Assembly: GCA_004335835.1 (NCBI GenBank)
Contig: RWJK01001088.1
Span: 9,342 to 73,341, forward strand
Direction of reading: 5' to 3'
DNA: 64,000 nucleotides
Origin: Scenedesmus sp. ARA3
Lineage: Eukaryota > Chlorophyta > Chlorophyceae > Sphaeropleales > Scenedesmaceae
Position 1 is the stretch's first letter, and each line of letters begins with the position of its first letter. The notes under the pieces were generated by a model, which did not search any database, was not told the origin of the DNA, and saw only the letters and a program-made list of their open reading frames with translations. The position numbers and the translations under genes were made by a program. Below are positions 1 through 64,000 of this stretch, one piece after another.

Positions 1-173
1 CGCACAGGAGTATGCCTTTCAAGGCTTGGGGCCGTGGCATCATGCCACGGGGTTGTGCTAGTGCTTTAGCAGCACTAAGCAGCTGCCTCATCCTGCGGCA
101 GGGCTGCGCTTGATAACTCGGTTATGTTGCCTGCTACTTGCTGCTGCTGCTGCTGCTGCTGCTGCCGCCGCAG

Positions 174-773
174 GTTGACCGCGCCAGGCACCCCTGGCTG
201 GTGGTGGGCCTGCACCGCATGATGGCAGGGCCCACCACCGACCCGATCAATGTACAAAACATGGCACGCCTGCAAGCAGACTACGAAGAGCTCTTCAAGC
301 AGCATTCAGTACATTTGGTGCTGCAGGGCCACGAGCATGCGTATGCACGCACGTGTCCGTTGTATAAGGGCAAATGCTTCGGAGCAAAACCTGACGGCGG
401 CAGCAGCAGCAGCAGCAGTGGGAAGCGACGGGGTACTGGCAGCACCCTCACCAGCAGCAGCCGCACCGGCAGCAGCAGCAGCAACAGCAGAGGTTCAACA
501 GTGCTGCAGGTTCTGCAAGACCCTCAAGCACCTGTGTATGTGCTTGCAGGGCATGCAGGGGCAGGCTTCACACATGCATTTCCTGCTGTGCTGCCCAGCT
601 GGGTGGCTTTTGGTGTGCAGGATCAGAATGGGTATCTGCGGGTGACTGTTAGCGGCGGCAGGCTGACGCTGGTGTCGCTTTCTACGGATGACGGGCATGT
701 GATAGATGGTGTGCAGATTGTGAAGAAAGCAGCGGATGCTGCAGCCACTGCAAAGAAGTACCGGCAACAGTAG
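174..773 (+). CDS. Purple acid phosphatase, C-terminal exon (5' part outside window)
   Basis: Last coding exon of a metallophosphoesterase of the purple acid phosphatase type, enzymes that hydrolyse phosphomonoesters at a binuclear metal centre and are usually secreted or vacuolar. The exon follows a CTG-rich intron end closing in CCGCCGCAG and runs to TAG at 771-773. Near its start VVGLHRMM matches the family block that carries a metal-ligand His, and LVLQGHEHAYARTCPLY matches the GHxHxYxR block. A Ser/Gly/Thr-rich insertion (about 390-500) separates this from the C-terminal beta-rich part (VYVLAGHAGAGF, then VSLSTDDG). The N-terminal catalytic blocks lie before position 1, so the gene is partial only because of the window edge. 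The family is clear from the motifs; the subfamily is not. Confidence 0.85.
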   Translation, partial: VDRARHPWLVVGLHRMMAGPTTDPINVQNMARLQADYEELFKQHSVHLVLQGHEHAYARTCPLYKGKCFGAKPDGGSSSSSSGKRRGTGSTLTSSSRTGSSSSNSRGSTVLQVLQDPQAPVYVLAGHAGAGFTHAFPAVLPSWVAFGVQDQNGYLRVTVSGGRLTLVSLSTDDGHVIDGVQIVKKAADAAATAKKYRQQ

Positions 774-861
774 CCAGAAGTGGCGCCGGGCATGCTGAAA
801 GTTTGTGTATGAACACATGGCATGGGTGCATTCGTCTCTTTGTAGTGATTTGTTGAACTGA

Positions 862-866
862 TGTAA
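862..866 (+). terminator. Candidate poly(A) signal TGTAA of the phosphatase gene
   Basis: TGTAA lies 89 bases after the phosphatase stop codon. TGTAA is the usual near-upstream polyadenylation element in chlorophyte nuclear genes. The convergent ABC1 kinase gene ends at 971, so the two 3' ends are packed within 200 bases. Confidence 0.5.
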
Positions 867-970
867 CAACGGAACTCTCTGTCCTGCTCAAGCTGCATCC
901 GCAACTTTTAAAAGTGCATCCAGCAGGGCAGCCAGAACCCCGCAGATGAAGCCTGATCTAGCGCGCACTG

Positions 971-3900
971 TTACACAGGTTGCTGCCGCCGCCGATATCC
1001 TGTGATAACAACTAGCAGCCGCTTGGCACTCAACGTCGCAGCCAGAGCAGTCAACTGCCAGATGAGCAGCACGCCTCTCCAACCTGCTTTGAGTAGCCAC
1101 CCACACAGCAATCTCACAGCTGCAGTCAAACGATGCGAACGACCAGAGTTACTGCGTAATGCAGAGATTTCCGCCTGCTCAATGCTGTCATGCCTTCCTT
1201 GCTGCTGGTGGCCTCGCCGTGTGTGCAAGCTGGCTCCTTGGCCTTCACTGGTAGAGTGCTGCTGCTGCTGCTGCTGCTGTGTTGGTTGCCATTTGGCGGC
1301 CAGCAGGTGCTGCACTGCTGCAGAACGCAAGCCCGCGGCCTCTGTGCTGGTCAACTGCTGTGCCAGCTGCACAGCATCAAACTGCTGCAGCAGCTGCCCC
1401 AGCCAAGGCTGCTGCTGCTGCACCAAGCTTCGGTGGTGCTGCTTTGATTGCTCTTGGTGGTGATTATGACGCAGCTGTTGCTGCTGCTGCTGCAGCTGCA
1501 GCAGCTCCTGCAGCAGCGGCAGGTTGATGCAGCCCGCTGCTGTGGGGCTGCGCAGCAGCTCACACAGCAGCTGCTGCGCTGCTGGTCGCCCATCAGTCAG
1601 AAGCTGGCGCACAATCGCCTGCAATACAGAATAGACTGTGTGTCAGATGACCGAAAAAAGACTGATCCACCTGCACCCTGGCATTTGAGAACAGGAAAAC
1701 AGGGGGTACTGTGCAAGCACTATGCATGAAGACGTGGTGTGCTTTGGTCACCCTGTACAGAAGCGTACACCCTGCAATGCAAAACCAGACATTGCTGTCA
1801 AATCTGCGATGTTGCAATTACCAACCTGTCATTTGACACTCACCCTAACGGCTGCCCGGGCAATGTCAGCGCGTGAGCTAGGGTCCACCAGCAGTGCAAA
1901 ACCTTCCAGGGTTGTGAGCGACCTGCAACACGCGCGCAGAGCATCCAGCAGCAAAGAGGCAACAGATGTGACTGGCATGGTGAGACAGGCTGCCTCCGCA
2001 GCATCGTGTGTCTGTCTAGTAAGTGCCGAACGGTGGGGGATTGACCAGCGAGAGGGTTTGACATGTGCAGTGCAGCAAGCCATGCACATATTCAGTCTGC
2101 TAGTAGCACGCAAGTGTGCACAAGACAGTTGGCTGCTGCTGCACGCGTTAGCTGCGGCCCGCACATGCAGTACCAGCAGAGTTGCATATGCAGCACAGGC
2201 AGGTCTGTGACGTTCAGCCTCATGGCGCGCACCTGACGACCAGTGTGTAGTACGGTGGCAGCTCAAAGCGGTACTTGACAGCCAGCGCTGCAATCACGCC
2301 AGCAAAGTCGCCAAAGCTGATGGCACCAGCCCTTGACAGCAGCACAGACTGCTGCTGCTGCTGCTGCTGTTTGCTATCAAGCCCTGTCATGGACGCCGCT
2401 GCTGCTGCTGCTGCTGCTGCTGGGAGTCCTGCAGCCATACCATCAGCAAGCTCGCTGCTGCTACTGCTGCTGCTGCCAACTACACTGCTGTTTTGTGCCG
2501 CATACAGCCTGGTGAACTGCTGCTGCAGGTCTGCTGCCAGCTGGGCCCTGTCTGTGGACTGCTTCAGCAGGCCCATGTCTCCCAGGTCATGTGCCAGCGC
2601 CAGCCAGTCAGCCACAGCCCAGTGCAGCAGCGCACTCATCATGGCCTGAGCGGGCAGCAGCAGCAGCAGCAGCAGCAGCAGCGCGCAACATGCAAACACA
2701 CCACTTGACACCAATGCTGTAGTCTGGGAGTGCAGTGCCGCCACAGTGAGTGAGAGGTAAGCTGTGCGTGTTGCGCGCCAACTGTTCCACCTGGTGTCCA
2801 GCAAGAGCAGCAGGGCAGCGTGAGCAGCATGTAGGTTCGGCATGCAACATGCTGAAGCGGATAGGCTGGCGCGCTTCGAGCGCAGACCCACCCACCCACA
2901 CTACACCACAAAGCACGGGCCGCAGAACGCAAACAAACTGCAGGCTGCTCAAGCCACGCTTGCTGGGCGATCAGGAATACACCTGGAGGTCTCCAGCCGC
3001 ATGAGCCTGCCGACCATACGACGCTTTCTACTGCTGCAGCGCAGCACGAACAGCCAGCTGTTTGACAACCACATGGCCATGTGCCACACTCACCAGCGAT
3101 GCAGCAGGAGGCACCTGCACCAGCAGGCCAAAGTCGATGTATGCCAGCTGCCCCTGAGGGGTCAGCAGCAGGTTGCCGGGGTGCGGGTCTGCATGCAGCA
3201 CGCCGGTTGTCACTAGCTGGCACAGGCTAGCCTCCACACCTAGCCTCACCAGCTGCAGCAGCTGCTGCTGCTGCTCTGCTGGAGAGTCGTGCTGCTGCTG
3301 CTGCTGCTGCTGCTGCGGCGGCGGCGGCGGCGGGAGGTGTGGTGTGGTTGCTGAGGGGTGTGTGTGCGTAGCTGACGCCGGCTGTGCTGCTGCTGCTGCT
3401 GCTGCTGATTTGCTGGCCTGGCGTAGCAGCTGGCCGGGGGTCCTGCCGTCTACCCATGTGGTAGTCAGCACCCTGGCAGGGCAGGTGTAAACAAACATGC
3501 AGCACAAGCAGATGATGGTGGATGGGCTGGGCTCATCTCTGCCTGCAGGTGTGTCTAATGGCCACACATGCTAATCTGTGTTGATTTGCAGGAATGCGTA
3601 CGCAGGGCACGGCATCTCAGCTGCAGGGTACATGACGATATCAGCGCAGCATAACATCTGCAGCCGTGTCAGAACTGATGCTGCAACAGCTACCACCAAA
3701 TTTGCAACGCATTGATACCACAGAAAGGGCAGAAGAGCCACAGCAGTGCAGACCTGTGGCTTGTCAGCTCCCACACCACTGCAGGAGTGGTGACAAAGTC
3801 CAGCCGCCTGTGCGCTGCAGCAAATAGCTCCAAGTTGCGCGCCTCCTGCAACAGAACAGAGTCAAAAGTGTAACCGCTGCTTTTGCAGCAGTGATATGCT

Positions 3901-5581
3901 GGCAGCGTATGAAGGTGTCTGACTGCCCAGTGAACACACATCCACAGAAGAGTTTGCTGTTGATGCGTGGAGTTGTCATGTCCCTGCCAAGCATTTCGCC
4001 GCTTACACAAAGCCAGCAGCTCACGGGGCCAGGGTTGGGGCCGTGCGCCTCAACACAGCAATCACCCTAAGACTTTGGAAGCTGAACCTCAAAAGCACAC
4101 AAATGCACACCTGCTCATAATCCAGCTCCTGTGCCAGCCCACTGCCCAGCGTGTCAGCCCACAGGCTGATGTCCTGCTTGATGCGCCCCGCCCCGCGCAG
4201 CAGCCGCAGCAGCAGCAGCAGCACCGCCAGGTCAACCTGCGTCTGCTGCCACACCCCGGGCCGCTGCACCTGCGGGCATTGGAAGTTTGAAATGGGTTTC
4301 CAAATTGCTGAGGGTTTGCAGGACCAGTGGCACTGAAGGTGGCACCAGGCGCAGCAGCAGGGCCTGCAACACTCATGCCAGCAACACAGAACCCCAGAGC
4401 TGCAAGAGTGGTGTGCATGCTTGCCGCTGGTGAAACAGTACCTGCTGCAGCCTACGGCAAGCAGGCCTTCACCTTCACTGCCACCAGCCTGCCATCTGCT
4501 GCCAGCCTTGCTTGGTAGACCTGCCCCAGTGATGCTGAGGCAACAGGTGCCGGAGACAGCCAAGCAAACAGCTCAGAGGGCGGCCGACCCAAGTCACTGC
4601 AAATGATGGCTGCTGCTGTTGCATCGTCAAAGGGTGGCGATCCCTCCTGTAGGGGCACATGACACACCAGCAGTTGTCAGGTGACCAAGCGCTTTGCAGT
4701 CTGGCAGGCATCGCATGGCAGATGCGGCCAGCTGCAAGCTTGCATGCAAGCAGGCTGCAGCCGGGTCAAGCGGTGTGCACTGTTTTATGCAGCAGGGATA
4801 TCAGCCGCGCGCGAGCAGCAGCCACACCAATGCTGTAGTTTGATGCAGCAGTTTGTGAGTCGAAACAGCTGCTCATCACTCCAGCAAGCCATGCCCCGAG
4901 CCGCACCTGCAGCCCTGCAAGCGCTGCTGCCAGTTTGGTCCCGATCAGGTCTGGCCTGACAGACAGTGTTTGACCGAGTTTGACCCAGAGCACTCCCAGC
5001 TCTGACACAAGCTGGCGCACGCTGGCTGCATATGTTGCGCCTGCTGCTGCTGATGCAGAGTGCGGCCTTAGTTGCAGCAGCACCAACTTTGTGAGTACAG
5101 CCAGCACCTGCATAGCAGCAAATATGTTCAGGCTGGCTCACAGGGTTGTCACAAACAGGTGCCAGCTGTAGCGCACGGTCATACCAGCAGGATGGCGTGA
5201 CCAGTTGCAGCAACAAGTGACTTGAGAGGTTGGCAGCTGATTGAGAAACAGCACATTGTATGTTTGTGGCTGCCGGCAATCTGCACAAGTCCAACACACC
5301 TGCAGGCCCCTGCGGATTGCTAGGTCTGGCCGCGTTGCAAACAGCTGCTCTATCTCCTGCCGGTCATACTGCGGGGGTGCTGCACTGACAGGTGCCTCCC
5401 TAAGGACAGCTTGCTGATGCCTTGGGCTTTTGTGATGCTGGTGTGCATGCTGCCGTTGCGGGTGCTGGAGCCGGTTGTGCCAGGTTCTGTGCTGGTGCTT
5501 GCATGCTGGTGTTGGGTGTGGCAGCCTGATACAGCCTGTTCGGGCGCAACAGTGACCAGTGGGCACATTGTGCACCAACAT
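971..5581 (-). CDS. ABC1/UbiB-family atypical kinase (ABC1K/ADCK type)
   Basis: Nine exons, all phase-compatible, encode 808 residues: 5581-5300, 5107-4907, 4646-4473, 4269-4111, 3845-3754, 3472-3094, 2645-2233, 1922-1844 and 1618-971. ABC1 kinases are atypical kinases/ATPases of plastids and mitochondria that support quinone and prenyl-lipid metabolism. Family hallmarks are in order: WVKLGQTLSVRPD (KxGQ motif, about residue 140), PVASASLGQVYQA (Ala-rich loop), VAVK (ATP-binding Lys), LDYEQEARN, HADPHPGN (about 396) and IDFG (about 417), then ELPPYYTLVVR and TLEGFALLVDPS. A poly-Ala/Pro/Gln insert of about 55 residues sits just before the catalytic loop. The C-terminus is Gln-rich with one hydrophobic stretch. 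The first 70 residues are basic, His/Pro-rich and could be a transit peptide. Start chosen as the ATG at 5581 in the frame of the conserved exon. The plastid versus mitochondrial subgroup is not resolved. Confidence 0.9.
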
Positions 5582-6074
5582 CAGGCTGTAATGTTGACTG
5601 TGCAGTTTGCATCAATAGTTTAACGTCCAAGAGGATCAGGCCAGCAATGTGAAGGCAGTGTGGTACAGTTTGCAAGCGGGTGTCCCAGGTGTGGCTCTGC
5701 TGCAGCTCAATTGCTCTGGCACACGCGTGGATGTACCATGCGATCGTCAAGTGACAGTATGGTTGCAATCCTGCAAGCAGCAGGCGATGCAGGCAGATGC
5801 ACCCAGGGGCATGCAGCAGTTACATGCAGGGACAAGGTGTCATAACAGCCTGCTGGGTTTTTTGTGTCAACGTTCACGTGGTGGATGATTACAATATGTC
5901 CGGCGTCCTGGAGCTCGGCTGAGGTCGTTCTGCTGGAGCACAACCAACCGGCACAACAAGCAGCTGGTCTCCTTGTGTATCCATGCTGTGGCGAACATCA
6001 AGAACGTAGTTTTGATGGAACCATGACTCACGTTTTCTTAAAGAATTGAACGAGCTGTAAGCAAGGCAGTGAAG
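5582..6074. promoter_or_regulatory. Divergent intergenic region between ABC1 kinase and SEC20
   Basis: About 490 bases separate the two outward-facing start codons, so both promoters must lie here or in the 5' UTRs. No convincing TATA box or repeated element was seen. Confidence 0.5.
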
Positions 6075-7808
6075 ATGATGAACGGGGGGATGGCCATGCC
6101 ACCTCTGGGGGCTGATGAACAGCGTATCAGTAATGCGATCAGTCAGATCATGGCAGCTGCGTCTCAAGACATTCAGCAGCTGTCTGTTCTGGATGTCAGC
6201 ACGCCCCACAGCGCAGTGCAGGCTCTGGAGGCAAAAGTGCAGGATCAGTTCAGGCGGTTGAGGTCCATACTGCAGGACTTGCAGTATGCAGCAGAGGAGC
6301 AAGAGACGTAAGTGAAGGCTGATTAGTGCTGCATCAATGATCTGCAGGCTAGGGGATGCGTGTAGGAGCATCCTAAGGCGTGCCTGTTGTGCTGCTTTGT
6401 ACTGCTGCAGGCCAGACCAAGTGCAGCGCGTGGCAACATGCTTGGCTCACCATCAAGGAGAGCTTGACAGGTACGATCTGCTGATAATACATGCTCATCT
6501 GTAACCCTGCCTGCAGCGCGTGTCAAGCAGGGATCAGTGCCACTGCTGTGCTGATGTGCAGACACAGTGGCTTGCTTCCACTTTGGCACAGCAGCAGCAG
6601 CCGTGTTTGACGCGGTGCATGCTGTCCTGCAGGGCACACAAGGCTTACTTGGATGCTCGCGTCTCGTTTGCACGGAGAAAGGACCAGTCCTATGTGCAGC
6701 AGGTGTGTGTACAGGACGTATGAGCCTGTAATGCTCGGCTGTCTGTGCCTGCAGCAGCTGCCGAAATGCAATGCCGGCTGCTGATACCTGCATTCGCGAG
6801 CCGCATCTTGCATGCAGCACCTGAGCTTGTCACAGTGCACACGACTCAATTCACGCTTGGCTGCTCTTCAGCAACCACTGTCAAAGGCACTTAGCACTGC
6901 TTCCTTCATACGCACTGGCATAGGGCACTGGACGTCATGCAGCTCTGCATGCATGTTGCACTGTCCCTTGTTACTGCATTTGGAACGTAGCAAGTTCTGC
7001 TTGCACCTGCTGCTTTGGGCTCTTCTTTCACTTGCAGTCACTGACTCCCGCTTGCAATTATGTCATCACAATATGTGTTTCTTTCCGCAGCGCCAGGAGC
7101 TGATCGGCTCCCCGGACTTCAGCCAGCGGCAGCGGCGCATCGCCAGCGAGCAGGACGCGCTGACAGGTGCGCAGGACGTGACAGCCAGCCTGCGGCGCAC
7201 CAAGCAGCTGATGGCGCAGAACCTGGAGCAGACGCACGGCAACATCTCCGTCATAGGTGCGTGGCCAGCACAGGCGGCCTGCGTATGGGTCAGGCCATAC
7301 ACGCCGGGTGTTGTTCTGTGTATGCAGCAGCATGGTGCAGCAAGCTGGTGTGTGTTGGCTGGAGTATGCTGCGCTGCAGCAGCGGTGTACTGGATGCAGT
7401 TGGCCATGTAGGCAGTGTTGCACCGATTGCCTCATCATGCTGCGGGGCCGTGTTATCGTTGCCATGCGCCTCACCCATGTTTCCTCTCCTGCCACATGCG
7501 CTGTGCTGCAGCTGCCGGCAACAGGCGGCTGGGGCTGCTTTGAAGCAGTCGTTGCACCCCTTGCCTCAATCTCAATGGTGTTGGGGCGGCTGATCAGTCT
7601 GGTCATTGTCGCCATGCACCTCACCCCCTTGCTGCTGTGCTGCCCTCTGCCCCCTGTTTCCTCCCCTTCCGCGTGTGTTGTGTTGCAGCTGCCGGCAACA
7701 GGCGGCTGGGCGAAGCTGATGATGAGCTGGTGGGCCAGAAGCAGCACTTCAGGGAGGCGCACGGCAGCCTGGGCACGCTCAAGCGGCAGGCCATGATTGA
7801 CAGGTGCG

Positions 7809-7839
<31 letters not shown>

Positions 7840-10800
7840 AGTTGCAGCTGCCCCCTGTACTACGAGCCTGCACAAACTAGATAGACTCGCCACATGTTGT
7901 ATCGCTGGCTGCTGCAAGCGCCAGGCCATGATCGACAGGTGCGGCGGCTGCGCAGCCGGCGTGCTTCTGGGTGCTGCTGCTGTGCGACGCTGCAGCTTTT
8001 GATTGCACTGTGTGGAGCCTGCACACGATAGATAAAAAGTTGGATAGATAGATAAACTGTCTGATTGCCGATGGCTGACTTGCTGCCGCATTGCTGCTGC
8101 TGCTGCTGCCGCAGGCTGGCCTTCTGGGGCGGCTTTGCCTTCTTCATGCTGGTGGTGGCCTACATCTCCTTCAAGCGCACGCCCGCCTTCATGAAGCAGC
8201 CGCTGTATGCGCTGCTGCACATGAAGCAGGGCGGGCAGCCCTTCACTGCCACCGACTATGCAGCCGCAAACATCCCTCCGGGGACGTTCCTGCCGACTGA
8301 GAAGCCGTGGGGCGCAGGGGAGGCCGCGTACCCAAATGAGTGGGCAGCCTGGGACTCGAACTTTGCAGGCGTGCAGGGGCCGGCAGATGGCCAGGGTGCG
8401 TTTGCAGAAGCCGAATGGCTGGATGCAGAGAAGAATGAGCAGGTGCAGCGGGCTGGAGGGGAGGCGTGGCAGCGAGGGGAAGATGGCTCGCTGCTGCCGC
8501 CGCGGCTGCAGCGGCTGAGGCAGCAGGAACAGCAGCAGCAGCGCGTGCCGGATGCGCCTCACACGCCCAGGCAGGGTCAGGAGCAGCCGCCAGGCAGCGC
8601 TCAGCAGTGCATGGAGGGAGATGTGGCATGCCACGCAGCAGCAGCGGCAGCAGCAACGGCGGCTGCTGGTGGAGGGAGTGAGTCCTGGGGGTGCTCTGCC
8701 ACTGATGGCTCATGCCATGGGGCCGCAGATGGTGCTCACAGGCAGCAAGGTGGGCATATCTGGGGTGGTGCTCGCGTGTGGTGGTGCTTGCTGTTGGGCC
8801 TGTACAGGGCATGGTGATGCATCATGGTGTGGTGTTACATGTGCTGCGTGTGCACAGCTGGTGCTGATTGCATGCTCGTGCTAATTGCCGTGGGTGTGTT
8901 TGCTGCAAGCTTGCATCCCTGGTGGCGTTTGATGCGGAGTATCTCCTGCAGCTCCGCTTTGGCAGCTCACTGATCAGAGCACCCGCACGTGCCTCTTTCC
9001 AGCACAGCATCTCACCAATGCTGGTGTCTGCCCCTGTCCTGTTGCCTGCTGCTGCCGCTGCTGCTGCCGCTGCTGCTACTGATGCTGCTGATGCTGCTGC
9101 TGCTGCTGCAGATGCTGACGAGGATGATGAGCCACCAGGAACCTTCCACGATGAGCCAGCCACTCCAGACTACCCCACATGGCCAACAGAACACCCCGCA
9201 GACAGCCAGCAGCAGCAGCAGCAGCAGCAGCATGCGCACCCGCCAGCAGCATTAGGCATCATTGACCCTGATGCAGCACACGCCGCTGCAGATGACAACG
9301 CTAGCAGCAGTCTTGAGGGCCAGCCTGATCCTGCTGCTGCTGCTGCTGTGCCTGGCAGCAGTCCCGAAGGGCAGGCTAGCGTGGAGGAGGATGCCGATGA
9401 ATTGGAGTACATCAGGCAGCAGCAGGCGCAGCAGCAGGCAGCAGAGGCTGAGAGGCTCGCGCTGCAGCAGCAGCAGGCGATGCAGCAGGAGCGTGAGAGG
9501 GCGCAGCAGCAGGCCCTGCAGCAGCAGCGTGAGCGAGAGCAGCAGGAGCAGGAGCAGGCACGGCTGCTGTTGGAGCAGCAGCAGCAAGAGCAGGCGCGCT
9601 TACTGTCAGAACAGCAGCAGCAGGAGCACCAGCAGCAGCAGCAGGTGCCTGCAGCAGCTGAAGATGCGCAGCAGCACACTGGGCAAGTGCCTGCGGGTGA
9701 TGCTGATACTGCTGTTGTGCCCGTAGCTGCACAACCCACCATTGCCGGACATGCCACTCCTGAAGATGCAGAAGCTGCTGCAGAGCAGAAGCGCTTGATG
9801 CTTGAGCAGCAGGCACTTGAAGCTGAGCGGAAGCGCTTGCTCACTGAGCAGCAGGCTGGCCAGCAGCAGCCAGCTGAGGCTGACAACGAAGCTGGTGTTG
9901 CTGCTGCTGACGAGCACCAGCAGCAGCTGGAGGCTGCAAAGGCAGCAGCTGCTGCTGCTGCAGCTGAGCAGAAGCGCTTGTTGCTGGAGCAGCAGCAGCA
10001 GGCGCTGGAGGCAGAACCGGCAGCAGCGGCAGAGCGGGAAGCAGCAGAACGGGCAGCAGCAGAGCATGCGGCAGCGGAGCAAGCAGCAGCGGAGCGAGCA
10101 GCGGCAGAGCGAGCAGCGGCAGCAGAGCAGGCAGCAGCTGAACAGGCTGCAGCAGCAGCAGCTGCAGCTGCAGCAGCAACTGCAGCAGCACATGCTGCAG
10201 CAGCCCAGGCTCAGCAGGCTACTGTTAATGCTGCTGCAGCGCCTGCAGAGGCCGCAGGGCAGCTGCATGACGCACCCGCAGCAGCAGCAGCAGGCGAGGC
10301 ACCTGAGACAGCAGTGGCCTCACATGTTGAGGAGCCGACAGCTGTGCATATGCAGGGAGAGCGGGCGCCAGCAGCAGCAGAACTGCAGCATGAGCACCTC
10401 CAGCAGCAGCAGCCAGACGCAAGGGAGGCCCAGCTCCCAGCAGTTGATGTGCATGAGCCAGCAGTGGGGCAGCAGCAGCAGCAGGCGGCAGAGGTGGCTG
10501 CTGCGCAGGCTGCAGATGCACACACACCTACGGGTAGCCACGTTGACGAGCCTCAACATGTGCAGCACCCGGCGGAAGTGCAACACATAGACTCCCAACA
10601 TCAGCAACAGCAAGCTGAGCAGCAGCAGCAGCCAGTGGAACTGCAGCAGCAGCAGCAGCCAGAGGTGTTGGTGGAAGCCCCTGCTGTGAATGTGCTGGAG
10701 CAGCAGCATGCTGTTGACCAGAGCCAGCAGCAGCAGCAGCAGGAGCCCCATAGCACCTTTGATGCACATGCTGAGCTGGTTGTGTCTGAGCCAGCAGCTG

Positions 10801-10900
10801 ACAGCCACCCGCAGCAGCAGGAGCAGCAGCAGCAGCAGCAGCAGCATGTGGAGGTGCCTCAGGAACCACCACAGCCCCGGCATGAGGAGCTGGCCACACC

Positions 10901-10934
<34 letters not shown>

Positions 10935-12746
10935 GAGGTTGCAGAGCCTGAGCAGCCGCACCCTGCTGCTGCTGACAGTACTGCAGCAAGTCAGCGGCAG
11001 GCGCAGCCAGCAAGTCATGAGGAGGCCCAGCAGGCAGCAGTGCAGGCTGGCGCAGCTGAGGTGGCAGCACAGCACGCAGCACACCATGCAGCGCAGCATG
11101 CAGCACAGCTGCTGCGGCAGCAGCAGCAGCAGATGGAACAGGTTGAGCAGCAGCTGGGGGAGGTGCTTACTGCACATGACATTGTGACAGAGCAGCAGCA
11201 GCAGCCTGCTGCCAGCCATGACATGGCAACACAGACCAGCCAGGACCTGGCAGCAGGCTCTGCTGCAGGCAGGCAGCAGCAGCAGGAGGAGGTGCAGCCT
11301 GCCCCTGTGGAGCCCAAGCAGCAGCAGCAGCAGCAGGCGACTGCAGGCAAGATTTCCACTCCTGAGGTTGTTGCACCAGTGCCTGTTGAGCCAGTACAGG
11401 AGCAGCAGCACCAGCAGCAGCAGCAGCAAGAGCAACCTGCCCCTGTGGTGCATGAGCAGCAGCAGCAGCAGCAGCAAACAGCGGCCGCAGGAGAGCCAAC
11501 CCCTCCCGAGGTTGCACAGGTGCGGGTCGAGCAGGCAGTGCACGAGCAACAGCAGCAGCAGCAGCAGCAGCACGTGCCTGCAGAGCCAGCAAGTGCTGCA
11601 GCTCCTGTTGTTGATGCTGCAGCAGAGGTGCCAGCTCAGCCGCCAGCAGCAGCAGCAGCAGCTGACACGCCTGTGCCTGTGGCCCAGCAGCAGGCAGCCC
11701 CTATTGAGCCAGAGCATGCTGATGCTGCTCCAGCAGTGGAAGCTCCGATGGAGTTGCCAGTTGACCACCACCAGCAGCAGCAGCAGGAGCCAGCTGTGGC
11801 AGACATACCTGTGGCAGCAGCAGCAGTAACCGAGCAGCTGCTGCACACAGACTATCACCAGCAGCAGCAGCAGCAGCATGCTGCACCTGCAGCTGCCAAT
11901 GACTTGGAGGATGCCACAGGCGCAGAGAAGGTGCAGCAGGCAATGCAGGCGCGCAGCGCGGGCCTAGTCAGCCGACTGCTCAGCAAGGCCAGGGCAGCTG
12001 CAGCAGTACAGCCGGAGCGCGCCGCTGCAGCCAACGCTGCTGCATACTCTGCTGCGAATGCGGCTGCCGCAGCAGCAGCAGCGGCAGCAGAGCAGGCTGC
12101 GGTGAGGCGCAGCAGCAGCAGCAGCAGCGGCTCAAGCATCTTGCCTGGTGCTGCTGCATCATCTGTTGTGATGGAGGTGCGGCCCCATGAGGGCGTGTAC
12201 CAGTACTTTGATGCAGCATACAGCGACTACTACTTTGGCTCTGCAGCTGACGCTGCTGACGCAGAGGATTACGCCAACTGGGTGTATGGCAGCGCTGGCG
12301 GCGCTGATGGTGGGGCTGGCGGTAGTAATCCGGGGCTGCTGGATGACTTGGATTACTATGGGGAGCGCGCTGACCCTGCTGTGCTGGATCAGGCACGAGG
12401 CGGTGCAGCTGGTGGTGCTGGAGGTGCTACTGGGAAGCAGCAGCAGCAGCAGCAGAGGGCTGGCAAGCTGGCTGGTGCTGCGGGGAAGGAGTATGACAGT
12501 CATGACAGCAGCATGGATGGTGTGCCGGGAGAGGCCGTGCAGGATCTGGATGATATTAGCAAGCTGATTGAGGAGGAGCAGGCGCGGGCATTCACTATCA
12601 TGGATATGGAGGACGTGGGGCTGTATCATTATGAGCCGGAAGGGAGTGAGGAGGCTGCAGCTGCCGGCAGCAGCAGCGAATGGGAGCAGCAGCAGCAGCA
12701 GCAGGAGGAGGCGTCAGGCAGTGACAGCGAGCACACAGAGCTGTGA
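6075..12746 (+). CDS. SEC20: SEC20/BNIP1-type ER SNARE with giant lumenal tail
   Basis: Seven exons: 6075-6307, 6411-6470, 6633-6702, 7091-7256, 7689-7803, 8115-8677 and 9112-12746; phases agree throughout, giving about 1,613 residues. Sec20 is a Qb-type SNARE of the ER acting in retrograde Golgi-to-ER fusion. The N-terminal half has short helices, then the Sec20 block (TASLRRTKQLMAQNLEQT, RRLGEADDELVGQK, LKRQAMIDR) leading straight into a membrane anchor at about residues 216-235 (LAFWGGFAFFMLVVAYISF). After the anchor the protein should face the ER lumen; normal Sec20 proteins have a short tail, here about 1,380 residues rich in Gln and Ala. The last residues are HTEL, a KDEL-like retrieval signal; yeast Sec20 ends in HDEL. 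The final intron (GTGAGT at 8678, CTGCAG before 9112) is inferred; an alternative donor at 8750 keeps the same phase. The first ATG is at 6075. Confidence 0.85.
7451..7533 (+). repeat. Partial copy of SEC20 intron-4 end plus exon-5 start
   Basis: The 22 bases after the CAG at 7509-7511 (7512-7533) are identical to the first 22 bases of the real exon 5 (7689-7710), and the preceding intron sequence (GCCATGCGCCTCACCC...TGCTGCAG) resembles that before the real acceptor. This is a decoy 3' splice site 177 bases upstream of the real one. Confidence 0.75.
7781..8036 (+). repeat. Tandem duplication of SEC20 exon-5 end plus intron-5 start
   Basis: The real exon end (AAGCGGCAGGCCATGATTG, donor after 7803) is copied at 7916-7938 with two or three changes and an intact CAG|GTGCGG donor at 7939. 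Following intron sequence is also shared (GAGCCTGCACA then GATAGA). The offset is 135 bases. Confidence 0.75.
8027..8055. repeat. GATA tetranucleotide microsatellite in SEC20 intron 5
   Basis: Two short GATA runs separated by TAAAAAGTTG, 60 bases before the exon-6 acceptor. Confidence 0.7.
9112..12746 (+). other. Last SEC20 exon: low-complexity Gln/Ala lumenal tail ending HTEL
   Basis: A single open stretch of about 1,210 codons. It starts acidic (ADEDDEPPGTF), passes through long Gln, Ala and Glu/Gln-rich heptad-like blocks (about 9400-10200), then imperfect repeats of Gln runs spaced by Pro/Val/Glu segments. It ends in a more complex acidic, Tyr-rich segment (GVYQYFDAAYSDYYFG near 12195; LYHYEPEGSEE near 12620). 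PPGTF also occurs early in the preceding exon (PPGTFLPTEKPW), a small internal similarity that supports one protein. No ATG precedes the open frame except one at 9018, inside the predicted intron. The stop TGA at 12744-12746 follows HTEL directly. Confidence 0.7.
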
Positions 12747-15119
12747 TGACGTGCCTCTGTATGCGTCAGCTTTGGTGGGTGCTGGGAGAAGGATGCGTAG
12801 ATTTATGCACACTCTAGAGTGTCGGCTGAGATTTATGTGAGTGCATGCGGTGTATGTGCGCGAGTGTTTCAGATAGTTCATGGTAACGGGTTTCTGGTCT
12901 TGGCTTGGATCCAGGCTGGTTAGCAGATTGCATCCGTAGGACAGCAGCACTGCAAAGACACATAGGAGCAGAAGCAGGAGCTGCACATGCTTGCAATACG
13001 AGGTTCAGCAGCCATGGTGGCCTTTTTGGGGACCACTTCTAGCCATGTGAGTACTCATTATGCTGCATTATACTTGAAATGATTGACCTGCTTGCACGTT
13101 GCACCAATTTTATACTGCAGATGGACCGACCTGTCTGTTCACAATATTTGCCCCAGATGTGGTGCCATTGTACCGTTACATTCAGCACACCTTCATCCTC
13201 ATCAGGTTCCCCATCAAGCCAAGCATCAACTTGAGTTGAACTCAGGACACCTTGCATGCTCAACCAACACAGTTTTACCGCTTACCTGCGCATGAGCACG
13301 GCCATTAGGATGCACACACAGCAACCACGTGCACCATCTGTTCCACAGTACGTGTGTCGGCACCATGCAGAGTATGCATTTGTGGCCGCTGGCCACTGAG
13401 CATGCCTAGCTACGGCAAAGGTTGGTGTTGTATGCAGCGGCCATGCAATGCTGCACGCAAGGCTCCGGCACCTGCCTCCACCTACACCCATGCAACAGCA
13501 GCTCCTTGGCTGGCAGCTCCTTGCATAATCATGTCTGAGGACTGGCCTGGAAACAAATTAAATGCTGTTGACAACACATCAGGTAGAGTGAAAGATAGAT
13601 AGATAGAAACACATGTCCCAATGGCTGGACCTATGTTCAGGCCCAAACAAAGCAGCTAGACTGCAGGGGTACACCTTGCACAATAGCCTTTCATGTTACG
13701 TGGGCCCAGCCCTACCCCTCAACAAGGCAATGTTCACAAAACAAAGCATTTGAAGAGTCAGGCAGCGTGCAGGCCGCAGCTGCGGCACTGCAACCCCAAC
13801 GAACAATCTTGACGGCGGATGTTGGTCGCCTGACACTCCCACACTGCATTGAGCTCGTAGGAGTCGATTCAGCAAAGCCGCAACACAGCTCACTGCAACA
13901 CAGCTCACTGCAACACAGCTCACTGCAACACAGCTCACTGCAACACAGCTCACTGCAACACAGCTCACTGCAACACAGCTCACTGCAACACAGCTCACTG
14001 CAACACAGCTCACTGCAACACAGCTCACTGCAACACAGCTCACTGCAACACAGCTCACTGCAACACAGCTCACTGCAACACAGCTCACTGCAAGCGTATT
14101 GCTTGCGGTCTGCCTTACTGGTCTAGCATCCCAGTCCCATGCTGCCTGGCCTACCAGCTGCGCACTAATGGCAGCCCAGCTGTGCCAAATGCCTCTTCCT
14201 GTGGGGCCTGCATACATGCCAGCTCAAATGGCCTTGTGCTGCCCCTACTGCAGTGAATCCCAAACAAGTCGTTGCATGTTTGATGCAACCCCAAAAGCAC
14301 CAAGATATGACCACCCAATACCAAAAGATCAACCCAGCGCAGAGCCGCCAACAGCTGTTGTATGGCAATTGAATAAACAAGAGACAACATAAAGCATACT
14401 AATCAACGCCTGTGACCTATGTATACGTATTGCTGATAACAAAAGGTAAGTACATAGGTAGATGTGTATACAAAACTGCATAGTGTGCAAAACACAACTG
14501 TGACTCCGGCATTGGATGTCACCTGCCAGGTGTGAGGCAGCGCAGGTGGCAGCAAACCCATATACAGACAGGCAGCAGCACCAGCAGCACATGTGGCTGC
14601 CAGCAGGTGCATCCAGCTCAACCTATTCCCAGAGTTTTGGGGCCGCGTTTTTATGCAGGCCACGGCAAGCAATGCTCATGCGTTGGTAAAAAGATGGCCC
14701 GCTCTCTATGGCCTAGAGACCTCTAGTACAGCGTGCAATGCTGCACACCGCATGCAGTATACTGCATATATGTTAACCCCAACTGCAATCCAAGGCACAG
14801 CGTTTCATTGAAACAGTCAAGACAGGTGCTGCTGGATCTACATCACAGCCAGCATGCCCTTAGACACATACGTGTACTTTTGACCTGCATGAAGCTAGCA
14901 TTTAAACAAAAAGCAAATGGTGTCTTCGCCAATTGCACCAACCTAGTGTCAGCGTCAGCACATGCTCTGGCAAATGCGTTAGCAGTACACACTGAGGTGG
15001 TAAACCACCATGGTGACCCCTGCACCCCACAATAGCACCACCGAAGAGCACCATACCTAGGGCTCATGTGTTTTGGCAGGAGTGCTTTCGTTGCGTCCCC
15101 ATCCCGTCTATGCAGTGCA
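12747..15119. other. Convergent intergenic spacer, SEC20 to Cys-rich gene
   Basis: No exon-like sequence with family similarity was found. It should contain both 3' UTRs. It holds a 15-bp minisatellite at 13880-14093 and a short GATA run near 13590-13605. Open frames across the minisatellite only reflect its length being a multiple of three. Confidence 0.6.
13880..14093. repeat. 15-bp minisatellite, about 14 copies
   Basis: The unit CACAGCTCACTGCAA repeats without visible variation. It is open in several frames (LQHSS on plus, VSCVA on minus) because 15 is a multiple of 3. It is intergenic on the gene models given here. Confidence 0.95.
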
Positions 15120-18100
15120 TCATGCAGCAACCAGGGAATCTGCATGCAGCCTGTCTCCCTGAATGTGATACATGCCAATCCAATCAGAGCTCAGCTCGCT
15201 GCCAATCAGCTTGCAGGATCCAGCACTACTCAGCAAGCTAGCAGCAGGCATGCTAATCAACTCACAACCGGGGTGTGACTTGCATTCAGCCATGCATTCA
15301 GCAGGACTCTTCTCCCCAGCATCTGACAGCAAAACACCAACAGACATATCATCTGGGAGCCGGTAGAATGCAAAGTCTTGCGCGTTTGAACCAGCCTTGA
15401 ACCCAAGGGCCTGGCTACCATCTGCTTTTTCAAGCAGTAGCTGGCAAGTAGGGTCTCCCTGGCCAGTACTGAAGCGGAACAGAATGCAGGCCGCATTGCT
15501 GCGGCAGTTGCTCTGGCACTGCACGCTGCTGTCAGCATCATCATTTGTCCATGCTGTGTCATTGCTAACATGGAAGACGTCCTCATCAGCATCGACCAGG
15601 GCAGGGTAGCACTGCGTGTTGTCTGTGGCTCCCCGCGCAGACACAGAGCCGCTTGCGCAAGGCACACAGTCCGTCCCTGCTGTCAGCCCACCAGTCGAGA
15701 ATGTGTTGTGCGGGCAGGTCGTGCAGTTGGCCCCACCATAGCCTGCTGCGCAGGCATTGCAGTCTGCTGCTGAGTCAGACTCGTCACGCTGCGTGGTGAA
15801 GCCGCGGGGGCAGGCGATGCAGCTGCCGTTGCGACCTTCAAGTGTGCCACCCGCTCCCCAGGTGCCGGCGTCGCAGGGCTGCAGCAGCAAGCAGAGACAG
15901 GCGGCAGCAGCCGTTTAGTACAGAGAGCGCTCAGAGCAGGTTGACGCTGGAGTGTGTTAGCTTTCAGCCTAGCAGCTAGATGGCTTAGTAGGCATAAGGA
16001 GGCCGAGTTGCGAGTTGAGCGTGCTCTCCAATGCTGGGCGCACGGTGTGATATGCATGCTGTCACGACCGACGCCACATGCTGCTTGTGGAGCACCATCA
16101 AATCGGCCTGCTACAGCCACACAACAGCACTATACAAAGCAGCGCTGACACTGCAGCTGTGCGTACCTTGGGTATGTTAAACTTGCTGTCCATCGCCCAG
16201 CCTGACTGCACAACGCAGCTGTCCTCGCCATCTGCGCCAGCTGCCAACGAAGTGTAACCTGTGTCACATGCCCTGCATGGCTGCGAGGCAGGAAGCAATG
16301 CGGGTCGGCAAGAATGCAGCAGTGGGCGTTATGACCTCAAAATATCAGGCGCAAAACCGCCCACTTCTTACTGTGTAGGGTTGAGCATCTATCCGCAGCT
16401 GCAGCGTGCATGCATGCATGCATCTCATTACTCTTACAGTTATGTCTCATGATGTCCAGCTGAGCAGGTGTTCAGCCGCTGGCATCAGGTTTCCCCATGT
16501 GCCATGCTTGCAACCACCATGCTGCGCCACACCCTCACCACATGCTACATGCTAAACCTCAAGCCTCCTGCAAGCTCAACCAGTCATCACCCACAAAGCC
16601 CTGCTCACCTTGCGGTTCAAGCCCTCGTTGTAGCTCCCTGCAGGGCACAGCTCCACACCTGTTGCCATCACGCCCCAGCCAGGCTGCACCAGGCACGCCG
16701 TCTCATCCACATAACCACTTCCAGCTGCTACACTCGTCAACTGGTCCATTGTGAACATCTTGGGCGGGCACAGCACACATCTGGAGCTTGCCACAACCGC
16801 GCGCGTGCTGTTGACTCCGTAGGAGCCATTAACACACATAACTGCTATGGCCTCTGGGGTGAGCTGTGAGAGGCCCCAGCCTGCAGGAATGAGGCAGGCA
16901 TCTGATGATACAGATCCAATCTTGGCAGTTGTGAGGCCGCTGCCGCACTGCAGAGCAGCAGCAGGTACAAAGGAAGGCAGGCGTGTGACGGGCATGACAT
17001 GACCGTTGCTGGTCAGGCTGTGGTGGCTGGCTGGCTGCTGTCAACAACAGTTTATCACGTGCAGCGGCTGGTTTGAAAGAGGTCAGACAAAACTTGTTTG
17101 GCCTATTGCAAAATGCAACAGCAGCAGTTGGGCTGTGGAGAAAGCTCATGCTATACTTACTGCACTGCAATTGTTCTTGTTCCACCCTTCCTGCAAGGGA
17201 CAACACAGACAGTGGCAGCACACAAGCCGAGGTCAACAGCATGAAACAAACAGATTGCAGCATCACAGCTACACATGTAGTCGACAACCGCTCGGGCCCC
17301 AGCGCATGCAAGCATGGCATGCCAATGCATGCATCAGTCACCATGTAAAGCAAGTGTTTGCATGCGTGAGTTGACAAAGCTGCTGACCAGCCGGCTTCCT
17401 GCAGGCCAAATTGTCGTCTCCTGCAAGCCAAACTTCATACCTTGAAGTAGCCAAGTTCACACTCCGTGATGAGGCTTGCGCCTGGCTTCAGCTCCCAACC
17501 AGGAGGAGCCAGGCACTCCGCATTGCCTGCTGCCCCCTCAGCGCGTGTATAATACCCAAAGTCGCAGGGGCTGCATTCAAACACAGCAGCCTCGCGCCCT
17601 TGGTAGGAGCCTGGAGGGCACACTGCAGCTGTGGCTGCCTTGCTTGCAGCTGCAGCTGCTGAAGCTGCAGCTGCTGTTGTGTTTACAAGGTGGAAGCCAG
17701 GCCTGGCCAGGCCGCATGCGGAGGAGCTGTTGCTGCCGTCACCGGGCGTGGTCACTCCAGCAGGGCTGTGTTCAGCAGCAGCGGAACAGGCGGCATGTGA
17801 ATGTGAGCAGCAGTGTAGGCGGCCACTTGCACCAGTATGATGCAACATAGGGTAAGGTTGTTATGACAGGAGCGAAAATTGTAGGCAAGCAGCTTCCTGC
17901 CAGCATCATCATCAAGCATGCTCATATTCCCTGCAAAGGCAGCCAGCTGAAAGAGCAACGGCCTCAACTCCATGTTTCGGTCAATGCAGCGAGTCCTGCT
18001 CACCATGCAATGCAGGCTGAGAGGTTGTTCAGCTCCTCAGAGTACATCCCTTTCTGGCAAGCTTTGCCGGTGCCCCGCTCAACATACGAGCCAGCTGGCG

Positions 18101-21100
18101 CCAGGCACATGCTTGCATGCATTGACCTGGGGCCAAGCGTTGTGAGGCCGGCGCCGCACTTCTGGCAGCCGGCTGTGTTGCCCCCGGTGTTGTAAGTGCC
18201 AATTGGGCTGCAGCAGGCGGCAGGCAGGCATGGGATTCGTGGTTGGTGTTTGTAAGGGTATATTTGTAGTATGTTGGATGCATGTCAAGGTGTTAGGCGC
18301 TGCACAGTACTCAGTCTTTGAATTTCATCGTTTGTATCAAAACAAGCGAGGCGGTGAGCCACCGAAGTTTAGGCAGCAGCTGCCACAGAGCCTGCTGTGT
18401 GCTGGATAGTGTGCTATGTTGCTAGGTAAAGAGAAGGTTGTTTGGTGGCATCTCAGGTGTTGTGTACTGCAGTTGCCCCACTCACCATTCTGTGACCTGC
18501 ACCACCGTCTGTATGCCGACCTGCGTAGTAGTCCTACCAAAGCCAGGCGCAGTGAAGCACTGCAGGACAGCAGCAGATCACAGTCAAACATAACATGACA
18601 TGAATAGCTGTTTCAAGCGGTGCAAGGCAGCTCACTCAAATGCTGCTTGGAAGCATGTTTTGCGCTGCCTGCAAGCTGCTCCCTGTTGGGCGTGGTAGTT
18701 CGACCACTGGCATTGACCATGGCGGTATGAGCTTCTGCTTCAACAGGGGGAGTTTCCTCGTCAACAAAGCCAGCACAAGCTACTGCTCTTAGCAGAACTT
18801 CAATTAACTGCTCTTGCGCGTTCTACTGACAAGGCCATGCTTTACAAAAGGGAGCAGGAGCAGCTTCAGTAAAAAAAAGAAACTCCTGGCAAGCGGACAG
18901 CTGCTGGCATGAGCCATAAGAGCACCATAAGAGCACCATAAGAGCACCATAAGAGCACCCCCCACCTGCGTGGAGCTCTTTGCTCCTGTAGAGACAGTAG
19001 CCAGGCCCTCAGGGCAGCTGCTTGCTGCACTCTCAGGGTTATCTGCTCCTCCACCAGGGCAGTACTGGCCCTGCACAGCAGAGAGCAAGCGCAGCACACA
19101 AGCACACGTGCAGGGTCACACTGTGCGCAAGCAGTATGACATACTGTCACATGTAATATGCCCATGGCCACACCATGCTACGACGGAAAACAAGTACTAG
19201 GCGCAATACACCAGAGTGCATGCAGTTGCATCACTGCTGCTGCCAGTGCCTGCTGACTTCAGGTGTGTTTGCTTCAGTGACAGGTGCTAAATGCCGGCAT
19301 CAAAACCCCTACATCGCAATAGTCTGCAGATGTGTTGGGGTTTGTTCACAAAAGGTATTCAAAGGCGTTGACCATCACTCACCTTGGGGCAGGGTGCACA
19401 CCAGTTGCTGATGTCATCTCCTGTGCCGTTGAAGGCCATGCCAGGTGCGCAGTCTGCACCAGCAACAGATTGGCACACGCAGCGCACAGCAGCAGCACAG
19501 CACGCACACCTCAGCCACTGCTCTTGAAACACAAAGCAAGCCTTCCTCTCCCTACTGCAACACACGCAGCATGTGTGTGCAGCCCTGGCATATGGCAAGC
19601 AACGTAGCAGCAGCATACTGACCCCGCAAACCCAGAAACAGCAGCAGCACCCACCGCATGTCTTGGACTCGCCATCACGCCTCAGCCTCCAGCCAAGGAA
19701 GCAGGCTGTGCAGGCTGTGGTGGTCTTGGTTGTGCCTGGGATGCGTATCTTGCCGCATTTCTCACAGCCCCTGTGGATATCCCTGCAAGGATTGTCCTCC
19801 ACAGCACCAGCCACTGCAGGGTTGCAGGAGTTGCAGGTGAGCCAGGAAGCAATGCCAGGGATGGGCAGCCCTTGATGAATGGGTTGCAGGTGTTGGGAGC
19901 AAGTGAGGCTGTATGATCACCACGCAAGCGCTGCTTCGCAGTTGCTGCTGCCTTGACACTGCAGTGAATCGTGTTTAGTTCAGAAACAAAACAAGGAGCA
20001 TGACAGCAGTGTTCTAAAGCTGGCTAGCATGCAGCACACCTCAGATACATCAAAGCGCCACAAGCAGCAAGCATGGGATAAGCCCCACACAGCCTCACTC
20101 ACCCTTGCAGCAATCACAGTTTCCACAGCCTGGGTACTCTGTGTTGACCCCATCAGTGAAGAAGAAGCTCTTGCCGTTTGCAACGCACACCTGCTCGGCT
20201 GTTTTGTTTCCACTGCTGAGTGCCTGCAAGTCCTTAGCCTTTGGCTTACTGCACTGCCATGCTGCCGGCTGATTGGCAGACATGATGACAGGGATGTTGT
20301 ACACTTCCTGGGTTGTGTTGAGTGCGAATGTGTAGGCGGTTTTGCCAAGGTTAGTAACGTCCAGTGACAGCACGGAGGCATAGGATGTGCTTCAGTCGAG
20401 TCTGTTGTACAGCACAACCTTGGACAGGCCACCAGCACAAGGGTACCTGCAGGGGTACAGCCAGCCAGCACAGCATGGTTGAGAAATAACTGATAATACT
20501 CACAGATCTTATTGATCATGGCAGCAGGAGCTCGCTGAGACGCAGTCCACGTCAAGTCAAATCACTTGCAAGCTGTACTTGCTCAAGCCTCATAGCTCTG
20601 AAGGCGTTGCATGCTTGCAGAGCCTTGCATGACAGCGGTCTGGCTGTTGACACATGGCAGCCTGCGCGCGCAATTAGTAAGGCAGAGGCACATGCAGTAC
20701 TCTGCACTGATCTGGAGCACCATCCACCACATAAAATCTCCATGCATCTCCGCATGTTTGCTTATGACACCGCATGTCCATTGCCACACATGCGCATGCA
20801 CATACGTCGCCCAGCATGCTAGAACGCTCAACAGCAGGCCGATACATCCCTAACTGCTGCACATGTGAGCTCATAGTTGAAGCGCGCCAAGTCTCGGCCC
20901 AATCCAGGGGACAGTAACTCACCCAAACCGCATCCAAGGGTACGGATCGCCCGTGAAAGGCCCCAGAGTAAAGCACAGGTTGAAGGAGTTCCAGTTCCGG
21001 TTCCAGGTAGCCCCATCAAGGCACTTGCTGGCTGAAAAGTCCTGCCCCTGGCCTGTGTATGCAGATGACATGCTGCCAGTCACCAGCGAAGCAGGGATCT

Positions 21101-23223
21101 GCACTCCTCTGGCATCAAACAGCACCACCTCTCGGAACATCATGTGCTCAGGGGATGCGGTAGTGGGGCGGAGGCGCACCGAGCAACTGTTGGCCTCCAC
21201 AGAGGGATCTGGCATACACACAGAGAGCAGCAAAAAGCGGTATGGCGTTGGTGTGGCAGCTGTTCAAAACTTGCTGGCAGCAACGGCAACTAGGCAACCT
21301 CTGCAAACTTGCAGGCAAGCGCTATGCATAATTGAGCAGTCTGTTGATGTTCAGCAAGCAGCTGCCTGGGTTCTGTTTGCAGCTTGTGTGCCCATTGCAG
21401 CCGTAGCTCAAGATAGTGCACAACAGCAGCGACGTTCACTTCAGCTCAGCAAGCAGGTTACGCGGCGTGGCACTGCCGGCAGCGCCGCCACTGCTGCGAC
21501 TGCTGCAGCTGCTGCTACTGCAATGCATGGCCACAAGCTCACCCATGTACGCCACCTCCTGGACCAGTACCGCCTGCAGGGGCTTGGTGTATGCGATGGA
21601 GTTCCCATTGACCAGCACATCCAACACAAACTGGTTCAGCAGGCTGCCGGTCGGATACAATGCGCCACTCGGGTCCCTGCAAGGGCGCACCAGATGACAA
21701 CGCAAAGAGTGCAAATGACACATTGTTAGTCATGTTACTTTCAGCCCTATGGACGTGCCCAAATCCCTAGCAGCAAGCCTGGCAGTGCACGTCAGTGCTT
21801 GCTGGCCTGAGCAAGCTTGAGTGGACGGTGCTGTGAAGCATCCATTGCAGTGCTGCTGAAGCAGCACAACGATACATATAGGGAAGCAGCCGCAGCAGCA
21901 GCAGCGGTACATGCGTTGGGCAACCAGACAATTGCCCTCAAACATACATCTGGGCAAGCCTGTCCACAGGGCATCGATAGGGACTCTTGTCCAGCACAGC
22001 TGCGTGCGGCACACACCTGAAGTTGTACACTACAGCCTTGCTTAGGCCTTGCTGACACGGGTAGGTGAACGTCATTGTGGGGTACTTGTCACCCTGTGCT
22101 GTGTGGCACAGGTTTGTCCATGTGTCAATTCCCGGTCCTGGCTCCGAGGTTAGGATGCCATCATTGCAGAAGTCTGCAACGTATGGCACCACCGCACCAG
22201 GCCACACAGATGAACTGCTTGCACTGATGCTGGAGGTTGGAATCTTTGCTCCTGCTGCATTGTAGAGCTCCACCTGCAAACAGGAAGCAATGTAACAGCA
22301 CAGGAAGCAATGTAACAGCACAGGAAGCAATGTAACAGCACAGGAAGCAATGTAACAGCACAGGAAGCAATGTAACAGCACAGGAAGCAATGTAACAGCA
22401 CAGGAAGCAATGTAACACACCATCTGGGCGTGTTAACAGGAAGCATGGCTGTGCCGCCAATCACATGCGTCACGCATGCAGTGTAGCGGCTGCTAGCAGC
22501 CGTGTGGGCGGTGACAGCCCATGCAGCACACAGGTAGCCGGCCGTGTGTGGTATCACCCGTGCCTGGACATGCCCAGCTGCGCATATTAGACGACTGTGG
22601 CTGAAGTGTCGGCACGTCTCCATTGCAACTGCCGCTGTACGTGTTGTGGTGTGACAACATGTTGCTGCATCCTGAGATCACCCAGATTGAAACCTGCCAC
22701 CAAGCTGTTGCTGCTGCTGCTGCTTTCACAGCTGCAGAGTGCAGACAGCAGCGTAGGCTGCTGCAGCTGGGCCCTCACACACACCTCACCTCATGCAGGC
22801 TGATGTAGATCTGGCTGGTGGGTGCTGTGGCGGGCCTGATGCGCACAGCACAGCTGTTGACGAGGGACGCTGCAAGCACCAAGCGGCAGGTGGCCATGCG
22901 CACCAAGGAATCTGAGTAGTGCCGTACGCTGTGGTGCTGACCAAAAGCTACCAGGTGTACATTGCACCGGCATGTGCTGGTGGTACTGATGGTGGAGCGC
23001 TACTGGGCAGAAGTTCACATTTAACTTGCTGGCAGTTCAACACCATCAGCAGCAGGTGCTCAAGGTAGGGACTGGAGTTTGCTGTGCAGCCTGGCTGATG
23101 CTATTTGCCTGCTGCATACTGCCCCAACTACCCACCAGAGCCAGCAGCTGCACCTCCAGCAAACAGCAGGATGGCGAGCACCACACCAGCAGCAGCCCTG
23201 CAGCGGCTGCCGTGCGTTGTCAT
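15120..23223 (-). CDS. Secreted Cys-rich protein with discoidin-like, ephrin-receptor-like and PAN/apple modules
   Basis: Fifteen phase-compatible exons: 23223-23136, 22869-22790, 22273-22017, 21676-21543, 21208-20923, 20446-20103, 19813-19655, 19453-19383, 19070-18966, 18559-18486, 18207-18004, 17765-17441, 16947-16609, 16280-16167 and 15878-15120; 1,112 codons before the stop. Exon 1 encodes a signal peptide (basic start, then VVLAILLFAGGAAA). Two related beta-rich units follow (NSCAVRIRPATAP / NSCSVRLRPTTASP; YPCQQGLSKAVVYN / YPCAGGLSKVVLYN), similar in style to discoidin/galactose-binding modules. Then come many CxxC Cys-rich repeats of the GCC2/GCC3 ephrin-receptor type (CIACPAGVTTPGDGS; CPPGSYQG; CRACDTGYTSLAAG). 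The end is PAN/apple-like (CQSNCRSNAACILFRF). A cell-wall or surface role is likely but inferred. Codon 300 (20394-20392) is an in-frame TGA; an AAG acceptor at 20390 in the same phase could skip it. Confidence 0.85.
18914..18958. repeat. 11-bp tandem repeat next to exon-9 donor
   Basis: AGAGCACCATA repeats about four times in the intron, ending within 10 bases of the splice donor at 18965. Confidence 0.85.
20392..20394 (-). other. In-frame TGA at codon 300 of the Cys-rich gene
   Basis: Both sides are in one reading frame: VVLYNRLD before and STSYASVLSLDVTN after, and all flanking exon phases agree. No GT/AG pair leaves a plausible intron between them. It may be a sequence error, a nonsense allele, or a codon avoided by using the downstream AAG acceptor. 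Confidence 0.8.
22281..22420. repeat. 20-bp tandem repeat, seven copies, at exon-3 acceptor
   Basis: CAGGAAGCAATGTAACAGCA repeats seven times in intron 2 of the Cys-rich gene, directly abutting the acceptor (exon starts at 22273). On the sense strand each copy is TGTTACATTGCTTCCTG, so the branch/pyrimidine region has been multiplied. A partial copy (CAGGAAGCATG) lies at 22438. Confidence 0.95.
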
Positions 23224-24423
23224 GCTACTGGTTTACGATGTTTGAATCAGTTGTTTAGGCGCTATGCAGCGTGTAGGCAACGAAAATTGAAGAGCAAGGC
23301 AGCACTGCAGGCCGACTTCTGTGTGGGTCGCAGCCGGCAAGTCTGCAACTGTATACTGGATTATTGCCGCTTTTCAGTGCACACGCGTCTCGTAGATGAG
23401 ACAAAGCCCGTTGAACAGTTCTGGCTGCAGCCGTGCAGGTTGTTGGCGACGCCCTGTGAGGTCTTCAAACGATCAAAAGCCCACTCCATCAACTGATGAC
23501 GACAATGAGCACGAAGGGCGCGCATCTGGCAGGATGGAGGCGCATGTGCTTGATTTGCTTTGCGAGAGCTTCGCTGAGAACAGACGTGACGATTGTGCGA
23601 GAAGAGTGGGCCCAGAGCAACGCACCAAATATACGTGCATACAACTGCAAAGTGATTAAGAGTGTTTTTTTGGTGCAGGAACTCGCCCTGCACAGCCACT
23701 GTACCCGGAGTTTCGGCTGCATAATCAGGGAGGGGCGGCAGGGAACGTCATGACATGCTGCAGGTTTGCGCCTCCTTGCCCGCACGGAGGCTAGATCACC
23801 TTGTTTGATGGTAGCAACCAAGCCCAGGCGTACACGAGCAACGCTTAGACACTGCCCAGTAACATGCTCAGCCATGTAACTGCATGCCGGGAGCACAGCA
23901 CAGGGATGCATCCATGGTAGACCTCTGGTCTGTTACACAGTGGATCAGGAACCAGGCACAAACTCTACACAGATATATCCCAGGCACACGATCACCAACA
24001 GTGGCACTGACTAGTGCGCACTGCGCAAGCTGCTGCTGCATACCTCTGCACAAACACCCGCACTGCTGCTGCAACACGCCCTAGCAGCAGAAGCCCTGCT
24101 GCATCAAAACCACAGTGTTCATAGATAACAGCTGACACACGCCTCTTGCACCTGCCGCGACGTACAGCTGTGCAGGCTGTGCGTGATTCAAGCTGGCAGA
24201 AGTTCAGGCAGTTGGCCACACCCATGGCGACAGGGCTGGCCCACTCCGCAGCAACCGACGTGCTACAAGCTGTCGTCAACCCCAACGCCTGCCGCGTTGC
24301 TGCTGCTGCTGCTGCTGCTGCACTATCGCCAGTGCTGCTGGCCCAGCAATGCCGGTGCTGCTGCTGCTTCTACAGTTGCCGCATCGCCACCCCAAGCTGC
24401 TGCTGCTGCTGCTGCTGCTGCTG
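23224..24423. other. Spacer between TIM22 stop and Cys-rich gene start
   Basis: It holds the 3' UTR of TIM22 and the promoter of the Cys-rich gene (both on minus). No exon-like stretch was recognised. TGTAA on the minus strand occurs at 23937-23933, a possible but distant poly(A) signal. The plus-strand open frames near 24180-24440 are CTG-run shadows. Confidence 0.55.
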
Positions 24424-25577
24424 CTAATGCCCTCCAGTGAAGTACTCAATGGCTGTTGAGAAGGCAGCAAAACTGGCACAGCCAAAGCACATCGCCTTGG
24501 GGCCACCTGCAGCAGCAGCAGCAACAACAGCAGTGGCAACAGCAGTGAGGGTGGGCGACTGGCAGCAGTGCAATGTATCAGCACATGCAAGGCCTGAGGT
24601 ATGCCAGCCATGGACCGCCCAAACTACGGCTTTACACCTCTCATGTTTCAAACATTCTGCTCTGCAGCTCTTAATGCGCCACTCCTGCCCTGCTGCTGAC
24701 CCCAGCTTGTGCAAAGCAACACAGCAAGCAGGCAATCTGATCCACCCCAACCATCCACCTGTCAGCTCAGCACCACAATCACACTGATGCATAACATCCC
24801 TCAGCTAGCATGCTTCTGTACTCTGCAGCACACTGCAGCACACACCCCAAACTGCGAGACTGCGATGCAGTCATAAAAAGGGTCAAATGTGGTAGACCAA
24901 GATGACTGCAATGGAACCAGCCCCACCTGGTGCCGCCATGAGCCCGCCCGTTGCGCAGCCAGCCAGCGTCGCGTTCCAGTTGTCGTGCTTTGCCCTATAC
25001 TTCTCTATCATGCACTCCGTGCCGCTGTACAGGAAGCCCATGCCAGCAAAGCCCTTGGCGTAGCTCTTTGACTTCTCTTTCATGAGCATCCAGGTCTCCT
25101 TCAACACCTGCCGGGTGGGCTTGGTCTCGCCCATTGGAGCTGCGTCAATGCCCTGCAGGTCGATAGACAAGCATGTGTTGGGTACAGACGGCACGTGTGG
25201 CGGAGGCAACAAGGGCAGACCAGTATTATCAGCAGCAGCAGCAGCAGGCGAGGGTGGAGCTGCATGACAGCACAGAAGCTTGCGCTGTGAGACAAGCTGG
25301 GGATCGGTGTAACATGCTGGGAATTGACACGGCAATGGCGTTATGCCAAGAACTTCCGGGTGATTGCCGCAGTTTATGCTGCCACAATCACTGCTGCTGT
25401 CGCTGCCACTGCTGCTGCCACTGCCACTGCTGCGGCTGCTGCCACTGTTGCTGCTGCTGCCTCTTCCCACCTGAGTGTCCAAGCTGGCAGTGAACACGCC
25501 AAACGCCACGCCCAGCGCGCCACCCATCACTCCAGCTATGGCTGACTTGACACCGCAATTGTTCATCATGTCTTCCT

Positions 25578-25613
<36 letters not shown>

Positions 25614-26297
25614 CACCGCAGTAAGGATGAGAACATACGTGCGCACACTGAATGCACTGCAGAGAGCGATCTGGCATGGCTTGCAGAGCAGCAGGCAAAG
25701 TAGAAGTGTGAGCGCATGTCGGAGGACACAGGATAACACAGCCACGGCGCAAGCATACTGGGTGACATGATTTTCTGCTGCTGGTTCGCATACTGCGCGA
25801 GTTGATACAGCACCACCAGATGCCATCTGAAACAGCGCTGACAGCAGTGAAAACTCTGTGCAGGCCTGCTGCTGCTGTGCCATACACCGCAGCAAGGCCT
25901 TTTAGCAGCTACACAAGTATACTTCACACCAACACGCATCTGCTACGCACCCTGCCTGTTGAACAACCTGTCAAGCTCATCCTATATTGTTATATGCCTG
26001 CATCGCTGACTTGTATGAGAGCGTGTGTGCAGCTCCAAGTGCAGCCTGCAGCTGTGCAATTTTGTAAATTCAGTGACCGGTTCTATGTGTTGCGTTTCAG
26101 GCTGATTTGCGTTTGCAGCTGCACAAATGGTGTGAGATTGCTCATGTCAGCTTCATAACTGGCAGCCTCTCACCTGCATCATCAAGTCATATGTTGGCAT
26201 CTGCATGGGGTGGAACCTGCCCTTGAAGCGCTTCGTCAAGCTTGTTTGTAGCATAGGGTTGTCTTCGCCAGGGCTGGGCTCCTGTTGCTGCTGCTGC

Positions 26298-26330
<33 letters not shown>

Positions 26331-26536
26331 GCGGCTGCTGCATCTTCACCGCTGCTGCTGGTGCTGCTAAAGTCTGGTGGAGGCACCGGCTGCTCTAGCT
26401 GCAGTTCTAGCTGCTGCTCCTGCTGTTGCTGCGGTTGATGCTGATGCTGCTGCTCTGCATCTGGCAGAGCTATATCGCTGGCACTACTGCTACTGCTGGC
26501 GCTATCATCTTGGCTTTTGCGTCTCCAAAACGGCAT
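24424..26536 (-). CDS. TIM22: TIM22, carrier translocase of the mitochondrial inner membrane
   Basis: Four phase-compatible exons: 26536-26174, 25575-25471, 25152-24927 and 24506-24424, encoding 258 residues. TIM22 forms the inner-membrane channel that inserts carrier proteins into mitochondria. Family signals are the first helix block (NNCGVKSAIAGVMGGALGVAFG), the middle block (YAKGFAGMGFLYSGTECMIEKYRAK, split here: YAKGFAGMGFLYSGTE then CMIEKYRAKHDNWN), GCATGGLMAAPG, and the C-terminal block GPKAMCFGCASFAAFS. The last exon is easily missed: reading through exon 3 gives a false end (VILVYHI), while the donor after 24927 restores the family C-terminus. The first exon adds an unusual Ser/Gln/Ala/Glu-rich N-terminus of about 100 residues before FKGRFHPMQMPT; TIM22 proteins normally start much closer to the core. 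Start is the ATG at 26536. Confidence 0.9.
25578..25613. repeat. (CAG/CTG)12 at the TIM22 exon-2 acceptor
   Basis: On the TIM22 sense strand this is a CTG run ending in CTGCAG, the acceptor itself. It occupies the position of the pyrimidine tract. Confidence 0.9.
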
Positions 26537-27070
26537 GTTTCAGTTTGCAGGTTGAACAACCCTCTGCTTGGCCTTGAGCTGGTCACTTGCTGGCTGCTGC
26601 TGGTGATGCTCCTGCTGCTACAGGGTGCAGTCCAGATTGCCTAGCGTTTGCAACTTGAATACAATTTTCAAAGCGCTTTGTATAGGAAATCATCTATGGG
26701 AGCTACGAAGGGCATTCACGGCAAACCCAGGTCAGCCTTCAGGCACGCGTCAACAAGATGCAGCGATCAACAGCCTGTCGAACATATGACGCTGATCCAC
26801 CAGACATTGAATTCTCAGCGTTACAATGTGCGTAGTAGCATAACAAAGCGACCGCCCAGATGCCAGTAACAGGTGCACGTACAGCAAGGAGCAGAAGTTC
26901 CAAACTTGCTTCATGCTGACACCTTGTATCCTCTCTGCTGTTTCTCTTTGTTGTAAACTGTTTGAATTGCACCAGGATCTGTAATTCTTGCAAATTGAAC
27001 TGGGTGCCTTCTGAAACTGCTGCGCTTCCAAGGCAAACTTTGAAAGGCAGCGCTTCATCAGCCTGCAGAC
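26537..27070. promoter_or_regulatory. Divergent intergenic region between TIM22 and SDR
   Basis: 534 bases between outward-facing start codons, expected to carry both promoters. No clear motif was recognised. Confidence 0.45.
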
Positions 27071-29052
27071 ATGGCCCTCACTTGCAAGTCTGTAGTGGTC
27101 ACTGGAGGCAGCAGGTGAGCTCAACGCATGCACAACGCCAATGCACATGTATGCAACGTTGCGCACACAAACCATCAACAGCAACATGTACGGCATGTCA
27201 CTCACACACCCCACCAGCCACGTGCCCTGGTGTGGGCAACACTGCTGCTCTGGTAAGCTCCACCTCACCTGCATTAGCTGCTGCCACACCTGCAGGGGAA
27301 TAGGCAAAGGCCTAGTAGAGAAGCTGCTGTCCCGCCAGAACAAAGTGATCGCTACCACCCGCAACCCACAAGACGCCAGCCAGCTGCAGCAGCTTGCAGC
27401 GCAGCACTCCAACCTGACCATCACACAGCTCGATACCAGCCAGCCACAATTCATCAAGGACTGGGCAGCATCCCTCAAGCAGCACACCAGCCATGTGGAT
27501 GTCCTCATAAACAATGCAGGTGCGTCCATTGCTTGATGATACGCTGCTGGCTGGTACACTGTGCCTGCATGACAGCGCACTCGGAGCACGAGGAGGCTTT
27601 GGGCGGGGGTCTCCTGGTCCAGCTTTGCTTGAAGGTGCACAGCCTTGCATGTACTGTGTACAATCTTTATGCATTAATTACGTTACATTACATTACATTG
27701 CATTTTGCAATGCATTACAGTGCATTACATTACATCACATCACATTACATCACATTATGCAACGCAGGCATGTATGGCCGCCGGCTGCAGCTGGCAGAAT
27801 TTGAAGCCGCGGACTTTATGACGGTGTTTCAAACGAATGCAGTAGGGCCGTTCTTGGTGGTGCAGCAGCTGCTGGAGCAGGGCTTGTTAGGCCCTCCAGG
27901 GAGCCTGGTGGTCAACGTGAGCAGCATCATGGCCTCACACGGGGATGAGACAGTCAGCGGCATCACTCCAGGCGGCTACGCCTACAGGTGTGCTGTGACG
28001 CTGTAAGCCAGTAGTGCAGTTGCGTAGCTGGCGCGGCAACACAATGCTGGAGGGTAATGACAGCATTGTCTGTGCTTTGCAAACTGAGATTCGGCGTGCG
28101 TGCGGGTGTGCTACACTGCGGCGTCACTGCAGGTGGCTACGCCTACAGGTGAGCTGGTGTGGCGTGTGCAGCTGTGCAGCTCGCATGGCAGCGCTATGCT
28201 TAGTAATGATCTGTCAATTCACATCTGACATATCAGTATGATTCCAGGCGGCTACGCCTACAGCTGGGTTGGTGTGGAGGTGCAGCTGCGCAGCTGCCAA
28301 GGCAGCGCTGTGCTGAGTAAGGATGGATCGTATCATATCGGACATTTGCGACAGGCGACGGTGCAGCTGCGCACCTGGCATGGCACCTCCCTGGAAACCT
28401 GCGACCATTCCAGCTCATGCGTCACCTGCGCAGTTTGCTGTCTGTACCGTCTGTTGCATGTACGTGCTCCATGCTGATGAGACAGCAGTGCTGCGGGCGC
28501 TTGCTAAGAAACAGTTTCTACTGCTGCTGCTGCCGCTTACAGGGCGTCCAAGGCTGCGCTGAACATCATCAACAAGGCGCTGCTGCTGGACTTGAAGGAG
28601 CAGCAGGTGCAGAGCTGCTGCGTGCACCCGGGCTACGTGAAAACCGACATGACAGGTGCGGGCAGTTCACACACAACATATCTGGCAGCAGTGCCTAGCT
28701 TACAGGCTGGCAACAGTAGCTCACCAGGATGCTTTGCACTGCAGTGATGTTTCCGTTGACACTTGTGCACACTGTTGAACTGAGATGGCGTGGTAAAGCA
28801 GGTTTGCGAGTACATGCTGGTGACGCCGTCTGTGTTTGCTGCAGCAGCTCGTGTACAGACATCACAGCGCGCTTACAGTAGTCGGGTACGGTGTGTGCTG
28901 TCCTTGGTGTGATGCTGTGCTGGCCGTGTGCAGGTGGTGCTGGCTGGGTTGATGTGGAGGAGAGCAGCAGCGGCATCATGCGGGTGCTGGAGGATGGGCG
29001 GCCACTGAATGGCAGGTGGTACTCCTACTCAGGGGATGAGATCCCCTGGTGA
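27071..29052 (+). CDS. Short-chain dehydrogenase/reductase (sniffer / C-factor-like)
   Basis: Five phase-compatible exons: 27071-27114, 27296-27519, 27768-27987, 28543-28655 and 28934-29052, encoding 239 residues. Classical SDR enzymes use NAD(P)H to reduce or oxidise carbonyl/alcohol substrates. The nucleotide-binding motif VVVTGGSRGIGKG is split by intron 1. NNAG is split by intron 2. The catalytic Ser lies in VVNVSSIMAS and the YxxxK motif is YRASK, split by intron 3. HPGYVKTDMT follows, and the C-terminus (GRWYSYSGDEIPW) is like carbonyl-reductase/sniffer SDRs. The length fits a single-domain SDR. The substrate cannot be told. Intron 3 contains two extra copies of the exon-3 end. Confidence 0.9.
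27681..27760. repeat. ATTAC/CATTA pentanucleotide-like repeat in SDR intron 2
   Basis: An AT-richer run of TTACA/CATTA words with a small inverted repeat (GCATTTTGCAATGC) just before the exon-3 acceptor. It differs sharply in composition from its surroundings. Confidence 0.8.
27961..28263 (+). repeat. Three tandem copies of the SDR exon-3 end, two inside the intron
   Basis: The real exon end (GGCGGCTACGCCTACAG before GTGTGC, exon end 27987) is repeated at 28132-28148 with an intact donor (GTGAGC) and at 28247-28263 where the donor GT has become CT. Intron sequence after each copy is also related. Offsets are 161 and 115 bases. Confidence 0.8.
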
Positions 29053-31172
29053 CAGCAGCAGCAAAAGGAGCTGGGCAATACGTCAGCAGCAGGAACTGCG
29101 GGGCTCTGCTGGTGGACATCACAACCTGGGCGCGACGCGCTTCCAGTTTTGATGGCAGGAGATGCTTCGGAGTGGGGGGCTGCTCCGGGATAGTGCATTG
29201 ATTATCTTCTAGAGCCTGGTGACAGCAGCAGCCAGCAGACTGCAGGCAGCACTAGGGTCAGCAGCAGGAACTTTGCAGCTGTCGTTGGGGCTTCACAGCG
29301 CGGTCCGGTGTGTGTTGAACTGGAGAGGTTTTCAACTTGTAACAAACTTCCGCCGTTTCCTAGCCGACATATTGCTGACAAGCAGCTTGCCGTCATGCTC
29401 ATGGTGACCATGATGCCACCCAGCAAGGATGAAGCCAGGTTACAATTCAACGCCATGCTGTTCAACCATCTGCAGGTAGAGCTCATCCCTGTCCTTGCAT
29501 ATGCAAGGGGAGTATGATACCGCAATGCTTGGTACATACCACTGTCAAGCGGCTGTGCTTGCAGCCAACCAGCTAGCTAGCCAACTATAGTACAGCAGCT
29601 GCCCGCACGTGACAATGAAGCGCAGCACACACATTAACGCTGACATCAGCTGCTGCTGCAGCACATCCCAGCACGAGCATGATGCAGCCACATCGCTGCC
29701 AATCACATGCAGTATGATTGTTGCATCCAAGAGACGTCCACTCAACAGACAACACTGCAGGTGCTGTGTGCATACATAGTCACTCAACTGTATCGAGGGC
29801 ACAAACACACCAGGGTTGTGTTAGTCTGCTGTGCGTGGTCTGCACGCACCTCACACAATGTTGTAACAACTGACACTGGCATGTGCGTATCGTGTGTCTC
29901 ACACCGCTGGCACTAGCACGTGATGCCCCTTGCTGCTAACAGCCAAACTCACGCTGTAACAGCCACGTGTGTGCATGCATGCGACACCATGCGTTTGCTG
30001 CACTGCCTGCAAGACACCAACCAGAGGCACAGCATGGTTACTACATCGCTGCCATCACAGCCAACTACAAGTCCTGCATGCAGTGCATGCCAGTGCACTC
30101 AGCGACTCCACCACCACACAATATCCTGTTCCACAAACGATGACGTTGGCAACACGGTCAGAGCATCGATTGTGTGGCGACAATCCATCCCCAATGTACG
30201 TCACATCTGCACGTTGCACCGGAGCAGTCATCAGGCTTCATTACAACATGCGCGCTACTGAACGCAGTGATCCTGCACATGGCCAATTGCACAATGGCCA
30301 ACATAAGACCAGCCTGGATCCTACATGCAGAGAAATCAGGAGAGTGCAAGATCCTTATTCACCTGAAATCGACGGCGTGCAGGCTGGCATTTACAAGCAT
30401 GCCTATCCACCCATGTCCAAGAAACATCAAAAACTGCGCAAACAACCTCAGGTTGCAAGGGAGGCTCCCTTGCCTTGTCAATCATACAACACTGCGTCAT
30501 CCAGTCATATCCTTGTTTGTCAACACCAACCAGCAGCCTCATTCAACAACAGGGGGAGGCAACTGTCCTTCACCCTGCCACAGCTGCAAAGCAATCGTTC
30601 ACTTGTTGCATATACATCAATGCAAAGCAAGCAGGTGCAAAGACAGCAGCAGTGAGCTGCCTTACATCCCGAAGGAACACGGCTCAAGCGTCCCTCTCAC
30701 CAACTACTACTGTATACATGCCGAGCAAAGCCCGGACATCGCTTGCTGTGCGCGTGATGACTTACGCAGCCATGCACAATGCGCATAGTTAAGCATACAT
30801 GCTGGCAAACCCAAGTGCCGGCTGTTGCGACCACCGGCAACCACACAACAGCCACAGGCAACAGAGCCTCTCCGCTGGATAGTTGGAAAGCAGCCAGCCT
30901 CACCCTCTGCAGCCCATGAGCAACGACTGACTGCGAGTCTGCTGTGATTTCAGCGCTGCAATTTATAAACCAGGTGTGAAAGACTGGCCTTAAAGACACG
31001 AAGCCTAACATTTACTCGACGGCTCAAACCTCTGCTGAGAGCCAAAGGCACTCCCTGCAGCCTGACCAGTGCACTCCTCCATACGCAATTGCGCATGACG
31101 TCGCTATAGCGCTGACTTGCTGAGACAAGACCCCTCCCTATGTCTTCTCGCTCAACGAACACCTTGGCCCCA
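29053..31172. other. Convergent spacer, SDR to unknown gene
   Basis: No family-recognisable coding sequence. Right after the SDR stop, the segment CCTGGTGACAGCAGCAGC recurs at about 29217 with TCAGCAGCAGGAACT, a degenerate 170-base duplication of the SDR 3' end. The rest appears unique, with no clear repeat structure. Confidence 0.55.
29338..29342 (+). terminator. Candidate TGTAA poly(A) signal of SDR
   Basis: TGTAA 286 bases after the SDR stop codon on the same strand; distance is plausible for an algal 3' UTR. Confidence 0.35.
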
Positions 31173-34100
31173 TCAGGTGTCGTGGTGCGGCACGATGCTG
31201 AGGGTGCGTGTCGGCTTGAAGCCTGGCACCATGGGGGCGCCCCAGCCGCTGGGCGGGTGCTCACGACGCCTGCCCACCTGCAGGAAGCAGAAAGCGTGGG
31301 CACAAGCACGATTATTTCAACGTCCATAGAGTTGTTGAAACAGCCAAACCAAACTCAAGTAGCAACAGTAGGGTCAACAATGCATGTGCACATCAGCAAA
31401 GCATGCAGCGGGGATTGCCAGGCACCCGTCTCGCCTGCTGCTGCACCGTGCTTCCTCCCCAACCAGGTCCCACAACATGTGAAAACCAAATGTGGTCACC
31501 TACTGCTGCACGTCGCCCGCCATAGCGCCCACAACCATAACATCAAACGAGCTTGCGCAGACTCTATCACAAAGGGCATCGCCTCTACATGAAAGGCATT
31601 TCACCGCACCTGGTACTGCACCGCGCGCTTGCCACTTGCCACGTGCATGCAGCAAATGTGGTCCACCACCACCTGCTGCGCGTCACCCACTACAGCGCCC
31701 ACAACCATGACATCACACAAGCTTGCAGATTCTATCAAAAAGTGCATTGCCTCTACGCCACACGCATTTCAACGCACCTGGTATTGCACCGCGCGCTTGC
31801 CGCTGGCCACGTGCATGCAGCACATGCGGTCCACCACCACCTGGCCATCCTCCTCTAGGCTCAGGTAGTCCTCGCACACGCTCTCCACCTCGTGGCGCAT
31901 CATGCTGCGCGACACGGTGCGCAGCACCAGCGTGCCGTCAGCAGTCATGTAGATGCGGCCTGCGCAGCGCAGCGGGCAGGCGGGCAGGCAGGCAGGCGGG
32001 CGGGCAGCAAGACCAGTGAGCAACAGCAAAGCACAGGTCACCAACCTCGGCAGAAAGCAGGTTACAATGCGGCAGACAAGACATCAAGTTCAGGACCAAC
32101 TGGGCTTCTCAGAGTTGGCCGTGCGGCCTGCTGTACGCACAGACAGCACTAATCATGATCAGTACCCTACACTTGGATACTTGCTGCACCCCCTGGCAAT
32201 CAGCGCACAATACCAACCGGCGGCAGCACCGCTGGGACTGCACTGCACTGCCGTGCATGCCATCACAGCCGCCCCTCGGGCACACACCTGACATGCTTCC
32301 GAAGCCCATGTCCCGCCTGAGCGACCACACCGCCTCTGTTGCGTTGGTCTTGTCATAGTACTCACAGTAGTTGGCCAGAGCACCAGGCGGCAGGAAGCTG
32401 GGCTTGGCAGTCACTGCCGCAGCAGGCACAAACACACATTTGGTTAGTGGAATGTACATAAGCGAGCAGCAAGTGGACGTCAATCATCGTCTAGAGGCAA
32501 TGTGCACGTACTACGAAACAGCACTGTGTATGTAAGACCCCGGCATCTGCCATGGCTTACAGTTGTCAAACGAGTTTAAAGCAGCACGCGCTGGCCAGAG
32601 GCGCCTCACCAGTGCTGGCCCCACCCACTGCTGACAGCTTTGCAACGACAGTGCTGCTGCTGTGGCTACACCTGCCGCGATGTGTATTGCTGTTCTGTTT
32701 GCCACCAGACAGCAGAAATGCACAAACTGCCGCTGCTGCCCAGCCCAGTGTCACATTATTCCAACCCGTTCACAAGAGCATGTACCTGTCATGGTTGTGT
32801 CGTTCTCCTGCAGCCACAGCCCTGGGATGCTCTTGTGTGCGCGCTTCACCAGGAAGCTCAGGCCCAGCATGACGTCAATGGGCTGGCGGCAGCAGCAGCA
32901 GCATAGTGCCAGGTTACGGGTTACCGATAGCAACAGGTTGCACAGCAATGCTTGCACAGCTGCAACTTCCAATGCGTTGGCTTCCAGTGCGTTGGCTGCA
33001 ACTAGGCGAACAAGCGTCACAGCAGCAAACATGCATGCAGGGCGCCGGGCAAGACACTGCATCTGCACACAACCCTCTGCCGACTGCCACCTTTGCCAGA
33101 ACCAAGGTGGCAACCACCTATGGTGCTGCTGCTTGCGCTCACCTGTGGGAAGGGTGTGGTGCGCGCCATGTCATTCTCCCAGTATGCTGCAAAGCCGGTG
33201 TGTGCTGGCACAGGCACATAGCTGGTGCCAGGGGCTGCAGCAGACAATGGAGCAAAGGATGCAGTTGAACCAGCACGAGAAGGCGTCACGACTAACATTG
33301 AAAAGGATGAGCCGTCACACTGATGTGCATGCATGCATCAAGCACAGCAGCAAGCACCGCAAGCTGCAAACGTACTGCCAGCAGCCACAGCTGCATCCTT
33401 GGTCACCATTCTGCAGTCTGAGCACTATCAAGTATGCATGCCTGTGCAGCACTTGATGCAGAACCGCTGCAGGCACTACAAGCAGTCTAACACAGCAGCA
33501 GCAGCAGCACCACCACTCACGTGCAAACAGCAGCGGCGTCTCAGGCACCCATGGCGGCCTGCTGCCGCCGCTGGCCAGCCGCGCTGCAGCACCAGACACG
33601 CCAGGCACCCCTCCCGAGGGCTGCTGCTGCAGCTGCAGCTGCTCCTGCAGCTGTGATGCAATCGTTTCCAGCTCTTCTGTGCTGTTGACGGTGGGCAGCT
33701 GGTGGTCTGAGTGATCTGAGCCATGGCAGCTTTCTGCATCGTAGTATTCAGTTTCTGCGCGGCTGAGCTGGGAGAGCTTCTGGCTGTGGCGGCGGGGTAC
33801 AGCGTCCCAGGTTTTGTGGCCTGAGAGGCGCCTGCCCACTGGCAGCTGGGGCGGCTTGCTGGCTGCCCTGCACTCTGCTACTGTGGGGAGAATGGAGGAG
33901 CAGAGTGGGGTGAGGGGGAGGGGCAGCCGAGGAGGCGGAAGTTGGCGGAAGCAGACAGCAGGTGAGTCAGCCTGGGACTTTTTGGTTTTTGATACACCAG
34001 CGCCAAGATGCATGATACAGTGTTTGGGAGCGATGTAAAGATGGATGGCAAAAGGGTTCATGCGATGAGTACGAGCAGTCAACAGTCTGCAAATGCACAT

Positions 34101-34492
34101 CACAGCCCCACACAGGCAGCTGCATCGATGTTGCTGGGAGTTTTGATGTGACCCAGCTGCATGCGCTTGCCTGCATCTGCCTCCTCGCTGCTCAGTGATC
34201 CCAGGGGAGGCTCCGCCACTACTGCTGGCTCATTCACTGCAGGCCTGTCGCCGAAGCATGAACAGCTCAGCAGGGCAGCCAGGCGGCTTCGCCTGGGCCT
34301 GACAACCTGCTGCTGTTGCTGCTGCTGCTGTCGCTGTGGCTGCAGCTGCTGCTTGGCTGGATGTGCAGACTGCATGTGAGGTGCTGCCTGCTCGAACGGC
34401 GATGCAGGGGTCATGGGGACAGCAACCCATGCGGTTAGGTACGGCGATTGCTGCTCTTGCAGCACTGCATCTTCAGGCACTGCATGCGGCAT
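31173..34492 (-). CDS. Unrecognised protein, 433 residues, 7 exons
   Basis: Phase-compatible exons: 34492-34153, 33880-33521, 33234-33143, 32882-32786, 32413-32288, 31959-31778 and 31277-31173. I do not recognise the family. The N-terminal half is low in order: Gln/Pro/Ser-rich, with an acidic patch (AETEYYDAESCHGSDHSD) and a short Glu/Gln helix. The C-terminal half looks like a folded domain with conserved-style segments (AAYWENDMARTTPFPQ, DVMLGLSFLVKRAHKSIPG, LANYCEYYDKTNATEAV, RIYMTADGTLVLRTVSRSM, CEDYLSLEEDGQVVVDRM, CCMHVASGKRAVQYQ) and a basic Pro-rich end. No signal peptide or membrane span was seen. Start is the first ATG in frame (34492); the exon-1 donor is the weakest splice call, with a second option about 35 bases further. 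Intron 6 carries a duplicate of the exon-6 end. Confidence 0.7.
31504..31843 (-). repeat. Tandem copies of exon-6 end and intron-6 start in the unknown gene
   Basis: The real segment 31772-31843 (exon-6 end and donor) is copied at 31604-31675 with about five or six differences in 72 bases, offset 168. The intron piece 31676-31770 is likewise copied at about 31504-31603. The copy has its own CAGCAG acceptor and CCAG|GTGCGG donor. Confidence 0.85.
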
Positions 34493-36094
34493 GATGTCTC
34501 GTCGACAGGTGAGACGAACCCAAACCGACGCTTTGAACACGATCACAACCCGCTAGTGCGAAAGCGAGCTCAGCGTTCTGGGCCAATTTCCTTGTGCTCA
34601 CCGATGTCGTCATCAATCAACATGCATGAACAAGGGTATTCGGTAATGCCCCAAAAATTTAAAACCGGAGCTGTTTGCGTCTCCGAAACCCATGAGGTTC
34701 GGGCGTCGCCACCTGGTGCACGCAGGTCGCCGGCACGGCACAAGGTGCCAACGTTTCGCGGGTTTCTGCTGACAGCTGGTAAGAGGAAAAACAGTTCATT
34801 TAGCTTTCAATGTTTCAATAAAATGTCACAACCACTTTTCAAACATGTCAGCAAGCGCAGGGGCGCCCCTTTGAACGGCTGTGCAACTGCTGGCTAACCA
34901 GCCCAATTGGGCTGCCCGTGCGCCAAAAGGGTAGCAGGAAGTAGCTGTTGCAAAGCGAACCCATCGCACGTGACAGCTGCTTCATGCGTCAATACCATTT
35001 GCAGCATATGCCACCCAGCAGATCGCACTCGACGATGCCAGCTGCTGCAGCAGCAGCAATGCCCACAACAGTTCCAGAGCATGATTGTTTGGCAGCCCAC
35101 TGGTCACAGGCCACTAAACCATTACCTAGCAGCACAAAAATACCCACGCTGCGGCATGCTGCGCATCTGCATCTGCAGCAGGTGCTGTCTGCCAATGCAG
35201 CATTGCCACAGCCTGGGCACGTGCACGCAACCATGCCTGCATGGCATCACAACTGTACATAACGGACACACAAGCATCGTGCACAAAGAGTAAAATGTCA
35301 ATTCTTGCGAAACAACATGCTAGGGCAACAGACAGAATGTGCATGTGCTTCCATTGTCAGGCTCAGCCGAACTGCCTTCAGCACAATGCGCAAGCCAGTA
35401 AACAAGACAAGATAGATCTACACAATATAGAGAGAACGGCTAAGCCATAAGCTGAACCCAGCCAGGAGCTGAAACACAATGACAAGTCAAGACAATCGCT
35501 GGTTTCTTGAAAAGACAGCAGCAAGGTAAAACGCTTGAGTGACACGCAGTGAACTGTGTGGAAGTCATGACCAAGCAATGTATGCCTGAAGAAGGCAATA
35601 CAACGACTCTTAAACGTGTCACAGGGTCAGGCATAGCTGCTGCGCCATGCAGCAGTGGCTACACTGCGCTCCTCACCAGTCAACTAAGCAAGGCTGTGCC
35701 AGCCTAGACAGGAATTCGTCATGCAAAAGTAGAAGCACATCAAAGCATAATGTGATGGCACAGCTGTGCTAGTTACCTGGTCACAGTCATACTGGCGCAA
35801 CACTAACACCAAAGCTCGCACTGTTCACGTAACACCATGCACCCCTTCCTGTCACAGCAGCAGCAGCCAGCTTCACGTACTATATAAAACCCTGCTAGTG
35901 CACCATGTACTGCCTGCAAGTGCTGCTGCCTGTGTAAGTGATCCTGCATCATGCAGCAGCCACCACCTGCATCTCCAAAACCACAATCACTCCATGTACA
36001 TCACCAGCAGCTCATTGCAACAGCAGCAGCAGCAGCAGCCGCTCACTTCGCGCAAAACACAAGCACGCTACGCACTGCTGCAGCACCCCTAGCT
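34493..36094. other. Spacer between PHD-FHA stop and unknown gene start
   Basis: 1.6 kb containing the promoter of the unknown gene and the 3' UTR of PHD-FHA. No exon with recognisable similarity was found. Near 34640-34880 the composition becomes less CAG-rich, but no gene was identified. Confidence 0.5.
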
Positions 36095-36461
36095 CTAGTG
36101 CTGCCCATGCGCCGCAGCTGCTGCTGCTACTGCAGCCGCTAGGTCAGGCAGCTGAGCCAGCAACCCACTGCTGTTGAAGCCCTGCGCCTCATCTACTGCT
36201 GCTTGGTGAGGCTGCTGTGCATTGCCACTACCACGCGAGTCTGCTGCACCTGCCACAGCCATTAATGCAGCAGTCAAGCTGCTGATCGCTGCACTGTCGA
36301 GGCCACCCAGCCCTCCCTGCGCAGCATCTGCAGGCTGCTGCGGCTGCTGCTGCGAGCGCGCCTGCTGCCGCTGCCGCACTGCTGCTGCCAGCGTCTGCAG
36401 GATTAGCGGCAGCACCTGGCCAGCTGCTGCTTGTTGCTGCTGCTGCTCGTAGGCTGGTTGT

Positions 36462-36502
<41 letters not shown>

Positions 36503-39500
36503 TTCAGCAGCTGCCAATGCAGCAGCCTGCTGATTTGCAAGCTGCAGCTGCGCAGGCAGCATGCCCCGTGTGTCGTACCCTGCTGCACCTGCAGCGGCAG
36601 CTGCTGCGCTGCTGCTGCTGTTGATGCGCGGCAGCGGCCGGCTCGCAGGCGCAGGGAAGAAGTCCCGCTGCTGCACCTCAAACTGCTGCTGCGGCTGCGG
36701 CTGCTGGGGTGCAGCAGGCGCCATGGGCCAGAAGCCAGCAGCTTGCAGCAGCAGCTGCTGCTGCTCCTCCCTGCTGCGGCTGGTGGGGCTGCCAGTGCTG
36801 CTGCTGCCATGCAGCGCGCCAGGCGCTGCAAAAGCAGCAGCTGCAGCAGCATCTGTTAGCAGTGCCGCTGCTGCAGCTGGCTCACAGGCAGCAGCAGCTG
36901 CTGCTGCTGCTTCTGCACCCCGTGGGCTGGGACTGTTAGTGCCCCACTCCCCAGCAGCATAGCCAGCAGTGCTAGCGCCTGCATTGTGTAGGGAGTCAGC
37001 AGCAGCACCACACACTGACGGCGATGCTGCCCTGCTCACCGACGCGCCGCGTTGCTGCTGCTGCTGCTGCTGCTGCGCCGCAGCATGCCTGCTGCTCTTC
37101 TGCCGCTTTGGTGGGGTGGCTGCGGCAGCTGCTGCTGCTGCTTCTAGGGCGCTTGAGCTGACATGCTTCTGCTTGCGGGAGCGGTGTGCAGGCCTGAAAG
37201 AGCCTGGGGCAGGAGGTGCTGCTGCTGCTGCTGCTGCTGCAGAGGGCCAGCCGCCTGCAGCGCTGCTGCTTGGGGCGGCATCAACCTGCTCCTCTTTCTT
37301 CACTGCTACTGCTGCTGCCCCTCGCGCAGGCTTACACTCAACCTGATCGCCAGCAACACCACCCAGCTGCTGCTGATCCAGCATCATAGCGTCCTCTACT
37401 GTAATCACATCCCCTGTATCGCCTGCTGCTGCAGCAGCAGCAGCGGCAGCTTTCCCTGCCCTGCCGCCCGCCCCGCGCGGCCTCGACCTCGCCGGCGGCC
37501 TACTCCGCTTCACCGGCCTCACATAGCCGCCGCCCGCTGCTGCCGCTGCTGCTGCCGCCGCAGCCGCCGCAACAGCAGCAGCGCCAGATGCCCCTACCAC
37601 TGTCGCAGCCATCTCATCCAGCTGCTGCTGCGGCATGCTGTGCCACTCCACGAGGAACCTCGCGCCCCCGATATCGATGATATCGCCATGGCTCAGCTCG
37701 TAACACACGCCCTTGTCAACGAGGGCTTTGCCGTTGAGCAGCGGGGGTGTGGCGCGTGTGGGTGGGTGCATGGGGCGCAGCGTGACCCCTCCATCTTCGT
37801 GTACCACCAGCTTGCTGTGCAGCTTGATGCCGGCTACAGGCACCTGGAACTCCACACCGCCACCCTGCAGTGCAAAGCATCAATTGTTGATTTGTTGTAG
37901 TGAGATCCTTGAAAGCCAAATGCACCACCAGCTTACTGTGCAGCTTGATACCCGCCACTGGCACCTGGAACTTCACGCCGCCACCCTGCAGGAGTACACC
38001 AGGAATGCAGCAGACACGCCGCACATGTCAGCACCAATGCACCACCAGCTTACTGTGCAGCTTGATACCCGCCACTGGCACCTGGAACTTCACGCCGCCA
38101 CCCTGCAGGAGTACACCAGTAATGCAGCAGACACGCAGCACATGTCAGCGCCAATGCACCACCAGCTTACTGTGAAGCTTGATACCCGCCACTGGCACCT
38201 GGAACTTCACGCCGCCGCCCTGCAGCGCAAGGCATCAATATGTTGTGTCCTTATGTGTTGAAATGCATGCAGCACCAACGCAGCACCAGCGGTTGGTTGC
38301 AGTGGCTGGGATGTGTTTGGTTGCTGAACATGCATACAGTGTTATGAGAGAGTGTCACAGACTCCCTGCCCTGCAGATCCTCGCCACCCATGCACGAGCA
38401 GCTGTACTAGAGTACTGCATCACCAATCTCATAGCTGCGGCTGCAGCAAGCTGCTTCTGCCCAAGCCACAAACAAGCCACTGCTGCCACCTTCCCTCCAC
38501 AGCTGCAATGCACACAGCTGCACAAACACAGCCACTGCGCCACCCACCTTGTAGTGCGTGCCAAAGTGCCAGTGTGACTTGCCCACAAGGTTGACAGGCA
38601 CATTGGGTGCCATGCCCACAGCCACGCTGTGCAGCGCCGCACCACCCTCGCCCTCATTGTTCAACGGCACCACGCGCACATACCGCGCCATCTGCTCCTC
38701 GCCCTGCTGCTGCTGCTGTTCAGCAGTAGCTGCGAGCTCATCTCCTGACTCTTGCTTTACACTGCCCATCCCCAGGGCATCTGCTGCTGCTGCAGCATCA
38801 GCGTCAGAAGCTACAGCATCGCCTGCAGCAGCTGCATCAGCAGCAGGCTCGCCATCTAGCTGCTGCAGCCCTGCTGCTGCTGCCTCATCCCCTGCTGCAG
38901 TGCCCTGCAGCAGTTGCAAGCTGTCAGCCCGGCCGCGCAGCACAGCCCCCGCAGCCTTCAGGAACGCTGCTGCTGCCGCTGCACTGCTGCGCTGCTGCCG
39001 CCCGCCACCCAACAGATCTGCCGCACCATCTGCAGCAGTGTCTGCCGCCGCCGCCGCTGCTGCTGCTGCTGCATCCTGCTCTTCTACCTCTGCTGCCTCC
39101 CCATACTCCAGCGCTGCCGCTGCAGCAGCAGCACCCCTGCAGCGCCCCCTACCCCTACCTCTGCCCCTGCCGCGCGCTGCTGCTGCCACTGCTGCAGGCA
39201 CCTTGGCGCCCGGCCGCAGCCGAATGACTGCAGCTTGCCCCTTCAGCGCTGACAAGTGAACAACAGCAGGGTCCAGCAGCGCTGCACGGCTCGCAGCCAG
39301 CAAGTGTGCTGCAGTCCAATCCTCGGGCACATTCTGCCTCCTGCCTCCCACCATAACGATGGCAGGCAGTGGCGCATGCGGCGCTGCGCCGTGTATGCAG
39401 CTGCCGGCCGCGCAGCAGCTGCTGTCGTGCTGCTGCTGCTGCTCCTCTATGAGCTTGTGCTCTGCATCAATGTGGGCCACCCTGCACCAGGGGCACTCCA

Positions 39501-42500
39501 CCATCTTGTGGCCTCCCACATCGATTTTGACTGCCAGGTCATGCAGGCAACTGCAGGGCAATTGCAGCGCAGGCGCGGCAGCAGTGCAAATGCAGTAGTC
39601 AGCAGCCAATCGCAGCGCAGGAGGGGTTGCATTTGAAAGGGAGCAGTCAGTAGCAAGAGCAGCAGCTGGCTGTTGACTTGATTGTTTGGACCGATTGGTA
39701 CCATGCATGCATGCAGCAGCGATTTGCACTCTTAACCCAAGGCAAGGAGAAAACACGCAGGAAAAAGACAGTATGCCTGATGGAGTACACTAGCAGCTTC
39801 ATGCAAGCCAGCTCAAGCAGCCATACACATCCCCATCTCAACTCCTGCAAACAGAACCCCCAACAACTTGCTGCAAGCCATCTCCATGCCATATAAGTAG
39901 CAGAAGTGTGCAGCCGCAGTGTGATCTTCCCCCAAAAAACTACTCACGACGTGTGGTAGGCGCGTGGGCAGGTCCAGCAGCGCAGCAGCTTCAGCGAGTC
40001 GCCGCTGAGGTGGCACGACTGGCAGTAGTGGCTGGGGCAGCACACGCGGCCCTGCAGCACCTCCTCCGCATCAAACGGCACGTCATCAGGCACGCCTGCT
40101 GCGGCGCTGGCAGTTAGGTACGGCCCCTGCCAGTGCCTGCTGCGCTGGCGCTTCGGGTCCACTGGCAGCAGCTGCTTGTCCTGCTGCTGAGATGATTGCT
40201 GCTGCTGCGGCGGCTCAGACTGCACCTGCGAGTCCTGCTGCTGCTGCTGTAAGTCAGAAGGCTGCTGCGGCTGCTGCACTGCACCATCCACCTCCATTGT
40301 ACTTGCCACAGCAGCGGCCGCATCTGCTGCTGCATCAGTCGCCAGCGCAGCAGCTGCAGCTGCGGCAGCAACACCCCCAACCCCGCCCTCAGCTGCAGCA
40401 GCAGTCAGCAGCAGCTCGCTGCTGCTGCCAAACGCTGCAATGCCCAGCTCCGCAGCGCCATCACACGCCATGCTGCTGCTGTCCCGGCCCCTGCCGCGGC
40501 CCCTGCCGCGCCGGCCACCCCTGCCCCTGCCTCGCTTGCTCGTCTGGTCAACACCCACACCTCCAACATCACCACCATCCTCCCCTCCATCACTTTCACC
40601 GCTGCTAGCCCAGCCTCTGTCAGTTCTAGGTCTCCTGCGGCCCCTGCCGCCCCTGCCGCCACGGCTGCCCCTGCCGCCACCTCGGCTGGGTTTGTACGGC
40701 CCAGGGTTATACCCTAACCCCTCCAGCCCTGCCGCACACCCTGCAGCCGCACTGCCATCCCCAGCTGCGCCGCAGCCGCCGCCGCCAGCAGCAGCAGCAG
40801 CGTCCTGCAAGCTTCCTGCAAGCTGCATATGGCTTGAGGAGGCCTTAGCTGCTGCTCCTGCTTGCGCCTTGAGCAGCTTGACAACTTCATAAGTTGGGGA
40901 AACTTTAAAGCGCAGCTGGCTGCGCAGGCGCAGCAGGCAGGTGGGGTGGTAGTAGCGCCCGCAGCTGCCCATGGTGCACTTGTAGACCTCGGCTGCAGCG
41001 CAGGCGCGGCAATAAGCATGTTGCAGAGCTTGTCAGGCAGAGATATCAGCAACATTAGTAACATGCGAGTTGACATGGAGGCAACTTGTGATGTGACACC
41101 TTCAGCAGTGCAAGGTAAAGGTCAGGCCGTGTGTGGTGCCAAGCAGCTACGCAAACTTGAGTGTGGCCAGATGCTAGCACAAGCAGGACTAAACAACATC
41201 AGAGACAACAGCATGCCGGGCTCACCAGCAGCCATGCCCTTGTCCCCACACACGGCACACACAGCCAGGCCCCTGCGGCAGTCCTCGCAGTACCTGCGAC
41301 AGAAGCAGCAGCAGCAGCGCCGGCAACAATGCAGAGCAAATGCGATGCTCGTGTCAGCTGGGCTGATTGAGCACATGGCTTCGCATCTGAGCTGCAAGCA
41401 GGCTGGTGACACTGCATGTGCATAAACCCACCACTGCCAGCTGCCAGCAGCAGCCTGTCGGTGTGCCATTTGCTACAGCAAGGCACAGCTGCTACAGACC
41501 TTGCAGGTGCAGGTTGCCAAAGCCGCAAGCAAATAAGAAGCATAGCTGTGCGCTGCTGTGCTGCCGCTGCTCACCAGGGCGCATCTGGTGCGTCAGTCGG
41601 CTTGGGGCGCAGGTGTGGTGGCAGGCACTGCATATGGAACATGCGCAGGCAGGTGCCATCACATTCCACCGCTGTGCCGTCCCTGTGGTTGAGGCACTCG
41701 TGGCACAGGTGGTCGTTCCAGTCGTTCTGTAGGCACACAGCAAAGCCACAGACACACACACACACAATCAGTATGAATAAATGTTATGTCAGCAGGACGG
41801 TCCCAAACAGCTTGCAGGAAACCCACTGAACTCATCTCGGTGATCTTGTCACTACGACACACATGCCCGCATGCTCAAGCCAGCACCAAACCGCGTGCGT
41901 AATCGTAGCAATGCTAACACTAATCACCATGCATCATCATGATTATCAGCAGCAGCAGCGCAGCGGCAGCACCAGCACCAGAGCAGCTGCGGCTCTGTCG
42001 TACCTTGAGCTTCAGCCTGTTGGCCTGCATCGTCTCAGGCACGCCGCCACGGCCCAGGCCATCCCCGCAGCGCCGCTTGGCCTTGCCCCCGCTGGCAGCA
42101 GCAGCACCAGCCAGGCTTGCCAGGTCATCTTCTTCTCCTGCCAAATCATACTCAAAGTCATCGTCACGCTTGCCAGCAGCAGCACGAGCGCGCCGCCTGC
42201 TGCCGCCACTTGACGCTGCCGCTGCTGCGTTTGGTAGCGCGAGTGCTCCTAGTGCTGCTGCCGCCTCAGCCGCAGCTGCAGCAGAAGGCTCGGCAGGCTC
42301 GTATTTGATGGCGGCTGCTGGCTGCTCAAATGTGCTGACAGGCTCAGGCTTTGGCACAACTTGCGCTGCTGCTGCTGCTGCTGTTGCGTCAGGTGCCTGC
42401 GCCTGCTCTGCCTTCACTGCTGCGACCGCTGGCAGTGCTAGTACTGCAGCGTGCTCGCACTGCTGCTGCTGCTGCTGCTGCTGGTGTGCTGGCTGCTGGG

Positions 42501-43953
42501 CAGCAGCTACTGCTACTGCTGGTGCAAGCTGCTTAGGCTGCTCAGGTGCTGCAGCAGGCACCACAGGCTCATCCAGTATGGTGAGGAAGTCAGCATGCGG
42601 CAGCGCTGGCCACATATCCACCACACACTGCAGCGCGCGGCGTGGCCTGCTGCCTTTGCCAGCACTGCCGCGGCCTGCTGCTGCAGCTGCAATGGCAGCG
42701 ACAGTAGCAACCTCCTTCTTCAACAGCAGGCGCATGAAGCAGCTCGCTGGGCTGCCCAGGCCTGACTGCTGCTGCTGCTGCTGCTGCTGCTGATCTGTCT
42801 CCTGCTTGCTGCTGTTGGGTGCTGGCTTGCGCTGCAGGAAGCTGATGGCATCAATGATGCATGTCTCGTGATGCTTTGCCTCGCCTGCTGTTGCCAGCTC
42901 CAGCCTGTCTTGCTCCTCGCTGCCGCTGTCCTGTGTGGCAAACCAAAACGGCGGCGCGACGTCTCCTGCAGAGATGCCGGACAGCGCAGCAGCTGCTGCC
43001 TGGTGCTTCAGGTACCTGCAGTGGAACAAGACGGAGCAAACAGCAGTGAGGCAGTTCAGTAGGCAGCTGGAGACCACAGGCACAGCAGGGCAGATCAAGT
43101 GCAAAGGTATGAAGAATCAGATTATGCACCATCAAGATATCAAATCAAATGTGTGTAGAGGCAACAGTCAAGCATCCCAGCTGCATGCAGCAGGTCCTGA
43201 CAGCTCCAGGCTGCACTCACTCCTTCAGCCCCATCACCACTGTGCGGCCCAGCAGGCTGCTGCACTGGCCTGTGGCATCCTGCGGGGCAGTGCTGCTGCC
43301 ACTGGCTGCTGCAAGCCATGCCTCCTCATCTAGCTCAACCTGCAGGCAGACGACAAGCAGCGGTGAGTGGGGTTGAGGTGGGTGCTGCCAGAGCGCCTAC
43401 TGCTCAACAGGCCTTTTCAGGCTGTGAAGCGGCCAGTTGGCAAGAATCAGGCCTTGAATTTGCAATCAATGAGGTGCCGTGGCCTCAGAGGTAACCAATA
43501 CAATAGATCGCAGGCCTTCTCAAGGTGCTGTGCATGTGGCATGCCATGTCGGGTACCATCGGATCCGCCTTGCCAATCCGCGCTGTAAGCCCAGCGCAGG
43601 CCCGTTTGCTGCTTGCAACGTAACGTAGGCATCCAGAAAGAATTGTACAAGCGCACTCACGCTGCCAGAGCAAACCCCCTCACTTGCCATAGGCACATGT
43701 GCATGCGGGCAATGGCTGCTCTACCACCAGCCCCTTGGCATGCCAGGGGTGCGACAATGATCTGTTCGCACATTGACTCAGAAGGCCTGCCTCGTCCCAG
43801 GGTGCTGCATGCCGGTGCAATCGCATCGCACATCACCAAGCAAATGCATAGAGCTGGCACGGCTGACTGCATGCAGGCTGCTCCAAGCATCCTAAAAGGC
43901 GGTTAAATACTCCAAGACAGCGCAAGCCCCACCTCAACAAATTCCTGGCTCAT
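36095..43953 (-). CDS. Multi-PHD finger plus FHA-domain chromatin-type protein
   Basis: Eight phase-compatible exons: 43953-43933, 43339-43221, 43015-42004, 41726-41575, 41293-41226, 40992-39948, 39550-38548 and 37864-36095; 1,729 residues. Zinc-finger signatures run in the order seen in EDM2/NSD-type proteins: HLCHECLNHRDGTAVECDG...CLRMFHMQC (about residues 390-420), YCEDCRRGLAVCAVCGDKG, CGRYYHPTC, then after a roughly 290-residue Ala/Gly/Arg-rich insertion, CCPSHYCQSC, CWTCPRAYHTSC and ECPWC. No SET domain was seen. The last two exons carry an FHA-like domain (VGKSHWHFG, then GIKLHSKLVVHEDGG, LLNGKALV, LSHGDIIDIGGARFLVEW), a fold that binds phospho-threonine peptides. RG-rich stretches and basic clusters suggest nuclear, nucleic-acid contact. 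The rest is Ala/Gln low complexity. The function as a histone or phospho-protein reader is inferred. Intron 7 carries three copies of the exon-8 start. Confidence 0.85.
37802..38225 (-). repeat. Four-unit array: PHD-FHA exon-8 start plus three intronic copies
   Basis: The exon-8 start (37864 downward) is copied as 65-base segments starting at 37985, 38102 and 38219, with offsets of 121, 117 and 117 bases. Each copy keeps the CTGCAG acceptor. All three differ from the real exon at shared positions (AAG for GAG, and GTAAGC where the real exon has GCAAGC), so the copies resemble one another more than the exon. Confidence 0.95.
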
Positions 43954-44473
43954 GGTTGCCTGTGAGTGTCGCGCTGGTGTCAGCCCTTATCTGAAACTGT
44001 AAGGGCTGTGATGGCACTGTTCACAGAAACTCAATGTGATATGCCTCCCCGTGAGCTGCCAAAGAGGTTCATGGTGGGCAACTTTGAGATCGCATGCCGA
44101 GGGGGGTGGTGTGGCTGTGTGCTGCAAACAGTGCTCACGGGGAACAGCGCAGCCAATTGCCTCTGATGTGCACACTGATGTCAAACAATCACCAAAGGTC
44201 CCGAAGCGAGGCAAGCAAGACCGGTGAGCTTGAAGGCCCTTGACACATGCATGTGACAATGACATCTGTTTGGTTCAAACCGACGAAGAAGCAGGCGTTG
44301 TATCTGCTGCGAGCACGCTGGAATGGTTTGAGTAGCTTATGAAATGCAACAGCTATATCGCTATCTGCCCTTCCATAATAATCGCAGAATCAGCAGGCCA
44401 GCCTGCCAGAGCAGCAGCATGATGTCTCGATGCCTTGCAACCTGAGGCGTATAAATCCTTGTCACCCACGAAC
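43954..44473. promoter_or_regulatory. Shared divergent promoter region of PHD-FHA and MCM9
   Basis: 520 bases between the two outward start codons. No repeat or ORF of note. It includes less GC-rich stretches near 44260-44400. TATA-like words (TATAAATC near 44451) lie about 20 bases before the MCM9 ATG, too close to be a standard TATA box for a leader of normal length. Confidence 0.5.
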
Positions 44474-46347
44474 ATGGAATTTGATGAGCAAACCGCTGGT
44501 GCTGCTTTGGCTACGTGCTGTCAGCAGGTGTGCCAGGAGGTTTTGAACGCGCAGCAGCGCATGTGCACTGTGCATTGCTCTGAACAGAAGCGGCTGCTTG
44601 CAGGAGCTTGAGGCAGTGCTGCTAGCTGCTGAGCTGGATGACCACTACGGTGTTTTGCTGGATTTCATCACTCTGCTGCATGAGAATGCGCAGCTGGCAG
44701 CAGCTACAATAGCAAACCCTCAGCACATGCTGCAGCTGCTGGAGGATGCACTGCTTACTGCTCAGGTTCGTCACCGTACAACGTGAACTTGCTCAACAGC
44801 ACGGTTGAAAGACAAACATTGTTCACCTTGAATCGCCCAGTTTGCTGCTACATCCCAGTTTACACCTCCGTCAAGTACAGGTGCATGCTTTACGCCAGCT
44901 GCAGCTGTTATCCTATGCCATTCAGCTATGCGGCAAGCAGATTGTGCAGCTGTGCAGCAGGTGCCTGTATACTAGGATGACCAGGCTGAAGGACACGTTC
45001 CTGCAAGCTGCGGTTGCAAATGTGATTGCCTGATACACAGTCGCACCACTGCACGTGTTGCCTGCACATGTGGCGCTCACTGCTACAGCACTTTTGCTTG
45101 CAGGACACTGTGATGCAGCAGCACCCACACAGGCAGACCATGGCGGTCAAACCCAACGCGCATGTGCGGTTGCACAACCTGCCATACAGTATGGACCCAG
45201 ACCCCAACCCGTTGAATCCAAGCATCAGCAGCATTGGGTCTGCACACCTGGGCAAGCTCGTGACCATCAGCGGAACTGTGCTCAAGGCAGGGCCTGTGAA
45301 GATGTTCGAAGCACAGAAGGTGTTCATGTGCAACAAGTGTAAACACAGGCAAGTATCTGAAATGCGTCTGTGTAGAGATCAGTAGCAGGAGAGCCTTGCA
45401 TGCGCAGCAGCAGCAGCTGGCACATCGACAAGCGCACCATTGAGCAGGGTGGCTGCAGCACAAACTGGGGATACTGCAGCAGTTGCGGGACCACAGCAAC
45501 GCAACTGTGCATCACTGCGACACAAATGCCGAACACACTGCTGTGCTGTGTGGTGCTTGGATGTATGTTGTCTCTAGTTTCACTGCCGCACGCTCACCGC
45601 ACTCACAGGTTCCTGCTGAAGAACAGCAGCGATGGCAGCGACGGCAACAGCAGCAGCAACTATGACCTGCCCATGGAGTGCCCCTCACAAGGGCCCCGGC
45701 CCTGCATGGGCACAAACTTCAGGCCAGTGGATGATGGCCCCGGCTCTGCATGCTACACCAACCACCAGGAGCTGCGCGTGCAGCAGCAGCTGCAGTGCCT
45801 GGAGCCCGGCAGTGTTCCTGCAAGCATCAGCGTGGTGCTGCAGGATGAGCTGGCAGACAGCTGCCAGCCAGGAGGTGCGAGCAACGCTTTTGAACATTGT
45901 GCAGTGGCTTGACCCAGCGCGTGAGCTGAACAAATGGGTTACTATGTTGCTGTCTGTTATTCAGAATGGTGCCGGAGGCTGCTCAACAGAGCACAGTGCG
46001 CTGGTGCAAGGCTACTGTGCAGGACACTTTGTACACACAGCAGCTCTCCCCTTCTGTTTGAAGAAGGGCTCTGGACCTGCTGTTCATTCGCCATGCTCGC
46101 GCACACCTCTGCACGTGTATGTATGTGTGTGTGCACCCTCTGCTATTCAACCAGATGACGTGGAGGTCACAGGCATCGTGCGTGCGCAGTGGCGGCCGCT
46201 GTTCCCCGGGGCGCGCTGCGATGGCACACTGGCTGTCAAGGCCTGCCAGGTCCGCAGCATCAACAGCAGGCATAGAGCAGCTGCGCCACCGCCGGAGGGC
46301 TTGCAGGAGCAGTTCAGGTGAGCGGTGGAACAGCAGATTACGTAGAC

Positions 46348-46395
<48 letters not shown>

Positions 46396-49300
46396 GCTGG
46401 GGCCAGTTGGTTTGGTGCAGCTCTGCTTGAGACGCACTGCAAGCACCAGGCTCCCTCCTTGCTTTGGCGCAGTGCTGGCTCCTTGTTGCCTGGAGATTGT
46501 TTTAGCAGGATGGCGCTGTGAAGCAGCCTAGCACATTCCCTCACTTCTCACCTGACCCCTTCAGAGAATAGAGTGGCCACCCTTCTGCTCACACCACGAA
46601 AAGCATAGCTACCAACCCCCACACGGCACTGTCACCCCACACCGCTTCAGCAAAGCCACCCCAATCCCGTTGCACTTTTGCGCCACATTCCTCCTACCTC
46701 ATAGGGACTTCTGGGCCTTCCATGCGGCCTGCCCCCTCAAGGGCCGCAACAAGATCCTGGCCAGCATCTGCCCGCAGATCTACGGGCTGTTTCTGGTGAA
46801 GCTCGCGGTGGCGCTCACGCTGATCGGCGGCTGCCCGCGCCGCGACGACTCGGGCGCGCACATACGCGGCGAGGTGCACATGCTGCTGATTGGAGACCCA
46901 GGCACCGGCAAGTCGCAGGTGAGTGGGGCTGCACTAATGGTGATACATGTGGCTTGAGTTCCAGGGATGCATGGGGCTCCAGGAGTGTTGAAGTGCCTGT
47001 TCCTGCAGGATTGCTGAAGAGATTATTGGACCTCCAGTGCAGCAGCCAGTCTGTGCAGGGGACTCAGCTGTGTGGTGTTGACTTGCCTGGTGCAGGTGAT
47101 GAAGTTTGCCGCTCGCATGGCGCCAAGGGCAGTGGTGACGACAGGGCGTGGCACCACTGGTGGGTGCAGCTGCAGCGCCTGGCCAGCTGCAAGTAACCTC
47201 TGATGCAGCACACGCCAGGCTCTGTTGTATGCAGCGGCGTGCACTGTGCTGCTGCTCCTGTTTGGGTAGGAGTGTTTATCCAGTTCCCAACGTACAAAGC
47301 ACACGGCAATCTCTCAGCGCTACACAATGGTACACACAGGCATGCGCCACAGCCTGCTTGACACACATCTTCATGCGATGCGCAGGCGCGGGCCTGACCG
47401 TGTCTGCCATGAAGGAGGGCGGTGCGTGGAGCCTGGAGGCTGGTGCGCTGGTGCTGGCTGACGGCGGGCTGTGCTGCATCGACGAGTTTGAATGCATCCG
47501 CGAGGCAGACAGGGCCATGATCCATGAGGCCATGGAGCAGCAGACGCTGCACATCGCAAAGGTGAGCCTGCTGTTGATAAGTGAATTGCTTGTTGCGTGT
47601 AAGCGGGCGAGCAAAGCGTTTGCTGCGGCGCTCAGCAGCCTGTTGGGGCGGCATGCAGCTGTATGTGTATGGACTGAGCTGTGGGTTGATCTGGCTGTTT
47701 GCAGGAATGCTGTGCTGTATGGTATCTGTTTCAGAGTGTACTCATCTTGCTAGCCTCAGCGCCGCACGTCCACTGCAAGCTGCCATAGCTGTTCACAAAG
47801 TCATATGCTGTTGCCACGCTGCTGCCTGCACATACAAGACTGCCGGCAGACTCCGCTGTTGCCTCCACATTCCTGCTGAAGATGTTGCTGGTGTGCGCTG
47901 TCCTGCAGGCCGGCATGGTAACGACGCTGAGCACACGCACCAGCGTGCTGGGCGTGACAAACCCGGCCAAGGGCGCATTCAAGCACGGCAGCAACTGCGC
48001 TGGTGTTGCTGCCACGTCACTCTCAGGGCCGCTGCTCAGCAGGTACTGCCTGCTGGCAACGGGTACTGCCAGCCTTGCACCTGCATGATAGACTGGCAAT
48101 CAAGATGTGGAGACACAATGTGGCTGTAACAAGACGTAGGCAAGGTAGCCATGTGCGTTATGCTGCTGCTGGCTGCTGCAGGTTTGACATCGTGCTGCTG
48201 CTGCTGGACCAGCACGAGCCCACGTGGGACAAGATCGTGTCAGACCACGTGCTCACAACACACCAGCAGGTGAGCCACGAATGACTGCAACCCTGCTTGT
48301 GACAGTTGGTGCTGTTTTGCCAGCCCAGCGCTCCGCCTTTGGACAAAGCGCATAATGCTACCGCCCATGACTGCCCACCAGACCCTGTTGCATGTTCTCC
48401 CTGACTTGCCGCACGCACAAGCAACTGTACCACAACATCCACTGCTGCTACTGGCCTTTGCAGGCGCAGCAGCCGTTTGTGCGGGCGCTGCACGGCTGGA
48501 GCGTCGATGAGCTGCGCTCCTACGTGGCCTGGGCCAAGGCGGCGTGCCCCAACCTCACCATGAGCACTGAGGCTGAGCAGGTGAAGAAAACGTGCCTGGC
48601 TCACATGCCGAGTCAATAAAACATGCTGTGTCTGCAGCGATACAGTGTGCAACATGTCCTTGCATGCTCTCTAGTGTGGTGACTGCTTCAGCAAACCCTC
48701 CGAGAAACATTGTGTTGGCGGTCCATGCCTAGCTGCCGTGCTGGGTGGTTGCCGCCTGCAGGTGCTGCTGGCGTACTACCAGTCGCAGCGGCGCGCGGAG
48801 CAGCGCAGCCAGGCGCGCACCACCATCCGCATGCTGGAGAGCCTCGTGCGCGTCAGCCAGGTGCGCGCTGCATGTGCATGCATGCTGCCTGAAGTTGAGG
48901 GTGTACTCCAACTCTGCTAAGGTTGGGGCATGCACCCTTGCTAGCTGCTGGTCGAATGCAATGCACAGTCGACGCACGCGAAGCAGCACCCACAACAGCC
49001 AGCTAATTCCTTGTGGTGTGTCAGCCCTGTCAGCGCCACCTGGAACTCACAGGACAGCTGCCAATGTCACGCCTGCTGCCCGCACTGCTGGCACTGCTGC
49101 TGCTGCCTTGCAGGCGCACGCGCGCCTGTGTGCGCGCTCCGCAGTCACGCTGCAGGACGCGGTCATGGCTGTGCTGGTGCTGGACAGCAGCATGTGCGGC
49201 AGCAGCCTGCTGGGCTGGAGCAACGCGCTGCACACGCACTTCCCCGAGGACCCTGATGCGGAGTATGAGCAGCTGGAGCGGCTGGTGCTGGCAGGGCTGG

Positions 49301-49419
49301 GGCTGCAGGAAATGGTGAGTGCTGCTGCAGGGGGTGATGACGGCGGTGGTGTTGCTGGCGGTGGGTATGGTGAAAATGATGGGAATGATGGCTTTGGCTT
49401 GGGCAGTCAGGGCTGGTGA
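44474..49419 (+). CDS. MCM9: MCM9 replicative-type helicase subunit
   Basis: Thirteen phase-compatible exons: 44474-44527, 44604-44765, 45104-45348, 45609-45874, 46155-46317, 46705-46918, 47096-47159, 47386-47561, 47909-48042, 48182-48269, 48464-48580, 48762-48860 and 49114-49419; 695 residues. MCM9 works with MCM8 in homologous-recombination repair and mismatch repair. MCM9-specific segments include MCNKCKHRF (zinc motif), [21 protein letters not shown] and [20 protein letters not shown]. Walker A is GDPGTGKS (about 360), Walker B LCCIDEF (about 420), sensor TNP, and the arginine finger PLLSRFD (about 490). The helical end is normal ([35 protein letters not shown]). The protein stops soon after the AAA+ core with a Gly-rich tail, without the long C-terminal extension of animal MCM9. 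A GTGAGT at 49318 could continue splicing, but no convincing next exon was found. Confidence 0.93.
45349..45608 (+). other. GC-AG intron in MCM9
   Basis: The exon ends CACAG followed by GCAAGT; the next exon begins after CTCACAG at 45609. Joined, they give CNKCKHRFLLKN, matching the MCM9 zinc-motif region with correct phase. No GT donor nearby restores this frame. Confidence 0.8.
46351..46390. repeat. (CAG)13 in MCM9 intron 5
   Basis: An uninterrupted CAG run close to the donor side of the intron; non-coding on the model given. Confidence 0.9.
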
Positions 49420-52400
49420 GCAGCCTCACTTGCTGTAGGGTGTGTGGCAGTACTTGTGGCGCCAGTTGTTAACGGCAGCTGTGGGAGGTTGTGTGACGCA
49501 TGCTGCAGTGCCTGCAGATGCACATGACAGCTGCCACATTGCTTAGCGTAGGGTGTGTGGGTAGGCTGGTTCTGCCAAGTGCTGTGTAGCACGTGTGCAG
49601 CATGTGTGTAGCACGTGCAGTTGCTGTGACGCAGGAAACTCAACATGTTCATGGTGCTGCACATACTGGCATTGCCTATCATCTGTCTAGCGTTCATGTG
49701 ACTGGAGGTTTGCCCTGGATCTTGTACTGGTTCTCGCGTGCCTGCATTAATATGAGTGCAGGCACCTCTGTCATGTATGCTGTCAGCTGCTGCCCAGCGA
49801 CATATCTGCTCCCTGCAACAGCTGAACATGGCTTATACGCTTGACCGTTTTTGGCATACCCGCATACATGCATTTGAATGTATTGTGATACGTGCGGATG
49901 CATCTAAGGTTGGACATGCAGATGCATCTGGAGTTGCCAGGGTCTTGGATAGTTCCAATGAGTGACCAGTGCCGATCCACAGCTGTGCAGTCCTGCATAT
50001 TCACGCATTCCTGGCTATTGCCAAATTGGCACGCTGGGACATGGATAATGATAACTGTGTACGACTCGCTGTGGCTGGCATGGCAGGCGGCTGTGGCGTC
50101 TGGTGTCAAGGGTGGGGTTCAGCAGCAGCTAGTGCAACAGCTGTTGCAACCTGCTGCAGCATCGCTAGGATACACATACAATTGTTTGTCTGCGGAGGCT
50201 GCTGTGCATGTTATCTGAGGTTTGTGCAGCATCCCGATTCCTTCAGTTGCATTTTTTGCCTACCTATGCAGTGCGCAGATGCTAGCATGCACTTGAGATG
50301 CACGCCGCCCACACATTGCCTCGAGCGGCTTTGTCTGGTTGCGCTGCATAATTGCGTAACTTGTTGTCTATTACAGATGCTGAGGTGAAGGTGAAGCGGT
50401 TTGTGTCGGATGATGCTTGGGGTTCTGTTAGGTTACTGGTGTCTAGGTTCATTGCTGTTTTTTTGAAAAGGCTTGGGGTGTGCGTAATGCTTGCAAACAC
50501 GAGGGTGTAGTTGCCACTCCATTGGGGCGCGGGGCCGATGGCGTTGATGCTATGGCTTGATGAGTAACATGATGATGATTGCCTCGAGCACTAGTGCCCA
50601 GTACTGGGCCACCCCGCATGGTGTTTTGGCAACCCGTGTGACACTGCAGCGCCAGCACGCCGACTGCAGCTGCCATGTCATGCCATGTTGTTCATGCATG
50701 CCATTTACCGGGTGTTGGTCGGCCATACCTTTGCAAGGGTTCGATTGTTTACAGATGTTCCTTGACCAACATTGGGTTGCGTTACAGCAAGTCATGTGCT
50801 CTTACACTGGAAAGGGAGCGTCCCTTTCGTATGAAACAGTTACTTGCCCAAATCTTCATTCATCAACATGTGTAAGAACAAAAGAGATCTTCAGAACAGC
50901 AAGCCAAGGCTCCTGTCTGTTGCTGCCAGCTGGCCATCAGCTGGCTGCGGCCCCACCCTATGCACCCTTTTTGCTAGACTGTCCATCTTTACATATGCCC
51001 ACATGGTTGGCACTCACTGGCCCCAAGGCCATCAATATTAAGCATGCGGGATGCAGCCTGCTAACAACACACAAGAGTTCTGGGTTGAACCAGCTCAGCA
51101 TACTTGTGCTCAAAGGAACCCCCTCAGCTGCAGACATATAACGTGTAGTGCATAATGCCTGAGGTGTGCATAGTGCCAGCCACAGTGCTGAAGCACACGA
51201 CTGTCCAGCAGCATTATGAGCTGCCTTGATTGCTTGGGATGGACTCAAATACAACATGAAGAGTACCAACTGATGCGCAGAAGTTGACGGCCAAAAAACA
51301 TGGCACAACCCCTTTATTCATTTTTGTGATGTACATGCCATGCGAACATGCCACTACGCAGCCCTGCAACTGGCGCCGGCGCCAAAGCAGGGCTGGGCAG
51401 TTGACATGCCGCGGCAGCAGCAGAAGACACCCAGAAGAACGCAACACAAGCATCTACGGCGCCCATTCACACAGCATTGGCAACGCACACAACCTAACAA
51501 TGCTGGTTGTGCTGTCTTTTCAGGACACAGAGTCCGTTTTAGGTTTCCTTCTGCCCGTGGTAACCCCAGGCGTGCAGCGCCTTTCCGGTCAAACACACCG
51601 CAACACTGCCGTGGAGCATATGCACTGCTGCAGCATGTATGAGCTCCCCCTCGCAGAATGACACGGCAGCAGGCGTACATAGCACCACAGCAACAGCATA
51701 TACGAGTAGCAGATGCTGCGCCCTGCCTAAAGATGTGTTCAAATGAAAATGACTATGTCTGCCCAGCATATATGTTCACAAGTCCTGCCTCCTGGCAACA
51801 GACTCGGGCATGAGATGGGTCTCAAACAACCAAGCGCCATGCTACCCGCCTCCTGCGCTATGCTGCAGCTGCTATAAAGTGCGCAATTGAGTGCCTAGGT
51901 GTGGTGCGTGCGAGCAGCATTGCATCTGCTGCACACGCTTAACCACAGCACCGGCCGAGGCACAACAGGCCACCTCATCCTGCAAAACCAAGCCTGCTTG
52001 ATTCGGTAAGTACACAGCTAACAGCTGATTGCACGTCAACCAGCACACATATGCGGGTAAGAGACAAAAAATGCGCATCAAGGGTGCACAGCAAAGAATG
52101 CAACTGCCGGATCACTATGTCAAGCGAGGATACACATGCGCAGCTAGAGTCCTCATTACCAGGTTTCAGTGAACCCTCACAATGCGCCGCACACACGCCA
52201 AAACCCTCCGCTAAAACCATCAGGCATGCTCTCCAGCCGGCCTGTGCAGGTGCGCTGTGTGGCAAGACAAAACTCAGCATGGTTGCATGTTTGAAGGGTT
52301 CAGAGAGCAGCACAGGCAGCAGCACTAGCGCGACCCACCACACCTCGCCTCTACTGCGGAAGCATGCAGCAGATCCTGGAGCCCAAACAAGAACACGAGC

Positions 52401-52517
52401 AATGCACGTCAGTGCTGATGCACATTGCAGAAACGAACATGAAAAGTACCATAACGAGTAACATAACAACAGAGATGCTGACCATGGCTATAAAACTGCC
52501 GATGCATCAGCGCCAAC
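49420..52517. other. Gene-poor convergent spacer, MCM9 to coiled-coil gene
   Basis: 3.1 kb with no recognised exon. A possible exon-like stretch at 50380-50500 (after a TTACAG) does not join MCM9 in phase and shows no family match. The interval is less CAG-rich than the genes around it. Confidence 0.55.
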
Positions 52518-55500
52518 CTAGATGCTGGCATTAGCAGCCTGGGCATTGGCCGCCAGCACTGCTGCCAGCGCTGCAGCAGTGCCAGCAGCCAGCTCAGGGG
52601 CTGGTGGCGCTGCTGCTGCTGCTGCTGGTGCTGCTGCTGCTGCCGGTGGTGCTGCTGCTGGGTCCGCACCAGCTGTAGGCGCTGCTGGCGCTGCTGATCG
52701 GCCTACTTTGGAAGCTGGTGGTGGTGGTGCTGCTGCTGCTACTGCGGCGGCCAGTCCTGGTGCTGCTGGTACTGCTGGTGCCTCTGCCGCACCAACCACT
52801 GCAGCTTCAGCTGCTGCTGCCACCACCTGCACAGCTCCAGCAGGAGTGCTGCTGCATGACACACCTGCACCTGTGGCTGGTGGCTCTGCAGCACCGGCCT
52901 TTGCCGCATTTGCTGCTGCTGCTGCCGCCTTCGCTGCTGCTGCTGCAGCTGCTGCTGCCTCCCCAGCGGGAACGCCTGTGGCAGAAGTAGCACGCGCTGC
53001 AGCACAGCCAGCAGCCGTGCCTGAAGCTGCTGCAGAAGCGCTAGCTGCAGGCGCAAAGGCCAGTGGGATTGACGCTGCACGGGCCGGCAGCGGCGCTGCT
53101 GCTGGTGCCTTTGGCGGTGGTGCCGCCGCTGCTGCTGCTGCTCCGGACAGTGACAGCAATGCTTCTGCTGCGGCCAGTGGTGCAGGCCCCGCCTTTGCCA
53201 CAGCAGCTGGTGGTGGTGGTGGTGCTGCTGCAGCCTCAGCCTTAGCAGTAGCCTGCGCTGCAGCATTGGCCTTAGCGGCAGCCTGTGCTGCAGCGTTGGC
53301 TTTAGCAGCAGCCTGCGCTGCAGCATTGGCAGCAGCGGCTTTCGAAGCAGCGGCTGCTGCTGCTGCTGCAGCAGCAGCACTGTTTGCTTGGCCAAAGCTG
53401 TCTAGCCTTGGAACGATGCTCCTGCTGCCGGCCCTGCCTGCGCCCCTGCCACCCCCACCCCTGCCCCCTCTGCTGCCGCCGCTGCTGCTGCTGCCACGGC
53501 CAGCACTGTTTGCCATGGCTGCAAATGCGTGCTGTGCTGCTGTTGTGTCGCTGGAAGCTGCTGTGCCTTGAGCTGCAGACAGCTGCGCAGCCATCAAGCT
53601 CTGCCGTGCATTGTTGTATGCAACCAGAGACTCCAGAGTTGGAGGCTTCAGCATAAGTATAGGGCCGCCACCTGATGTGCCATTGCCTGGAGCTTGCAGC
53701 GCATACAGCGTGCTGCCGCTCTGCGCATTAGCCAGCGCTGCTGCAATGGCAGCAGTGGTGTGCATGTTCACCGTCTTAGCACCACCACCACCTGCTGCTG
53801 CTGCTGCCATGCCAGAGCTGCTTGCATTGCCGCCGTTGCGAGCGGCAGCAGCAGCAGCAGCGGCAGCATTCTGGTGTGCTGTGCCGTTCATAGCAGCGAG
53901 TGCTGCTGCCAGAGCCTGCATGGTGACCACTGTTGCAGGGCTGTTGCTGCTGTTGCTGGCGTTACCGCTGCCTGCCCTCTGCAGGTTCAGTGTGACCGGA
54001 AGAGCCACACGAGGCTGCCGCTGAAACACATCCGCTGCACTCAGAGCTTGGCCTGCCAGCCGCTGCTGCTGCAGCTGCTGCTGCTGCAGCGACGGCTGTT
54101 GCGACGGCTGCTGCTGCTGCTGCTGCTGCCGTCGCTTCGCTGGCGGCTTCTTGTTGCTGGCAGAAGCAGCCGCTGCCGCTGCAGCTGCCGCAGCCGCTGC
54201 TGCTGCTGCCGCCGGTGCAGGTCCTCCTGCAGGTTGCTGTGACGCTGCCGACTTCGCACCATCACCTGCCGCTGCTTTCTCCCCTGCTGCTTCTGCTGCT
54301 GTTGCTGCTGCTGGTCCGTTTGTCCCTGATGGTGTGGGGCCAAGCACCAAAGCAGCTGATGCAGAAGCGCCACTGCCACCGGCAGCAGCAGCAGCAGCAC
54401 CGCCTGCAGCTAGTCGCTCAGCAACAGCAGCAGAAGACCTGCGCCCACCCATGCTCAGGCCATTCCGAGCCCTGCCTGTGCCTGTGCCAGCAGCAGCAGG
54501 CCCGCCCGCGCTGCTCACTTTGCCCTTGGAAGCCTTAGCCGCAAGCTGCTTCTTTGCTGCAGCAGCCTCTTGTTCTGCGGCAGCCAGCCGCAGCGCCAAA
54601 TGCGACACTTGCGCATCCTGCTGCTTCGCAAGCGCAGCACTCTTGCCCCGTACCTCCTGCAGCTGCCGCTCCAGTGCTGCAACAAGGGTTTGATGCTCTG
54701 AGAGCTGCTTACGCAGCACGGGCGATGGCAAGGCAGCCTGACCAGCTGCTGCNNNNNNNNNNNNNNNNNNNNNNNNNNNNNNNNNNNNNNNNNNNNNNNN
54801 NNGCTGCTGCTAGGGGCAGCGGTAGTGCGACTGCCTTGCTCGCAATGCGCCTGCTGGTGCGCACAGCAGCTTGCGCTGACGCCGCTGCTGCTCCAGCTGC
54901 TGCTACTGCAGCTGGTGATGCTGCTGCTGGTGCTGCTGCTGCTGCAGCTGCTTGTTTCTGCTGCTGCTGCTGCTGCTGGGTGGCTGGTGACCTAGGGCTT
55001 GTGGCATCAGCAGAGGTTGGCCTGTGTAGGTGCAGCCCGAGCTGTGCCAGCAGCGCCCGCACAGCCATCAGCTCAGTAGCCTGCTGCTGCAGCTGCTTGG
55101 CCTGCTGCACTGCCTGGTTGCTCAGCGCTGCCACCTGCTGCTGCTTGTGCTGCAGCTGGCCATCCTTCTCCTCAAGCTGCTGCTGCAGGTCTTCGATCGT
55201 CTTGCTGCGCTGCTCGAGCTGCCTTTCGTACTCGTACACTTGCAGCTGCAGGTCGCACTTCTTGTGTATGTGCACCTGGGGCATCGCGTGGTGCTCTGCA
55301 ATTCCACAAGGCTTCAAACCTGCACCTGCACCTGCTGCTTTAGATGACGGCCGAAGCTTGCCGCATGCCGCGCTGCCGCACTGGCAGGCTTGCTGCAAGC
55401 TGTGCTTGCCTGCTGCTGCTGCTGCTGCTGCCAGGCCTGCTGCTGAGTGCCGCAGTACCTGCGGGGCCCTGCTGCACCCACCAGCCTTCCCTGCTGCTGC

Positions 55501-56141
55501 TGCTGCTGCTGTACACGGCCCGTGCTTTCCATCCTTGCTGTGCTTGTGCTTGGACCGCTTACTAGTATCCTGTGCCGCTTCCTCCTCCTCATCGTCATGT
55601 AGCAGCACCCATTGTGTTGGCAGCTGCAGTGCTGCCTCGTGAGAGCAGCGGCTAGGGCTGTCCCCATGCTGCTGCAGGCAACACCTGGCAGCAGCTTCAC
55701 CTGCTGCTGCTGCTGCTGCCGCTTGAGCTGAGACTGGGCTGTCCCCACCAGCGGCTCCATCGCAGCAGCAGTCCTCGTCACCCTGCCGCCCCTTCTGCTG
55801 CTGCTGCTGCTGGTCCCTGTGCTGCTGCTGCAGCAGATCGTCTGCCTCCTCTGCTGCAGGTTGCCAGTGCTTCAGAGGACTGTGCTGCCCAAAGATGGCA
55901 GCAGCATGCTTCAAGTCCTCCTCCAGGCCAGGCAGCAGCTCAGCACCCACAGCAGCTAGGTGCGGCCCTGCTGCCATATCAACTAATGCAGGGCCAAGCG
56001 AAGGCGATAAGGGCCTGTGCAGTGGTGTGCTGCAGATCTCTGCAGCTGCTGCTGCTGCTGTGGGGTCTGTGTCTGCTGCCAGCAGATCTGAGCTGGACAG
56101 CGGGTGGCAGTCTGAGCCGTCACAGACAAGGTCGACCTGAG

Positions 56142-56191
<50 letters not shown>

Positions 56192-56283
56192 CATTCAGCA
56201 CAGTCCAGAAGTGACACACGTGCAGCGATGCAGCTGAGAGGCATACTGCCGACGTCTTGCAGAGAGAACAAGGAGACATGCAT
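52518..56283 (-). CDS. Coiled-coil / Ala-Gln-rich exon(s), probable 3' part of the PWWP gene
   Basis: Open coding sequence interrupted by a 50-N gap. From its N-terminal end: DVGSMPLSCIAARVSLL, an Ala run, acidic and His-rich segments, then a clear coiled coil (VYEYERQLEQRSKTIEDLQQ and following heptads, about 55240-55020). After the gap comes a second Leu/Glu/Gln heptad stretch (LSEHQTLVAALERQLQEV) followed by about 600 residues of Ala-rich low complexity with RGGRGGGGRG. It starts only 24 bases after the stop that would end the PWWP open frame, so it is more likely downstream exon(s) of that gene than an independent gene, although an ATG exists at 56283. I could not find a phase-compatible consensus acceptor for the join. 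The reading frame across the N run is off by one, so the gap length is a placeholder. Confidence 0.6.
54753..54802. other. Assembly gap, 50 N
   Basis: Exactly 50 N flanked by GCTGCTGC on both sides, inside coding sequence. Read as is, the frame ahead of the gap hits a stop soon after it (SSWSGCLAIARAA then stop), while the other frame continues into the second coiled coil. The missing piece is probably a CAG/CTG (Ala/Gln) tract. Confidence 0.97.
56144..56189. repeat. (CAG/CTG)15 coding an Ala run
   Basis: An uninterrupted triplet run; on the minus strand it reads as a poly-Ala tract near the start of the coiled-coil ORF. Confidence 0.9.
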
Positions 56284-56306
56284 GTATGTGTGTCATGTCA
56301 CAGCGA

Positions 56307-59300
56307 CTATGTATGTGAAACTATCATCCCTGTGACCTGGATACACAATCTATATGTTGTGCTGCTTTTCACAGTCACGGCTCCCACCTGCTGATATGCC
56401 TGCCCCATGGCACTCAGCAGCCCCTCATGCGGCCCCGCCTGCACATCAACCAGCGAGTGCTCCCCCTCAGCCTCCTGCTGCTGCTGCTGCTGCTGCTGCA
56501 CTACTGCAGGCTCCAGCTGACCCTCAAGCAGCCCTGCAGGCCCATCCCTGTTGCCTGCTTGCAGAACCTCATCCAAATCACCGTCCAGCAATGCAAGGCA
56601 CTGCTCCATGCTGCTGCTGCTGCAGCCGCCGCTGCCGCCGCCGTAGAACACCTGCTGCCGCTGCTGCCGCTGCCACTCTAGGGTCTGCAGCATCTCTAGC
56701 TCCTCCTGCTGCGGGGAAGCAGCAGCAGCAGAGTCCAGCGGGCCGGCAAAAGCACGCTGCTGCTGCTGAGGCGATGTGAGCGGCACGTTGGTGCTGCTGC
56801 TGCGGTAGCAGAAGCTGGCAGGCGGCAGCGGCAGCTGGCACCTGCAGCAGGTGGCGTCAGCTGGAGCAGCAGCAAAGCGTGCCTGTCCCTGCTGCTGCTG
56901 CTGCTGCACAGGTCGCATCAGCTGCGGACTTCTGCAGCGCTGCCTGCGCTGCTGCTGCTGCTGCACATACCGCTGCCGGCCTCGCTGCTGCTGCTGCTCA
57001 TACAGCTCATCTTCCTCCTCTTCATCATCACTATGCTGCTGCTGCTGCCGCCGCTGCTGCTCCCCCAGGCCGCCAAAAGCAGCAGCCAGCGCAGCATAGT
57101 GAGCAGCCGCAAGCCGCTCCCGGCTGGCAGTGCTGCTGCGGGGGCGCAGCATAGCACCTGAGCCGTTGCCGCGGTGCATACCCATGCTGTAACCTCTGCT
57201 GCTTAGTTTGCGGCTGCGTGCTGCTGCTGCTTGATCTGCAGGTGCATCAGACATGCCTTCATCCTCTTCATCATCAGCAGCAGCTGCATTACCGTCATCC
57301 GAAAGCTGCTGCTCAAAATCCCAGGCAGCAGCCTGCTGCCGCCGCAGCTGCTTCTTGTGCTGCCGCTTGGCACCCTTGCTGCTGCCCTGCCGCGCAAGTC
57401 CAGCTGCTGCTGCTGCTGCTGCTGCATCCTGCTGCCTGTCAGTCCCACTCGAGTCTGCAGATCCAGCACGGCCCCTCTTGCCAGCTGCCGCGCCGCCTGC
57501 ATGCTCATTACCGCTGCCCTGGTTGCCACAGCCTGGTAGTGACATCAGCCGCCGCCGCTTGTGGCAATGCCGCTCGCGGCGGCTTGCGTCAGCAGCTGCA
57601 TTGTCATCGTCGTCTGAAGATGCAGCAGCTGCAGTGGCAGCAGCAACAGCAGCAGCAGTGGTGCGGCCAGTCCTGGGCCGTCCTGGCAGCAGCTGCCGGA
57701 CGTTGCGCTGCTGCTGCTGCTGCTGCTGCCTGTCCTGCTGCTGCTCATCATCCTCCTGGTTGAGGTCCGAAGAAACTTCCGAGTCTGACTCAGCAGAGTC
57801 CTCACCCTCACTGCTGCTGCCGTCACTTCTGCTGCCAGATTCGTCACTGCTGCTGCCGCTGCTGCTGCTTTCCACAACCAGCAGCAGCTCCTGCTCCTCT
57901 GCCTCTATTGCAGCAGCAGTACGCTTGCGCGGCCTGCCAGCACGGCTGCGGCCGTCTGCAGCAGCTGCTGCAGCAGCTGCAACACCCAGGGATGGCCGGC
58001 CTACAGCAGCAACAGCAACTGCAGCAGCAGCAGCAGGTGGTCTGCTGGCAGCCACGGATCCCGATCCCGCCCTCTGCAGCTGCATCAGCTGCTGCTCCTG
58101 CATACGCTTGCGGAGCATTGCCATGTGTGGACCAACCCGCTGCTGCTGCTGCGGCGGCGGCGGAGGCACAGGCGTGCTCCCACGCGTTCGCCGGCTGCTT
58201 TCACCCTGCTGCTGCTGCTGCTGCTTGCCTGCCTTTGCCTTGCCTGCGCTCACTGCAGGCCCGCCTGCCGCCGTGCCTGACGCAGCTGCTACTGCTGCTG
58301 CTGCTACTGCTGCGGGCTTCCCAGCGTCGCCGGCAGCTGCAGCGCCGCTGCTGCTGCCGCTGTTGCCTTGCACAGCTGCACGGTCCACCACAGTGCCAAA
58401 CTGTGACCACGTCTGTGGCTTGCGCTGCCTCTTAGCTCGCTCCACTGCTGCTGCCCCGCTTGCCTGCTGCTGCTGATCGCCGCTGGTGGCAGCTGCACCT
58501 GCGGCACCCGCTGCTGTGTCTGCTGCTGCAGTGGCTGCGAGATGGTCTGCTGGCAGCACAAATGGCTTGACACCCTGCAAGCACGCAACAGCAGCAGTGC
58601 AGAAATGCATCGATGCAAGGCAAGCCAGTGAGTGCAATGCATTGGCCTTTGTTGCAGTGCTTGCTCTGCATCAGGCCGCTCTCAGCAGAGACGGCAATTG
58701 TGCAACATGCGCTGAAGGCAGGTGATGCAGCTGTGCCATGACGATCACATGTGCATGCCGCTGTGCCTACCGCAGCTGCTTCTCCGACTGTTCACGCTAT
58801 GTGTCATACTGTGTGACTCATACAAGCTGCTTGTGTCAGATTGTTGCTGCAGCGCTGCGCTCACCTCCGCCAGCAGCCTGTTGTGGCGCACGGCGTGCAG
58901 CACACGCTTGCAGGTCTGGTCCTGCAGCTTGTTCAGCGGCGCCTGCAAGGTGCGGCATGGTGTGCAAGGAGATAGATGTGCACAGAAACAGATGTTAAGA
59001 GGTAGTGCGCGTGTGGTGTGGTGAGTGCCAGCAACAGTCATCATTTGCCTGCTGGCGCCCTTGCAGTGCGCGTAGTGCAGTGCTGCTGCTTGCGGGTGAT
59101 ATCGCCTCTCATGGCCTTCACGTACTAACGTTACAGTTGCTTCAACAAAGGTCGACTGCTGGTTGAGAGTTCAGGGGCTGTGCAGCCCATCAACATCAAG
59201 GCAGGCACCATGACTGATGTTTGGCATAGCTGAGTGCCACATGCTGCTTGCAGGACAACACAGCAACAACACCCCTGCTGCGGCTGCACTATTGTTGCTG

Positions 59301-60119
59301 CAATGCACTTCCATACATTGCTGCGAGTGTTGTTGCACTGCATTAAGAACTCACCTTCGGCTCCACAGCTGCCTGCCTCAGGAATTGCAGCAGCTGCCTG
59401 CCGGACTTGCGCATATCCTCTTTGACTGGCTGCGGGTACGCCAGCAGCGGCAGCTCAGGCCCTGCTGGAGCATCCACCAGCATTCCCCGCGCCTCCTCAA
59501 CAGCCTGGAACAGTTTCTGCAGCAGCAATCGTGCGAAACAGGCATTCGTTTTGTGTGTTTACACCTCAAAAACAGGTGCAGGCGCTGTGCATTGCTAGCT
59601 GGCAGCGCCGCTGTAAGCAGTGCAGGCCAGTGTTTGCAGGAGCAGCAGCTGCTGGGGCCTGACCTGCTGCTCCCACTCACCTTGTTGCCATATGTAGCCC
59701 CAAGAAAGCGGTTGTAGTGCACATGAAACAGCGGCGGGGTGCTGGGAACGCGCGCTACGGTGCGATCAACCAAGAACAGCACCAGCCTCTCCTCCTCGGT
59801 TGTCCTTGCCTCTTTGGCCAATGGCAGCAGCCTTGCCGGCCACCACTGCCATCCCGGAACCTGTATCGTGCATCATACATCAGCAATGGGCTTGCAGACG
59901 CACGGATCTGCAGGCTGGGCGTTTTCTGCCGACGCGTGTACAGAGACACAACTCGACCGTGCTAGACATTGTTGACTGCGCTGAATGCAATTGATCTTTT
60001 CATACCTTTGCCCAAACAAGCTCCACAGGCTCAGGCAGCAGAGGCTGAGGTGTGCTGGCCTGCTGCTGGTTGCCTTGGCTCTTGTTGCCCCCGCCTGACC
60101 CTCGCAACCTATCTCTCAT
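56307..60119 (-). CDS. PWWP-domain protein with AT-hook motifs
   Basis: Exons 60119-60006, 59860-59681, 59516-59355, 58942-58865 and 58574-56388 (or to the in-frame stop at 56307 if unspliced), all phase 0. The PWWP domain, which binds methylated histone tails and DNA, is split by intron 1: ELVWAK | VPGWQWWPARLLPLAKEA, followed by LVLFLVDRTVARVPS and HVHYNRFLGATYGNK (about residues 30-100), then a helical segment (EEARGMLVDAPAGPELPLLA). The large exon 5 (729 codons) is low complexity but has AT-hook-like GRPRKR and GRPRTGR, basic clusters (RRERHCHKRRR, KRQHKKQLRRQ), acidic Ser runs and four cysteines (CCRCQ nearby). This points to a nuclear chromatin protein. A donor CAG|GTGGGA at 56388 suggests continuation into 56283-52518; otherwise the ORF ends at 56307. 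Start ATG at 60119. Confidence 0.8.
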
Positions 60120-60571
60120 CTGATCTTGTAAGCATATTACAGTAAATAATAGTTTTTTGATCACGAATGTGCTTCTGAACTGATCAGGCTGCCACGGTGA
60201 GAGTCGCCTTCTGCTTGTTCAACAGCATTATGTTCAATCCGAGCTAAGCAAAAGCAATGTATGACCTCGGAGAGTGCCGAAGGCGTGTTTTGGAACAGAA
60301 CTGCCTCCTGAGCCCCAATGGGAGTTTGAACGCCTGCTTACTGTCCGTCAAGCAGCTCCAGTCCTGCCTTTGCGTGCTGCAGAGCCGCAATAATTTGATC
60401 AACAGTAGGCTGATAAGTCCGTATCCATCGTGTCGGAGTCGTGGTGCCGAATCCTGGGCTCCAATAACCCAGGCTGGCTGGATGGAGCTTAGTCACTGTA
60501 TAACTGTTCGATTGTTCTGGAAAGCATCTGCGATGTTGTCTGAACGCACCGCTGGCATCAGCAGCAGCAGG

Positions 60572-60619
<48 letters not shown>

Positions 60620-61383
60620 CGAGCACAGCTTCAGGCTTGGCTGATGAAAACTTTACAGGAAACAGTTGGCCAACCAACCACAGCACGCTGTGTCACCAAA
60701 CAGCTCTGGTTCCTAGTGCACAGTTGCAAGACAACGGGACGCAGCGGCAGCGGCTGCCTTGGCCCTGAGTGGATCTACAGGCTCTGTCGTTGCGCTGTGA
60801 ATCAGCGCACAAGATGCCTTTGCTGGATCAGCTGTGATAACAGCTGCAGCAGTCAAAGCTATACACTTCTGCTGCTGGACAAGACAGGCTGATGTCGGCC
60901 ATGGTATGCTGTGCACAAGTAGGCGCAGGTGAGGCTGCTGCTCTGACTGGCAGTCCCTGATACGTGGTGCATGCATCGCATCATAGAGCAACACACATGT
61001 GCCTCACACCTGTCAAGCTTAGAAGAGGGGCAATAACGCAACAACTGAAAACTCTCCCTTTACAACCAATTGCAATTCTCAGCTGTCCATCAACCTGATA
61101 TTCATTGCTATCAAGTCAGCTCAAGCAAACTTTGATTATTCAGCAGCAGAAATCACAGTCATTCAGCACAGCAGCCCACCAACCAAGTATGCATGCTTTG
61201 CCGACAGAAGCACGTGTTGTGCAGGGCCTCAGTGAGCTGTATTTGCTCGCCATCTTGCCTGCAATGTAGCACGCGTATGGGCGTATGCTGGCCGTCAGCA
61301 GCAGCGGTGTTAACACGTAGAACATTCTACTTGTAGGACGGCGTCCTGCAAGCAGCCGCTGCTCTGTGCAAAGGTGGACAGTC

Positions 61384-61449
61384 TAGCTATGAACCACGCG
61401 TCTGCGTAGCTACGGACCACGCGTCTGGGTAGCTACGAACCACGCGTCA
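61384..61449. repeat. 23-bp tandem repeat, about three copies
   Basis: TAGCTACGAACCACGCGTC units begin at 61384, 61407 and 61430 with one or two changes each. Each contains ACGCGT. Confidence 0.9.
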
Positions 61450-61827
61450 CTTGCTGCCAAAGCACCACGAAGCTGCTCATCAAACCATGCAACGGTTGCC
61501 TGTTATGTTGTACAATTACTTGAATGTCGATATCCATGCTTGTGGCTGCACAGTTCTGTGCCCTCTAGAGGATGCAGGTCTTTGCAAAGCATTTGTGTCT
61601 TTTCTTGTGCCCCCGTGTGCATTGGTTTTGTGCGCGGCCAGCATGTCGCGACTTTGAACAAGTTCAGCCTGGCAGGGCTGACACCTACTAGCAGCACCTG
61701 GCCCCGTCGAGGCATTGCCAACCATTGTGAGAGCAGCAATTTGTTGTGCAGCTGCAGCACGGAGTGCTGTGCTAACGGTTATGAAAGCGTAGCTTGAAAA
61801 ATGCCAGTGCATCAGCACAGCCTGTTG

Positions 61828-61872
61828 TCCATGCTATCCATGGTATCCATGCTATCCATGCTATCCATGCTT
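61828..61872. repeat. 9-bp tandem repeat, five copies
   Basis: TCCATGCTA repeats five times with minor variation. Confidence 0.9.
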
Positions 61873-62268
61873 CTGGCCAAAGTCGCTTAAGCTGAGAGCC
61901 GACATGCCTGTCAGGTCAAGCACCAGCACATTTGACCACGGTGATGGTTGTCAACGGCAGCAGCAGCTGCGCCACAAGAGCCCAACACGTGTCCTTTGCA
62001 CCTGTATGCTGCTGGCCCCGCTTGCCGGCTCCATGCATAAGAGGTACTGATATGTAAATGTCTCAATCATGGTGTTGGGCAAGTTCGGCATGCTGATGCA
62101 GCATATAGCCGCATGTGATGTGGCAGCTGACGCAGCAGTACAGCCAGCAACGTTGTCACCTTGGTACCCACCACCAGCAGGAACAACCAAAGCGTTTTAA
62201 ATATCACGTATGTAGCACACAGCGTGCCCTGTGGCGCCGCGATGGCTCGCGAGATCTAGGCTGGTCCC

Positions 62269-62276
62269 GAATGTTC
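62269..62276. promoter_or_regulatory. Candidate heat-shock element upstream of the BAG gene
   Basis: GAATGTTC fits GAAnnTTC, with an imperfect third unit after it (CGATG), about 215 bases before the BAG start codon. The match is short and could be chance; it fits the expectation that co-chaperone genes are heat-induced. Confidence 0.35.
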
Positions 62277-62489
62277 ACGATGGAAGCGCGGGAAGTGACA
62301 CAGAATGCAGCACCGTGCCCGGTGGAAGCCGATATGCTCCGCTAATAAGGGCTCTCCAGCCATCAATAAAGCATCAATTCCTACTAGTCTTTGTTTTTAT
62401 CTTTTTTTGCCGTCCAAAAAGCGCGATCACCTCAGCCATTGCCGCAACTTGTGCTGCTACTGGACACGCACAAGCAACCGCTGTTCAGC

Positions 62490-63917
62490 ATGTTCGCACC
62501 CCCGCCCGCTACCATCTTCTTCAACCCATTCATCACGCCTTACGGACGGGTCACTCGCAGTGACTCGTTTGGCTTTCCCTGGGTTCGGATTGCAGAGCCT
62601 GGCATGCGCAACTGCAGGTAAGGGCAGCAGCAATGCAAGGATAGCCAGCCTTTGACGAAAAGAAAACAGTGTTTTGTTCATTTGCGTATCGGATGAGATG
62701 CATGCATGCATGCATGCATGGACCGCTTGCATCAGCAACATACATGCATGCAAGCAGTGCAAACGTATGCATGCGTGCTGACATTCTGGCAAGGCAATGT
62801 GTGCAGTGGTTTCAGCGTAACTGCCAAGCACGTACCAAAGGCATCAGCCAGCATTCATCCTTACCGCCATGTTTGCGCTGGCTGAACTTCTGCATGCAGG
62901 TCACAAGGCAGGTGGCAGCTGCACCAGTCAGGCCCCGGAGCAGCACAAGCACCCACGCCAGCAGCAGACGCAACGCACGCCGACCCCAGCACTTGCAACA
63001 ACACCAGCAACGCCACCAACCAGACGCTTAACGGTGTACCAGTGCGTGACCGTACTCCCGCCAATGTTGCAGCACAGACGCAGCAGCACATCTGCACGTC
63101 GGCCAGCCCTGCAAGTGTCCCCGCCGTGCCGAGCTCCACCAAAAGCAGCAGCAGCAGCAGCAGCAAGCTGTCAGCAGACCAGGCAGCCAGTATCATCGCA
63201 GCAGCCTGGCGTGGCAGCAGGCTGCGCCGCGATGGGCCAGCGCTGAAGCAGCTGGCTGCTGCATCAGCACAGCTGTCAGCAGTGCGGCAGCAGCTGTCAG
63301 CGGCTCAAAACAGCAGCGTCCCCATGACGCAGAAGCAGTACCTCACAGCCAGTGAGCCCGTGATGAAGGTGCTTCTGGATCTGGATGCGACAAGCTGCTC
63401 AGTGCAGGAGACGCGTGCGCTGCGCAAGCAGCTGACAGTGGCTGCCAACGCCCTGCTTGACGCAGTGCAGGGAGAGTATCAGGCAGCAGCGACTGCACCA
63501 GCAGGCAGCCCTGCAGCTGAGGCTGCAGGAGGGCCAGCAGCCATCGTCACAGCAGCAGCAGCAGCAGCAGCAGCAGGGGCCCCTGCCTGGGCAGCAGCTG
63601 CTGGTGCAAGTGATGAAAGTGCACCAGCTGCTGATCTTGCAGCCAGCGCAGGCGAGCAGCAGGCACCTGCAGCTGCAGACGAGCTGTACCATGACTGTGA
63701 AAGCAGCAGCAGCGATGAGTCTGACGCAGAGGTTGAGGGGTATTGCATGCAGGACATCAATGCAGGTCTTGCAGCGGCAGCTGCAGCTGCAGGCATTGCT
63801 GCAGCAGCTGCGGCTGCGGGCTTCCACATCCACAGGCAGCTGCGGCAGCAGCAGCAGCAGCAGCGCCACGGAAGCCGCCACCACAATGGTCTGCCATACG
63901 GATCCAGGTGGTGGTAG
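62490..63917 (+). CDS. IQ-BAG domain co-chaperone
   Basis: Two phase-compatible exons, 62490-62617 and 62900-63917, encode 381 residues. BAG domains bind the Hsp70 ATPase domain and act as nucleotide-exchange factors; plant BAG5-7-type proteins place a calmodulin-binding IQ motif before BAG. Here the IQ-like segment (SIIAAAWRGSRLRRDGP, about residues 140-155) runs directly into the BAG helices (KQLAAASAQLSAVRQQL, QYLTASEPVMKVLLDLDA, RALRKQLTVAANALLDAV). The IQ core Gln is replaced by Ala, so calmodulin binding is uncertain. The N-terminus (FAPPPATIFFNPFITPYG) is hydrophobic/Pro-rich. The C-terminal third is Ala-rich with an acidic Ser patch (DCESSSSDESDAEVEG) and a His/Gln-rich end. ATG at 62490 is the first in frame. 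Confidence 0.85.
62699..62720. repeat. (TGCA)5 microsatellite in the BAG intron
   Basis: A self-complementary TGCA run inside intron 1 of the BAG gene. Confidence 0.85.
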
Positions 63918-64000
63918 AGAAGCGGTGCAGCCTAGTGGCTGCTGGCTAGCAGCATATCAATGCAAGGGTTGATGTGATCTTCGGGTTGTGATCAATGGTT

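Follow-up and report, generated by a model that had tools for sequence, protein, structure and literature searches.

Direct copies of exon-intron boundaries inside the introns of a Scenedesmus genome

The closest precedent for the sequences described here is the potato RdRp gene, in which a tandem duplication across an intron-exon boundary is described, in the available part of that report, as one recent event that gave rise to a new intron, its donor being recruited (PMC4974935). As in potato, duplications in the window (the whole stretch of DNA analyzed, 64 kb of contig C772 of Scenedesmus sp. ARA3) cross acceptor boundaries and carry the splicing signals of the intron together with the start of the exon. 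Unlike the potato case as given there, many boundaries of one genome are affected, donors are copied too, serial arrays are formed, and in the genes checked it is old introns that are longer, with no new intron (PMC4974935). The tandem-genomic-duplication model of intron gain likewise involves splice-like sites that are duplicated tandemly. As set out in the accessible part of its description, an exonic AGGT segment is duplicated and the new intron lies between the two copies, whereas the unit here spans an existing boundary. In its known form such duplication creates introns; here it probably lengthens introns already present, which come to hold decoy sites.

Small tandem duplications arising from break repair have been demonstrated in mammalian cells where breaks were made experimentally and, in the part of that work available, are described as the most frequent of the short (<100 bp) human genomic insertions (PMC8355091). 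The copies in this alga are also short, direct and adjacent, but they have a preferred spacing near 120 bp, unlike the break-repair duplications described in that part (PMC8355091). Introners, which the accessible portion of a further study presents as dispersed, mutually similar introns, resemble the present case in that intron change is genome-wide, a kind of change recorded for the most part from fast-evolving lineages, green algae among them (PMC9860276). They were nevertheless rejected as an explanation, since a search with the array of the PHD gene (below) finds only itself and one with a 3-kb stretch of RPN2 finds itself plus 13 matches of 31–68 bp piled on query positions 2100–2180; unlike introners, both arrays thus match their own place, short matches of the RPN2 stretch aside, in a search that covered these two stretches and skipped very common words. 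Searches of an open-licence library gave no earlier report of such exon-edge copies, and the examined parts of the papers on the genomes of Raphidocelis and of Scenedesmus NREL 46B-D3 do not mention boundary copies.

Copied exon boundaries in the window

An earlier note on this DNA had claimed that four genes carry tandem copies of their own exon-intron boundaries in the adjacent introns, in units of 115–180 bases. Self-comparison of the window finds the duplications in all four, at offsets of 115–177 bp, and repeated tandem duplication across exon-intron boundaries is supported. In SEC20, identified by a Pfam PF03908 Sec20 domain (E 3e-15), exon 5 (7689–7803, plus strand) has its acceptor side copied upstream at an offset of 177 and its donor side copied downstream at an offset of 135. 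The original acceptor boundary (7651–7710, exon start 7689) recurs in the intron at 7474–7533 with 87% identity and its AG kept, with a site score of 5.7 compared to 6.7 for the original, while the donor boundary (7780–7816, exon end 7803) recurs at 7915–7951 with 92% identity and its GT kept. This donor copy has the same site score as the original (7.1), and its use would extend the reading frame by 135 nt with no stop. In the SDR gene (PF00106, E 9.6e-39) the donor boundary of exon 3 (27957–27995, plus strand, exon end 27987) is followed, at offsets of 161 and 115, by two intron copies, the first at 28118–28156 (90% identical), whose site score of 8.0 exceeds the 7.1 of the real donor, and the second (the third copy, counting the original) at about 28245–28345, where GT has become CT and the site is lost.

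The other two genes lie on the minus strand. In the gene encoding 433 residues, the donor boundary with its adjoining intron (31653–31843, exon end 31778) recurs within the intron that follows, at 31487–31675, offset by 166, with 84% identity and its GT kept. In the PHD gene an acceptor boundary (37800–37889, exon start 37864) has, starting at an offset of 121, an array of three intron copies with a unit of 117 bp (37921–38225), with AG kept in each and copied acceptors at 37985, 38102, and 38219. These intron copies are about 97% alike mutually and 86% identical to the exon. Nearly all their differences from it fall at third codon positions, which is not the case for the copies in RPN2. The intron that holds the array (37865–38547) is 683 nt long, compared to 205–397 nt for the gene's five other measured introns, and the three 117-nt units make up much of its length. 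The FHA part of the name PHD-FHA, under which the gene had first been listed, is weak, its Pfam match (E 0.053) falling under the cut-off, and a homologue search with the PHD-gene region gave no homologue. Two perfect tandem arrays, each 100% identical, also occur in the window: 14.3 copies of a 15-bp unit at 13880–14093 and 6.9 copies of a 20-bp unit at 22280–22417.

Donor families copy donors and acceptor families copy acceptors, each unit crossing an existing boundary. Seven of the eight copied sites in the window score within about 1 of the real site, the eighth being the lost SDR site, and use of the copied site would lead to an in-frame stop in six of the eight copies. The statement that most copies keep working-looking splice sites is borne out as a count, with sites kept in 98 of 112 pair rows and in 37 of 41 curated copies (where losses are overstated by about one, since the RPN2 donor at 6012 and the SDR third copy are placed one or a few bases off), though not as a sign of anything beyond chance: by estimate, retention is about what is expected (0.81–0.90) for copies 5–10% diverged.

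Frequency and spread of boundary copies in the genome

The assembly comprises 87.3 Mb in 1567 contigs, from which we took a sample of 20 regions (numbered with the prefix L) on other contigs, with 160,149 determined bases. Each is positions 10001–20000 of a contig whose number was chosen by hand, its contents not known beforehand, so contigs shorter than 10 kb are absent from the sample; two regions below 2 kb (L010 and L013) were excluded from gene finding and cluster density. A gene finder with fixed starting splice profiles predicts 44 genes with 428 exons and reproduces the hand-read SDR model, and because it also calls some copies as exons and fuses SEC20 with a downstream gene, the counts that depend on it are somewhat inflated. 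The boundary test covered 528 predicted boundaries (268 acceptors and 260 donors), with weak genes and exons, exons below 42 nt and low-complexity ends excluded; at each, the first or last 36 nt of the exon served as query against 600 nt of sequence on the intron side.

A direct copy of the boundary's own exon end within 600 nt, at a score of at least 38, is found at 47 of 528 boundaries, a figure that puts the rate per true boundary below 8.9% since some of the 47 are themselves copies called as exons. The controls at this threshold give, per 528, 0.2 with sequence from other loci, 0 with introns shuffled in 2-nt blocks and 0 on the reverse strand; at a score of 30 there are 57 boundaries compared to 1.0, 0.4, and 2, respectively. 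Self-alignment of introns against their flanking exons with a shuffled control, which the earlier note had put forward as the check, thus finds copies far above control levels. The orientation is direct, reverse-strand copies numbering 0 at a score of 38, 1 at 34 and 2 at 30, and copying falls off into the exon, from 47/528 at the boundary itself to 22/459, 5/386, and 1/266 at 30, 60, and 100 nt from it.

Copies are found at 11 of 144 boundaries in the window and 36 of 384 in the sample, where a few rich loci drive the mean (L012 and L027 give 20 of the 36). Duplication clusters (offset <700) number 50 in 18 sample regions (158.6 kb) and 10 in the 64 kb of the window, which corresponds to densities of 3.15 and 1.56 per 10 kb. 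Their number per locus is very uneven (chi-square 61.1, 18 d.f.): clusters are concentrated in L012 (10), L027 (8), L022 (7), and L018, and lacking in L015, L021, L025, L026, and L028. The suggestion of a local process therefore does not stand, as other contigs show boundary copies too and the window lies within their range; the process is genome-wide and patchy. Long GTGA tetranucleotide arrays were also seen, in contigs C118, C203, C240, and C583.

It might be asked whether the copies are an artefact of a fragmented assembly, which has its 1567 contigs and contains N gaps, and one 100%-identical case (L022, 5861–6219) does adjoin such a gap. Most copies, however, are several percent diverged and are spread across many genes and contigs. 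In the window, where the only gap is at 54753–54802, these differences make an assembly slip unlikely, and for the set as a whole we find this explanation very hard to credit. Boundary copies are a true, genome-wide feature.

Copies as parts of long introns

Comparison with published proteins places the copies relative to the mature message. Gene 2 of L012 is RPN2 (PDB 8amz_N, E 3.8e-225), and a 628-residue part of it matches a Tetradesmus obliquus protein from end to end at 99% identity. The 8amz_N sequence aligns in order to the predicted RPN2 once five stretches containing repeated exon ends are omitted (201–431, 518–566, 631–659, 880–914, and 985–1034); the alignment also omits predicted residues 1116–1145, a stretch that is not a copy. 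Joined without the copies, the RPN2 exons give a single continuous frame. Starting with its second exon and up to a point close to its end, this copy-free model equals published T. obliquus RPN2, bar a few substitutions and differences in alanine runs, the predicted first exon and end being wrong in that they differ from the published protein. Two related Scenedesmus RPN2 proteins (P0002 and P0005) also lack the copies, of which there are 23 in total at nine RPN2 boundaries, with one to five intron copies each. The model of the 433-residue gene shares 90% identity with A0A383WPQ1 of T. obliquus, and the published protein (P0121) is again without the copy seen in the window. By these two protein matches the genome belongs to T. 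obliquus or to a closely related strain. Since the published T. obliquus proteins lack them, the copies are intronic in the annotation of both genes, where they fall within a single intron that separates two neighboring exons of the published protein. The two genes show no new intron position, only longer existing introns, and so lend no support to intron gain.

A link between copies and longer introns, on the other hand, supports the proposed route to intron growth. In five curated genes, copy-bearing introns have a median length of 577 nt (n = 11) compared to 248 nt (n = 17) for copy-free introns (Mann-Whitney P 1.1e-5), a comparison that excludes the first and last RPN2 introns, the two 5'-most introns of the PHD gene, all but one of the upstream introns of the 433-residue gene and the doubtful 3' exons of SDR and SEC20. 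Within RPN2 alone, the lengths of six copy-bearing and five copy-free introns do not overlap (P 0.002). The link could partly run in reverse, as longer introns have more room for copies. As to spacing, the smallest offset per cluster (n = 60) falls at 97–143 bp in 31 clusters, 144–219 in 14, 220–280 in nine, below 97 in four and above 280 in two, where copies shorter than about 30 nt are undetectable. At L018 702–1642 on the minus strand (exon 3), coding sequence is itself repeated in units of about 123 bp, which encode 41 residues with much arginine and serine and have the same period as the boundary copies.

The same comparisons bear on the idea that the copies are functional cassettes or mutually exclusive exons, translated in some isoforms, and on the earlier suggestion of new cassette exons. 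The gene finder did call several copies as in-frame exons, and the pattern of change in the PHD gene is the strongest case for coding-like change: nine of ten differences between copy and exon fall at the third position in one comparison, and over the three copies differences from the exon number 3/63, 0/63, and 20/60 at codon positions 1, 2, and 3. Both published proteins compared are nevertheless without copies, the copied sites lead to stops in six of eight window copies, and most copies hold only part of an exon. Taken together, this makes a cassette role quite improbable for the copies as a whole, though those of the PHD gene may differ in this. The exception to partial copying is at L027 7331–7434/7589–7692, where a whole predicted exon of 93 nt is present twice at 96% identity, a candidate true tandem exon.

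An excess of third-position changes among the copies could also be read in favor of translation. Codon positions were tested with curated counts (uncurated counts contain degenerate self-alignments with zero-mismatch rows at overlapping arrays). Between real exon and copy, mismatches at positions 1, 2, and 3 are 35/529, 20/530, and 92/522 across 18 curated families. Ten full-unit pairs, picked by eye from the uncurated set, have 47/654 mismatches at positions 1 and 2, 64/326 at position 3 and 155/998 in the adjoining intron, and these counts fit a neutral copy next to a constrained exon. Between copies the mismatches are 20/365, 21/367, and 38/349, and the lean toward the third position (38/349 compared to 41/732 at positions 1 and 2, P 0.0026, with pairs that are non-independent) is also seen in copy-specific changes (16, 12, and 31 at positions 1, 2, and 3, P 0.005). 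Copies that had been neutral since one common event would give even differences across codon positions. The lean among copies may instead come from copying at different times, some constraint, or gene conversion; copies taken at different times inherit the silent changes of the exon and would show it without any coding role.

Edges of the copies, their probable origin and their meaning

The exon side of the copies is far better kept than the intron side. When two intron copies are compared, 1167 of 1308 positions agree in the 36 nt derived from the exon, with 33 gaps, and 916 of 1148 in the 36 nt derived from the intron, with 109 gaps, the latter being near the identity of 0.74 for unrelated pairs. 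Plain neutral tandem duplication does not predict this difference. In 57 of 112 pair rows (among which there is some redundancy and some exons are called in error) the flank beside the copy has no similarity above the 99% null, and clusters cross a boundary in 43 of 60 cases compared to 30.6 under random placement, with 0 of 2000 runs as high, an excess that comes in part from false exons and from the longer survival of exon-bearing similarity. Of 12 junctions examined by an ungapped measure, which failed on one, that in L020 belongs to a unit overlapping by 3 bp, two belong to arrays of several copies and in nine the match is shorter than the offset, for which spacer, decay, indels or an N gap would account.

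There are two readings of the sharp edges, namely gene conversion from the exon, or copying events whose own edges lie at the junction. In the latter, events would start or end at the splice junction with breakpoints concentrated there, a genome-wide engine pasting exon edges and splice consensus into introns, for which the routes proposed are breaks tied to transcription, a step that involves RNA, or template switching where the words TGCAG or CAGGTG recur. In 38 of the 57 pairs without a similar flank the match stops within 10 nt inside the intron, although several of the matching nucleotides come from the splice consensus itself. The RPN2 copies at L012 3586–3629/3685–3728 and 4274–4316/4504–4546 are 98% identical with flanks not above the null, so that age alone cannot easily explain their unlike flanks. 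In the L027 exon pair, too, the match takes in no more than 4 and 7 nt of the intron on either side, but its spacer retains a weak but significant similarity (z 5.8), which means that some sharp edges belong to older tandem copies with decayed intron. In 41 of the 55 pairs with a similar flank the match runs over 30 nt into the intron, so the edges often lie elsewhere than at the junction, and we regard copying tied to the splice junction as unlikely to be the main process.

Direct copies, spread over many contigs at a preferred spacing, absent from two published proteins and lying in longer introns, are what an explanation has to cover, and we consider it probable that recurrent small direct duplications lengthen the introns of this genome, with the copies being mostly inert by-products, not cassette exons. 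Such duplications would recur in genes, about half of the clusters at 97–143 bp and a lesser group at about twice that. A duplication that happens to straddle an exon-intron boundary would put a partial exon end and its splice site inside the intron. The original outer site could still join the rest of the exon, so that a normal mRNA is possible and the copy remains intron; the copies would be tolerated because this outer site still works. Repeated duplication would then build arrays, which in RPN2 reach five intron copies, and make introns two to three times as long. The direct orientation and adjacency of the copies fit small tandem duplications from break repair as described in the available part of that literature (PMC8355091), which we take as a candidate mechanism at the DNA level. 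Spliceosomes would ignore the copies, and the exon parts may continue to be partially homogenized by gene conversion.

These duplications touch on two open questions, how introns grow and how the spliceosome chooses among equally strong sites, as the spare sites in the window are about as strong as the real ones. One genome offers many natural experiments, with introns that hold from one to five spare donors or acceptors, including those of the essential gene RPN2. Intron definition is the mode of splice-site recognition attributed to Volvox and Chlamydomonas (PMC4378016), and introns whose outermost sites have to win offer a test of it. Gene finders are misled by boundary copies, as was the one used here. 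The mean intron is given, in the part of the source available, as 462 bp in T. obliquus compared to 230 in Raphidocelis (PMC5966456), and exon-edge copies may help account for the long introns of T. obliquus.
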